From Tribonema minus (lineage: Eukaryota; Sar; Xanthophyceae; Tribonematales; Tribonemataceae), in contig JAFCMP010000268.1 of assembly GCA_017506865.1 (NCBI GenBank), positions 62,001 through 126,000 of the forward strand: a stretch of DNA of 64,000 bases, in the 5' to 3' direction. Under the pieces are notes generated by a model. It ran no database searches and was not told the origin of the DNA. It worked only from the letters and a program-made list of their open reading frames with translations. A program made the position numbers and the translations under genes. Positions 1 to 64,000 of the stretch are shown here, piece after piece. Every line of letters begins with the position of its first letter. The stretch's first letter is position 1.

Positions 1-1
1 C

Positions 2-211
2 TGGCAGCACCGCTCAACTGCGGACGGCGCCGTGGCACAGCTGGAGGCGGCGGTGGACGAAGAGAGGGAGAGGGGCAGGCGAGACGTACTTGAAGTTAGC
101 CAGCGGTACAATGATCTGAGGGTCGCGCATGGGAGCCTGCAGCGGCGGCTGGACAAGGCGTTGCGGGCGCGGAAACTGCGCACGTCTAAGAGCACGCCGA
201 CGCTGCACTAG
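2..211 (+). CDS. 3' end of a coiled-coil protein gene (partial)
   Basis: An open frame enters from the left edge and ends at a TAG at 209-211, giving 69 residues. The peptide is rich in Glu, Arg, Gln and Leu (for example AVAQLEAAVDEERERGRRDV and LQRRLDKALRARKLR), typical of a coiled coil with a basic C-terminus. Codon use is GC-rich like other exons here, and the DNA after the stop turns AT-richer. A CAG near the left edge could be a splice acceptor, so the exact exon start is unknown. Function cannot be named. Confidence 0.5.
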   Translation, partial: WQHRSTADGAVAQLEAAVDEERERGRRDVLEVSQRYNDLRVAHGSLQRRLDKALRARKLRTSKSTPTLH

Positions 212-1383
212 CCTGGGCGTTGACACATATATCAAGTCGAATGCTGCTGACACACACACAGAGTCTCATGGCTGCACGGGCGCTGAGAACGGTGGCCGTG
301 AGTATTGCTGTCAGCGTTCGGCTGCTGAGCATTGAATGGAAGTGCTATTCACGTACCCTCCCTGTTGTGCGCGACAACTACTTCAAAGTACTGTACAGCT
401 TGCCTGCCTTTGAAGTCTGAACGCATCCGCTGCATCCTAGTGAGCACGTTGACGTGCATACTTGCTTCAAGCCACCTCGCAAGGAGTGACATGAGGTAGA
501 CCTTGCCTAAACTTCAACCTGCATGCATCCGTTCAGCACATGTCCCACATGAATTCAGCAAGAAACCAGCCGAGGTGTGATGCACAACAATAAAGCAACT
601 TTCCCAAATCATTCCTGCCTACTCAGCTGGTCAAATTGAACGCAATGATTATTATTCATGCGCCAGATGGCCGCGTATGAATGTACATACCCCCCTATGG
701 CCACTTCACAGTGGGGCTATCTGGGCATGTGCGTGCACATACATAGGTACGCTCCCGTTTCAAAGAGTATGTCTGTGTTGCTGTTTTTAAAGCAGCAATG
801 AAGTGGCGTGCAAGACCAGCTGCAAACAGACACAGGCTGCTATGACATGGTCTCTGCCAGTACACGTTGCAATTGTATGCACTGCATCATGTGCTTAGAA
901 CAAACACAAGACAGGTTGATGACATTATCAAGAAAATGCGATGCCAGCAACGAGATACAGTAGTGGGAGTACAAAAACACCCCAGCCTTACACACAGGCT
1001 TGCTGCTAGCAACGACCACAGGGATGCCATGCATGGATGCTACTGTAGTTAATGCACGCATGCGCAGTACACAACAAGGCGTGTGACCTCAGATGCTGAT
1101 GATCATCACCAATCAGCAGACAGTGTCCACGGAGATGCAGCATCCTTGTAGTACGCGCATTCATGAAGGTGAACCCCCGGCTGATGGGAGGTGATGCCTC
1201 AAGTGGAATGCGCCAATGATGCAAAAAAGCGCACACATACACGAAGCAGTCAATCACACCACAGTCAGATCCTCCATGTGAACCACTCATGTCGTCGAAG
1301 TGAACCAGCCAAAAGCAAGGAAAATCAAGCAAGATGTCCATGATGCGAACCAGTCAATGAGCACACACTGTGAATTGATACAA
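212..1383. other. Convergent intergenic region
   Basis: This lies between the 3' end of the plus-strand coiled-coil gene and the 3' end of the minus-strand exonuclease gene. Only short unconvincing frames are present on both strands. It should hold both 3' untranslated regions. I see no repeat or RNA gene. Confidence 0.5.
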
Positions 1384-4300
1384 TCACCGCTTGACCGCCA
1401 GAAATGTGACGCCGTCAAGCGCAGCCTTAGCAGCGCTCACCATCTCCTCCTCCTCACCAGGCGGCCACGGACGCGGAGGACCGCTGCCCGCCACCGCACT
1501 ATTCTCCTCCGCCGCCTTCGCCGCCCACTTACACTTCAACTTGATGGACTGAAGCGACCTCATTACATCAAGCGTGCCCTGACACACCACAACCACCAGC
1601 GTGCCGGGCGGCGCGGCATCGTAGAGGCGCCGTGCCGCCGCATCCACGTCACCTATTGAAGTCCAGTGTTTGGGAGCTTCGCCCTCGTCGCCGTCGCTGC
1701 CGCCGCTGTCAGCGACGTTCCTGGCATTGGCGGAGCCGCCGTGAGCTTTGGGGTGCTGCGTTGGCGAACACGGCAGGTCCACCCACAGCAGGTGCGGCGG
1801 TGCATGCGCTGCTGCTGCTGCCGCCGCCTCCGCCCCCCCCGCCGCTGCTGCTGCTGCTGCTGCGCCAGCCAGCCTCTCCTCCGCGGCAGCCACAATCCCC
1901 TCCGCGCTGGCGCAGTTCCCCGCCACATCGATCAGCAGCCCCCCCTTGTCCCCCTGCCCCCCGTAGCGGTGCCTCACGCGGAACGGCGCATCGCCCATGT
2001 GCCTGTTGCACTCCGCCGCCGTCGGCGGCCACCGCTGCTGCAGCGCCAGCCACGCAGCATCTGCCTCGCGCCTGTAGCCGTTGGCAAAGCACGTCCACAG
2101 CTTGGATTCGGGCCGGTACTGCGGATCGAGCCTCCCCTCAAAGTCCCCTGCTACGGATATCATCAGCGGCTCCGCAGTGGGGGATCGCGCGCGGCTGAGA
2201 GCGTCAAATATGGGCTGTCGTGGCGGCAGGGGTTCGCTGGCCCACGGCACTGGCAGCCCCTGAGTGCTCCCCTTGGCCATCTTGAGGAGCGCCAGCTCCA
2301 TGGCTGCGGCCGCATCCATTATGCTGTCGTGGCCGCTGCAAGGGGAATGGTGTTTGCATGGGTGTGTAGAGAAAACAAACAAATGTATGATCAGTGTAAA
2401 TATGGTCAGTCGGCATATTGACACATTGCGAGATGTTAGAAGTGACTCAGTGTGGGTGCGTCAGTCCAAGCCTAAGCCTAACCCTCACCCTAAGGTGGTA
2501 ACGCAGACGCTTAAGCAATGCGCGCCCCAGCAACTTCAAGAATCCAAGGTCTGTTTGAGTGCAAGCGAGTGAAGTGGAGATTGAACAACAGTCAAAAACA
2601 AAACTCGCCATCAAGCAGAGGCGTCAAGCTTCGTACACCTCAAACTTCAAACTTCATGTGCGCAAATCTGCAATAATAGCAGCCACCTGTGATCTTTCGG
2701 TGTGTGCGTTCTGCCTTACACAATGTTGCTATTTTGCAGGCACGCGCGCTGAAGCTGCAGGACAGCAAAGCAACTAGGACAAGACTGACGGCATATCACC
2801 AAGAAGGCATCCTGTATGAAACTCATGAGATGAAAAGCACATTGCAGCTTGTTGGCGCAAGCGCAACAAGCCCGTGACGGTACTTAAATGACATTTCAGA
2901 ATCTACAAAAATGAACAACGTACAGCTAGCTGCAAGTTGAATTACAACTTCAAACAGTGTTGGTGCGCAGCTGAGGATACCCACAAGGCACGGTGCATAG
3001 CACATGTGACTGCGTATAAGATAAATGAATGTGACAACACTCAACGCTCACGCTCCGCAGTGCGAATCCACGGGGCGCAATGCCAAAAGTCCAAAACTAA
3101 CAGGCAGTATCTCGCAAAAACTTCAACATCAACCTCTCCACGCACCTGACGCCCGAGCCAGGCTGCACATCCCGCCCCAGCAGCTCCTTGCACAGCTGCC
3201 TGAGCCCGCGCTTGTACGGCATGCCCTTGGGGCTGGGGTACAGCACCGCGGTGTCGATGATGCGCGGGTGCACCAGCCGCAGCGCCCTCAGATCCCCATC
3301 CAGGCTGTGCCCCACCAGATACGTGTGCGAGTCAAGCAGCGGCAGCAGGTCCGCCTGCACATCCTTTAGCGTCGCCGTGACCCCCTCTAAGTGCGCGGCG
3401 GTGATGCCGCTGTACTCCGTGTGGTGGTTCGTCACCGGCGCCGACGGGCGCACGTGGCGGTCGTACACGGCTTCGCCGCGCGCGTTGACCAGCGACACGC
3501 GCGCCAGCTCCAGCCCCTTCTTCGTCTCCACCATCTCGCAGTCAATGCCCAGCAGCTTGAAGCCGCGCGCGTGCCCCCCCGCGGTGACGCCGCCGCTCGG
3601 CGCCAGCTGCGCGGGGCTGCAGAAGAAGGGCTGCGCGCCGCCGCCGCCGCCGCCGCTGCTGCTGCTGCCGCATTCGCCCTCCTCGACGCCGTCCGCCACC
3701 TCCCCCTCCTCCTCCATGGCGGCGGCGGCAGCGGCGGCGGCAGCGGCGGCGGCAGCGGCGGCGGGGGTGCCGCTGGCCACGTAGCCCTTGCCCTCGTCCG
3801 CCATGTGCACGGGGAGGCCGTGCGACGTGCGCTCCCCCTTGCTCATGGCAAAGTCGCGCACGTCAACAGTGCTCAGCGGCACCTCCACAACGCTCAGGCT
3901 GGCGCCCGCGCACTGCGCCGCCGCTGCCGCCGCCGCTGCGCCGCTGCCGCCGGTGGCCGCGTCGGATGCTGTGGTGGCCACTACTCTGATGGGGGGGTCA
4001 GGCGGCGGCTCGTCTGCCATGGGGGTTGGTAGGTACCCCCTCAGCGAGAGCATGGGCGGCACCTGCTGCTCCTGCGAAGCGGCCATGAACACGACTGTGC
4101 CGTCGGACGTGCCTGTCTGGAGCACCAGCAGGTCCTTGTCGCTGACGGCAGACCCCCCCGACCCCATGTACAGCACCCACGCGCCCGTCTGCTCCCGTAT
4201 TAGCGACCACTGCCCCCTGTAGTTGGCGTTGGCTCGTTTAAACCAGCCTCGCGCGACAGCGGGCGGCGGCGCGTCGTCATAGACCACGGCTGCCGCCCTC

Positions 4301-5685
4301 CCAGCTGGCGCCGCTGCTGCTGTGTCCTGTGCGGGCGCAGCTGTGTCTGCTGCCGGCGCCTCTGCCGTCCCTGCGTCTGCTGCTGCTGCTGCTGCTGTGT
4401 CTATCGCTGGTGCATGCGGTTCCGCCGCCGCTGCTGCTGCTACTGCTGCCGTCGCTGTTGCTGCGGTGGCTGCCACAGCTACCGCCGCTGTTGCTGCTGC
4501 TGCAACTGCCACATCTGCTACTGCCGCGCCTGTGAGTGCTGCCGCCGCTGCTTCGTCAGCTGCTGGTGCGCCGAAATCCTGTGCCACTGCTGCCAACTGC
4601 TCCGCCTCTCCAAGAGCTGACACTGCTGCTGTGACCTCTGCTGCGAGGCATAGTTCCATGTCCAGTGCTTCAGTTTCGGCCGCTGCGGCGGCTGCCGCCG
4701 CCGCCGCCGCTACTTCTGCTGCGGTGGTCCCTGCTGCTGGCTCACACACTTCCATCGCTGAAGGTGCCGCTGCTGCCGCTGCTGCTGCTGCAGCGATCGG
4801 CACTGTTATCTGAGGCGTAACAGGAGTGGGCGGGTCGCAGTGGAAGTACATGTCGTCGGTGAACTGACGACCGTTGCGCGTGCGCCTGGACTCAAAGACG
4901 AGCACATGCTTTGTGAACAGGTACTCTGGGTCGAAGCCAGTGAGCTCCGAAGCCGGCAGCACGGGGTGGTCCTGCCACAGCAGCATGCTGGCAGCTGAGC
5001 AGACGTCTGTTGCGTAGCGGGAGCTGCGCTGAGGGACGTGCTTGGTGGGAACGGATGTGCACTGCCGCAGGAAGGGTGCGAGTCCGTCCACCACCCCATT
5101 CTGTGCCGCTGCCATATCCAGGCCGGTGGCACATGCCAGCACCACTCGATTGACCCCCTTCAAGCTGCTCTTCCTGATCCATGAAGGAGCGGCAGTTGCG
5201 TCATCCGACAGCACCGACAACATGAGATCCCTCACGTCTGTCGTGATGATCGCGGCAACAGGCTCGCTCCACCAGTAGTTGAACCCGAGAGCAGGGCCTA
5301 TACGGCCCTCGTAGGGCTGGTAGCGAGGCGCATCGGAATTGGGAGGGAGGCCCTGCTCTCGACGCCGAGATGGCGTACTAGGCCCGGTGCTGGGTCTGGC
5401 AGTCGATCCGCTTGGCCTAGTGCCTCCTCTGCTATTTGCTGCTGGGGTCGATGGTGTTGCTGTTGCTGCTGAGTCCTTCTCCTCCTTGCGAGCCCTCTTT
5501 TCTGATATGGCGACGCCACCGCGTTCCCCTCGTGATCGCTTCTGAGGTACGATCGCACTGCCACCAGCAGAGTCGCCGCCGTCATGGTTCTGCCTTGGCG
5601 CCGGAGGTGCAGCTTGGTTCTTGTTCAGCCCCTTAAGCGTAGTTCTGAATGGATCCATCTCAGGTCTATGAATGAAGCAGGCCAC
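1384..5685 (-). CDS. REXO5/SDN5-like DEDDh 3'-5' RNA exonuclease
   Basis: Two exons on the minus strand: 5685-3146 and 2335-1384, joined by a GT-AG intron (3145-2336, phase 2). The predicted protein is about 1,163 residues; a second in-frame ATG at 5658 is a possible start. DEDDh exonuclease motifs are complete only after splicing: KLLGIDCEMVE (Asp, Glu) near residue 710, VGHSLDGDLRAL near 790, and SGHDSIMDAAAAMEL near 849, where the His and Asp are catalytic. The upstream segment with VRDLMLSVLSDDATAAPSW and VVLACATGLD resembles the N-terminal module of plant SDN5 and animal REXO5. Between them is a very long alanine-rich, low-complexity insert. The family trims 3' ends of small or structural RNAs, usually in the nucleus or nucleolus. 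The region after the exonuclease fold (exon 2) is poorly conserved and alanine-rich. Recognition is firm; substrate is unknown. Confidence 0.85.
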
Positions 5686-6061
5686 TGCTTATGCACACTA
5701 TTCGTCAGCGCTGGTCTACTGCATGCGAACCCGCTGTTCGTGCGATCTATTTTTAACAATCGTTAATAGAGTCATTCTTGGATGGTACTCTTAGTTCAAC
5801 TTAAAGTTCTGTGATGCAGCAAAGCACAGCGACCCAAAGTGTGTTGTAGCGAAGACCCCCGATCAACCATGTTGATTCAAGTTGCGTCGGCAGCTGCGAT
5901 CCAGCAGCCGCGCGCATGTGAGATGTGTGGTGCTCGCCAGATTGGTGTCAAATGCGACCTTGACCCATACAACCCATCAACATCATCAGCTCAGCACCCA
6001 TCACGGTGTGCGAGGCACTGCTTTCACTCACAGCGTTGGCCGGTGATTGTACCAGCGACAC
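5686..6061. promoter_or_regulatory. Bidirectional promoter region (exonuclease / RING copy 1)
   Basis: About 375 bases separate the start of the minus-strand exonuclease gene from the first ATG of plus-strand RING copy 1. Promoters and 5' leaders of both must lie here or overlap the first exons. No clear TATA box or known algal motif stands out. Inference from gene arrangement only. Confidence 0.35.
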
Positions 6062-9000
6062 ATGAAGGGCAAGGGCGGAGGGCCGACAGACTCTGACACG
6101 GATAGCGATGCGCATGACTGCAAGCTGCCGCCTCGCGGAAGAGGAAGGCGATTGGAGGCAAGGGAGCTAGAAACTATGACAAGGCGATTGGAGGCAATGA
6201 AGCTAGAAACTATGACATCCCTCGAGTTCGAGTCTACTCCTACAAAGCTGAGGATGGGCAGAAGGACGGCCCCGTGCGGGAAGGTGATTTCCCGAATCAT
6301 GTCGCCGAACGGCGTTGTCTCGCTGCATGCTGAGCTAATGACTGGCTTGCGCAATTTCGGTCATCTGCTACGATTGAAAGCAAGTTTCTGATTTGTAACA
6401 CAACTCACTTCCGTTTGGCCACTGGTGGGAATTGCGGCAGCTTTAACCGTGCACACTTACATGTACGTATGTGAGAGGCGCAGCTATAGCAAGGGTGCTG
6501 GTCAACCACGATCAAATATTTCAAAGTATCATTGAACACGCAGAGCTTCCACATGGTTGAAATCATTCGCCATACGGTAATACCGTATTTGTGACTGTCA
6601 GCAGCATATGTTCTGATAGTACATAGCACGCCCGATATTTGTATCCTGAAGGAATTCATGTACCACAAGAAGCAAGCAGTGACACAATGCCAACAATTGC
6701 GTCTGCATCTGCGCTCAACTGCAGGCCTGATCATGCATTCGGTGGATACGGTCAACGAACTGGTGGAGCTGATCCATTCTTTCTACGGAATACCACAGGA
6801 GACCATGGTAAGCGCGCGCATCATCGTGTAGGTCTGTAGTGGCATGCCGACAGCGACTATGTACACACGCGTGCTGCTCAATAGCTTGAATGCTGACCAC
6901 CAATAGAGAAATGGGCTTGTCTTACCTGCATTCATAAGCACGCAATGTCTTTGCTTAGGCGCAAGTCAGTGGCCTTTGGTACGGGACCCAACCACTTTTC
7001 TGGTTTGTGAAGGCGCTTTCTGGCTGCAATGCAGCCATGCCGCCACTTAGGGGTCCGACCGTGCAGCGCCGTCATTCCAAATGACGCATTTCAAAGTCAT
7101 TTGGTATGCGCCAGGTAATCAGCACCGCTGTGGTGGTGCTCAGCGCCGCTCAACTCAACTTGGAGTGCGTCGTAGCTGACGATCTGGAATTGCTTAGCAG
7201 GGCAGGCGGCGGCAGCAGACGCTCAACGACACCAGAACACTGGCTTCGCTGCTGTGGATGGAGCATCTCAGTGCGCAGGGCCCTTCATGCTGTATCGAAC
7301 CCCCCCAAGCGGTACATCTGCACCGTGACAGATCAAGTTCAACTTGTACTGTTGCGCGAGCTTCTCATGCGGCCGCTCACAATTGGAGCGGAGTCTCAGC
7401 GGAACGCGCGCTGATGCAAACCTCAAATTTTGCTGTGTGCAGGTGCTGTTGTACGCGTTTGACGACGGCTGTGGCGGCCCGCTGCAGATTGAGCAGCTGC
7501 GCAACCCATATGCCATCACAGACAGGCCGTATGCCGACGACAATGAGGTTGTTGACGTTGACATGCCATGGAGAGAGCCCTACAGCAACACGGTGCGCCA
7601 CTACCTGCGCTTCATGATGCATGACGTCACCATTGAGCCGTCCAGCGCAGAGGGCTGGTGTGTGCCCACGGTGATCGAGTGTGAAAACAGAAAGGACAAG
7701 GTGAGCGGCGCAACACGAGACTTGCACTGATTCATGGCGAGTATTCTCGTGTGGTTCAGCATGCGATGCTTGGATAGCGTTAGTATTAGGGTTAGGGGGT
7801 AGGTGAACCCCAATCAAGTTTGCGGCTGCAAAAGTGAAGTTAAGGCCTGCTTCGTCTTCACCATGCGCCATTGATACTCCAAGTGTGATTTAGAGCTGCC
7901 GTGTGTCGGGTTATGATTGGGGTGAGGGTGGGTGTTAAGGCTACGGTTAAAGTTGTAGCTAGGTCACCGCATCATCGCTCAAGAAGGCATTCTAGGAAAT
8001 GTGCAGACTTATCTCATCGTACTTCAAGGATTAGTCGCCATGCTTCAAAAAGCGGAGCAACTCACCGGAGTTACCATTCAAAGAGTCTGCGTAGTCTGCC
8101 GCTGACATCGCGTCAGGCACCGTGCCAGTCGTCAATTTATTGATTTGATGGAATTTGTGTCACTACATGCGGAGTCTCAAGCAACAGGTGTAATGCCAGT
8201 ATGAGGCGGGCTTTTGAAGCTCCCTGATGGCATACAGAGGAAAGTCAAAGTGGCATGCAGAATACCCAAGTCAGGTCTACATCAAGCATATGCTGCCAAG
8301 TACGTCTACCTACCATATCTAGTAGTGCAAGGGTACCGGCTTCTATACTGTGAAGTACTTGATTTGGCAATCTGAGGTACTAGCACTACACTACGTGCAC
8401 CATGCATATATTTCGTGTGGTGATCAGATATGTCATGATACACTGCATACGAGTGCAGACATGAAGTTGATGACCTCATTGCTTCGGAAGTCATTGATGG
8501 TGTTGCGATAAGATCAGGCTCAACGCACTCGAAGTTGATGACCTCATTGCTTCGGAAGTCATTGATGGTGTTGCGATAAGATCAGGCTCAACGCACTCTT
8601 AAGACTAGCTGTTGTCACCACTTGACAGCATCCATGACCTGGTGATGATGTTGGCATAAGATAAGCTCTAGGTTGATGGCCGCTGTCAAACTAACCTTAT
8701 AATTTTGTCGTCCTTGAAGTTGGCATAGTCCATATGGAGAGTGGCATGCATGTGCTTCCAGACCTAATGTTGATCCATAGCAAGCACTCAAACAATGTGC
8801 ACATAAATTTAAGGCAAGCTGACCAGCGCAATCAGAGCATTCAGTGATTGCAGATGTATTTGAGTTTATTCATTCTTTTGCGTTCACACTCATCGTTCAC
8901 CTTCCGCAGTGGTTGCATACAACTGAACTAAACAGGTAGGAAAACAACGCTGATCTCTGAAGGATGCTTACAAGCCTGCCGTCATTGATGGAATATGCAT

Positions 9001-10001
9001 GATGCCATGTGCAATTTACCGTCAGCCCCTTACGGCACTTCGAGTACTCTCCAACAACTAACCCTAACCAATTAGCCCTCGCTCTACTTACCTCACTCAA
9101 GTACAAAACACTAATCCATTGTGTGATGGAAAAACTGCTCAACAACCTGCATCGTGGTGCCTCCCATCTCATACAGGCGATGATCAAGTGGAAAGTGCCT
9201 TCCAAACGTGAGAAGCCATTTTGGCCCTCCTTCGTGCTCTCTCGGGCAATCGCTCACGGTGCCGCTTCCGCCGGCACAGCGCCCGAACCCTGGTCCGAAG
9301 TCGACATTGACCTCCATTATGCTGCCACAAGCACCAACTCTGCCAGGTTCAAACGTCACCAGGATGACCGTGAGGTACTGGTCGTGGCGTTTCCCAAGGG
9401 GCAGTCGCAGTCGACAGCGGGGTGGATGTCAGACACTGTGGTGGTGCGAGGCAAGTGCCGCTTTAATGCGTCTGCAGTTGCTGTTGATGACGACGGCACT
9501 GACGACGGCATCGCACCCCCAGATGGTCCGGTTGTTCAACCGGTGGTGTTGGTGCCGCCGGGGCCCGTGCAAGGCTACTCTGCTTGTGTCATCTGCCACA
9601 CTCACCCTGCAACAGTCGTGCAGGTGCACACGAACGCAGATGCAGATGGCATTGTCCGCGGTCACGCCTCTGTGTGTAGCACATGCACGGGTGCGCTCAA
9701 CGGCATGCTCAACGGCAGGTGCAGGTTTGGCGGGTGTACGCACAACAGCTTGCACTTTTACGATCTAGCACAGCCCGCAGCAGCAGGCACCATACGCGTG
9801 CGTGACCGCAAATTGTGCGACCTCTGCGACCGCGCCCCCGCTAATGCCATGCTGCTAGGGTGCCACCACGGCGTCTACTGCTACGAGTGCGCCAAGTTCT
9901 TGGAGGGCCGTGCCACCAAGTGCAGGTGGGGCGCGTGCAGGGAGCCCATACAGCGTGTAGTCAAGCTGTACCCGGAGTGCTTCCACACGGCGGACGCATA
10001 A
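6062..10001 (+). CDS. RING-finger protein, copy 1 (four exons, frame break in exon 1)
   Basis: Exons 6062-6283, 6725-6807, 7443-7700 and 9177-10001 have good GT-AG borders and agree in phase with copy 2 at 16267-21268. Exon 1 contains KAIGGNEARNYD and DIPRVRVYSY; exon 2 HSVDTVNELVELIHSFYGIP, which could be part of a ubiquitin-like fold; exon 3 PYADDNEVVDVDMPWREPY. Exon 4 carries two cysteine clusters: CVICHTHPATVV with a later CSTC, and CDLCDRAPANAMLLGCHHG followed by CYECAK and CRWGACREPIQRVVKLY, which reads as a C3HC4-like RING (IAP/MUL1/MDM2 style). A ubiquitin ligase role is inferred. In exon 1 the ATG frame and the conserved frame differ by one base near 6130, so one base is lost, or the true start lies in another upstream exon. 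A short in-frame duplication (KAIGG...RNYD twice) also sits in exon 1. The rest of the protein is not recognised. Confidence 0.6.
8463..8598. repeat. Perfect 68-bp tandem duplication
   Basis: Two identical 68-base units (8463-8530 and 8531-8598) lie head to tail in the last intron of RING copy 1. Each begins GAAGTTGATGACC and ends CAACGCACTC. No differences are seen, so it is recent. Confidence 0.95.
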
Positions 10002-10705
10002 GTCATGTACAACAGCGCTTAACCGTGGCAGTGGGCTGTAGACAGGTTTAAGAGGCGGTATGGCCGTTGTTGAGGTTGTGGCACATTTATGCTACATAGC
10101 TGAACCGCAGGAGAAGCTGATGTTACTTCAGCAGAAATGGTGTGGCATTCCAGTGCAGCTTGTGTATGGTTTGGGGCACAGATCAGGATGTGATGCTGCC
10201 AGTGTGTGGCCTTTGCTTTTTGCTAGCAAGTGCACCTGCAGGTCCTTGCCCATAGGCACCCTGCAGTACTTTCCACTTCCAAATATACCCTCAAACAGCG
10301 GCTGCTGCAAGTTGTGCTTCCATCATGTTGGTTGCCTGCCTGAAACATGTCTACTTGTGTGCATGTTGTCTCTTGGTGGTCTTGATGCGTGAACTTTTTT
10401 TTGCTTTGAGAGGTGTGTTGCAGAGCTTTTTCCTGGTCAATTGCTGGTGCCTGTGTCCCAGCAGCATACAGCATCATGATGCCTCATGTCCTCTTCCACT
10501 TCGGACCTGGTGGCGCCACTGAGAAGGGACAGGTTTGCGCTTGAAGCAACCGCTGTCCGCTGCTGTAGGGTTGATGCGACCAAGTCTTGACCTAATGAAT
10601 GAGGATGGTTCACAAGGACGCATATCTTCAATTGACAAATCAGCAGCAAGAGAGTTCTGCCACTCCTGGTAACGAACTTCCATGTTGCAAATTGACTGAT
10701 GTGAC

Positions 10706-11400
10706 ATGTACATTGTATTAATTCTTGCTCAGGGCGCGAAAAAGTCCAGGTGAATGGCATCTAACTTGAAGCTTGCTGTACGGAATCTACATGTCGTGTG
10801 ACAGTCTGAAAGTGTCTCAATAACAACCACTCAAACGCCGCCGCCGCCCCCAAATGGCATCTCGAGATCCTCCCCAACGCCGTAGTACGTCCACCTCCAT
10901 GTGTCTCCCCCCCCTGGATTCTGCCATCTGTGTATGACACGGCCAGAGTACGCCATGAGGAGCGCTGCCGACAGTGCCGAGCGTAAGCGCGACAGGGCAT
11001 GTAGTTTTTTCATTCAATTTCGCTCAGGCATGTACTTTCTACTAATGCTCGCTCAGGGCTCGCGTACTTTGTATTAATCCTCGCTCAGGGCGCGAAAAGG
11101 CCCAGATGAATGGCATCTAACTTGAAGCTTGCTGTATGGAATCTACATGTCGTGTGACAGCTCGTGTACTTTTTATTAATTCTCGCTCAGGGCGCGAAAA
11201 AGCCCCGATGATTGGCATCTAGCTGTAAGGAATCTACATGTCGTATGACAGTCTGAAAGTGTCGCAACGACAACCACTCAAACGCGTGTACTTGTCTTGT
11301 TTGTTTATTTATTCTCGCTCAGATGCGAAAAAAGGCCAGGGTGAACGTCCCGCTTGCAACCAGAATCTACACATGTCTTTGTGAGCACCTCGAAAGTGTC
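10706..11400 (+). repeat. Tandem array of a ~100-bp repeat
   Basis: At least four diverged units start with a TGTACTTTTTATTAATTC-like block followed by CTCGCTCAGGGCGCGAAAAA and a GGCATCTA block. They begin near 10706, 11067, 11163 and 11286, with a truncated one near 11030. Some units continue into a shared tail (TCTACATGTCGTGTGACAG, then CAACCACTCAAACG). A single further unit lies at about 21515 in the same orientation. Confidence 0.85.
10831..11000 (-). pseudogene. Duplicated C-terminal end of an unknown gene
   Basis: On the minus strand this reads LRSALSAALLMAYSGRV, then a proline/glycine stretch and GEDLEMPFGGGGGV before a TGA. Nearly the same end (LRSALSAALHMAYSGRV ... GEDPEMPFGGGGV) lies at 21630-21790, also minus strand. 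The frame is kept up to the stop in both, so it looks like a real protein end. No upstream exon is visible here, so this is probably a fragment copied with its 3' flank. Family not recognised. Confidence 0.4.
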
Positions 11401-12242
11401 GCAATGCGAATTGCCGATCACTTCGACACGACATCGCCATATGGCATCTAGTGGCATGTAAATACTACGCAGGCAATTGCTTAAGATGCACAACAACATA
11501 TGTTCCAGCCTAGGTGGGCACGACAACTCGACAGACGCAGATGTGCGAGTCATGAAGGCATTGCTTGCTGTTGTGCCATACTGTATGGCACATTTAAGAC
11601 AGGGCACATTCGGCTTAGTGCCAATAAGAGCTGACGCACAGGAGCACTTGCAGTAAAGAAACAAGTAGACCTCTGGGTCCAACCGTCGCCCAAATATACC
11701 AACAAGCTGCACTCGCCTGTCGCGCCATCTCAAAGCTGCTTGCTGAACCAAACTTGCATCGTTGCAATTATGATGTCCTCAACAAGAACCGTGATGACCC
11801 TGAGCTGCCATGCAATCGCATTGAGAGACATGGCCTGAATGCTGTCCATTGATCATCCTCACGTACGTACCTGCATGCAGGGACTACATCAGAAACGTAC
11901 CATCAAATCAGTTGACTGCCGGTCACATTGTGAGCGGGCATATGCAGCCTGCTTTTGCCCTGTTCTTCTGTTTGGGCCGTTTCTTGAGTCAGCATGACTT
12001 CTGTTTGGGCCATTTCTTCAGTCAGCATGACTGAGCCCGCGAATGGCTTAACAGTAATCGCTTGAGAACCCCAAACATGTGAAAAGTACGTCAAATACGT
12101 GAGCTGCTTGTTTAATGGGTTGTCACTCAATGCTCCAAAACCGAAGAGTGCCCACTGCACAAACCACTTAACATGGCCCAAATATCTGACAAAGGAGTTT
12201 CTTAGAACAGGCCTGTGCGTGAAGCGCATACTTGTCAGCTCA

Positions 12243-12256
12243 GTACTCCAATGGGG
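12243..12256. repeat. Target-site duplication, 5' copy
   Basis: The 14 bases GTACTCCAATGGGG are repeated exactly at 15424-15437. The pair brackets the reverse transcriptase element; flanking bases differ on both sides, as expected for an insertion footprint. Confidence 0.8.
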
Positions 12257-15200
12257 CGGGGAAGGCAGGAGGGCTGGACGGCCTACGCTATGAACACCTC
12301 TTGATGGCCGCTGGGCCTGGTGCACCAGTGAAAGCAGCCACCCGCCCCGTGAGCAGTGCCTCGCCAGGACTAGCTGGTGATTCAGAATCAGATGTGATGG
12401 AACCGGCATTCGCCCATCACCTGGCCAAGGTGTTCACGACGCTGCTTGTTGAGCCCGAACTGCTGCCGGAGCAATCGCAACGGCTTCTCCGCGCCGCGGC
12501 CCTCTCAGGCATAGGACAGAAGCGGCGTCCGATCGCCTGCTCCAGTGTCTGGCGCAGACTCCTCGGGTCCACAGCGGCACGGAGTGTCAAGGGCAAGATA
12601 TCGGGGCTGCTGGCCTCCATGTCGCAGTTTGGCGTAGGATACCGGTCTGGCGTCGAGCATGTGGCAGCGCGCGCGCGCGTGTGGCACGAGCTGTATGGCA
12701 CCACTATCCAACTGGACTGTGAGAACGCATTTAACAGTGTGGATCGCGCCGCCATTGTGCGGGGGCTTATGCTCTTCTGTCCGGAGCTGCTCCCGCACTT
12801 TGAATCCGTCTACTGTGGTGACACTGCCCCAGAGATGCGGGTGGAGGTGAACGGTGAAGCTCGCATTATCTGCTCCCACCTAGGGTGCCAGCAAGGGGAC
12901 CCTCTAGGGCCGCTGTACTTTGCAGTGGCAGCGGCCTTCCTACTCTTCTACCCTGATGGAGTGAATGCGACGCCCGGCAGTATGCCGGCCTACGGCCACA
13001 GCACAGCGGAACCGCCAGCCCCGCACTGCGCTTTCCTGGATGACCTCAACGTGCTGCAAGCTGCCTACTTCGACGATGCAGCGGCCGCTGGGGTGGCAGA
13101 GGTGATCCGCCGGCTGGCGGCAGGGGGCCTACGCGTTCGACCAGACAAGTCGCTGGCCATCGCCATGCGCGGCACAGTGTTTGATGAAGCGGCCAGAGCA
13201 CGCCTGCGCGCCCTTGACATACCGTTTGTGGACACCACCATGCCAGAATCCAGTCAGGGCTTTACGTCGGTCGGGGTACCGGTAGGGCACCCAGCCTATG
13301 TGCACGCTGCCATGAGCAAGCATCTTGTCGACGCAGGGACATGGCGATTGTCGTGGCAGCTAGCTGGAATGGCGCGGCATCACCTACAGGCAGCACAGTT
13401 CATTCTACGCAGGTCACTGACGAAGCGCATGGGCTTCTTAGCTCGGGTCGTTGACACGGCTTTGAGTGAGACATGGTTGCACGCGTTTGACGGGTTCTGT
13501 GCATGGACGCTCGAACGCATGCTGGCCCTGCACGGCTGCTCTACCGCGGCAGCCATGAAGTCACACCTGCTGGCCGCCTGCACTGCTGGTGACAATGAGG
13601 AAGCCAGCAGTGGCAGCGTGCTGGTATTGCCGCGCTTGGGCCCGCCAGAACTCACGGACATCGCAGTGCCACTGCGGGCGTCACGGTTGCCGGAGCGACG
13701 AGGCGGTCTGGGCATGCCGCTTTTGGGGCTACTGGCACCAGCCGCATACACGGCCCAGGCATGCACAACACTGAGGCCGGCAATAATTCATGCCACTGTG
13801 GCAGCAGGGGCCCTGAGGCTCGGCACTGACGAACACGGCGCAGTCACCTGGTTCGCGCAGCACTCATGCGCAATACGCGAGGACCAGGGACTGCCGCCAA
13901 TCATCGAGGCCGTGCGACGCTCTACGCGAGCGCTGACAGCTGATGGCGGCGAAAAATCACGCACAGCTGTGGCCGAGCAGCTCCCAGCATCGTTGCTACG
14001 GTGGGCAGCAGATACGACGGCCGCAGCGTCGACGCTCCCCACTGCGGTGCAAGCGATCTACGCCGCAACTGCCGTCACGGAGACAGTGACCACTGAGCCA
14101 GCCCCACACACCCACGGCATTGTGCCTGGCGCCGAGGCGGCCGCTGCGGCGGCGACCGTACCTGGCCCTCAAGCCGCTGCCGCGGCTGCCCCTTCCACGC
14201 CCGCTAAAACACAAACTAGCGCGGAAGAAAGCAGCTGCAGCGGCGGGCAGGAGGACGACGACGACGACTGGGAGGCCTATGCTGACGAGATCTGCAGGAA
14301 GGTAGTGCCCCGCCGCCGGCGCGGTCACTTCACGCACGGACTACAAGCCGGCCTTTCAAATGTTCTTCGACGTCAATACGAGGATTGCCTGGTGGAGGAC
14401 CTAGAGGCTGCCTCGGCTGGTGCCGTGGGCAAGCCGACGCAGGCTGCACCTATTGGTGACTCGCGCGACACCAGCCGCCGCCGCCAACAGGCTAGCGCAC
14501 GGGTCCTGGCGCAGCTGCGCAGCCAGCGTGCGTCCGGGGCAATGGCGTGGATGAGCGTGCCACCCACTGCCAATGACCGCCCGGGTGCGGCGCCCATGTC
14601 CAGTATGGCAGCAGCCACGATGATTTTGATTGCGATCTTCATAGACGGGTGGGGCATACAGGGCGAGGTGTGCCCATGGCGGTGCAGTGATGTGAGCCCC
14701 ACCTCCACGCATGCGATCAGCTGCCCCAGCCAGCACATACGGGGGCACAACGCGACACACACTGCCCAAAAGCGGTGCCTGCAGCGCATCTTGAGACAGC
14801 ACCATGTCTCTATTGTCCGCAATGAGGACGCTAGCGTCTTCAAGGTACCGGGGTATCGGGCGGACACAGTCATTGACCCAGGGTGTCTGCACTTTAGCAG
14901 TGCATACCGTAACAAGGGAATAGTGCTAGACACAAGTGTGCGCGCGCCCACAGCGAGCTCGTACCTGACAGGCAAAACAAATGCCTCGAACACGGACGGC
15001 TATGCTGCTGGGGTGGGGGAGGACGCGAAGGTCAAGCACCACACCGGCACCTTGACGTCATCTTGGGCTTTTGTGCCATTCGTGCAGGAGTCGTACGGAC
15101 GGCTGGGCAAGCAGACAAGCCTTTTTGTTAAGGAGTTGGCAATGCACTCAGCACTGTGCTCAGGGGGGGGGAAGGCAGATGTGTTACGCAAGGCCGGGTT

Positions 15201-15423
15201 AGCTAAGCGTCAGATCCTCATTGAGCTGAGCATATCGCTGGCGCGGGAGTTGGCGGAGCGCGTCATGGCGTACACACGTGGAGCGCGAATGCTGGGCTGT
15301 GTTGCGGCGCCGGTATCCAAGCTCCTAGGGCACAGCGCAGACTAGGCTGCTGCGTTGACGCAAGCTTTTCGATTGCATAGGCAACCCGGCCTCCCTTGGG
15401 CCTTTATAAATACAAGTCCATAC
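12257..15423 (+). mobile_element. 5'-truncated non-LTR retrotransposon insertion
   Basis: A 3,167-bp segment between two exact 14-bp repeats contains one long reverse transcriptase frame and a short 3' tail ending ATAAATACAAGTCCATAC. No long terminal repeats are present. The left border falls inside the reverse transcriptase domain (just before GKAGGLDG), so the 5' part is missing, the usual outcome of target-primed reverse transcription. The open frame shows no stop or frameshift, suggesting a young insertion. It sits between the inverted RING gene copies. Confidence 0.85.
12259..15345 (+). CDS. Reverse transcriptase with C-terminal endonuclease-like domain (5' truncated)
   Basis: The frame is open for 1,029 codons to the TAG at 15343-15345. 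Reverse transcriptase motifs are in order: GGLDGLRYEHL, QLDCENAFNSVDR (catalytic Asp), GCQQGDPLGPLYFAVA, and CAFLDDLNVL with the catalytic Asp pair. Near the C-terminus a Cys/His cluster (CPSQHIRGHNATH) precedes GYRADTVIDP and GIVLDTSVRAP, which resembles the PD-(D/E)xK nuclease of restriction-like-endonuclease non-LTR elements. An alanine/acidic linker separates the two. No native start codon remains: the first ATG inside the element is at 12304, and the frame extends upstream into host DNA by chance. It probably cannot move by itself without its N-terminus. Confidence 0.85.
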   Translation, partial: GKAGGLDGLRYEHLLMAAGPGAPVKAATRPVSSASPGLAGDSESDVMEPAFAHHLAKVFTTLLVEPELLPEQSQRLLRAAALSGIGQKRRPIACSSVWRRLLGSTAARSVKGKISGLLASMSQFGVGYRSGVEHVAARARVWHELYGTTIQLDCENAFNSVDRAAIVRGLMLFCPELLPHFESVYCGDTAPEMRVEVNGEARIICSHLGCQQGDPLGPLYFAVAAAFLLFYPDGVNATPGSMPAYGHSTAEPPAPHCAFLDDLNVLQAAYFDDAAAAGVAEVIRRLAAGGLRVRPDKSLAIAMRGTVFDEAARARLRALDIPFVDTTMPESSQGFTSVGVPVGHPAYVHAAMSKHLVDAGTWRLSWQLAGMARHHLQAAQFILRRSLTKRMGFLARVVDTALSETWLHAFDGFCAWTLERMLALHGCSTAAAMKSHLLAACTAGDNEEASSGSVLVLPRLGPPELTDIAVPLRASRLPERRGGLGMPLLGLLAPAAYTAQACTTLRPAIIHATVAAGALRLGTDEHGAVTWFAQHSCAIREDQGLPPIIEAVRRSTRALTADGGEKSRTAVAEQLPASLLRWAADTTAAASTLPTAVQAIYAATAVTETVTTEPAPHTHGIVPGAEAAAAAATVPGPQAAAAAAPSTPAKTQTSAEESSCSGGQEDDDDDWEAYADEICRKVVPRRRRGHFTHGLQAGLSNVLRRQYEDCLVEDLEAASAGAVGKPTQAAPIGDSRDTSRRRQQASARVLAQLRSQRASGAMAWMSVPPTANDRPGAAPMSSMAAATMILIAIFIDGWGIQGEVCPWRCSDVSPTSTHAISCPSQHIRGHNATHTAQKRCLQRILRQHHVSIVRNEDASVFKVPGYRADTVIDPGCLHFSSAYRNKGIVLDTSVRAPTASSYLTGKTNASNTDGYAAGVGEDAKVKHHTGTLTSSWAFVPFVQESYGRLGKQTSLFVKELAMHSALCSGGGKADVLRKAGLAKRQILIELSISLARELAERVMAYTRGARMLGCVAAPVSKLLGHSAD

Positions 15424-15437
15424 GTACTCCAATGGGG
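15424..15437. repeat. Target-site duplication, 3' copy
   Basis: Exact repeat of GTACTCCAATGGGG at 12243-12256, immediately after the element's 3' tail. Confidence 0.8.
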
Positions 15438-16266
15438 ATAGGGTCAGGGTCAGCTTGATCATTTATAAATAAATAATAGAAGGCCCAAGCTTCTGGACAA
15501 TTGCCGGAAACACTTCCTCACCCTGATCAAGCCGAACGTGAACAACAGCAATCTTTGAGAATCCGTGGAAGTATGGGGAACAACTTGAATGCGCACACTG
15601 GGCATGTGTTTGGCGCAGCCGCACAAGCAAACATGATAGACGCCCAAAGCCATGAAGCCGCCGCCCTTTATGGTATATGAGAAAATAGCATATATTGCAG
15701 GGAGCCTGTGGGTGACGATCTGCACGTGCACAAGTGCTAGAAAAGAGCATGGAGTGGCAGTTTCTGACCTTGGTCTCAAAGCATACGCAAGCTGCACTGG
15801 CCTGCCGGGCCATCTTCGCTGTACAGCAGGTTGACATAGCATAGTTTGTGCAACTAACCCTCACCCTGAGCAAAGTCGGTGTGGCCCTCAGCTAACATGC
15901 ATGCCTGTACACTGATAGACATAACGTCAATCCTGTCCCTACACTACTTCTGTGCCAGATGAATTCAGCAGCTACATGGCCATGCATGGCCAGTTGTTTT
16001 CAGACCCTGCTCCTACACCAGTTCTTGACCTAGGTGGCATTTACGCAAGTGCACAGTATGCATGTATGCATCAGCTGGGCTTGGCCAAACTGATCGTGCA
16101 CCGTTTTCATCACATAGACTCTGCGACTGCATCATCACCAAGGAGTCCAAGCGCCCCACCTACGCATCCACTGCCATCAAAGCGTGCCTATGAAATGCCA
16201 CAGCATGCACACATTCATCTCCAAACCTGGCCTCAGCCCGCTGCCACGGTGGAGCACTGCTGTAGC
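15438..16266. other. 3' flank of RING copy 2
   Basis: Non-coding. On the minus strand, directly after the copy 2 stop, the sequence follows the same order as after the copy 1 stop (CCGTGGCAGCGGGCTG versus CCGTGGCAGTGGGCTG). Further on, near 15790-15840, it holds a CCAGTGCAGCTTGCGTATG-like block matching 10160. The duplication therefore includes several hundred bases of 3' flank. Confidence 0.55.
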
Positions 16267-17527
16267 TTATGCGTCCGCCGTGTGGAAGCACTCAGGGTAC
16301 AGCTTGACTACACGCTGTATGGGCTCCCTGCATGCGCCCCACCTGCACTTGGTGGCGCGCCCCTCCAAGAACTTGGCACACTCGTAGCAGTAGACATCGT
16401 GGTGGCACCCCAGCAGCACGGCATCGGCAGGAGCGCGGTCACAGAGGTCACACACCTTGCGGTCACGCACGCGTATGGCACCTGCTGCTGCGGGCTGTGC
16501 CAGATCATAGAAGTGGGAGCTCTCGTGCTTGCACCCGCCAAACCCGCACTTGCCGTTGAACATGCCGTTGAGCGCACCCGTGCAAGTGCTCCACACCGCG
16601 GCGTGGCCACGGACAATGCCATCCGCATCTGCGTCTTTGTGCACCTGCACGACTGTTGCAGGGTTTGGGTGGCAAACGACGCAAGCAGGGTAGCCTTGCA
16701 CTGGCTCAGGCCCGCCGTCTGCAGGCAGCACTGGCACCACTCGCTGAGTCTGACTGCTACCGCCGCCACCGCCGCCGCCGCCGCCGCCAGCGCTGTCATC
16801 AGCAGCGGGCCCCTTCTTGCCGCCGCCTGTGCCATCCATGTTGAGCGCCTGTGCTCGCGCAGCAGCCTTGGCTCGCTTCTTTGCCTTGACAGCAGCACGC
16901 GGTGGCAGGCTGGTAGCGCGCTTCTTGACTGGCGTGGCGGTCGCTGCTGCTGTGGACTCAAAGTGGTGCCTGCCGCGCACCACCACAGTGTCCGATATCC
17001 ACCCTGCCGTCTGGGACTGAGATTGCCCCTTGGGAACTGCCATGACGACCACCTCATGGTCGGCCTGACGACGCTTGAACCTGGCAGAGTTGGTGCTCGA
17101 GGTGGCATGGTTGAGATCAGTGTCGACAACGGACCAGAGCGCAGGAGCTGCGTTGGCGAAGGTGGCATCTTGGTTGATGGGGCGGGAGAGCACTGCATAG
17201 GAGGGCCGGAATGGCGTCTCACACTTGGACGGCACTGTCCATTTGATCATGGCCTGTATGAGATGGACGATGACAGGCGCCAACATGTGAGCTCGCACAT
17301 TGCTCATGTCAGCAGTGTTGGCTGCATTGGTACACTGGCATTAGGAAGAAGTGTCTTGTACAATCCCCCAATAACTTCCCATCAGCGATGTGTATATCAC
17401 TGGCTGCAGTGACTTTTCCCAATAATCGTCGCAATCTTGAAGGTTTCTTGCAGCGACAGGCACATTGGAAGTCATGCATGTACTAATCGCTAGGGAATGA
17501 AAAGACGCATATATTGCGCCCACTCTT

Positions 17528-17640
17528 GATTTGGGGGGCCACTGTGCTGAGAGGGGTGCTCAAGCCTTAGCGCCTGGCGGTACGGGCGCTGCAGGCAGTC
17601 CCACCTCTGCAAACTTTGCCCCACAGTGGCCTCCCAAATC
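17528..17640. repeat. Fold-back (MITE-like) element with 19-bp inverted ends
   Basis: GATTTGGGGGGCCACTGTG at 17528-17546 is the reverse complement, with one mismatch, of CACAGTGGCCTCCCAAATC at 17622-17640. The 113-bp unit lies in the last intron of RING copy 2 and would form a hairpin or is a short non-autonomous DNA element. No clear target duplication was seen. Confidence 0.6.
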
Positions 17641-18148
17641 GGCACCGGTTCTCCAGACCGTGGTCTCCAGACCGTTCTCGGTATGGCGGTGCTTCCCAAC
17701 TGTTGAAATCGTGGCAAAACATTTGTTGCCGGGAGAAAATTTCAAAAAATTAGCTAAGGGTCCAAAACCCCCACTTTATGATTTTGGCAAAAATTGCATG
17801 GGAACCTCGTCAAGCGCCCCTGCAGCTGTGTACACACCTCCAGAGGCAGTGGCGCAGGTCTGCATGTCCCCTTATGCTAGATTGCCGCCTACTTGCCAGC
17901 TCACCGCTGCCGCAAGGATCACTGACCCTTGTCTACCTCGCCCCCCACATTTCAACATGTTCGCAGACATAAAAACCGACATTTCGGAGGGGATTTTGCG
18001 CCCCCCAAGGGGTGTGAACAGCGTGGTACCACACACTACGCCTCAGCGACGGCAGCCGAGGCCAGTGTCTTCAGCAACAAGGTACAATATTGAGTGTCCA
18101 GGGCATACGACCTGAGCATGGAGTGCAGCGTGTTGACTGGCGCAAGCT

Positions 18149-18222
18149 GCAATCTGTCACTGCATCCACTGAATGGCATGCACATGCAATCTGTCACTGC
18201 ATCCACTGAATGGCATGCACAT
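18149..18222. repeat. Perfect 37-bp tandem duplication
   Basis: Two identical units, 18149-18185 and 18186-18222, each starting GCAATCTGTCACTGC, inside the same intron of RING copy 2. Confidence 0.95.
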
Positions 18223-19712
18223 GTGTTGGCTCAGAAATCATTGAATAATTAAGGCCTGAAAACGACCAGTGAGCAGCAGTGTCATGCCCCACCTAAGGTG
18301 CCATCAGCTGGAGGTGCCGACACCACAAGTAACTCCGTTGCTTTGCACACATGATCTTGTGCGGTCACTGAGCAAACGCTCAATGTAAACCTAACCCTAA
18401 CCCTATCACCATCAACGTTCCACGAATCCCTTTCCAGCTATTGTTGGGACGTGTACTTCAAGCCTTGAAGTCTGATTGTTCATAAAGCCTGAAACCCCCT
18501 ATCTACACTGAGTTCAGACCCAAAAGCATCCCAGAGTACCCGTCATCACAAAAGTCTTGAACACTGGTTGCGGTTATTTCGCCCACTCACAAACAAAACG
18601 GGCGTGGTCTCGAGGCTCAACATGTGTGCCCAAGGCCATTGAAATTCAAGCGCCAACTTTAAACCAGTTGCTCGATGCACTTCAATATAACAAAAGGAGG
18701 TTATTTAACCGCATTCTAGAACGGTGAGAAACTGCATGCACTGTTGCAGCTGCTATGTAGATTAAATGCCTAAGCTTTGCTTGAGGTTTACACCAAATTA
18801 CTCACAAAAAGGTATGCATTAGTGTTCGTGCAGTGCTCACCGTATCTTTCCTGTTTCCACACTCGACCAATGTGGGCACACACCAGCCCTCTGCGCTGGG
18901 CGTCTTGATGGTGACGTCATGCGTCATGAAGCGCAGGTAGTGGCGCACCGTGCCGCTGTAGGGCTCCCTCCACAGCATGTCAACGTCAACAACCTCGTTG
19001 TCATCAGCATACGGCCTGACTGTGTTGGCGTACGGATTGCGCAGCTGCTCAACGTGCAGCGGATAGCCACGGCCGTCGTCATACGCGTACAGCAGCACCT
19101 GCATACATGAGAGCACAAGTTGATGTCAGCGATGTGTCTGCCTCCGTACGCTGCCAAACTCCTTGCGAGCGACGGCACAGGGTGTTTGTTTGGCTCATGC
19201 ATGCATTCGCAAGGTTGCCCAGTATCTGTCCTAGCACAGAACAAAAATGGCTCAGTAGCAGCTTTAGAAGTTCCATCTGAAAACAATGAGGATACTGCAG
19301 CAAATGCGATGATATTCGGCAATGCCCACAACTTCATACTTAGTGCATGATTGCCACTGTCACGGAGGTGGATTGCTGTTACAATTGAGAGTGCCCGGTG
19401 TGAGAGCGTTCACAGTTTGAGAATGGCCTGATGGCTGAACACATATCTGGTCCACACAAGTTTGCCTTAATTGAGCCTGCTAACTTCAAGCCCTAGCCTC
19501 ATCCCTGCCAAGTCAGCCTAAGCCTGAGCCTGCCACAAGGGCTAGCGTTGGTCTAGGGCTTATGCTGTACCCAGATATGCCAAATGATAATATAATACAC
19601 CTTCTGCACTACGCGAATTCAAGAGCGCTGTCAGTAGCTGCAAAACCTCCTGTGTTGGGCTACCAGCTGGAGCTGACCTACAGAACACGTGAGATCTTTC
19701 CAAACTGAACGT

Positions 19713-19900
19713 TCATGCCTCGAATGCTAAAAAGCTTGCACACAGAAGTCTTTTGACTACTGTGGATACGATGGCACTGTTTGACTCGTGGCCAATGACT
19801 GCAGCAGCGGCGACCACAGTTATTGGTGGAAGGCACTTTGCGGCTAACCACTCCTTGTCACCTAGAGCTCGACGATCTTTTGATTCGTTTCCATATGAAT
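19713..19900 (-). repeat. Dispersed repeat, copy A
   Basis: Read on the minus strand, this about 190-bp segment aligns closely with 52690-52893 on the plus strand, from AACGAATCAAAAGATC through CTCTAGGTGACAAGG and GTGGTCGCCGCTGCTGC to CTTCTGTGTGCAAGCTTTT. A shorter relative lies near 58470-58510. The minus-strand frame is open here (ALGDKEWLAAKCLPP, ITVVAAAAVIGHESN) but broken in the other copy, so it may be a scattered exon or a short interspersed element. It lies in an intron of RING copy 2. Confidence 0.75.
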
Positions 19901-21514
19901 GGTCACAGTATATATAGGTCCTCACATCAGAGTGATTGGCCTTGCGGGATGGACACACTCTTAGACTATAGCGTAGCCCCCCCCGCACACACCCGAAATT
20001 GACCAAGCCCTGTCTACAGCAGAAGCAAGAGTTTGAGTTCCGACTAAAAAGTTTAACGTGGTTCTACTGCTAGACTCAAGCAAGGTACGTCCCTCAGGTG
20101 GCCGTGCTCTCAAACTTTCTGTGACAGCATCAGAATACATTAATGCTAAACTTGACCCTCAGCCTGAGGCTGGTTGCATGCAGCAATGCGCTCAATCACA
20201 TATACTGTTTATACTCCTTACTTGCATACCCTGCCTTGTGATACGCAGCACCACCTGAAAGGCTTGACCTTACATATGTACAGTGACAGCGGCTGCACAT
20301 ATCGTCGCAACAGTAAAAACCTAGATTCGTTGACACGGACCGCAGAGGCAACTCCTCTGTTGCAAGCCACATCATCTGCATGCAGCTCGCTGCTGCTGGA
20401 TGGTAAGCAGTGGCTTTACGTGACTTGGCAGTGACACAACATGTCAAATGAGTGCTGAACACATATGGCACAGTCAGTCAGAAAGCGCAGTCTGTCAGAG
20501 AGCGCCATCATGTGGTGTTTGCAGAGTGCGTGGACTGCCAGTACCACTGCAAAGTGATGTACTGCCCGCCTGAGCGATGGCATAGAAAGCCCTGAGGCTC
20601 ATGCAACAAGTACTTCGGTGTTGGCTCTTTTACGAGTTGCTCCAGTATAACATGCAGGAGGCGTCGGCACTTGAGAGAATCATGTTTTTGGCATGCTACA
20701 GACCAATCACATTTACATCTTGTAGACGTACCATTTTCTCCTGTGGTGTTTCGTAGAAAGAATGGAGAGCTTCCACCACCTCATTGACCGATCCGCCGAA
20801 TGGATGATCAGGCCTGAGTTGAGCACAAGTGCAGCAATCAGGAATATGAGAGAGGTGACAGCAGATTGACCAAGTGAGCATGCTGTCAATTACTTTGAAA
20901 GTTTAGAACTTCCTGGATAATCCCTCAGAACTGGACCGTGCCCTACCCCTAGGGTATGCACCAATATTCTCAACCACAGCGAAGGGAAGGTCCACGCAAG
21001 CTCTTAAGCCTACATACTTAGCAAGTACTTGCAACAAGAAAATAAGATCGTCAGTCCCGCAAGGTGGCCGCAACAGCTTACCGTCCTGCACGGGCCCTTC
21101 CACAACAGCATCGTCAGGTGTATAAGAATACACTCGAGCTCGAGGTATTTCAAACTTCCTGGATGCCTCGTTTCCGATTGCCTTGCTCTTCCTTGCCTTG
21201 CTCTTCTTGGGCTTGTCCGTATCTTTTTGCGTGTCTTTCGGGCCCGCCTCACCATGCCCGCCCTTCATGCTGAAACCGATGGCAGCACCGCCCAAGTGTT
21301 CTCTGGTGACTGACGGGCGCGCAGCGAGGCCTGCGAGGGAGTCTGTGTACGCACACACAGAGACACAGCTTCAACTCGAGTAGCATACATACCTACGCCA
21401 AAATCTGAGAAGACACTTCAACTTGTTGTTGACTTTTCATTTATTTGTTGTGATGTCATACCATCTGGGCAGCTTCAAGAGCACAAGGGGTCATCGTACA
21501 TCTCTCACCATTTA

Positions 21515-21800
21515 CATGTACTTTTTATTAATTCTCGCTCAGGGCGCGAAAAAGCCCAGATGATTGGCGTCTAGCTGTAAGGAATCTACATGTCGTATGA
21601 CAGTCTGAAAGTCTCGCAACGACAACCACTCAAACGCCGCCGCCGCCAAATGGCATCTCGGGGTCCTCCCCTACGTCCTCCTCCATGTGCCTCCCCCCCC
21701 TGGATTCTGCCATGTGTGTCATGACACGGCCAGAGTACGCCATGTGGAGCGCTGCCGACAGTGCCGAGCGTAAGCGCGCCAGGGCGAAACATGTACGTTT
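21515..21800 (+). repeat. Solo unit of the 10.7-kb repeat with its flank
   Basis: TACTTTTTATTAATTCTCGC, the GGGCGCGAAAAAGCCC block and the CAACCACTCAAACG tail match the array at 10706-11400. The similarity continues through the gene-end fragment to about 21790. Orientation is the same as the first array, unlike the inverted RING copies, so this is a separate duplication event. Confidence 0.8.
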
Positions 21801-22020
21801 CTCCATATATGTACATGTGATGAAAAGTTGCCCTCACGGCAGGGGCAGCAGATGCCCTCACACCGTTGTCAATTGCAGCAGCTATGGACAGGGCAACCAG
21901 CAGGGCCAACAGTGTCTCAAACCGATCATGTACAGGGTACGAATATACGCAACTCCCCCCAAGTCTAATTGAACCACTTGCACCAAGCGATCTTAAAGCG
22001 CAGTTTCGTACCACTACCAT
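21630..22020 (-). pseudogene. Minus-strand gene end with a membrane-like segment
   Basis: The end LRSALSAALHMAYSGRV...GEDPEMPFGGGGV stops at TGA 21632-21630 and is duplicated at 10831-11000. Upstream on the same strand another frame gives DRFETLLALLVALSIAAAI, a likely membrane helix, then DNGVRASAAPA before a possible GTGAGG donor. The two parts are in different frames and no clear acceptor joins them. This may be a small two-exon membrane protein or a decayed copy. Not recognised. Confidence 0.35.
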
Positions 22021-22110
22021 TGCATGCTCAGGAGCCGACGCAATGATGCAGCATTCCGGCTGCCGGCACGGAATGAAGAATGCAGCTAAGAGCCTCTGAT
22101 GGCATCTGCA

Positions 22111-23503
22111 TCATGCACCCTGACCGGCAGGCGCGTTATCCAACAAGGCTAGGATCTGTGCTGCGAGCTCAAAGAGACTCTCGCTTCGGCGAGGACTGGG
22201 CTGCACAACTTCAACACCACCACTTTCAGCCCTCGCTTTGAGCCAGCACACAACATATGCGTGCTCACTGCGCTCAGCAGCTGCCAGGCAGTGCTCAACG
22301 AACATGGGCAGCCCTTCTCTTGAAGCCAGCGCAGCGCCGCAAGGTGCCCGCGCTGCGCCGCCGCCTCTGTCACGCTGTTGTCCCAGGGGCAGGGCGGCAC
22401 CTGGTTGTGCGCCCACTCCAGGGCCTCCAGGCTACCCCCCCTTGCCGCCCCCAGAAACGCTTTTGTCTGGCGGCAGCCTTCGCGACGGAGCCAGTCTACG
22501 CTGCGATGTGGCCTCCAGCGGCTGCTGCTAGCGGCAACACATCCGTGCGTGCCATGTGCTGCTCGCCGTATCTGTCGTCGTCCCAATACGCCCCGAAGGC
22601 TTTGGAAGAGTTGATGGTGATGCCATTGACGCAGAGTCGTGCTAGCTCTCCGCTGCTGCGACGCAGCGGCAGCAAGAACTTGAAGTTGTGGGGGAGGCTC
22701 TTCAACGTGAGGTTGCTGAGCAGCAGCGGCGGGCACCACGGCAAGCACGCGTCACGCAGCCACTGCAGCAGCGCGACGTTGCTGCTGCTGGCCGCAGCCT
22801 GCCACATCTCTGACTCTGGCCACTGACCGCTGACGCACGCATAGAGCTGGCGCACGGTTGCGAGGTCACCGGCACGAGCGGCTCTCTCTAGAAAGCCGGC
22901 GCAGAAAGCGGGGGGGCACCCGCTCACCAGCGCCCAGAACGACAGGTTCCAGGATGCGGCGACGCTCGCGAGACTCGTGTCCGCTGTGTAGTCGTGCGGT
23001 GATGGCATGAGACTTTTCTTGCTGCAAGGGCATGTGCATTGTGCACCCCGCCACGACCTGTAGGCCGTACGCCACTCCTTGCACACGCTGGCAACCTGCA
23101 GGTGATGGCCGCCGCTGACGAAATCGAGCAGGACGTGGTCTCGTCCGATGAGCAACGCCAGGACTTCGCGTGGGTCGGCATCTGCTGGTAGCTGCTGCGC
23201 TGGAGGGGGAGGGGCGACTTGCTGGTGCGGTCGCTGAACAGTTGCAGCAGGAGCAGCTCCGAGACTCGGGGCGCCCAGGGCCTCTGTTGACGCATACGAT
23301 CTTTGACCCACACAACTATGGCAGCCACTGCAAGGGACAGCGCCAGCACTACCGCCAGAGAGACAATGTACTCCGGTTGCAGCCGGTACGCTCAGGGCTG
23401 CGCCGGCGTTTGCTGCAGTTGGCGACAAATCTGACATGACGTATCCGGACGCTGGGAACAGTGTATCACTGAGCCCGATCCCGGCTCTGCAGGGACCCAG
23501 CAC
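22111..23503 (-). pseudogene. F-box/ankyrin-type repeat protein gene with two frameshifts
   Basis: From ATG 23503 (or 23437) the protein has an Ala/Pro-rich N-terminus, then an F-box-like segment (LLDFVSGGHHLQVASVCKEW). After that come degenerate ankyrin-type repeats of the style common in algae (LPLAAAAGGHIAA, EAAAQRGHLAALRWLQEKGC). The frame stops at 22496 exactly where GGHIAA should continue into DWLRREGC, which is one frame over; one base appears lost. A second shift near 22304 moves from LRWLQEKGCP into FVEHCLAAAERSEHAYVV. With both corrected the frame runs to a TGA at 22111-22113. Such proteins are substrate adaptors in other organisms. Either a recent pseudogene or two single-base assembly errors. 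Confidence 0.6.
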
Positions 23504-23815
23504 CAGTCATTAAGTGTGGGCAAGGCGCGAGGTGAGCTTCAGTTTTCTGCGCTCTTGAAAACTGTGAAGTGAATCGCAGCAGGTGCGAGTTTTCGGCTTG
23601 AACCGCAGAATACAGTTCCATACAGCGCACGCGGTAATGCACGGTGCAGCACGAGCAGGCTTCAGTACTGAAAGCCAGCGCCATTAGCCCCGCGCTCAAA
23701 GCGAGGAACAGCAACTTCAACTTACAGTGGAAGTATCTGAACTTCCTGTTGACACTGGCCAATGAACGCGCTGATCTCCGGCTAGGCCTAGCGCTGACAC
23801 CAAGGAAGCACAGCG
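23504..23815. promoter_or_regulatory. Bidirectional promoter (F-box/ankyrin gene / MRS2 gene)
   Basis: The two divergent start codons are 312 bases apart, so both promoters share this interval. Nothing like a TATA box is obvious. Inferred from arrangement. Confidence 0.45.
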
Positions 23816-26800
23816 ATGCTTCCTGCCGTCATATCTGAGGCCATGTCGCCGCCTCACGTCAGAAGCAGGCGGCCAACAAACGAGGACTTGAGCACGGAGC
23901 ACGGCGACCATCTGGACGCTATCGAGGTCGGCAGGAGGCTCACAGCAGCGGGCGCAGGCGACCATGCGCTCGATGCGTCAGCTGGTAGCAGCAAGCCCGC
24001 AGGTTGTGCAGCTTTCAATTGTAATGATGATTCGGATTGATGATTAGGATAAGCTCTGTCGCTGGGGATATCGGTATAGTCTTCTACCCTGTGATGGCAG
24101 TTAATGTGAATGTTGAGTACAGTAGTACTGGCAGCGTGGAGCCATCAGCAGCGGCATCTGTGATAGTCACACCCTCAGTCTTGTTTATATCAGCAGTGCG
24201 GCATCTGTGATCTGTGATGGTCACACCTCGGTCTTGTTTATGTCGGCAGTTGCATACCAGCTTTACAATCTTTTCTCAAAGCAGGCGGCATTAAATTCCG
24301 CTTGTAACTGTGACTGGAAGTTACATGTTGTGTCACGCTCTTGTACCCGGGCTTGGCGATACGTGAGCGTGCAGCAGTGCAGTCAGGGCAAGCTAGAGCG
24401 CTTGGAACTTCACCAAACGCATGCGTGCGACCACTGAACACAACGCCACGTTGCAGTGGTACGATACCAGTGTCTCAGCTAACATTACAGGTCTATCATG
24501 AATCTGGAAAGCAAGGACTGGTTGGCTGTGAATGCAGGTCACCTTCAAGGCTGTGACGCATCCGTCAGTGTCATGTTGAAGTGAAAGGCTGGCAACCCTC
24601 GTTTTTGATGCAGCAAACCCTGCTGCTCTCTTCGCCACATTGCCCTCGTCAATCCGTGCTTCTTGTGCAACAATTTTTTGCCTGCAGTGCCAGTTCTTGC
24701 ACACACTGCCATGACATGCATCCTGCATGATTTGCCAGTTGCCAAGGATGGTAATTTTCCCCAACTGCTGTTGCAATGAGAGAGATCACTGATCCAGATC
24801 ATCGTCACACGGCGCGCTTGTCTACCACAGGTGTGATTGCCAAGGAGGTGCTGGTGCAGGTGCCGCGGCGCAGTTCATTCGGCAGCACCATGGAGGGTGT
24901 GCATCTGGACCAGGTCGACACATTTGGTGGAACAGCCCATGTTGATGCAAATGTGAGCCTCTTCAGGAAAAGATTAGCTGTGGTGTAGAGTTGTTTTGAA
25001 GTGCACACGTCATCAGGGTTAGAGGAAGAGTCAAGTTTATGGTTTGAGAAAGGGGTGGGTTCAGGGTTTGAGGAAGGGGTAGGTTTAGTTTAGGACGGTA
25101 CATAGGCTAGCTCTGGCGGCCAATGCTGCCGCTTGATTCTATGACTTCGCAATTGAAACATTTATGCGCAACTGAGGGCCAGCGCCAGCAAACCTCATGA
25201 GTCATTCAGTTTGCAAATGAAGGCAGCTCATGTTGTGATGATAACGCGTTCGCAAGATGATGATTCGAGCAGTAAGCAAGTGGCAGGGTCTGTGCATCGG
25301 CAACGTCATTTTATCGCTGGCTGACCAATATAGCATGCGGTTCCACACGCTCTCTGCACAATTGAGGAGAATCTGCATTGTCACCATGTGCCAGCAGGCG
25401 GTGCACAAGGTTGTGCAATGAGCTCTGATAAGTATGCGCATGCTATTTGCGTAGCTGTAACGATGTAGAGGCAAGCAGTCGAAAGGCAGATATTGACGTT
25501 GCGGCAAGTGTCTGTCGCTCGCAATCACTACTGACTTTATTGTCTGATGACTTTCATGCGAGAATCTGTTTCAAGCTAGCCCAGAGACATTTGCGCCCAC
25601 ACATTCGAGCACGCCTGCTCCCGAGCCCCCCTCTCCCCCCTCCCCACACGCACACGCCATGCCATACTCACATCATCGACACCCAATTTTCAAAATAAAC
25701 TTCAACATGCCACAGGAGGTCCCCTCCGACAGCGCCACGGCCGCCTACGTCAACAAGCTCAAGATCAAGCAGCAGCGCGACCTGGTGTACGAGATACAGG
25801 CCTCGGGGGTCACGGGTTTCCGCGAGACGACGCTGCGCGAGCTGTACGAGTACGTCATGGGCTGCGTGGCAGTTACGGCGAAACTGCCGCCGTCAGACCG
25901 CACCCGCACGTCGCTGCTCCTGCGCTCGCGCCTCAGCCAGGCCTCGCTGATGCTCAGCAATGGCACGGCGGCAGCGGCCGGAGGGGGGTGGGGTACGGGG
26001 GGGGGTGCTGAGGTCAGCAACGTGGCGTCCCCCTCTGTGGTGTCAGCGTCGACGGGGCCGGGGGAGAGTGCCGCCCGCAGGCGTGGGGGGAATGGGGGGG
26101 GGGCTGAGGACAAGCACCCGGGCCCCTCGTTTCTGCACCACAGGTGGGTGGGTGGGGGAGTTGGCTGGTTGGTGTCTGGTAGCGTTTGATAACTTCAACT
26201 TGTGCTCTGACTGTCTACAGGTCGTGTACCATGGTGGGACATAACGTCTGGGGGTAGGCATTGATCTACTTTAAAGCACCATTTGGTGGAACTTCCACCC
26301 TGACAAACTAGGGCTCGGGTCTGATGTGTCAGGTGTAGCCATCAAGAATAGAAATTTGACGACCTCTTGTTGTTTCTGCACCACAAGTGGGATGGCTGGA
26401 CTGAGTTGGATGGTGCCATCATATCGTCATACTCTGCATGGCGCTCACTGCTGAGCGGCGGCCCTACATACCACAGACGTGTAGGGACATGGTGACGGGC
26501 AGAATCACCAAGGGTTAAGTTACAGTTAGGGGTAGGGTTCAACCTGATTGCCTGGGGTGCTCTTCTGCGTCACTGTTGGGTACAACAGAAGCCGGGCCGC
26601 TTTGTGTCGGTGTGATTGATTGCTGTCTCACGCTGAGTGTCTTGACATGTTGCGCTTAAGTGAACTTGAGGTTGAGGCTGATACTCGCACTGTTGGTGTT
26701 GTGTGCCAGACTATGGTCATCGCAGTTGATGTTAATGCATGGCAGAGCGTGTCGCTGCACCGTGACGACCCTGTCCCTTACCCTAAGTAGGGCCCTACTG

Positions 26801-29800
26801 CTCACTCTATATCAAACAGACAGATGAGGAGAGCGTGTGGAAGGCGGGTTGGGCTAGGCACTAAAACTAACCCTAACTGTGGACGCCAACCCTGACCCTA
26901 ACCTCATGAAGGATTGGTGAATTTACCCCTGACTCCAACACTGAGGCAGGTATTGTAGCATGCTCTTTTCCGACTTGACACCCCGTAGACCATCTAATTT
27001 CACCATCCCATTGTTGCTCTAGTCATCCATTTCAGGGAACAAGTCATTTGCTGTGTGATGCTTGCAAGTGCATCGGTGCCATTCGTGATGGGTTCACTGG
27101 CTATTGCTGCGCATTGACCTATACACTTTTAGGCGAGCGTCGAGAAAAAGAAGTCAGAAACAAGTGAAATGATGTAAATGAACAGGGGGGGGGGGTTGAC
27201 AGCAATGAATTTTCTTTATGCACTGAGCACCGCAACATGAGCTTCAGCGATGGCATGGCTTCAAAAACCACTTGCAGGCCTTGAGCTGCACTTGCTCCTT
27301 CACAGTGCACGCCCATTATCACGGTGCAAGTTTTATCTTGTTGATTGAGTCATTGGATTGTTGGGCTGTTGCGCATTGCAGAGACTTGCGGCAACTGTTC
27401 AGCGCCAACACGGCGTCTGAGCCTACCATTGCCGTGCGGCGCCACGTGGTGCTGGTCAACTTTGAGAGCATTCGCGCCATTGTGCTGGTGGACCGTGTCA
27501 TCCTACAGGTATGTATGTATCAAACTTCTATGTACAGACTTCAAGCATGACAATACCTACGTACCTCTCTTCGTGTAAAGTACATAATTGCATACCTCTA
27601 CTCACGTGTGCCATTAGGGTGCTGGGCAGTGTGTAGGCAATTCTGATTGTGTGCAACAATGTGGCGTGGCTGCACTAATGTGACGCTGCTGCTGCACTGC
27701 GATTGCAATGCATAACAGCACCAGCACCAGCGCAGTATGTGGGATCATCACAATGCGCTCAGACTCAGACTCGAGTCTCATGCATGCAGACTCTGGGAAT
27801 TAGGCCACTTGTTTGCACTGTACCACCATGCTCAGCTATATGCATGACACCGTGCCCGCGAATTCAGGGGCGAACCACGCAGCCATGCGTGATATGGGCA
27901 TCTATATGACAATGAGCCTATAATGGGTGCACATCTGTACCGAGGGTTAGGGTTAGCATAGGGTTAGTGCAGTAGCAGGGTGAATTCAATCCCTGCAACT
28001 GCAACTGCAAAGGCGCCTGTCTTCGATGCTAGATACTTTGGTTCGCCATGACTGTGGAGTTACAAAGACGAGTGTAGTGACAGCAGTGGCACCCCGCCTT
28101 GGTTGGTTTTGATATGCGTGGAAGCACCACCTGCGCGATGTGCTGGTGCGTAGGATTGCTCGCATTTTTCGATGAAGGCTCAAATGGACCCTTCCGGCAG
28201 CTGTCATCATGACCATCTGCATGCTGAAACAGAGTATGGCCAGCATCATCGCGTGCAAGTAGAGGGCTGATTGTGCATGATCATGCGAGCATGATCATGT
28301 GCAGTATGTCCTTGATGCAGCATAGAGCTGAACGCCTCCAGTACCTTGACACCAAGTGCGAGACTCAGGGTCAGGGGTAGTCCTACATGAATACCAGTAA
28401 GGAAGTTGCATGCAGCGTTCCGCTCAAGAATACCCCCAGCGCCTTTCAGATGCTTACGTGACCTACACCCAGCGTTATTGAAATCGTTGGAGTCCTGCAC
28501 TGTGTATCACGACAATCACGTCACAAATCATGTGATGAACGCCTGTGCTGAGCACTGCTGTGCAGGTGCCCGCTGGCATTGACTCTGAGCTGCGCGCCAT
28601 AGAGAGGGAGCTGCTGCGCGAGCACGAGGAGATGCTAGAGTTTGAAATCAAGGCCTATGAAGCATTGCTCAGCATCTCGTCTCTCTCCCTGGCCAGGGAG
28701 CTCAAGATTGTAGGTGAGTGTGTTGGCTGAGCAGCTGGCTTGGGTTGAGATCTGGCTTTGAGATCAGGACTGCAGGAGATTTTTGGATTTGAGACGAATG
28801 CATGTGAAGTATTACTCAGCATAATGTCTTTGTCCGTGGCCAGAAGCTCAAGATTGTAGGCAAGTCCTCCGCCTGTGAAGCCACACACTCTTTGAGATCA
28901 AGGCACCTTAAGCAGTGCAGGAGATGCTAGAGGTTGAGATCAAAGCGTATGAAGCATTGCTCAGCATATTATCTCTATCCTTGGCCAGAACCTCAAGATT
29001 GTAGGCAAGTGCTCAGGGGCGACCTGCGTCAGATCGGCCCTAACCCTAGCTCGAACCCTAAGGGGGCTGTAGGCAAGATAGGTTTCGATAGTGGTGGTAA
29101 GCAGGCTCTGCACTCCCCAGGCACAACGCTCAGTTCATGCATCATGCAACTGAGGTAGCGAGAGTAAAGCTGAAGTCACGGCCAGCGAAGCTTGGGCTGA
29201 TGTGCATGAGTCAGGCGCAGGACTCATGAGGAGTGGTAGGCTTGTGTTGGCCTGCAGTGTCCCTAGTGTTAGGGTTAGAGTCAGCTCTAGCACTGCTCAG
29301 ACAAAAATTTCTGTCACTAGCCTTTCTCTCTTGGTGTACATGTTCACATGTCACGGCGAGCTGTAGGAAAGTGCATTGCACCAATGGCAGCAGTGAGTGG
29401 GGCTAAAATGTCATGAGAAAGGGGTTTCAACTCCTACGTCAGACTTCGGGGAAGGGTAGAATGATCCGTGAAGGACATTGTGCCGTCGGTGTAGAGAGAT
29501 GTTCGTGAGGGATACCTGACGGCTTGCACTTATCAGCATATCATTGCTCTGTCCACAACTAGTTTCGACAGGCGTAATACTCACATCTACTTTCTACAAG
29601 CCAGAGGGGTGTATTGACGCCCTCTGATTTTCGTGCACTGCCCGCCATTCCTACTTCAACACCATACTTCAGCAGCAAACCAAAGTTGCCGTGCTGGATT
29701 TGTTGCACGCATTGTGCTAACCCTAACCCTACTTATCGTGCAGAGCCGCGCGTGAAGGACATTGTGGCGCTCATGGAGCTCCCCGGGGGTCATGCCGCGA

Positions 29801-32800
29801 CATCTGCTGAGGCTAACGACAAGGTGCGCCTGTTGAGACATATGTACTGTAAAGGCTCCACGGCTTGGGAATACCTACTGTGAAGTACTGAACAAAAGAC
29901 AGTACCTGCTACTACCGTGTGTGATGTGCCGTTCGCAACCATTGGCCACTCACCGCAGAGACATCGTGAAGCCGGAAAGCATAGGCATATATGTATATAT
30001 GTATATCGCCACCCACTACGCACGTTGACGACAGGCTCGCTTGGGCTGTTTGAGTCAACAGCAAGTGCGGCATTTGAGGGTGTGCTACGGTGCGAGACAT
30101 CTGCAATCACCAAGTGCAGGCGCACATCACGCTCGTTCAACATGTGCAATGCACGCTTGACTTTGTGGGCGCTGTCAGGATGAGACTATCTACCCATTCA
30201 CTCAATAGTGCCCTTGAGCTGAACGTTCGTTTCGGTGCTGTGTGCAAATGTTGTTTGCAAATCAAACGTATGTTACACAACACGTTTCATGCCTGACAAC
30301 AGTGCGCAACACTGTGAAGGCGTGTGTGTGTGATCGAAACTCACGTCGCATCTCTGACGCTGACGACACTGAATCTGTCCCCATTGCCGCTGAGGCAACA
30401 CAACTGACTCACTCAGACTCTGACTCTGGTCCTTGCCGCTGTGCCGGCAGTTCCGGAGCCTGATGAACACAGTGAGCGAGATGGACTCACGCGCCAAGGC
30501 CAGGCGACGAGCACTGCTGAACCTGCTAGAGGAGGCAAGCTAAACTGTAACCTCAAATTATACTTTCATGTATGCTCGTAACTTCAAAGTATACTTTCAT
30601 GTGCACGCCATCTATGGCTTGAACGGTGCACTAGGGCCAGGCGACGAGCGCTGCTGAACCTGCCAGTGAAGACGCAAGCAAACACATATACTCTTGAATA
30701 TACTCCCATGTATGCACGCCGTGTCTGGCTTGTATGGTGCACTTGGGCCAGGCGTTGAGCGCTGCTGAACTTGCTAGTGAGGAGGCAAGCACACACATCT
30801 CTTGAGTATACTCTCATGTATGCACATCGTGTCTGGCATGTACCATGTATGCACGACAGAGACGTGCTGAGCGGTGGCATCCTTGTATGTCGTACATCAG
30901 GCAAAACCATCTGAGCTATCTGAGCCAGAACATGACTTGAACTCTAGCCCTTTAGAGCTTGAATTTCGCAACAGGGGGCACATGCTGAGAGCTGTTTTAT
31001 ATTGTACATCAGGCAAAACCACTAGAGCCAAAGCTCACCTGCGAAGTGTACTCTCATATATGCACACCCTGCCTGCCTTGCTAGCGCGCCTAAATTTTTG
31101 TGGGAGCTGGGCCGGAGCATCGGCCGCATGTGCTGCTGACTGCGTAACAGCAACACACAGATAATGCGCACCTGTAGGTGGACTTGCAAGTTGAAGTTTT
31201 GCGGTTGAAATTTCCTCGTTGTGATGCAGCACTGCACCAGGCAGGTCACTACCAACAGGGCTTGAAAGCAGATGCCACCGTCATCCATTACCATGCACGC
31301 ATATCTTGATCCCCGTAGGCGTTGCACAGACAGCATCAACAGCGTTTAATGCTTCTGCGAAAGAAAGTTGAAGTTGGGTCGCGCTGCTGTCACCCCTCCC
31401 CTGGGGGCGGCGGGACGCACCTCAGCGCCTATGATGATCGTTGTCCCTTGATTTGGTCATGTTCATTGCGTGCACATTTCAAGTGACATCACTCACAGTC
31501 ATCTGAACTGTACAGTCATTCTATTTCCGGTGCTGCATTTGCATTTAGGTGTGAAGCGCATCGCACGATTGCGGTTCGAGCTACCTTAGCCTGACTCTGA
31601 CTCTGACCGTGTCTTTAGGTTTAAGGTTAGCTAACGCTACTTAACCCTACCTACCCGCATCTTCATGCTCGTTCTAAGCTGGTGTGATGTCGAAACGTGT
31701 AACATCACGCAGGATGAGGATCTTGCCATGATGCAGCTCACCAAAATGAGAGAACACCCGGAGAACTACGCGCTGCCGCTATCACATGAAGTGGAAGAGG
31801 TGAGACACCATCTTCATGTTAAAAGTGAGGTTCCACTGTAGTGTAAGTGTACACCAGCAGGCGTGTGTATTCCGAGGGAAGCTTTCCCTGAACAACAGGG
31901 TCAGGATCAGAGCTGAGTGTGGGTTAGCGTCGCAGCATAAGCCTGCCATGGTTTCGGAAGTAGCATTTGTGTCATCTGGTGACACAATGCCTGCATCGCA
32001 CTGTGCAGCTTTTACTCATGCACGACAGGTTGTACCTGAAATTTGCACCATGCGTGACATGGCAGCTTCAATGTCAACTCAATGTCAACAGCTTTTTGAC
32101 CCATTGCGCTTGTGTATGCTTCACCACCCCCATAATGCCATGTCACTTGAACAGCTACCAGCTGCAGCTGCTGTGCAGTTCACCGACCCATTGCACTGCA
32201 TCGCTCTCACACCCTACCTCCCCTGATACGCTGTTCTACCTCACTCCATTGCTCTCATGCCCTACCTCCCCTGAGACACTGTTCCACCTCGGTGCTGATA
32301 TCTCACTTCATTCAAGAATGTCTCTTGATTACAGTAGTATCTGTCTGATGATGCCATTTCGTATACTTCTTGATAGATGTACATGTAGATTTTCATCCGT
32401 GCTTGTACTGATCATCTGTTCCAGCGCATTGGTGTCATGTCCTACCTTGCCCTTATGTAATACTTTTCTACTCCAATCACGTTGCCTCACTTGCTGTGCG
32501 CGCTCACGTGTGGTCGATACAACGCATCTCGGTACCTGTGGTGTAGTGTAGTACAGATACAGAGATTTGCTGTATTGACAAACCTGGGCGCACGCCTGAT
32601 GAGTTTCTCATTTGGCGACAGTCTCTCATGGTGCCTTCCACTCTTGTTCTTCTTTTTCCCTCGCAGGACCACGAGGAGGTAGAGCTCCTCTTGGAGAGCT
32701 TCCTGCAAGAGATCACATCGCTGTCCAACGTGCTGGAGGGCATGGGGTCTCGCATGCGCAACACAGAGACACTCATACAGGCACGTGATGTTCATGATGG

Positions 32801-33948
32801 CGTCTAAAGTGATCACGCATTCATTCATTCATTCATACATTCATACATTCATTATCTTCATTGCTCATCCCCTGAAAGGGCATGGGCTCCCGCATGCGTA
32901 ACACACAGACACTCATACAGGCATGTGCTGTGGTCATGATGTGGGTGAACGTGATCATTCATGCATTCATTCATTCATTCAGTCATTCAGTCATTCATTC
33001 AGTTGTTGATCCCCTGATAGGGCACCGCATACGCAATACAGAGACTCTCATACAGGCATGTGGCCATGACTGTTTCAGCGTCATCATTCATTCATGTACT
33101 CATTGAAAGAATGAAGGCGACATTGAACGTGACCAATCAAATCCCTGTCACCATACAAAATATATGAAGGTAATCATGCAAGAGCCTGCACCAACACATC
33201 ATGCAGTCCCCCACTGAAGGCAGACTTGTGCGTTAACAGGTGTGCTTGCAGCCCCACCATAATGAAATCTGAAGTTTTTATTTGTTGCGGCCCGTTCAAG
33301 CGCACCTGTGGTTGATTAGTTTTTTTTTGTGCGTTGACGAGGCCAAGCCCAATCATCGGGCAGCAGTGGATTCCGACTATCGAAGTTGAGGTTTCAGGGA
33401 GATCGACACGGTGCAAACAAATAAGTTTGCTTCATACACACACATACTCTTTGAAATCTGTGGAAGTTGTTGTTGAAGTTATCCTTGTGCTCCATCCTGG
33501 TCTTGCATGCGCACTTGCTGCAGCAGCGTGCATCAACAGGTCGGCAATTCCTGCTGTCAGGAAGGGTTAGCGTTACGGTCGGGGTACATCACACTGCAGC
33601 TTTGTGCACAACACTGCTGAATGCTTTCGCTGGCTGCTGCAAACGCTGCGAGCTGCACATACCTCTAACTGTTTGTTCCGGTTGACTTTGCCATACCAGG
33701 TCAAACTGGACATAGCCCGCAACCAGCTGCTCACCGCCAGTACCATCTTTTCGCTGGTGGCCATGTGCCTGAGCTTCGGCGCTGTCATCACGGGTCTCTT
33801 TGGAATGAACCTCAACAATGGCCACATGGACACTGCAGACAGCCACCAGTGGTTCATTGGCGTGGCCATTTCATTTGCCACTATCTGTTTGCTCTGGGGT
33901 GGCGGCACCTTCTGGTACTTCAACAGGAAGGGCATCTGGGTGTCATGA
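23816..33948 (+). CDS. MRS2/CorA-type magnesium transporter
   Basis: Ten exons with matching phases: 23816-24002, 24831-24952, 25716-26143, 27382-27508, 28566-28713, 29744-29823, 30451-30534, 31713-31799, 32667-32780, 33700-33948; 541 residues. MRS2 marks in order: RDLRQLF created across the 26143/27382 junction, VVLVNFESIRAIVLVDRVIL, EMLEFEIKAYEALL, ELKIVEPRVKDIVAL, EVELLLESFLQEITSLSN, VKLDIARNQLL, then membrane helix 1 (FSLVAMCLSFGAVITGLF) ending in the signature GMN at about residues 494-496, and helix 2 (WFIGVAISFATICLL). The family forms pentameric Mg channels in mitochondria, plastids or vacuole; the N-terminus shows no clear transit peptide, so location is open. Two introns use GC donors (after 30534 and 32780). 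Introns after exons 5, 7 and 9 contain extra copies of those exon ends. Exons 1-2 fit by phase and splice sites only. Confidence 0.9.
24151..24250. repeat. ~50-bp imperfect tandem duplication in MRS2 intron 1
   Basis: Two units starting GCGGCATCTGTGAT and ending CTTGTTTAT...GGCAGT/CAGCAGT lie at 24151-24197 and 24198-24250. The second has a small internal insertion. Confidence 0.8.
28772..29010 (+). repeat. Two extra copies of the end of MRS2 exon 5
   Basis: The last ~85 bases of exon 5 (28629-28713) recur at 28772-28859 and 28918-29004 inside the next intron. Both end CTCAAGATTGTAG and are followed by GCAAGT, a GC-type donor, where the true exon has GTGAGT. Copy one carries frame-breaking changes; copy two is closer (GAGATGCTAGAGGTTGAGAT). 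Probably tandem duplications that have decayed. Confidence 0.85.
30493..30860 (+). repeat. Tandem copies of the end of MRS2 exon 7 and its donor
   Basis: The exon 7 end (GGCCAGGCGACGAGCACTGC ... GAG, then GCAAGC) recurs at 30634-30680 and 30744-30790. The intron portion with TATACT(T/C)TCATGTATGC is repeated with it. Each copy keeps the GCAAGC donor. The repeat period is 110-140 bases. Confidence 0.85.
32816..33060 (+). repeat. Two copies of the end of MRS2 exon 9 plus TTCA microsatellites
   Basis: GGCATGGG(G/C)TC(T/C)CGCATGCG and CACTCATACAG from exon 9 recur at 32879-32920 and, shorter, 33021-33054, each followed by a GCATGT donor like the true GCACGT. ATTC/TTCA simple repeats fill 32816-32852 and about 32955-33002 between them. 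Confidence 0.85.
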
Positions 33949-36745
33949 GGTGCGCTGATTGTACGTCTTGAATCATTCACGTTGTTTGCATTGGTGTTAT
34001 TCATGGTGATCATTCACTTGTGAGCTCAGGAGGAGGGTGTGCATAATCAGTTGAAGTGTGCACGTGAAGTTGCACTTAGTATTTGTGGCGATGTGTCAAT
34101 GTGCCATCTGAAGTCTTAGAGATATCACCCATGTGCCTGCTTACATTGACTGGGTATGTGCCATGCAAAACTGCATCAGCAAAGTCAGTTTTTTGGCCAT
34201 ACTTGTACTCTGTGAATATTGAACTGACTATTCATACAGCTTGGCTTGCCAAGACCACGACACAGCAGTTTATTATAGGTGGCATATGCGGCAGGTGCTC
34301 AAATTGTACTTGCAGCATCAGCACTGCAATAGCATGACTCTCCTTGAAGGGCCACGTGTGGTCAGACTGTATCATGCAAGTACACATGGTTGATGCTTTT
34401 CGCTGTCAGATGAGTGACCAGTTGAGGCTGTTGTGAGCATACTTGCTTGTCTCAGTGTTTCGCATGTAGTCACACAAGCGCACCATTGCAATGCTGATGT
34501 GCAACATTGCAACCTGCCAGTATGCAATATGCCTGGTTGCGCATTTACCTCAGCTCTCTGCCTGTATGAGCATCCCGCTCTCATCTTGTTGCAGGACCCG
34601 TCTCGCCTCACGCATTCTGTTTTCAGGGGCTGCGGTTGAACATAGTCTTGGTCTTGATTCACAATTTCCGCCTACGCATCCCCTTCCATGATCTATCTCT
34701 GGCGGGACTCTGCTTGGTGCACAGCAAGATCATCAAAGCCAACAAACATCCGCTCATGCTGATTGCTTATATGCCTCAACGCAGGTGCGGCCACAACTGG
34801 TTCAGCGATCGATCTTTCAACAGTGCTCCCCGCAACAGCCCTGTGATGGCTCGTCAGCATTTGTGCAATCCCCTCGATTGTTTGAGTTTACTGTGGTGAT
34901 TGGTCACCACGTGTCGATCCTACACGTTCAAGGACATGCACTGGGTTGTCAAAAATCAATGCTGTCGCCGCCACCGAGAAGCGGGGGAATAGGCGTGTAT
35001 GCGGTGGATGATGTACGGTAACACCACTTTCTTTGTGTGTGCACATGTTGAGACAGTCATGCGCAGGTTTCAGTGAGCATAGCTGCGCAAGCTGCCTTTT
35101 GCGTCAGACTACGCATGGCGGCAGCGTTCCCCTCCCCGTTTCCCTCCCATTAGGATTACCTGACCCTTTGTAAATACACCCCCTCCCCAGTGTGACTGTG
35201 TTTTTACACCCCAGCGGACTTTTGCATCTGCTGTTCAAGGTTGGTGCTGAGTTTTGCATTCATTTTCTGCTTGATTGTCATTACATTGGAGAGTGATTGG
35301 TTGCACAACTTGGTGTTACTCCTGTAGTCGAGGCTCTGTGTTAAGATGCAGATCATGTATTTTGCTTTTCATTACTTGTGCTCAAGTTGCTTTCCTGGAC
35401 CAAGTCAACTCTTACTATCACGGACCTGTTTCAAATCTGCCCTGAGCTTGTCTTGTCAGCTCCCTAACCCTCAGTGTTTCATAGCCTAACCCTAACCCTA
35501 AGTTAGAGGCGTCATGCAGCGGAACTATCAGCAGTGCTTGCATGCGTGCTCTTGGCCTGCGTGTTGGGCTTGATCTGCTTACTGTGCCTATACGCCGAAT
35601 GTATGTCATCAGCATGCGCATTGCCAAGTGGCACATCGACGATGAGATGAGCAGTAAACTAACCCAGTCCCCAGCGTTTTAACAAAGGGTTAGGGCTAGC
35701 GTAGCCCTAACCCTACATTGCAATCGCCTGTACTTACAGTGGTGTCTCATGTACCTCACGTCTCATGTACCTCACACCTAACATTATGAAAGGCATGTGT
35801 AGCAGCAACTTTTTCCGCTCGTGCACACACACCAAATCAGAGCGTCTTTGCATGGTATGTATGTATACACAAATGCCACTAGTCTGCTGGATACATTCAT
35901 TCTGAGTTTGGTTTTCTGAAATCTGTTCCAGCCTGTTTATTCAAAGCATTTTTGCCTGATTGAAGAGTTTGTTAGTGAATACGAGTTTGTTCGCGCGTGT
36001 TCGCGAACACCGTTCTGCGCTACTTCAACCTGCAACAGAGGGGGCAATGCAGAGGATCCACGCTGTCATTGTATTGCCCTCAGAAGCGGCGATTTGGTTT
36101 GGCTGGCCGTTCTTGAGTGGGTATCAGTGAATGATCTTAGCAGTGGGAAGGGTTAGGGTTAGGGTTACTGTACACACAAATCACGCCGCAACAAGAGCAG
36201 TAGCGAGACATGGTCCAAGCGCGTGTACACCATCTCCACTCTCAGTGACTCGGGCTGTCGTGAAACGCACTGCCTACCTGCTTTCGCATGTCACAACTAT
36301 AGCGCCTAAGGCGAATGAAGGGACCTTTACCAGCAAAGCCTACTGACAACTGCAAGTGGCACGCACTGAGCATGGGTGCTTAAACCTGCCTCCCATGCAT
36401 TCATGTTTTACTTCCGCTTGAGGGGCAGAGACCTTATGCTACACCACGTCATATACTGTAACAACACGTATGGTCCCATGGAGCTTGTGCACACCTTCAC
36501 TGCTGGGAGCATACGCAAACACTAGTATTACAAAGCCATCTACAGGTGGGACTCAGATGGGGCCTCCTCCACCGCATGCGAGTACTATCGATCCATATAA
36601 ACAGTGATCTGTTCCTGCTCATTTTTGTTGCCTCGTGCCCCGCCACCACTGTGCCGCAGCGCATCCCTCGCAACTGGCCTAAGCCTAAGGAAAGAGGCTG
36701 GCAACATAGCGCTCCAGGATCGCATTCACACTGCGCTCATAGTGA
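33949..36745. other. Intergenic region without recognisable gene
   Basis: About 2.8 kb after the MRS2 stop. Short frames occur on both strands but none shows a family motif or exon-like codon use. TTAGGG/CCCTAA words appear near 35463-35500, 35687-35715 and 36148-36170. It presumably contains the MRS2 3' untranslated region. Confidence 0.4.
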
Positions 36746-36968
36746 TCACTGCGCAGTGATGGCGCCCCTGTCACGCAGCGTGCGCAACCAGTCGAGCGCA
36801 CCCGCCAGACGTGTCTCCATCGCAAAGCTGCAGCTCTCGCCGGCTTGCTGCGGCGCGGCGCCACCATCTTCCAACGCAGCGCGCGCCCTCTTCCTGCCAC
36901 GCCTGGAGCCAGCCAGCGCAGCAAGAGGTGCACGCGCCGCACGCGCGGGTGCGCGTCCCAGTCGTCCT
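36746..36968 (-). CDS. Possible terminal exon of an unrecognised minus-strand gene
   Basis: A GC-rich block, unlike the AT-richer surroundings. On the minus strand, after a possible acceptor (TGATGCAG), one frame reads through an Arg/Ala-rich stretch to METRLAGALDWLRTLRDRG and a TGA at 36748-36746. The other frames also stay open for long stretches, as GC-rich DNA often does. A small minus-strand frame near 37587 (MAGALAAFLASHE...) could be an upstream exon, but I cannot join them. Low confidence. Confidence 0.2.
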
Positions 36969-37844
36969 CTGCATCAGCCCTGCCCGCAGTGTTCTGCACC
37001 ACCCGACGCCGCGGCGGCGCCTGCCGCATCAGACGCCGCCTGCAAGCAGTGGGGGCGGCACACGAGCTGAGTGCCAGGACCATGATCACGTTTGTCACAG
37101 AGGTGGTGTGCAATCCTGCATGTACGTTGACAGACTAGGACCACAACAACGATCAAAGAGATGGCGTGTGAAGCTGCCAAAGCACGGCGGCTGGTGCTAC
37201 CAGTGCAGCAGCCGCAGGGCTGGGGCTGCTCCTGCCAGTGGCAGCTAACAGATCATCATGATGCACAGGCGTGCAGATTCTAAGCCAGGCACACAATGTA
37301 AGAAAATCGTATCATACTGTTGTGTAACTGAGGCAATTGACCAGTAACCTTGTAAGCCAAGATGAGGTCACAAGCATGTGTGAATTGAGGCAAATGCTGG
37401 TCAGAAACAGTTCTAATTGAAACGGATCTGCCCGTTAAGAAATCTTCATCAAACCATCTACCACTTAATCAGCTGACACACATGCGGAGCACAGTAATAG
37501 CACAAATAACATGCGATTCGCAACTCTACGACCTTTTTTTCGTACTTCATGGCTAGCCAGGAAAGCCGCAAGCGCCCCCGCCATGATTGCGTCGATACTC
37601 GCTCCCGGTGCCTAGCTTGGTGCTGCTCCAAAGTTCTGCGGCCACCCACGTGGCTCTGCAGCAGACGTGCTTTCGGTGTTGATGTAGCTCCGCTGCCACA
37701 CTGGACTTGGTCCTCGGCGGATGCATCAAGCTGCCAACTTCATCTTCTGCGCCGTAGCCGTATGTATACGTCCCCCAATTTGATCCAATCTGATCATCAA
37801 AACACAGGTTGCACCTGCTAGCTCTCGTACAGTGATAGTGCGCC
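36969..37844. promoter_or_regulatory. Region upstream of the Acinus gene
   Basis: GC content falls after about 37250. No complete gene seen. The promoter and 5' leader of the Acinus gene must lie in the right part. If the weak minus-strand gene at 36746 is real, its upstream exons would also be here. Confidence 0.3.
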
Positions 37845-39670
37845 ATGAGTGAGCGGCCATCGTGTCAATGGTCCACGGAGGAGGACGTGGCCAGCAACAC
37901 CGTGGCGGTGCTAAAGAAAGAGCTAACAAGATTGGATCTTAGCACCAAGGGCAAGAAAGCAGAGCTGGTAGCCAGGCTCGTGGAGTACATTGAGGCAGGC
38001 GAAGGGGATGGCGCTAACGAGGACAAAAAGAATGATTCAGCAGAGCCTGCCGCTGATGCAGAGGTAGCAGATGGCGGCACAGCAGAGGATGCCGAGACGG
38101 CTGAAGTTGCAGAGCCCGCTGAAGCAGCAGAGGAGGAACCGCCAACAGCAACAAAGGATGACGCCACGGACGCCGATAAACCATCTGGAGGTGCTGAGGT
38201 CACTGCAGAGCAGGATCAGGAGCCTGCCGAGCTTGCAGACGCAGCAGAAGCGCAGAGCGAGCCGGCACCTGCAGAAGCCGACGCGGAGGCAGCGGCGGCG
38301 GCGGATGCGATGGACGTGGGAGAGGCTCAGAATGGCAGCAGCGTCGATGTCGACGCCGAGGCAACGACAGCACCAGTAGTGCGGCAAGCCAGTGTATCGC
38401 CGCCACGAGCTGCGAAGCGCGGCCGCAGCAAGGAGGATAGCCACGCGGCGCACGATGCTGACCACTCGCAGCAGGCAGAAGAGGAGCCACCGTCCAAACG
38501 CGCTCGCAGCACCACGCCACCGGTCACGCAGGCCCGGGCGGCGAAGAGCGCCGGTAAGCGCGGTCGCAGCCCGACGCCTCCGCCAGCAGCAGCACTAGAG
38601 GAAGACGTTGAAGTAGACGTGCCTGCGGCAGCGGATGCAGAAGAAGCAGATGACGCTCAGCAGCAGGACCAGGACGCAGCATCGGCGCCCGCATCGGTCA
38701 GAATCGACAACTTTGTGCGGCCGTTTACGGCGAGGCAGGCGCGCGAGCTCGTTGAAACCGCTGCGGGCGAACCTGCCCTGGGGTTTTGGATGGACAGCAT
38801 CAAGACGCACGCGATAGTCACGCTGCCCACCGCGGCGGCGGCGGAGCGCGTGTCAGCGGCGCTCGACGGGCTGCAGTGGCCCGAGAAGAGCACCAAACGC
38901 CTCAAGGTGACAGCTTCGGCAGTTACGGCCGATGAGGCGGAGAAGGGGCCTCGCAAGGCCGCCGCTGCTGCTGCTGCCCCCCCTTCCAAGACGCAGAACA
39001 ACGGCATCATCGCCAAGGCGATGCAGGCGGCGCAGCAGGAGCAGCAGCAGCACGAGCAGCGGCTCGCGCGCGCGGCGGCGGCGGCAGCGGCGGCGGTGGC
39101 GGCGGCGGCGGCGGACCGCCAGCACCGCCGACACTCCGTCGACGAAGCAGCGGCAGCAGCGGCGGCGGCGGCGGCAGCAGAGGAGCCAGAGGAGGACGCT
39201 GCTGCAGCGCAACAGGAGGAGCGGGAGCAGCAGGAGGAGGAGGAGGAGGAGGAGTCTCCGCTGATGCTGGACGATCTGTTCAGGCGCACCGCTGCGCAGC
39301 CTGCCGTGTATTGGCTGCCCAACACGGAGGATCAGGTGGCGCACAAGAAGGCCACAAAGGCGGTGCCGCCGCCGGTGCAGCGCCGCGACAGCAGCGGCAC
39401 CACGGCGTTCGCAGGCTTGGGAGCGGCAGCGGCAGCGAGCAAGGGGGGGGATCAGGGGGGTATAAGGGGGAGGGAGGGGGGAAGGGGGGGAGGAGGGGGG
39501 CACAGGTCTCGTTCGCGATCACCCAGGGGTAGGTATGGGTCAAGGGGGGGGACGAGGGGAGGGGGGGAGGGGGCGGGGGCAGGTCGAGGCTTTATAGTGA
39601 TGACACGGGGAGGGCGGGGGGAGGGCACCGGAACGACCGGAACTTCAACGGGGGACGCACCCGGTATTAG
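37845..39670 (+). CDS. Acinus homologue (SAP domain, RRM-like domain, RSB motif)
   Basis: From ATG 37845 the order matches Acinus. A SAP domain at residues 18-51 (NTVAVLKKELTRLDLSTKGK) binds DNA/chromatin. A long acidic Ala/Glu region with KR-rich nuclear signals (PPSKRARS, SAGKRGRS) follows. The RRM-like domain at about 285-360 has VRIDNFVRPFTARQARELV and AFW-like GFWMDSIKTHAIVTL. The RSB motif at about 470-500 has LMLDDLFRR and PAVYWLPNTEDQV and binds RNPS1/SR45 and SAP18. The family is the scaffold of the ASAP/PSAP complex on spliced mRNA in the nucleus. The C-terminus is uncertain. A 50-base intron (39533-39582) would join SRSRSPRGR to a short Arg/Gly tail ending at TAG 39670 (591 residues); without splicing the frame runs to 40007 through non-coding-like sequence. 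Confidence 0.85.
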
Positions 39671-41161
39671 ACCTGACCGCCAGTTTTCGTTTGTGGGGGC
39701 GGGCGTGAGCTGGGTAGCTAGCGCGGTCAGGAGAGGAGTGGAGGGTGAGCAGGAAGGGATTACATCACATGCGCCGGGCAGAGGCTGCCTGCGGGCGTCT
39801 GAGATGGGGATAAAGCTTGGCTTGGAGCTGGTGATGGCGATGATCAGTGCAACCGCATTCATACACACACACACTGCCACATATGAACACGGTGAGACAG
39901 GTTGCGTTGTCGTGAGCTTGCGACTGCTGCCGTGTATTGCCATGTGTATTTCGCATGCAATGTGTTGTCACACGTTGGTTCGATTACTTGTCAGCACACT
40001 TGTGTAGATAGCCTACTCGATGTGCTCAATCAGTGTCACAACAATTTGCTATGGTAAGACATACTGTGATCATGTATTGTCAGCACTGCACTTGCAAGGT
40101 GTTGTCACGCTTAGGTTTGGTTACTTGTCGGCAACGTGTGGAGATAGCTTACGCAGTGTGCTTGACTAGCGTCACAAAAGGGCTTTGGCAAGACAGTTGC
40201 GATCACGGTTGGTGAGCACTGCTGCATGCTTGCTAGCGTCCCTCTGCGAACTTTTGTCAATGCACACCATGCGCTGTCTTGCTATGTAGCATATCTTCAG
40301 AGGAGGTACTTATCCATACTTGGTATATGCTGTCAGTACTGCGCTCAGGCCATGTTTCAAAATCGGTGTTATGTTCTGGCCATGCTGCAAGATTGCATTT
40401 TGTCAGTACACAAGCGTGCTTCTTGAATAGAGCACTCTGGTAGTTTGCGGTTTGCCCTTTGATGATGGGGTCTCTTGCAGAAAATGCTGCTTGATGCATC
40501 ACTTGAGGGCAGGGTGGTGATGCTCAGTGCAGGTCCAATTGCAAGGTGTGAGGCGGTGCTGACATGCGTCACATGTGAAGTTAGGGTTAGGGGGCGGCGG
40601 CGGCTAGGGTTTTGGGGTAGGCACACCAACACGTTTATGTCCACCTTGACAGTCTTGCGCAGTTCAGATTAACTTCAACATGAGGCGGTACACCAGTGCG
40701 TGAACGAAAGGTTTTGATTAGCAAGTCACATTAAATGCACACATGCCCCACGCATTAGGCAGCAGTCGCCTTGGGTCATCTGCTTGTGTTCAGCAGCTGT
40801 GACTCACCCAATGCGATTGCACAAGCCGCTGAGGTAAGAGAAGGTTTGCGGCGCGTGGCTGCTGTAAGTTTTCTAAAACTTCTCAAAAGTGGGATATGCC
40901 TTTGGCGCAATGTGTCTGTTGAAGTGTTCGACTTCAAGTTGATGTTGTTGGTAACCGTAGTAACCCAGGGTGTCAAAGTAGCTCGGCCAGTACGCCCGCC
41001 GCTTTGTGATATGGAGGATATGGAGTAGCCTGGCATGAGGAGGCAGTAGCTTCCTATTCCATATATCCGCATCTTGACAGGCCCCGTACAGGAGCTGGGG
41101 ATTCGCGGCGTCGCCAACCGCGCGAGTTTGCCGGGAGGAGCGGGAGCAGGCCGGGGCAATC
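39671..41161. other. Intergenic region (Acinus / CTR1)
   Basis: Non-coding with TG/CA-rich sequence. Two related stretches (around 39940-40020 and 40085-40160) share GTTGTCACGCTTAGGTTTGG-like text, a weak duplication. A GTTAGGGTTAGGGGG word lies near 40579. Contains the Acinus 3' end and the CTR1 promoter. Confidence 0.4.
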
Positions 41162-43015
41162 ATGGACATCACCACCGCTGCTGACGCCAATGGCTTCTGT
41201 CCAGGAGCTGGCACTGCAATGCAGGTTAGCTGGGCATACCTTTTGAACATGAGCTGCTGTGCTACGGGCCTTGCTGGCACACCACAGTGCAAATGTGCTG
41301 CACCCAGATTGTCATGTGCGATGGCCCCAGATATACAGGAGAGGCGGACTCTGTACATGTGCGCCAAATTCTGAGCCAGGTGCGGACGGCGTCCATGTTT
41401 TGGCCCTGTTCTATTGACAACAATGACAATTGATCTGGCCAGAAGTCAGGGCACTGTGCAAGAGCAGTTATGTACAGGGTCAATGCCATGAAGGCTGCAA
41501 GCTCATGTGCTTCGATGTGTGTGACCCTAACCCTACTGTGCTGCGCTGCGCAGTCACCGCGCCTCCAAGAATCACAATTACTATGATCAGATCTCAACAG
41601 GACACGCGTTGTGCTGTCATTGTCCACAGAGCGGTTTCAGGACATCCTTCAAAGACGGAAGCTGCGTGCTATGGCTGTTCAAGGGAGCAGTGCTGAACTC
41701 TTCGGGCAAATATGCAGCAGCAGTGGCAGCGACGCTACTGGTGGCACTACTCAACGAAGGCGTGCGTTGGCTGCGCAGTCGTGCCGTGCATGGCAAGACC
41801 CCGTTCAACGGGCTGGTGGAGATGAACCCGCTGCCTCGGGAGCTGATTCACGCTGCCCTGTACGTTGTGCAGGTATGCAGTGTGGCGGTTAGTGAGGTGT
41901 TGTCATGGTTCTACGTCCCCCGCGCACCTGTGTGACGTGCACTGCAGTCCGTGATCATCAGCTCTGTTCATAGGGTTACGCTTGGGTCACCAGGGTTAGG
42001 GTTAGAGCTGAGCTTCAGCTTGCATCTCAAAACACGCATCACTGCGCGCCTTGCCTTTTGTGTGGCTGCTTTGTCACCGACGCTGTGTTTGCCAGTGCTG
42101 AAGTTTGAACACTGCTGCCCTGGATTTTCACACGACAAAGCGCCGTCAGGTGCTCTGTGCTGCTTTGTGCCATTTCGTCGTCTTCAGTACTTCATGCATA
42201 CACTACATAACCTCGCGCACATATTCATGATCATGCTCTGTGCTGTGCTGCTCTTGTGCAGATGTGCATAGCGTATGCGCTCATGCTCATCTTCATGACG
42301 TATGAATGGCTGCTCTGCTTTGCGGTGCTCCTGGGACTTGGGTCTGGGTTCTTCACCTTCAACTGGATAGAGAGCCCACCCGCCAAGCACAAGGCGCTAC
42401 TAGACGACAGCGGCAGCGCTTTCAAGCCACTTGCAGCTCAGTCACCAGGTGAAGATCACCTTATCCTTGCAAAGCATTTCGGAGCAAGTGATAGTGCACG
42501 AGACTACTGTTTTTTTACAAGCCCTGGCTGCTCAGTCACCAGGTGGACTCAGGAGTAGCTGGTATCATTCATTCCAAGAAACAAACCAACATAAGCCTTG
42601 ACACTGTTTGCAATGTGCTGAACTTATGTGTTGCGTTCGTGCATCACATAGGTGCAATGATCGAGGCCGATAGCCAAACGTGCTCCACATGCATCTGCAA
42701 TAGTTGATGCGCATACACAAAACACAGGCATATGATTGACGACTAGCAATACGTTTACGGGCCTGAAACTGCAGATTGCGTCCATTGTTCATGCACGCCA
42801 CAGGCGGCTCAAATGGCACAGTCAATATCATCAACCCTCGCCTTGCTCAGCAACCATAAACTTCAAAACTTGATTTTGAAGTTTGCGTATTGACGTTCTT
42901 GCCTGCCTTTCTTCCGCATGCGACAGGTGCCGCAGCCAGCATGAGCGAGAGCGCCCATAAGAGGGGAGGCAGCCGGTCGAGACGCTCCAGTGCTACGCCG
43001 TGCTGTGATGCCTGA
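41162..43015 (+). CDS. CTR-type copper transporter 1
   Basis: Four exons: 41162-41224, 41630-41872, 42262-42448, 42927-43015; 193 residues. Helix 1 lies in CVLWLFKGAVLNSSGKYAAA through LLVALLNEGVRWLR. Helix 2 carries the copper-binding MxxxM as MLIFM in YALMLIFMTYEW. Helix 3 has the GxxxG packing motif as GLGSG. The last exon ends with a basic segment and TPCCDA, a typical cysteine-rich CTR tail. The N-terminus is short and poor in methionine, so it may act in an internal membrane or with a partner. The family works as a trimeric Cu(I) channel. Phases agree at every junction, and exon 2 has the same length (243) and place as in CTR 2. Confidence 0.88.
42516..42542 (+). repeat. Copy of the end of CTR1 exon 3 in the next intron
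   Basis: ACAAGCCCTGGCTGCTCAGT with CACCAG then GTGGAC repeats the true exon end (CAAGCCACTTGCAGCTCAGT with CACCAG then GTGAAG at 42423-42448). The donor is kept, so it could serve as an alternative splice site. Confidence 0.7.
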
Positions 43016-44035
43016 TGATAGTGCTCACTTCAAGTTGCTGCTGTTGCAGTTGGTACCTGTGTGAACCGTACCACGTTATCATGGGCTTATGTCTCTGAAT
43101 GGCCTAATGGGTGGGTGGATACGGAGCAGGGGGGGAGGCACGCTACAGTAGTTATGGAATGTTTGTTGAGTTGTTGTTTTCAAGATTGTGGCATGACATG
43201 CATGGCGAAGCACCGAAGTAGGCCCGGGGCTGCAAGGGTGCTCCACATGTCTCTGGCCCGGAAGTGCTATCGTGTGTTGCTGTTGCTGTTAGATACGCAG
43301 TCAGTGCTCTGTGTTTTGGATTTTGTGGCACTGTATGTCTCTGCAGCGAGGGCTGCTAGCTAAAAACATCACAAGCATCGCAAGGCAAGCAGCTTCTCTG
43401 CGTCCTCTTGGCAGCGTTTGCATAAATGTACCCATGAATATGTTTCTGCATGGCATTCTCGCTACTGTTCTCGCTGCTGTGTCTGCTCCAATGAAAGCTC
43501 TAGCATGCAATCAACCTATAATCAGGTGTGTTTCAGCGTCCCTTTCGTAATGCTTGTCACAGCGACTTGGGAGTGCCATCTTCAATTGGAACCGCTTTAC
43601 ACCGGGTTTGTCTAACAGCGCTGGCAGGTGTAGAAAGTTCACTTGCCTTGACGCTGGGGATAATTATCATTTCCCAAGGCCAATTGGGATCAGAGCGAGT
43701 GAGCTATATAGCGACACTGAACTGTACTGCTTTGCGGTTACAGATCTGTCAGATCTGTAACTGTAAGAAGGCTCAAACTTCAGCGAGCTCACCTGAAGAA
43801 CAAAGGACTGGCGTGCCAGCTAGTTGCCTGACCTGCTCCCTGAAGTGCATCAGGCAGTTTCAGTCAACAAGTCTGCGAATACACCCGCGGCAAAGAAGGT
43901 GCGGGGATGCGTGAGCTGAGCTGAGCCGCTTTTTTTGGGTCCAAGTACTGTCGCTGATTTCTGCCAACGATTCTGAAGCAGGTGCTTTTGTCTCATTGCA
44001 CCACAGCGCGTGTGCAGTCGTACGGCCATAGCGCA
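43016..44035. other. Intergenic region (CTR1 / CTR2)
   Basis: No gene-like frame. Must hold the CTR1 3' end and CTR2 promoter. No repeat of note. Confidence 0.4.
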
Positions 44036-47000
44036 ATGAACGTTGGCGGTGGCGATGGCGGCTTCTGTGCCGGACCTGGCATGCCCATGCAGGTGACGTG
44101 TCTGAGCGGGACTGCGCGAGTGTCATACTGCGCAGAGCCTTTGCAAACATAAATGCATATGGAGCAATTGTATAGCGCAAGGTACAACAGGGCAAAGCAT
44201 CATGTTGTTGGCGCGGCGCTCGTTTCGCAAGTGCGGCATGACGCCGCCAAGGCTTGTTTGTAACTGCGTTTTGAAACGTGTAGGCCACTGAGTGTGTTGC
44301 CAAGCTTCACTGCACGCTGATAGCATCGCAACACATACTCTGGAGTACAGCGGAACTACATAAGTACAGGTTGGCTGCAACTGCTGATGGAAGGGGGGGG
44401 TCATGGTCAGCAAGCACGAGGCTGTGTAACTTCACTCAACTGGACCAATGATGGTTCGTGCCAGAGCAGCTGGCACAGACATGCCAGCAGACATTCCTGC
44501 GTGGGTTGTGTTGAAGTTAAGGCCAGCAGCAGCACTTCTTTCTTGATCTTCCGTTTTGTCCACCATGACTCAAGCTGGCTGGCCTTCTCTCACAAAAAAG
44601 CTCATTGTTGCACTGGAGCTGCGGCAGCATGTTTGGCGCTCGTGGTCACGGGTGCCAGCTCTAGAGAAAGCTGCACCTGATTTGGGCGGGTGCGCAGCTA
44701 GTGACCATATGCGTTAGATGACTTTCAATGTGCGCTTAGAACCAATATCCCTCACGCAGGTGCATTGCCATCTTGCAATCAAAATAGTGCTTTGCATCTG
44801 CACGTTGCATGAGTGGTCCTGCGGTTTTGATACTTGGTAGTTCGAGTGTACTGATAATCAACAACATGTCCTTCCAAATTTGTGCTTAGGCAGGCCACCA
44901 GGCCATGGAAGATGTGGCTCTGTACTGGCGGCTAGATACGCTAACCTTCACGTGACTCTTTTCAGTGCATTAGAGCATGTGGTGAAGACGTGCATAGGCA
45001 GGCAGGGCATTGGGGCTTGTCTGGTGCAACATCAGGTGCAAATGGTGATGTGGGCGTCAGATCACATGCATGTATGCAAACAGGTATGTTCTACTCTGCA
45101 CACATATACCTACATGCCGCTAGACCTGACCAGACTAGAGCCTCACCGCGCACGTTGTCTCCATCTATCTCCTCACCCTGCACAACTGCAGCCCGGCTTC
45201 AGCAGCTCCTTTGGCAACGGCGACTGCGTCATCTGGCTGTTCCGAGGACTGGTCCTGGACACTGCGGGGAAGTATGCGGGGGGGGTTATCGGAACGTTTC
45301 TGGTGGCAGTGCTCAACGAGGGCCTCAGGTGGCTGCGCAACCGGGCAACGCTTGACAAGCAGCCCTTTGGGGGCCTAGCCGGGAAGCCATCGCAGTCGCG
45401 GGAGGGGGTCTACGCGGCGCTGTATGTGGTGCAGGTGGGTGTGTCAAACCGCTTTGGAGTTGAAGTTGAAGGTGAAGTTGAAGTTCAGGATGCAATCAGT
45501 GATCATGTCAGTGCCGTGTGCGCTCTGACGTGGCATCAGAGGTTGGTGTTTGTGTGCACATGCCAGTGGGTGTTGGCAAGTTGATATAGTGGCTTTGATT
45601 CAGGCGGGCAGGTAGGCATTGCAGGTGCAAGATATCAAAGGAACCTGCCGGTCAACTGAGCATTGCAGTCAGAGTGCTTTGGCTGTGTGGCAGGCAGTTT
45701 GACACCATATATGCGCGCTGGTTGTGCAAATGAGGCAGTACTGAGGTTATCGTAGCAGTTTTTGGTTGACAAAATTGCAGAAGGTGCATGCAAGTACTAA
45801 CTCTCACTGCAGTTCGCAAGGCTCGGTGTCTTGTGAGCATACACATTGGGCAGCAGCAAGCTACCAAGTGTATGTTGAAGTTGCTTGATGCCACAGGAAT
45901 GACCAGAATGCCTCCCCTTGCATGTCATGTCGCATGTTACTTCCGTTGTGTTTACACCTGCTGAAAGAATGTATGAGGTGTTGCATTCATTGAGTGTGCG
46001 GCCCTCTTCTCATATGCTGCTGGCAGATGCTCAACTACAGACTTGTCAGTCAACTGCGCCTCACGTGAAATACGTCATGAGTCATTGGCCAGCGTTGCAG
46101 CTTCAACTGCTCTGATGCAGGGCAGCGTCAGCTGCTCTGTGCACAAGAGCGCTTGACTGATTGCAGTATACGCTGACATAGAAGCTGACTGCTTTATCGC
46201 GATTGCCACATACATTATGAGTACATCAGTTTAACTTCAACTTCAACTCTGGCCTCTGTGCTGACGTAACTGCCCGACTGTCTCTTTGACCATGCCTTCT
46301 GCAGATGGCGGTGGCCTACTCTCTCATGCTCATCTTCATGACCTACGACTGGATCCTGTGCGCCATGGTGCTGCTTGGACTGGGTACGGGTATGTATGTA
46401 TTCAGCATCATCGACAGCCCGCCCCCGCAGCACAAGGTGGTAATGGAGGATTACCGGCACAAGCCATCATGGGCGCCGGCTTCACCAGGTAACTTCTGAA
46501 TTCTTGCTCAGCCCAGGTGATGAACATACTGAAGATCCGAAGGCTATACTGTCACAAAGCGTTGCGACGCTTGTGGAAAATAAATGACCCGTTCTGTAAC
46601 ACCAGGACCCCAGCAGACAGCAGGTACTACCTCTGAAGCTGTGCAAGGTGATGCGGTTGCGTGTGATGAGAGTCTTGAATCACCAGCTTCCCGTTGATGT
46701 TCTGATGATTGTCATGACCCATGGCACAGGCGTATTACCAGGCGTAACACGTCAGGCATGACCATTCATCCAGGAGGGCGGAAAGCAGGGTTGCAGTGCA
46801 TAGACTGACATTGTGTCCATCCCACACCAGCGATGCACTGGCACCAGATATGCTGGGGGGGGGGGGGGGGGGGGGGGTTGACTGCAAGTGTATGTATGTG
46901 TGTCAGATACCATGACGCGACTCAATGCTGGCAGTCTTCTACCACAAATGCTGTCGCTTTTGCTGTTTTGCTGTAGTGAAGGTCAACGCTGACGGATGTG

Positions 47001-47281
47001 CTAAACTTGAAGTTCTTGCTGAAGCGCTACGGTACCAAACCTGCAGTTTATGATGAATTTCTTGGCGTTTCAAAGCAATGTCCAAAGTCCTTGAGTACCA
47101 CGCAAAAGCCATTCACGCCTCTGCTGATTCAGGTGTGCAGCTGCGCTAAGGTTTCTGCCATCCCGCTGAATCCACTGCTGCAGATGGCCCCTTTGGGACA
47201 GGCGCCAGCAAGCACAACAACTTGAAGGGCGGGGCTTCCAGGCGCACCAGTGCAACACCTGCCTCAGACTTGGCTGCCTGA
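44036..47281 (+). CDS. CTR-type copper transporter 2
   Basis: Four exons: 44036-44092, 45192-45434, 46305-46488, 47202-47281; 187 residues. N-terminus short with GPGMPMQ. Helix 1: CVIWLFRGLVLDTAGKYAGG through FLVAVLNEGLRWLR. Helix 2: AYSLMLIFMTYDW with MLIFM as MxxxM. Helix 3: GLGTG. The final exon was chosen because its product, with KGGASRRTSATPASDL, aligns with the CTR1 tail; it lacks the paired cysteines found in CTR1 and CTR3. An alternative last exon at 46606-46697 is also in phase. Tandem neighbour of CTR1 on the same strand with the same intron phases, so a gene duplication. Confidence 0.85.
46855..46877 (+). repeat. Run of 23 G
   Basis: An uninterrupted 23-base G tract in the last intron of CTR2. 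Length is likely unstable in vivo and uncertain in any assembly. Confidence 0.9.
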
Positions 47282-48476
47282 TCACAAGTCAGAGTTGCGT
47301 GCTTACATCTGCTGCGCTGCCAGTGCGATCAGCACAGGCAGGCGAATGCCACTCTGGGAGGACTATAGTCTAATAGTATACTTTGTATGGTGGGCGTGCT
47401 ATGGAATGCCGCTGTGGCTATAGCAAAGGAGGTGATGGTGCGGATTGGAAGTCGACAACGGCCGCCGTCCATTGGCCTTGTGAGCTGTGCTGCAAGGTCT
47501 TTGGCATATGAAACAGCGTCCATTGGGCCTCTGATCGTTCAGTGGGTGTTTTTATGCGTACAAGGCAGTAGTGGCAACAGACAATATTGACTGCTTCTGG
47601 GGGGGCAGCAGAATTTGACCGTTTTATGGCGAGGTATCAGTTTGTAAAATTGGTCATGCCTCAGATGACCAGCATGTTCAGCTCTGCAATGCTGAAAGTC
47701 CGGTGAGGTCCGCAGTGCGCACTGCACACATTGGCAAGCCTTCGTTGAAAACTGCCATCTCATGACACACGCTTTTTGCCCCAACACTACGCCTCCTCCG
47801 CTCTACCCTTCAGTGCTGTTGCTCTTGTGGTGTGATCCACCTTCTTAAACTTCTTGAGTACACTGGTCGCGTGCAGCTTGCTGTCGGTGGCAGTGCCATG
47901 TCATTGAAACATGAAGCTGATTATCGATGCTAGATTGATGCCATTGGTTGGCGCACTCAATTGACTGTGAAATTGGGAGGTGCATGCAGAACCCCCCAAG
48001 AGTAAAGCTGTTTGTTATGACTTATCGACCTTCTTGACGTAGATCGTTGCACTTGTGACAACGCAATTGCGAAGCGAAGAAAGTGAGTCGAGTGACTCCG
48101 AGTTGGGGCGAAAAATTCAAACCCATGCTTTGCCGCGTTGCATCGGGCCTGCTGGTGAACGTGCGTTTGTCCAAAGCAGATCCAGCGCCATCTGACGGTG
48201 CATACAGCGAGCTACAGGCACAGACGGAAGAGGCAGCTGGCCACGCTGTGTGTCCGCCGGTTGAGCGCCTCTTGGCTGGCCACTGCAGCGCACAGAGTGA
48301 GTAGAATCCATCTGGATTTCTCAGTAACCCTGCTCTCGGTGTGCAACTGATGCTGGGCCAGGCAGCTCATGGCTCACAGTGTCCTGCCCCTGCTACCGTG
48401 TAAGGTTGCATGAAACTCCCGGTGACCTGACTCTGCACTCTCTCATCCCGCTTCTCACAGCTGCGGCGACACTCTC
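47282..48476. other. Intergenic region and 5' leader of the CPP gene
   Basis: No conserved coding sequence. A short upstream frame starts at ATG 48083. A leader intron could run from a GTGAGT near 48298 to a CTTCTCACAG acceptor near 48460, just before the CPP start codon. Confidence 0.35.
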
Positions 48477-51400
48477 ATGACAAGCGTGTGCCAATCGAAG
48501 GAGGAGAGGCTGGGAGGCAACATGGACATGGGTGCGTCCAGTGACTCGGCCAGCAGCGACAATCTCACTGAGAAACAGGGTACCAGGAGGTCAATTGGCT
48601 TCGTCCCCATCCCGTCCAGCAACGACGAGTACCCCTCTACGCCGCAAGGGAACGGCAGAGGTGCCGAGCTCAGTGGGCGATCCCAGGTCACCACGCCGGG
48701 CCGCGACGACGCAGACATGGAAGCGTCGGCGATCCTCGCTGACTTCGCTTCCCCAAGATCCCCCACTATGGAATTCTCTTCCCCGAGATCTCCTGCGATG
48801 GGCTCGCTTTGGGCAGGCAGCCCACCGATGTCGCGCTCCTCCGCCCCGTTCGTCGTCTCTGGCCACGGCGGAGGACTCACGCCCACTTTCGGCACTTTCG
48901 GCATCGGCGGCGGTGCCGGTGGGTTCAGCCCATTCCGAGGCTCAATGTCTTCTCGCAGTCACGGCACACCCAATCGCAACAGCGGCGGATGCACCCCCTG
49001 CTCCCCCCTTCTGCGGTGGGCTCACCGCAACAACCAGCAGCATCTCATGTCCCACGGCGCCGAAGACGGCCGCAGCTGCAGCGCCGCCAGCAACCCCTGC
49101 GCGCCTGTCGCGGCCGCCGCCGCCACCGTCAAGTCCGAAGAAGAGGCCCAATTCATTGGCTCTCCCCTTAGAACCATGGGGAAGCTGGATGCCGACCCCC
49201 TTCCTGCCGTAGAAACCCCCGTCAAGAGGCGGGTAGAGCGCGGCCCTGATGCTCGCTCCCCAGACTACATGCTGGCCCCCCTTCCTGGCTGCGATTCATT
49301 GCCAATGATGTCGCCTGGCTCGTGGTTGTCGGCACTTGATGGCACGCCTCTGAGCGCTGCTGCCGCCGCCGCCAGCGCCGCCGCCGCCGCCGCTGCCGCG
49401 GAGCCGGCCCACACACGTCAAGATGCCGCAGACGTGCTGCTCGTCGAGGGCGCGCAGCTTCCGCAGGCGCAGCGGCAGCGCCTGTGGAAGGAGGAGGGCG
49501 GCAGCTACAACGGCGATGGCGGCGGTGATGACGATGACAGCGGCGGCTTGATCCTGGACGATCTGACACCAGTGCTCAGCAGATCTGCCACCAAAGGCCG
49601 GCGGCGCTCGCCCGCCGCCACCGACGCCATGGTCGCGCAGTACGCCAGCGCCGCCGCCGCCGCCGCGGCCGCCGCCGAGCAGGCCGTGCTGCTGCAGCAG
49701 CACGGCGCCGCGCCGCTCACGCCCGTCGCCACCAGGCGCTGGGCTGGCAAGAGCGAGCTTGTGACGGGCGGCGGCGGCGGCAGCGCAGCGCCGCTGTGCG
49801 GCAGCAGCCTGGACGACATCTCCATCGGCGGCGACACGCCCATCTCCATGGCGCTCGCGGCGCTGCGGGAGGGTGACTGCGGCGGCGGCGGCGGCGGCGG
49901 CGGCAGCAGCAGCAGCGACGACGACGCAGTGGCGCGTGATCTGGGTGATCTGGGTGAGCTGGCCCGTACGATCTTGTCCAGCGTCGGCGAAGACTCGGAT
50001 GACGAAGGGGCTGGGAGCGGCATCAGCGACGGCGGCAGCGGCGGCGCTCGGGAGCTGCGTGCAGAGGGTGGCGGTATGCCGAAGATGGAGATATTTACGC
50101 CGGATGGCGCGGGCAGCGGCAGTAGTGGCGGCGGCGGCGGTCGTAAGCGCAAGCGCAAGGCCGCGCGGGTGCAGGTACGTTACGTGCACTTGGGTATGTA
50201 TTTGTGTATGCGTGTACATACATACGTGCATACATGCGTGCGTCTGTGGGTAGAGTATGTTGTTGCGGTGACGTTTGCGTATGGAAATGCACCCTGTCGT
50301 GCATTTTGGTTATAGAAGTAGTTGATTCTGGGCTGGTGTGTCGCGCTGGCGCTTTTCATTCCCAGTTTGGCACTGAGCTTGTGAGAGGTGGGTGCTCTGT
50401 ATGATTTTGCGCAGTTTCAATATGGTGTACGCCATAGCATGGTAGCTGAATATCATGTGTCCAGACATGCAGTACTGTCACAAAGTGACGGCATGCGCGA
50501 TGTACCGACAGTGTCATTGTTGATTTACTGCACCTGCGACATTGGATAACCAGCTGTACATATTGCAGTAGGCCTCAAGCATAGGAAATCGCTGCCACTC
50601 ACCCCATGCTGCATGAAAGTATGCCTTGGACTTCGTCGCAGCAGTTGCAGTACGTCATACGCCCGCAAATAATGCAAAATACTTGAAGTGATCTCGGAGA
50701 CACATCTGACATTGTTGTATTCGTCATTGATCAGATGTTGAATGCTTCACTGAAGGGATTGCGCACGTGTCTCTGATGATGGCGCATTCTACATGTGGAG
50801 CAACAGACGTGGCCGCAACACCTCAAACAGTCGAATCAAGCAGACACGCCATCAACAGTAATATGTCAAGCGCTCATTGCTTTCTTTCACTGTCAACAAC
50901 AAACATCTGACAATGGTGCATACGTAGATACATGCCTTCGCGCGCGACACGCCATCAGTGGTAATGCGCCAAGCGCTCAATGCTTTATTTTATAAATCAA
51001 TGACAACATCTTACAAAGGTGCATGCGTGCGTACCTATTTCACTCATTAATGACCACATCTGACCACGGTGCATACATACATACCTTCACGGGCGCTGCA
51101 GCAGCAGCAGTGATACATCAACCGCTCATTGCTTCATCTCATCATCACTGACAGCATCCAACAACAATGCATACATGCATACCTATTTCCATCATCGACG
51201 ACATCATCTGACACTGGTGCATACATGCATACCTATTTCGTCATCAGCGACAACATCTGACAATGATGCATACATACATACCTTCACGCGCGCTGCAGCC
51301 GCAGGCGTCGCCAGTCGGTCCGTGCAAGTGCAAGAAGAATCGCTGCCTGAAGCTGTACTGCGGCTGCTTCCAATCCGGGGACTACTGCTCGTTCGACTGC

Positions 51401-54400
51401 AGCTGCCTCTCGTGCCAGAACACGGTAGCTTTGGAGAATTTGCGCCAGGATGCGATTCGCGCCGCACTAGAGAGGAACCCTGCTGTGTTTCAGGGAGTGG
51501 CTGTGCTGACAGAGGAGACTAGCGGGGCCATCAAACGCACACAGGTGACGTGCGCATGTATGTATGTATTGGTCCATGTGCGTGTATACCAGCATAGTGG
51601 TGGCCCGTTTTGCATGTATCCATCCACATTGCATGTTTTGGGGTATGGGTCAGTGGACCAAGTGGCTTATTGCGCTGAGTCATGAGTGACTGGGTCATTG
51701 ATTCATTGAGTGACTCATTGAGGTCCGGTTCAGAAGGGCTGCATTAACGCTTGCTGCAGTTGCTCCGCGCGTAGTGGTGGGTGGGTCGGCACAGGTGAGC
51801 ATTTGTATTGCACGTGTACTGCATTTGTGCTGTACATGTACTCCATTTGTACTGCATGCGTACCCATGTACGTGATTGCGGCGTACCCATGTACGTGATT
51901 GCGGCCTTTACAAGGTGTGGAAGCTGTAATCCACTTGCTGCAGCTGCCATAGCGCTGGAGTGTGTTCCTTTTGGACGCGGTGGAGCTGCACAGACCATTC
52001 ATTTTTACATCGAGCCTGCATAATGCGCATGTGTGTATGCGCAATGCGCATGTACGCATGTTCATTGTGGGCAATGTGTACATTCATGGTTGGGTTGCAC
52101 ATGCTCAGCGCTAATGTGCGCTTGCACATGGTCCAACAGGTGCACAGAGAGCACGTGTGTGCAACTGTAACTGCCACTACATGAGCGGAAAGCACAAAGT
52201 GGGCAGGCCAAGTCAGCTACATGGCGTCTATAGCAGCAGAGATACATGTATCGCGCTGACACGCATATGGAATCGTAAGCGCAAGGTGAAGGGACGGCAT
52301 TTGATTTGAAGCATGGAGGTGATGGCTCATATCAGGTTAACTTGGGGCCATTGACTTAGTGGGGAACCCAGCACTGCAAGTGCTGAGCACTGTCCGAATG
52401 CGAAACTTCATTCATCTTCAGCAACTTCAACAATGACGCGATGCTCGTGCTGAACCTGAACGCCACACCGAACAGCAAGTATAGCCACTTCCAAGTGCTT
52501 GGAGTAGCTGGTGCAGCTGCTAACCCTATCCCTAACCCTTATCCCGTCCGCTGTCGTCGCTTCTCAGACATCCAGGAGCGGATGCAACTGCAAGAATAGC
52601 GCGTGCCTGAAGAAGTACTGCGGCTGCTTCCGCGCTGGGGAGCGCTGCGCGGACGGCTGCAAGTGCACAGGGTGCAAGGTATGTATGTATGGCAACGAAT
52701 CAAAAGATCCTAGAACTCTAGGTGACAAGGTGTTTTACTAGGTGACAGGGTGCGGTTAGCTGCAAATGCCTTCCAACAATAACCGTGGTCGCCGCTGCTG
52801 CGACAATTGGCCATGAGTCGAACAGTACCACCGCGACATATCCGCAGGCGTCAAGAGACTTCTGTGTGCAAGCTTTTCAGCATTTGAGGCATGTATGTGT
52901 GTATGCACGTGCGTGGTGAGCGCTGTTTTGCAAGTGCCTGGCATGCCCAGGTATGTAGGTACAAAAGGGCACATGTTGAGCACTGACTTGCAGTGCAGGG
53001 CGGCGTGAAGAAAGTATGCATGTATGTGGGCACATCCGGTGTTCAGCGCTGCTGTCTTGCAGTGGCTCGCGCGCGAATGTCATCTGTAAACAAGCGCTGT
53101 CGTGTAGTGCCTGGGGTGCCGGGTGCGAATGTACGCAGGGTAGTTGAGTGCTATCTTCTGGGCGTCATAGCCCTAATTATGGCCCTAACCCTAGCCCTAA
53201 CGTGATTCTATACCTACTTACTGCTGACCGAGTGTGTCCCTATGTGTATATATTGTATATATGTACATGCATACCATACACACATGGCCATGTGGATGCT
53301 CAGCACTGGAATCCTGACATGTGCTGTTGCAGTGTGTGGCTATAGGAATGACATTGAATGTGTTTGTGTGTGTATGGCCTGCTGCGCCATGACACAACTC
53401 ACCACAGGATGGACTCAGGCTCAGACTCACCAAGTAACTGCTCGTCACTACAGGCTTACGACCAAGTCACAGAATGGGACATTCAAGTGTCGTAATGTGA
53501 ATGCGAACGTAGTTTTGAGGCATTAAGCTAACCCTAAGTGATGTGCCACGCTCATCTAGGGTTAAGGTGTCCCTGCCTCTGTTGTCTTATGTACACGCAT
53601 GTATGTACTGTATGTATAGTCGCTGCACACATTCAACGTATCTTTCCTTTCCCATCTGGCATTCCAACCCTAACACCACACATACACACATGCACGTCAC
53701 TGCACTCCTTCTGCTAACCACGCCCCCCCCCTCCCCCCCCCTTCACCTTTGGCCGCAGAACACCGTCACAACCACCTTGGACCCCCCCCCAGACGCCAAG
53801 CGCCGCCTCCACCTCCCAGCGCGCAACGACAGCATCTCCAGCGTCACAGACGCCTACGCCGCCGCCGCCCCTGCCGCCACCGCCGCCGCCGCCATCGCTG
53901 CATCGTACCTGTCGCCACAGGCCGCAGGCACCGCCAGGAGCGCGAGCCACACGGCCGGCGACAAGCGGCGGCGGCGGCGCGGCAGTGCCGTGTTGCTGGG
54001 CGCAGACAGGGCCAGCCCTCTGCTCAATTGCAGCAGCGACGCGGCGGCGTGGTCCGATGACGGCGCACGCTCGCGCAGCAGCAGCGGCGGCAGCGGCAGC
54101 AGCAGGCCTACGAGGCAGTGCTCAACGTCTCGGCGTACGCCTGCGGCGGCGGTGGCGGCGCTGCCGCGGCAGCAGCAGCAGCATGCCCCAAGTGGTGCGC
54201 CGCCGGTGCGCCGCGCCTCTAGCGGGGCTGTGCTGAGCAGTGCTGCGGGTAGTGCGGCGCTGGACCCCAGGATAGCGGCGTTCGGGAGGGGGTCGACGGC
54301 GCTGCACAAGAGCCAGCTCATGCGCGTCATGCAGCACCTGGACAACGACGACCTGTACAACGCGTGCCTCGTGAGCCGCACGTGGGCCAACCTGGCGCTC

Positions 54401-54424
54401 GACGAGGTGCTGTGGCAGTACTAG
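48477..54424 (+). CDS. CPP/TSO1-LIN54-type CXC protein with C-terminal F-box-like segment
   Basis: Four exons: 48477-50174, 51299-51544, 52568-52678, 53759-54424; about 906 residues, all junctions phase 0. The first exon encodes a Ser/Pro/Gly/Ala-rich region with repeated SPRSP sites (possible kinase targets) and a basic end (GGRKRKRKAARVQ). The CRC DNA-binding region spans exons 2 and 3: first CXC CKCKKNRCLKLYCGCFQSGD, hinge ERNPAVFQ, second CXC GCNCKNSACLKKYCGCFRAG. The family (plant TSO1, animal LIN54 of the DREAM complex) binds TTYRAA-type cell-cycle promoter elements in the nucleus. The last exon ends in KSQLMRVMQHLDNDDLYNAC and LVSRTWANLALDEVLWQY, which reads like an F-box, unusual for this family. 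An alternative acceptor at 51305 would drop two residues. Confidence 0.85.
50820..51298 (+). repeat. Minisatellite leading into the CPP exon 2 acceptor
   Basis: Diverged units of about 50 bases carry CATCTGACAATGGTGCATAC followed by ATACATACC(T)TTCACGCGCG or ACCTATTTC. They recur near 50915, 51020, 51070, 51168, 51218 and 51267. The last unit runs straight into the functional acceptor CGCGCTGCAG at 51289-51298; the unit at 51070 carries a near-identical GGCGCTGCAG, a possible decoy acceptor. Confidence 0.8.
51858..51903 (+). repeat. 23-bp tandem duplication
   Basis: Two exact copies of a unit beginning GCGTACCCATGTACGTG at 51858-51880 and 51881-51903, in the second CPP intron. Confidence 0.9.
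52690..52893 (+). repeat. Dispersed repeat, copy B
   Basis: Plus-strand relative of 19713-19900. It starts right after the donor of CPP exon 3 (GGCAACGAATCAAAAGATCC) and runs to AGCTTTTCAGCATTTGAGG. A partial internal duplication of CTAGGTGACA is present. Coding potential is broken here. Confidence 0.75.
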
Positions 54425-56656
54425 GGCTAGGGTTAGGGCGATGCTTGGGCTTCGTGAGAAGTGTGACAGCACTCACTCATGCGGGCCACGGTAGAAGGCT
54501 CGTGAGAGTGTGAGAGCGCTCATTTCGGGGGGTGAGGGGGTGCAGGGGGCCACGCTAGAAATGGGGGGCTGCGGCAGTTGACTGGCGGAAGCGCTCGGAC
54601 AATCACGCGTTCACGGAGAGAACTCATTCATGAATGCGGTGGGCGGCGGCAGGACGAGCGCACGCTGCTCTGTTTACGCACTTGAACAGGTGAACGCGTT
54701 CACGCGCATGAATCCACGCTTGAGGGGATGAATGATTTGCAGGCGGGGAGAGCATCTGTGTTGGGCCAGCCGTGGATATGGCGGGGCCGTTTTTAGAGGG
54801 GGATTTGTGCCCTGTGGCATGCAGTCAATACACGCGCCGCACGCGTGCTCCGCTGCAGTGTGGTGTGATGCAACATCACCGCCGCGCAAGCCCAGGGGTG
54901 CAATGAGCCATGCGCCATGTATCAAATCATGCCCTTCCAGGCAGCAGCGGCAAATCACCAGAGCGGATGTCGCAGAGATCATGCGAGAGAAGAGCAGAAG
55001 GGGAGGAGGGGGGGGGGGGGCAACAGGCGTTTCGCGTCCGTTTTAGAGTCTGTCGGTTGCGCACTTCCTTGTTCACCGGCTGTCCTCTTACTATACCTTA
55101 GGAGAGAGCGATGAGCGCTACTACTCCGTTGTTTGATGTCTCGTTTATGTTGAGAGGGACGAGGATTCTTGTAGGATGCTCGAACGAGTGCGTGTATCCG
55201 TTTGGTGGGGCTTCGTATGTGGCGGTGCCAGCAGGCACCATGTCAGCAGAGGGCGTGGAGCACTACTGGTGTTTGGCTTTCTGTGTGGCTGCTGTATATC
55301 TTGCCCCACTTGTTCATGTTTCAGATGTACACAATACCAACTCTGTTTTCCGCATCTGAATGCAGTTTGCTGGCGTATTGTGGCTTCTGCGATGTGTGCC
55401 TTGTTGCTCGCGCTGCTGCATGGTACTTCAGCGCTGTGTTCAAGCAGAAGTAAAGTGTCTGAGGGCTCCAGGACATTCCATGATGGAGAGCTAATCATAC
55501 ACAACATAGTAAATGTCACCCATTTGTGTGGATTGCCGCAAGGCCCTGGTGCGGCACCAGTGGCGCCTTGCCTCTCAACACCCGGCCAACTTATCGAGCA
55601 AACGCACTCACCCGCTCAAGCTGTCTAAGGGTTGGGTTGATTTTAGGCCAGGCTATATCGTGACCCCCGGTATTCTTCGTTGCTTAGGGGGTGCCCCTGC
55701 CACCAGTGGAGTGCGCCGCACTGTATGATGTGCATGCACACTGCCGAACTCGTCAAATTGTCAAAGCATTTCAACTGCCAGGTCGCAGGAGCGATGCATG
55801 TTTCATATCAGCATTTTGCATGACTTCTGATGCTACAGTATCACCGCTTGAGCCTGCGCATGCCGTATGCAGCATTCATATGTCACCATCATTACATCAG
55901 CCCTTCGCATGACTGTAGGTGTTACGGTAGCGCGCCTGAGCCTGCGCGTGCCCAAGCAGCGCTCATATGATACTATGCTAATGAGCTGGCAACAGATTAT
56001 GTGCCTACCGTCACCTCTGCCATTCAGCACATCTATCCCAAAGCTTGACCCTGCAAACCCCTTGAGCATTGCAACGACACGAGAAGGAAGCGGAAGGAGG
56101 AGAGGCGCAAGGCATGCATGCCCTTGCAATGGTGCACAAGTTGCAGGCAGAGCTTTGCATGAGTTAGACGCAAGCCAAAGAAAGGGCACATATTGTTGTT
56201 GAAGATGGCATTTCATTGCGGCGGTTAAGAAAAGCTCGGAAGTCCATCGGATTTCCATCGCGCCGCGCTGTAGCTGTCAACAATCGTTCACATGGATCCG
56301 AGGATCTCTCACAACCAACCTGTCATTCTCCATCGCGCCACAGCACTCCAGCTTTGACGGTTCAGCTTCGAACTCAAGGTGAGCACCCACAGTGATTGCG
56401 TCTGCCCCTGCAGCGGACCGGCTTGCATACAGAGTCGCATTCCTGCGCAGATATACTGTTGGGGGGGATGCTGCCTTTACCCTCGATTGGTAGACGCCTT
56501 GCAGGTGTTGATGTGTTCCACTGCTGCTCGACGCCTTGAGCTGCTCTCGTGTGCGGCTTTGCCATAGCCATCGTGGTTTGCCTCCTGCTCGCTTACGAGG
56601 CTAAAGCACCGCTTATATCCGCTGCCCGTGCTGCATGCTGCCACGCTACAGCAATC
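54425..56656. other. Intergenic region (CPP / CTR3)
   Basis: No recognisable gene. A GGGCTAGGGTTAGGGCG word directly follows the CPP stop. A run of 13 or more G lies near 55008. A weak duplication (around 55820-55885 and 55890-55960) shares CACCGCTTGAGCCTGCGC-like text. Contains the CPP 3' end and CTR3 promoter. Confidence 0.4.
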
Positions 56657-58063
56657 ATGTCCATGCAAATGCCGTCCATGGCTACTAGCATGCCCACAAC
56701 CATGCCCATGGGCACCTCGGACTTCTGCGAGGGCACCGGCATGGTCATGCAGAAGGGATTCCGAGTCTCCTTCACCAACGGCATGTGCATAATTTGGCTC
56801 TTCGAGGGAGCAGTGCTTGATACCGCTGGAAAGTACACTGGCGCAGTTATCGGCACTTTTTTGCTGGCGTTTGCGAATGAAGGCATCCGGTGGCTTCGGT
56901 CCAGGGCCATGAGTGGCAAGGCGCCCTTCACACGGTGCCACCTGAGTGACATGCCGGCGTTCGCCAGGGACGTGGTGCTGGCGTTGATGTACGGCTTTCA
57001 GGTGAGGCAAAAACCAACATCGCTTCTATGGCACATCACAGCATCTTGGGTTGAAGCGGGATAGCGTCGCACTATCTAGGACAGTATCACTGCGTTCTGT
57101 TGGCTTGCACACTGGGTTAACTTGCAACTCTCACTACCATGACGCATTTGGTGAAAGCATTCTCTGTTTGTCCAGGTTGCCGAAAAAAACATGTCAGTGC
57201 ACACAACTCTCTAGGTGTAGCTACGCGCATTATTGGATGACTGGACCATCGCATCTAATGCATGCCACAGTAGAGTTTCGAGCTCGCCTACTGCGATACA
57301 CTTGCTTGCTACAGCAATTGACGCAATGAACACTCCTTATTGAAATGAAACATTGCTTCAAGGTACAGAGACAGCACGCCGGATGTGCTGTAGGCTTCTG
57401 ACCCTGGCTAACTTTGCTGGGCCTTGAAATTGTCTGCTCAAGTACTTTTAAGTTGCTCATGTGGCACGACTGCATCCTCGTTGAACAGAGCACGTCTACA
57501 GTTGTCAAGACGCCATAGTTGCTGAATATCACGTTCACGAGAACGGGCTGCGAACTTCAAGTCATGAGCTTCATCGCAACACTGCTGCCTTCCAGCTGCT
57601 GCTGCTGACGGCATGCTGGTACGTGTTGCCCATCAGCATCATCCCACATTACTTGGCAGTGCTAGCACTGGTGCTACAAGCCGCATCTCATATTTTCTCA
57701 TTCTGGCTCTATCTGTGTTGTCTGTCCCTTCCCCCCCCCCCGCTGCAGATGCTGATTGCATACTGGCTCATGCTCATTGTGATGACTTACGAAGTCTTCC
57801 TCTTCACGGCCATCCTGCTCGGCCTGACTGCCGGCTACCTCACCTTCAACTACGTCGACCGTAGAGCCAAGGAAGCTGCAACAGACTGCAACTGTGCCGT
57901 CAGCGCCGCTAAAACGGTTGGTTCCAACACCCCCCCTCAGCTCGCTAGTGAAGGCAGCCAAAACAACCTGACTGAGGCACTGGCGCCAATGCCCGAAACT
58001 GCCACTGCGGCATGGAAAGTGTCCAGCTCTACCCCCTGTTGCAACGGCGACTGCTCGTGCTGA
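56657..58063 (+). CDS. CTR-type copper transporter 3 (Met-rich N-terminus)
   Basis: Two exons: 56657-57001 and 57749-58063; 219 residues. The N-terminus has repeated Met motifs (MSMQMPSMATSMPTTMPMG), the classic extracellular Cu(I)-collecting arrangement that CTR1 and CTR2 lack. Helix 1: CIIWLFEGAVLDTAGKYTGA through FANEGIRWLR. Helix 2: AYWLMLIVMTYE with MLIVM as MxxxM. Helix 3: GLTAG. The tail is longer than in the other two and ends STPCCNGDCSC, with five cysteines for handing copper to chaperones. This is the best candidate for plasma-membrane high-affinity uptake. The frame stays open upstream of 56657 but has no ATG. Confidence 0.9.
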
Positions 58064-59381
58064 AGCAGCATATAGAGACAGGCCACTTTGTGCGTGCAGT
58101 GTGTGATGATTGCCACTTGTCAGGCAACAGATTTTGGTCTCGATTGCGTAGTGTCGCACCATGATTCATGGAGTGTTTTTGCTGCAGCATTACCTGCGCG
58201 TAAACACAACCAGGGTCGCAAGCACACAGCGTTGGCACTAGGGTAAGTTTAACCTTAGCCGCAAGCCCCCTCTGTGTGCAGTACTTCATCGTGCGTAACC
58301 CGTTCGATGTTTGCTATGTTGGTGGCGCACAGGCTCCCCCTGTAGCTGGTGAGTGTCTGGAAAAAGCAGCTGCTTCACAAGGAGTCCAGGTTGTGCTAAG
58401 TGCTAGCCTAGGCAGATGTGATAAATACCACTTGATACCACTTGGTGCCATAATGTGGCACACACACCATCTGGTATCTAGAGCTCTACGACCTTTTGAT
58501 TCGTTCCATGCATGTAACCGGCGGTACAGTATGCATGCTGTGTATGCTCACATCCGCTCTGCCGGTACATGATGCGCATTGGCTTGCTGCTGTTCACATG
58601 GCCCTGCTTTACAACCTGCTTTTTTGTGGTCATTTTGTACGGGTGTGAAGCTGTACTGATAACGCCTGCCAAACAACCATTGGTGCTGCCCGCTCTGAGT
58701 CCGCAAGTTGTGATGTCATCATTAACAGTGTCCATCTTGCGCCACTGATAGGAGACGAGATGTTTGGTTGATACAACTGCGCTCTTGTTGTTATGCGCGC
58801 TCGTCAAGATAGGTATTGTACTGGTGCAGTGCATGGTCCTCCGCCATTAAGTCCATGCCATTTTGACCAAACACCAGTTGCTCAGGCTGCTAACATGTCC
58901 ATGCAATGTTGAGGGGTTGTCAATTGCTCATGCTGCAACATCCCTGACACCAACCAGTGCAGATGCTGACGTCGACTTCTGATCTAACGCTACTAGACTA
59001 TACGTGCACATGATGGCAGCATGCGTACGAACGACTTCAGACTCATCAATCACATCCAGTGAAGCAGCCAGTGCGTGAGTGCAAAGCCATGATGTACTGG
59101 TAGTGCTAGTATGTATGTATGCACACACTCTGGAGGAGCGCTCAATGCTCCATCGCATCAGAAGATCTTGTGCAGCCAAAAGTGCTGCACGTGTCCCCCC
59201 TCCCATCCACCCCTCAACCACTCACCCCACTTCGTAACCGGACTAATCCAAACTGCCCATGAAAGCTACCGCTGCTGACATGAACGCCTCTCCGTGTGTG
59301 CCATCTAGTTGATCAGCAACCCCAAACACATCACCAAGTGACTCTGACTTGTGTCAAAGTAGCTTTGACTCGTGCCATGAC
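58064..59381. other. Convergent intergenic region (CTR3 / threonine synthase)
   Basis: Both flanking genes end here. No gene-like frame. A short piece of the dispersed repeat (CTAGAGCTCTACGACCTTTT, then GATTCGTT) lies at about 58478-58506. Confidence 0.45.
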
Positions 59382-62300
59382 TCAACGCCTCCTCGCAAAC
59401 ACCGCCCCCACGATAGCGGCCACCGCCGCCACTGCTGCCGCCGCCACCGCCGCTTGCCTGATGCTCACACCGCCACCGCTGCTGCCGCCGCTGCCGTTGC
59501 CTGCGCTCTTTCCGTTGACCAGCGTGCCGTGCGAGCCATTTGTCATGCCGTGCTCCTTAGCACTTTCGGCGGCAACGACAGCAGCCTCTGCCAGCGCCGT
59601 ATCGCCATCAAGCACCTGCACCATGTAGCCCTGAACCTCTGCGAGGCTGTTTGGCAGTTGGTGCTTGCGGGTGGGCAGGGTGTAGAGGCGTTGAAGTTCG
59701 ACTGGCGCGGGGGGCATGGGTGTTACCACCATGCCCACTGCGGAGGGGAACTTGGCAGGGTGCGCTGTTGCCAGTACCACAGTTTCCGTGACTGGAAGGT
59801 CGCAGTGGGGAGGGGCCGCAGCGCCGATCGAAGAGTGAGGGCAGAACAGGTACTGGTTCTGTGATTCAGGGGAAGGAGGGGGAAACAGGGGGTCAGCATT
59901 GGTTAGGAGTGTGTTGATTGTTGGGTAAGGGGTGTGTAACGAACCAGAACATCACAGACACGGTGCATATTGAACACACTCAGCTCGAGAATAGCACTGT
60001 GTTGAGCAGTTTGCGCTGAACAGGTGTGACAGAGACGGCAACGTACTAAGGCCTACACACACTCTTGAAGGCCCCGGTTTTGACTACAACTATTGAAGTT
60101 GAAGCAACATGATGATTTGGCCAGGGGCATGGCTTTCATCGATAACAAATCCACAAAAGCCCGCTCAAAAAACACTAACCTTCTCCCACTGGTGCTTGAT
60201 GTTGGCCAGGTTCTCCTCTGCCGCCACGCTTGCGCTGACAAACTCTGCCTGCGCTTTGGCCAGCAAGTCGCCCTCAATGGTCAGCTTGCCTGTCTTCTCA
60301 AAGTCCGCAAACCACTGGGAGAGCACGTCCTGTTGACCAGCAAGAGGCAGGTGTTGCAGAAGCGTGAGTCACTCGTGGAAGTACGGTAGGTCACAATTTG
60401 AAGTAAGGCTGCTTGCTTTCAACATGGGCGCTGAGTGACGGACTTTGCATTGTCAGTGGCAGTTAACCACCCAGGCTGTTGAGGAAGTTCTGAGATGGTG
60501 AACGCAATCATGACAGGCCTGATACGAGGCAGCGCTTGGCTTAGCATACACCGTGGCCTAATCCTACCCCTCCCCCCACCCCCAAGCATGCCTCTGTGAC
60601 ACAGCACGCGGCCAGAGAGCCATAGATGGGCACGACGAGCAAAGATGGTGTGCCATCAGTGTGCCAGCACGTCAGCCAGACTTGAACCATAGGAAGAGCA
60701 GACACGCATCATAATGATACGATATTATCGCCCACGAGATGGAAAAATAGCTTTTCAAACTTGAAGCTCGTCGAAGCTTCCAGCCTAATAATGCTCTTTA
60801 CAAAACTTCAACTATACCCTGACCCTGACATTAGGGTTTAGTGTGGTTGACACGCAAGCGATCCGCTGCCAGGTGAAACGCGTAGTTCTAAGGTGGTAGC
60901 TAACACCATAAGAGTGCAATGTCGGAACTGGCCCTGCGCCGAGGGCTTGTGTTGAGGCAGAGGTTGAGGTTAAACCACTACCATGTCATGAGCTGTGACG
61001 CACGCTGTTCATGGAACTTCAACTCAACAGAAACACGACAAGATAGATTAGATTAACGTTTATTTGTTGAATTGGACCACGCACCGTGTCATCGCCCACC
61101 AGGAAAACAGGTAGCACTCCAAGTTTGAAGCTGACGCAGACGTCCATGGAACTTCAGTTTTACACTAACACGACAACAAAAGTTAAGGTTTGTTCATTTG
61201 TGTGGGCCACGCACCGTGTCACCTCCCGCCAGGTGGAACAGGTGCCGCTCAGAGTTGGAGCTGACGCAGATGTCCATGAAACTTCAACTTACACAACTGG
61301 ACACAAACACGATTAGATTAACCTTTGTTCATTTGTCTTGGCCACGCACCGTGTCATCTCCCGCCAGGTGGAACAGGTACCTCTCAAAGTTGGAGCTGAC
61401 GCAGATGTCCATGGAAGGTGAGATGGTGACCTTGTTAGCCTCGCGCCAGTACTTGCCGCTGGTGAAGAAACGGTGCAGTATGTCGTTCTCGTTGGTGGCC
61501 ACCAGGAGCTTGCCCAGGGGCAGTCCCATGCGGCGGCAGTAGTATCCCGCTAGAATGTCCCCAAAATTGCCGGTGGGGACGGAGAAGTGGATGGGCGCGC
61601 CCTTGGTGTCCTGACATGGAAACAGAAAAAACGGCATTGTGTCAGTCAATGTAACTATCAAGTCGAAGTGAAGGACTTCACAAAGTATAGTCCGGCGATG
61701 CATTGCAGAATGACAAACACGTCAATGTGAGCTAGGATGTTGGCAAAGTTGCCGGTGAGGACGGAGAAGTGGATGGGCGCGCCCTTGGTGTCCTGACATT
61801 GTGAAGAGAAAACGGATTTGTGTCCATGTGTCCATTGAGTAAAGGTGAAGGACTTCACAAAGGTGTTCCGGCGATGCATTGCAGAACAACAATCATGTCG
61901 ATGGGATGTGAAGTACATACCTGGCCCAAGGCCCTGAGACAGCAGTACGAAACGGCCTTGCTGTCAGCGTAGCTATACACTCAAGGTGAAGGAGTTCGAG
62001 TTTACGCCGGGTCAGAGGCTTGAGACTGATGGGCACGCACGTAGTGTAGAGATTATGACATAGAATGGGGGGGGGGGGGCACGCGCTGACATGCGTCTGT
62101 CATCAAGCACCTCTGCTGCAAAGCCAAGAGAGCTTGCCGAAACAGCAGTCTGCATCACATCGGCCGCAGCTGAACCATGGTCTGGTGCCTGGCGTGGCGA
62201 CTGAAAGAAGTTGAGGTTGCACACTTGTGCACTGTACGTGGACTGAACAATGCACATGTACGCAGCACACGCATTCACAGCAGCAACCCAGATGCCCACG

Positions 62301-64000
62301 AGAGCGTCAACACACAAGACTGTCCCGAGCGCACCATGAAAGCGCTGCAGCGCACAAAAGCGGTTACACCATACGCAACAGTTTGCGTCTCCGCACACAC
62401 CTGCTGGTCGGTGACGCGGAAGTACGCCCAGAAGTAGTACGTCATCTGGGCCAGCACCCTTGCCCAGTTGATAGAGTTGACAGCCCCCAGAGACACGCGC
62501 TCCCGAAACTCCTTGTCGTTGAAGGCCGCCTTGACTATGGCCTGGCAGTCGTCAAACGAGCCCTCCACACTGTAATGCATTGTGGATAGACAACAGGGGG
62601 GCAGCAAAGGGCAGGGCAGAGATATATCAGCAACTGATGCGCACGTAGGGGGGGGGGGCTGATCGTCTTGCTGAGCACTGCTGTGGCGGGAGCAGTTGCT
62701 GGCATCAGTACGCCAGTGGTATGTAGCAGCTTGACTTTGAAGCATGTGACGTGCATGACGATGGCCTGGCAGTTGTGAAGAAGCCCTCCAAGCTGTGATA
62801 CACTGTGTGAGGGAAAGGCAGGGGGCATAGGGCAGCCATCCAACAAGTATACGAACGCTGGGTTTTGCTGTCTGTGCTGAGCCATGCTGTGTTCTGAGCA
62901 CTGCTGTCTTGTACCTTCAGGCTGTTGTCATATGCCCAGCACAGTCCGGCTCCGAGCTGCATCATCGACCACTCAATGTGTACATATGCATACATGCATG
63001 GTGCTGCTAAAAGTAGTCCGACAGCGATGTACGCATACATCTACACCTGATTATAAGCAGCTATATGACTACTGTTACATGAGTACTACATGACTACGCT
63101 TACACTGTCACCGCCTCGGCTGCACTTGACACAATATATGTTGGTGTCCTCCACTTGATAATAAGCAGCTAGACGACCACTGTTACATTGTGACTGTTAC
63201 GCTGTAACTGCCTCCAATGCCCACCTGACACAGTGGATATTGGTGTCCTCCACCGTGGTCATTTGCCGCTCCTGTATCTGACTCACGCGCCCCTCCGGGA
63301 ACAGTATGAAGCAGTCCATGTGCTTCTTGCCGCGCATACCATAGATGGCAGCAGAGCCTGTGAACGCAGAAGGGGAATCCATTATGCATGGTGAATACGG
63401 ACAAGATGGAAGCACATCAGCGCGACGCCAATAAGTTAGGGCTGGCAATGACATCAAGTCCCATCCGCAGTATGCGATAGCTCACCCAGTGCCCCCGCAC
63501 CACAGTATGTAATTGGAGTATGTAAATGGTAAAGCGCACCAGGACGTTGGTCAGCTCCTGCAAGGCATGTATGTATATATATGTGTGTGTGCACAGCACT
63601 CCACTCCAAGCATGCATGATCCATGTGCAGCACCAAAATGTTTCCAAATAAAGGCTGTGAGCTCAGAGGCTAGGGTCACCATCCCCTGCCCATCCGTGAC
63701 CACATTGAAAGCCTTACATCAAGCTGCCGCAAGTGCAATACATGGGTTACCTGCAATGCTACAATGCAATACCTGTACATTGTACACTGCCTTCCTCCCC
63801 CCCCCCCCCAGCCACACACGCAACAACACTCCGGCATCATGGCACAACGCCGTTTCATCCTGCACCACACTCCCAGCATCGCATCGCTTGCTTTACTCTT
63901 TTATCCTTTTCATGTAACCCAGTGCTCAGCTCCAGTGCGGCCCCTGACCTGTGTCTCCAGAGGTGGCCCCCAGTATGGTGAGGCGTGCCTGCTCGCCACG
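59382..64000 (-). CDS. Threonine synthase, fungal/long type (5' end beyond window)
   Basis: Visible exons on the minus strand: 64000-63949 (partial), 63357-63225, 62569-62401, 61610-61350, 60329-60180, 59858-59382; 413 residues. Phases agree throughout. The enzyme converts O-phosphohomoserine to threonine with PLP. Motifs in order: LGATSGDTG then SAAIYG across the first junction, FPEGRVSQIQERQMTTV, VEGSFDDCQAIVKAAFNDKE, VSLGAVNSINWARVLAQMTY, VPTGNFGDILAGYYCRRMGL, LVATNENDILHRFF, SPSMDICVSSNFER, and LATAHPAKF near the end. This is the yeast THR4-like class. The PLP lysine would be in an exon outside the window. The C-terminus continues past the usual end into a Gly/Ser linker and a roughly 20-residue hydrophobic stretch ending FARRR, which looks like a membrane tail anchor. 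Several introns contain copies of exon edges. Confidence 0.92.
61079..61280 (-). repeat. Two copies of the end of threonine synthase exon 61350-61610
   Basis: The exon end at 61350-61418 recurs at 61207-61275 and 61079-61145, including the GTGCGTGG donor (CCACGCAC on the plus strand). All share GCTGACGCAGA(T/C)GTCCATG and CACCGTGTCA. The nearer copy is the closer match. Confidence 0.88.
61731..61800 (-). repeat. Copy of the start of threonine synthase exon 61350-61610
   Basis: ACGGAGAAGTGGATGGGCGC with CGCCCTTGGTGTCCTGACAT, the exon start with its acceptor, recurs about 190 bases upstream in the previous intron. Flanking intron text (GAAGGACTTCACAAAG, CCGGCGATGCATTGCAGAA) repeats too, so the unit is a tandem duplication of about 180-190 bases. 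Confidence 0.88.
62751..62806 (-). repeat. Copy of the start of threonine synthase exon 62401-62569
   Basis: ATGGCCTGGCAGTTGTGAAG with AAGCCCTCCAAGCTGTGATA recurs in the upstream intron and matches ATGGCCTGGCAGTCGTCAAA with CGAGCCCTCCACACTGTAAT at the real exon start. The acceptor AG is kept. Confidence 0.8.
63121..63155 (-). repeat. Copy of the end of threonine synthase exon 63225-63357
   Basis: TTGACACAATATATGTTGGT with GTCCTCCAC repeats CTGACACAGTGGATATTGGT with GTCCTCCAC at the true exon end. AAGCAGCTA(T/G)A(T/C)GAC text around it is also duplicated. The donor GT is retained. Confidence 0.75.

Follow-up and report, generated by a model that had tools for sequence, protein, structure and literature searches.

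Local duplications spanning exon-intron boundaries are widespread in Tribonema minus

Local duplications that span exon-intron boundaries are real and widespread in the yellow-green alga Tribonema minus, and approximately one sixth of the exon edges tested were affected. Their best explanation, to which we assign a probability of about 0.7, is that short tandem duplications arise frequently, are tolerated in introns and across splice junctions, and leave neutral copies behind. The sequence itself shows how the duplications are built, that they extend across the genes sampled and that the copies decay neutrally.

Results

Exon edges recur in adjacent introns

The window analysed is a stretch of 64,000 nucleotides (contig JAFCMP010000268.1, positions 62,001 to 126,000); all coordinates below refer to this window. 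Ten of the 48 splice junctions in the gene models used (25.7-63.4 kb) were located inside duplication clusters. Realignment, carried out for these ten junctions only, identified 14 same-strand copies in the adjacent introns, spanning 26,129-63,253, which confirmed the original prediction that exon edges are repeated in neighbouring introns. The copies were found 95-292 bp from their originals, in agreement with the distance of about 60-320 bases proposed for same-strand copies in MRS2, CTR1 and threonine synthase. They overlapped the exon by 6-87 nt and displayed 76-92% identity. Unless stated otherwise, the coordinates given for originals and copies come from this realignment.

MRS2, identified by a match to PF22099 (E 7e-25), contributed four junctions and seven copies, all on the forward strand. 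The exon end and intron start at junction 26143 (26129..26155, supported by realignment and the exon model) had one intronic copy at 26372..26399 (offset 243, 89% over 28 nt). The exon end at junction 28713 (28627..28720, with 87 nt of exon), an exon supported by the homologues P0121 and P0122, was copied at 28774..28860 (offset 147, 76%) and 28919..29011 (offset 292, 85%); the donor GT was changed to GC in both copies. The two other junctions have a GC donor. The exon end at 30534 (30498..30545) was found again at 30635..30683 (offset 137, 86%) and 30746..30790 (offset 248, 87%), and the exon end at 32780 (32737..32799) at 32877..32941 (offset 140, 88%) and 33026..33062 (offset 275, 89%).

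Also on the forward strand, the exon end at junction 42448 (42420..42451) had a single copy at 42515..42545 (offset 95, 88% over 32 nt). Only a reading of its translation suggests that this exon is Ctr-like; the Ctr profile PF04145 (E 6e-6) matched the neighbouring open reading frame at 44841-45584. The gene at 48-52.7 kb, which was absent from the original prediction, provided one junction and one copy and is the weakest case: an intronic tandem array at 50843..51304 on the forward strand, with units of about 49-50 and 103 bp according to TRF, reaches the exon that begins at 51299 and covers just 6 nt of it.

Threonine synthase, encoded on the reverse strand, was 100% identical to the deposited T. 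minus protein P0001 over 98% of the query, and contained four affected junctions with five copies. The exon end at junction 61350 (61330..61416, with 67 nt of exon) was copied at 61195..61281 (offset 135, 92%) and 61072..61151 (offset 266, 85%), the GT being kept in both. The exon start at junction 61610 (61549..61629, with 62 nt of exon) had a copy at 61731..61812 (offset 182, 88%) that kept its AG; the gene finder called this copy an exon, and it is absent from P0001. The exon start at junction 62569 (62532..62584) was copied at 62756..62807 (offset 224, 79%), and the exon end at junction 63225 (63222..63253) at 63123..63154 (offset 99, 84% over 32 nt).

For the short local duplications of this genome in general, nearest-copy offsets ranged from 57 to 358 bp, with a median of 111. 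A head-to-tail arrangement was seen, for example, where 61549-61730 is directly followed by 61731-61906. In several pairs the aligned share of the offset was small (41/243, 32/95 and 53/224 nt), so that a strict head-to-tail origin is established for some of the duplications only. Homology at the unit junctions was between -2 and 2 bp in 15 of 17 near-identical two-copy repeats, the others having 7 and 13 bp; the period reached at least 60 bp in only three of the 17, for one of which BLAST reads a homology of 3 instead of 0 bp. Unit lengths modulo 3 gave 13, 7 and 12 cases for remainders 0, 1 and 2, with no clear bias towards preservation of the frame. The proposed decay with distance held in general, the nearer copy having the higher score in 27 of the 36 comparisons made across 16 junctions; it failed at MRS2 junction 28,713, where the farther copy was the better one.

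Duplicated exon edges are found in many genes

The wider sample consisted of 19 genes in seven stretches, hand-picked after the duplications had been listed and described by home-made gene models. Exon edges were aligned to the introns of their own gene, and a copy with a score of at least 32 was detected at 32 of 197 edges (19/98 exon ends and 13/99 exon starts); 23 of the 197 were retained at a score of at least 50. The same 197 edges gave no reverse-strand match at a score of at least 32, and none of them matched introns drawn from other genes, with 20 draws per edge. These two controls, together with a recount without the dust mask, excluded chance, low complexity and simple repeats. Over 314 kb, 178 local repeat pairs were direct and 12 inverted.

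Genes differed strongly (chi2 46, 18 df): one gene had 9 of its 14 junctions affected, and two argonaute-like genes had none among 46. A search with kinesin exons added seven candidates on seven contigs, with E values of 1e-7 and 1e-6 for two, 0.0025 for one and 0.2-8.7 for four; five of them are weak and were listed alongside a strong same-frame match, and since the search prefers in-frame copies, an unbiased rate cannot be drawn from it. On the sample of 19 genes and the kinesin candidates, the genome-wide habit that had been proposed is supported, although its extent varies widely from gene to gene.

Junction-spanning clusters exceed a uniform model

The duplications had been predicted to be specific to splice junctions, which proved correct in part. 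Introns also duplicate internally: 75 of 486 intron 60-mers recurred elsewhere in their own intron, as compared with 5/486 on the reverse strand and at most 0.25% in other introns. Clusters spanning a junction were nevertheless more frequent than a uniform model allows, beyond what visibility explains. The 19 genes contained 49 clusters, 32 junction-spanning and 17 intron-only; uniform placement predicts a junction-spanning fraction of 0.25, and the observed ratio was 5.6 (bootstrap by gene 2.6-13.5). The excess was 3.3- to 5.7-fold raw and 2.4- to 4.2-fold after correction for visibility, a bias that amounted to only 1.3- to 1.4-fold in simulations; uniform placement combined with visibility therefore covers that share of the excess and not all of it. 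With the window left out, the raw excess was 3.9 and the corrected one 2.9 (P 9e-4). The junction-spanning excess of the sample was kept in a recount at E<=1e-4 with the BLAST dust mask off and our own complexity filter on (26 junction-spanning versus 10 intron-only clusters). Three protein-checked genes gave an excess of 10.9 raw (17 versus 6 clusters), a figure on which we do not rely because two of these genes lie in the window, itself chosen for this pattern.

The reach of the clusters into exons was bounded at 87 nt, with a maximum near 169 predicted under uniform placement. Duplications covered 14.4% of the first 25 nt of exons, a share that dropped to 0.3% at 75-100 nt and was 1.6% at 100-150 nt. 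Exons have a GC content of 65.5% and introns 52.0%, which makes the junction a step in composition. Neither the junction excess nor the bounded reach follows from a purely uniform neutral process.

The excess, the bounded reach and the composition step all favour the possibility that short tandem duplication has mutational hot spots at exon-intron junctions, for instance where chromatin, composition or a transcription-coupled process forms a boundary, with the copies still being neutral afterwards. True hot spots of this kind, with a reach into the exon bounded at about 90 nt and introns growing largely from their ends, may exist in T. minus, but we regard them as rather doubtful. Per-base coverage gave a raw excess of only about 2-fold, and coverage at the junction (15.4%) was no higher than in the intron within 300 bp (13.7-15.8%). 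The counts comprise just 49 clusters from hand-picked genes that differ strongly, 7 of the 32 junction-spanning clusters depend on an exon call that was removed as a copy lacking protein support, and P was just 0.024 once both the window and the densest gene were left out (excess 3.3 raw, 2.4 corrected). A retention effect outside the simulations could also make part of the excess.

Copies look functionless and decay neutrally

Mismatches between exon and copy amounted to 7.5, 7.9 and 16.8% at codon positions 1, 2 and 3, versus 14.0% in the intron (52 copies). Positions 1 and 2 thus show about half the intron mismatch and position 3 is near the intron value, which fits a constrained original and an unconstrained copy. 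When all 59 copies were aligned globally and more loosely, the values were 17.8, 14.6 and 24.9%, versus 22.0% in the intron; positions 1 and 2 then appear nearer to three quarters of the intron value, again with no apparent sign of constraint on the copies. Among 26 overlapping copy pairs, copies differed from each other by 15.2% and from the active exon by 10.5%. Changes at codon positions 1 and 2 were GC>AT at 57/853 sites and AT>GC at 41/715, with a predicted equilibrium GC of 0.46.

The original prediction held that the copies would supply decoy or alternative splice sites. Many of them do retain a GT or AG, and some are still open, so that the gene finder called them exons. Retention was 19/24 for GT and 16/18 for AG (22/30 and 17/22 in the looser alignment), with 0.83 predicted from a local identity of 0.91 per site, so that splice dinucleotides are lost at about the local rate. 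The deposited T. minus proteins P0001 and P0140 lack the duplicated segments of threonine synthase and of a TMTC-like gene, as does P0141, a single transcript-derived protein from a relative, which covers one gene. With no coding constraint seen in the copies, and copies on average diverging more among themselves than relative to the active exon, a selected role, whether as decoy or alternative splice sites or as alternative ends of exons, was not supported and seems quite improbable. The copies look functionless, decaying as neutral sequence would.

Discussion

We propose that this genome often acquires short local duplications, at least in many cases head to tail, possibly by end joining or slippage. 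Duplications inside an exon would break the protein and be lost, while those lying within an intron, or crossing a single splice junction, would be tolerated. Tolerance in the latter case would follow from the outermost splice site remaining intact: the outermost copy of the junction would stay attached to the exon body and active, the mRNA would be unchanged and the intron would grow by one unit. The inner copy would then be free DNA in neutral decay, with the active original under selection.

Decaying mutually exclusive exons or whole-exon tandem duplications would likewise leave local, same-strand copies. This origin is very unlikely, as exon interiors were hardly copied (1/81 at 100-160 nt and 0/44 at 200-260 nt from the edge) and the overlap was shorter than the exon in 32/32 junction-spanning clusters. 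An assembly or haplotype artefact is less probable still: the assembly is not clean, containing a bacterial-looking stretch of 71% GC, but the pattern recurs on many contigs, same-junction copies differ mutually, and the window copies are 8-24% diverged and hence no assembly echo.

Frequent, tolerated tandem duplication would provide a concrete route of intron lengthening in a little-studied lineage. It also brings a built-in neutral clock, the mutation spectrum being readable from one genome because the active exon keeps the ancestral sequence. Our gene finder mistook copies for exons, an error that other annotations may share. Should the junction excess hold across the whole genome, the question of mutation hot spots at exon borders becomes directly testable.

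Tandem exon duplications and mutually exclusive exons are likewise same-strand, local copies of exons. Unlike these, the T. minus copies carry one exon edge only, with no sign of coding constraint; no whole exon with both junctions was found copied. Internal gene duplication, as Gao and Lynch (2009) are cited in PMC4974935, PMC2809761 and PMC3443670, is a common mutation class within genes, a feature shared with the pattern described here. Introner elements (PMC9860276) form one dispersed family that alters intron content genome-wide. The change of intron content at genome scale is similar, whereas in T. minus the exon edges match their own intron only.

Intron gain by tandem genomic duplication (Hellsten et al. 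2011; Ma et al. 2016, PMC4974935) likewise duplicates a segment including splice sites in tandem; the direct orientation of the T. minus repeats agrees with it. There the outcome is a new intron, whereas in T. minus the outer site stays in use and an existing intron grows, with no new intron or exon; the copies lie within existing introns, and P0001 and P0140 keep the outer junction. Ma et al. 2016 (PMC4974935) describe a potato gene in which an intron-exon piece was duplicated, and briefly mention an 83-bp duplication inside an intron that had no effect. Compared with that single gene, about one sixth of the tested exon edges (32/197) are affected in T. minus.

Exon edges are copied into neighbouring introns on many contigs

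Tribonema minus is a yellow-green heterokont alga; its assembly (G000) comprises 158 Mb in 554 contigs, and the window corresponds to C268:62001-126000. A deposited protein, P0001 ('threonine synthase [Tribonema minus]'), matches the threonine synthase of the window at 100% identity across 98% of the query. The window with 10 kb on its right was analysed together with 40-kb blocks from contigs C50, C100, C150, C200, C20 and C30 (seven blocks, 314 kb). A further block from C1 (20001-60000) was excluded because its GC content was 71% versus 51-58% in the other blocks; C1 is probably a bacterial contig, foreign DNA within the assembly.

Gene models came from a small hidden Markov gene finder whose training set was the sampled blocks themselves. 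Nineteen genes with a recognisable protein were picked by hand from its output after the duplications had been listed, so this selection was not blind. Fifteen exon calls judged to be copies were removed, as were all calls shorter than 25 nt; the proteins P0001, P0140 or P0141 back three of these removals, one of them in threonine synthase and two in a TMTC-like gene, while the rest were a matter of judgement, and 7 of the 32 junction-spanning clusters depend on the latter. Exon models were compared with other proteins for three genes only, namely threonine synthase (P0001), MRS2 (homologues P0121 and P0122) and the TMTC-like gene on C100 (P0140 and P0141); the remaining genes are named from a reading of their translations. 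Donors were neither GT nor GC in 8 of the 114 introns and acceptors were not AG in 2, which points to boundary errors in the gene models. One such site falls at a 265-bp identical duplication on C150, making that junction doubtful. GC-AG introns seem unusually common in the 19 genes (11 GC versus 95 GT donors among 114 introns), part of which may be gene-finder error; AG/GC was found in two of the seven MRS2 introns (window 30535 and 32781), at exon ends backed by the homologues.

Ten of the 48 junctions in the window lay inside a duplication cluster, carrying 14 copies. Across the 19 genes (114 introns, 90,354 bp) we identified 49 clusters: 18 donor-spanning, 14 acceptor-spanning and 17 wholly intronic. 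An alignment independent of BLAST masking was applied to the 197 of 228 edges that have an exon of 50 nt or more and an intron of 250 bp or more. At a score of at least 32, a copy was found in the gene's own intron for 19/98 exon ends and 13/99 exon starts, while the same edges gave no match in reverse complement or in the introns of other genes. Exon interiors, used as a control, were copied in 1/81 cases at 100-160 nt from the edge and in 0/44 at 200-260 nt. The original prediction had suggested a genome-wide habit on the strength of the window; copies at 23/154 edges outside it bear this out for the sampled genes and, set against 9/43 inside, indicate no more than a mild enrichment of the window. 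Genes varied strongly, from 9/14 junctions in the TMTC-like gene to 0/46 in two argonaute-like genes.

A genome-wide search with a kinesin-motor profile, in which 122 of 191 candidates were scored, returned at least 140 matches on 36 contigs. Nine neighbouring pairs lay within 1.5 kb and overlapped by at least 15 profile residues (for scale, 68 in-order exon pairs lay within 1.5 kb). Seven of the nine, on seven contigs, look like edge copies (five exon ends, two exon starts); the remaining pairs, separated by about 1.0 and 1.3 kb, read as ordinary overhangs. As five of the seven candidates have E > 0.001 and are listed beside a strong in-frame neighbour, they support the spread of the pattern and not a rate. 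The traces that local duplication has left at exon borders are real and widespread.

The two argonaute-like genes, both without junction-spanning clusters, are similar to each other and lie in opposite orientation (C50 20775-30905 and 39570-50673), flanking a reverse-transcriptase copy. A reverse-transcriptase ORF (PF00078) is present at window 12244-15345 and, judged by eye, a near-identical copy occurs in the C50 block (15530-18708), which suggests a young retroelement. Around the window ORF, five inverted repeat pairs are arranged in mirror order (6703-10329 and 15630-20834), with identities of 77-87% in four pairs and 68% in one.

Copies decay as free sequence

Mismatches to the active exon were counted in those 52 of the 59 copies that scored at least 40. 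They amounted to 59/786, 62/782 and 130/775 at codon positions 1, 2 and 3, and to 90/644 in the intron part, splice motif excluded. If a free copy is set against a constrained original, roughly half the mismatch rate of the intron is expected at positions 1 and 2 and a rate near that of the intron at position 3, and the counts agree with this. Far fewer differences at the first two positions would be expected of copies maintained as coding sequence. When all 59 copies were aligned globally and more loosely, running beyond the unit ends, the direction was the same but less sharp (17.8, 14.6 and 24.9%, with 22.0% in the intron). In 26 copy pairs, which are not independent, the copies differed from each other at 147/965 sites and from the exon at a mean of 101.5/965; a few pairs showed the reverse, the copies being closer to each other than to the exon.

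Splice dinucleotides were retained in 19/24 (GT) and 16/18 (AG) cases, or 22/30 and 17/22 in the looser alignment, where the local identity (0.91 per site) predicts 0.83. In the threonine synthase P0001 and in the TMTC-like proteins P0140, likewise from T. minus, and P0141, the duplicated pieces occur once, in the version of the copy that adjoins the exon body (P0141 is a Trinity-derived EukProt sequence, 87% identical and from a close relative). Judging from these sequences, the copies do not appear to be maintained, and the proposed role as decoy or alternative splice sites finds no support in their coding positions, their GT/AG decay near the local rate or the proteins.

A probable, modest excess at junctions

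Junction-spanning units accounted for 32 of the 49 clusters, versus 25% expected if median-size units land uniformly and survive in introns and across one junction. Visibility accounts for part of this excess, as the copy in the exon is frozen; a simulation under seven indel and deletion settings put its factor at 1.3-1.4. After correction by 1.35 the excess was 4.2-fold for all genes; leaving out the window reduced it to 2.9-fold (P 9e-4), and leaving out the densest gene as well to 2.4-fold (P 0.024). These P values assume independent clusters, which clusters within a gene are not. Without the seven clusters that depend on removals lacking protein support, the counts would be 25 versus 17, a raw excess of about 4.5-fold by arithmetic on position counts. 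Duplications covered 15.4% of junction bases, 13.7-15.8% of intron within 300 bp and 8.1% beyond 400 bp, so the junction effect partly reflects a gradient along the intron. On this per-base coverage the raw excess would be nearer 2-fold (arithmetic), since an intron base can belong to either copy. Specificity for junctions is partly supported; the excess is likely real but modest.

Exon overlap of the junction-spanning units averaged 46.7 nt (maximum 87), while uniform placement predicts a mean of 62.7 (P 0.005) and a maximum of about 169 (0/5000 draws as low as observed). The intron portion was at least 52 nt in 14/14 acceptor-spanning units and shorter in 8/18 donor-spanning units, three of the eight being of uncertain length. 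This acceptor-side minimum would fit if the active acceptor has to retain its branch site and pyrimidine tract.

Origin of the duplications

The duplications are direct and local. Seam overlap in 17 near-identical two-copy arrays (period 15-587) was -2 to 2 bases in 15 and 7 and 13 in two. These seams might at most hint at end joining or replication slippage, as just 3 of the 17 arrays have periods in the range of the junction duplications (at least 60 bp). One very young event is the perfect 68-bp two-copy tandem duplication at window 8463-8598. The described decay with distance was seen in 27/36 comparisons, where the nearer copy outscored the farther one.

A limited survey of the literature turned up no report of frequent junction-spanning duplications leaving gene structure unchanged. 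Apart from the junction excess, those of T. minus are best explained by frequent short local duplications followed by neutral decay of the copies.
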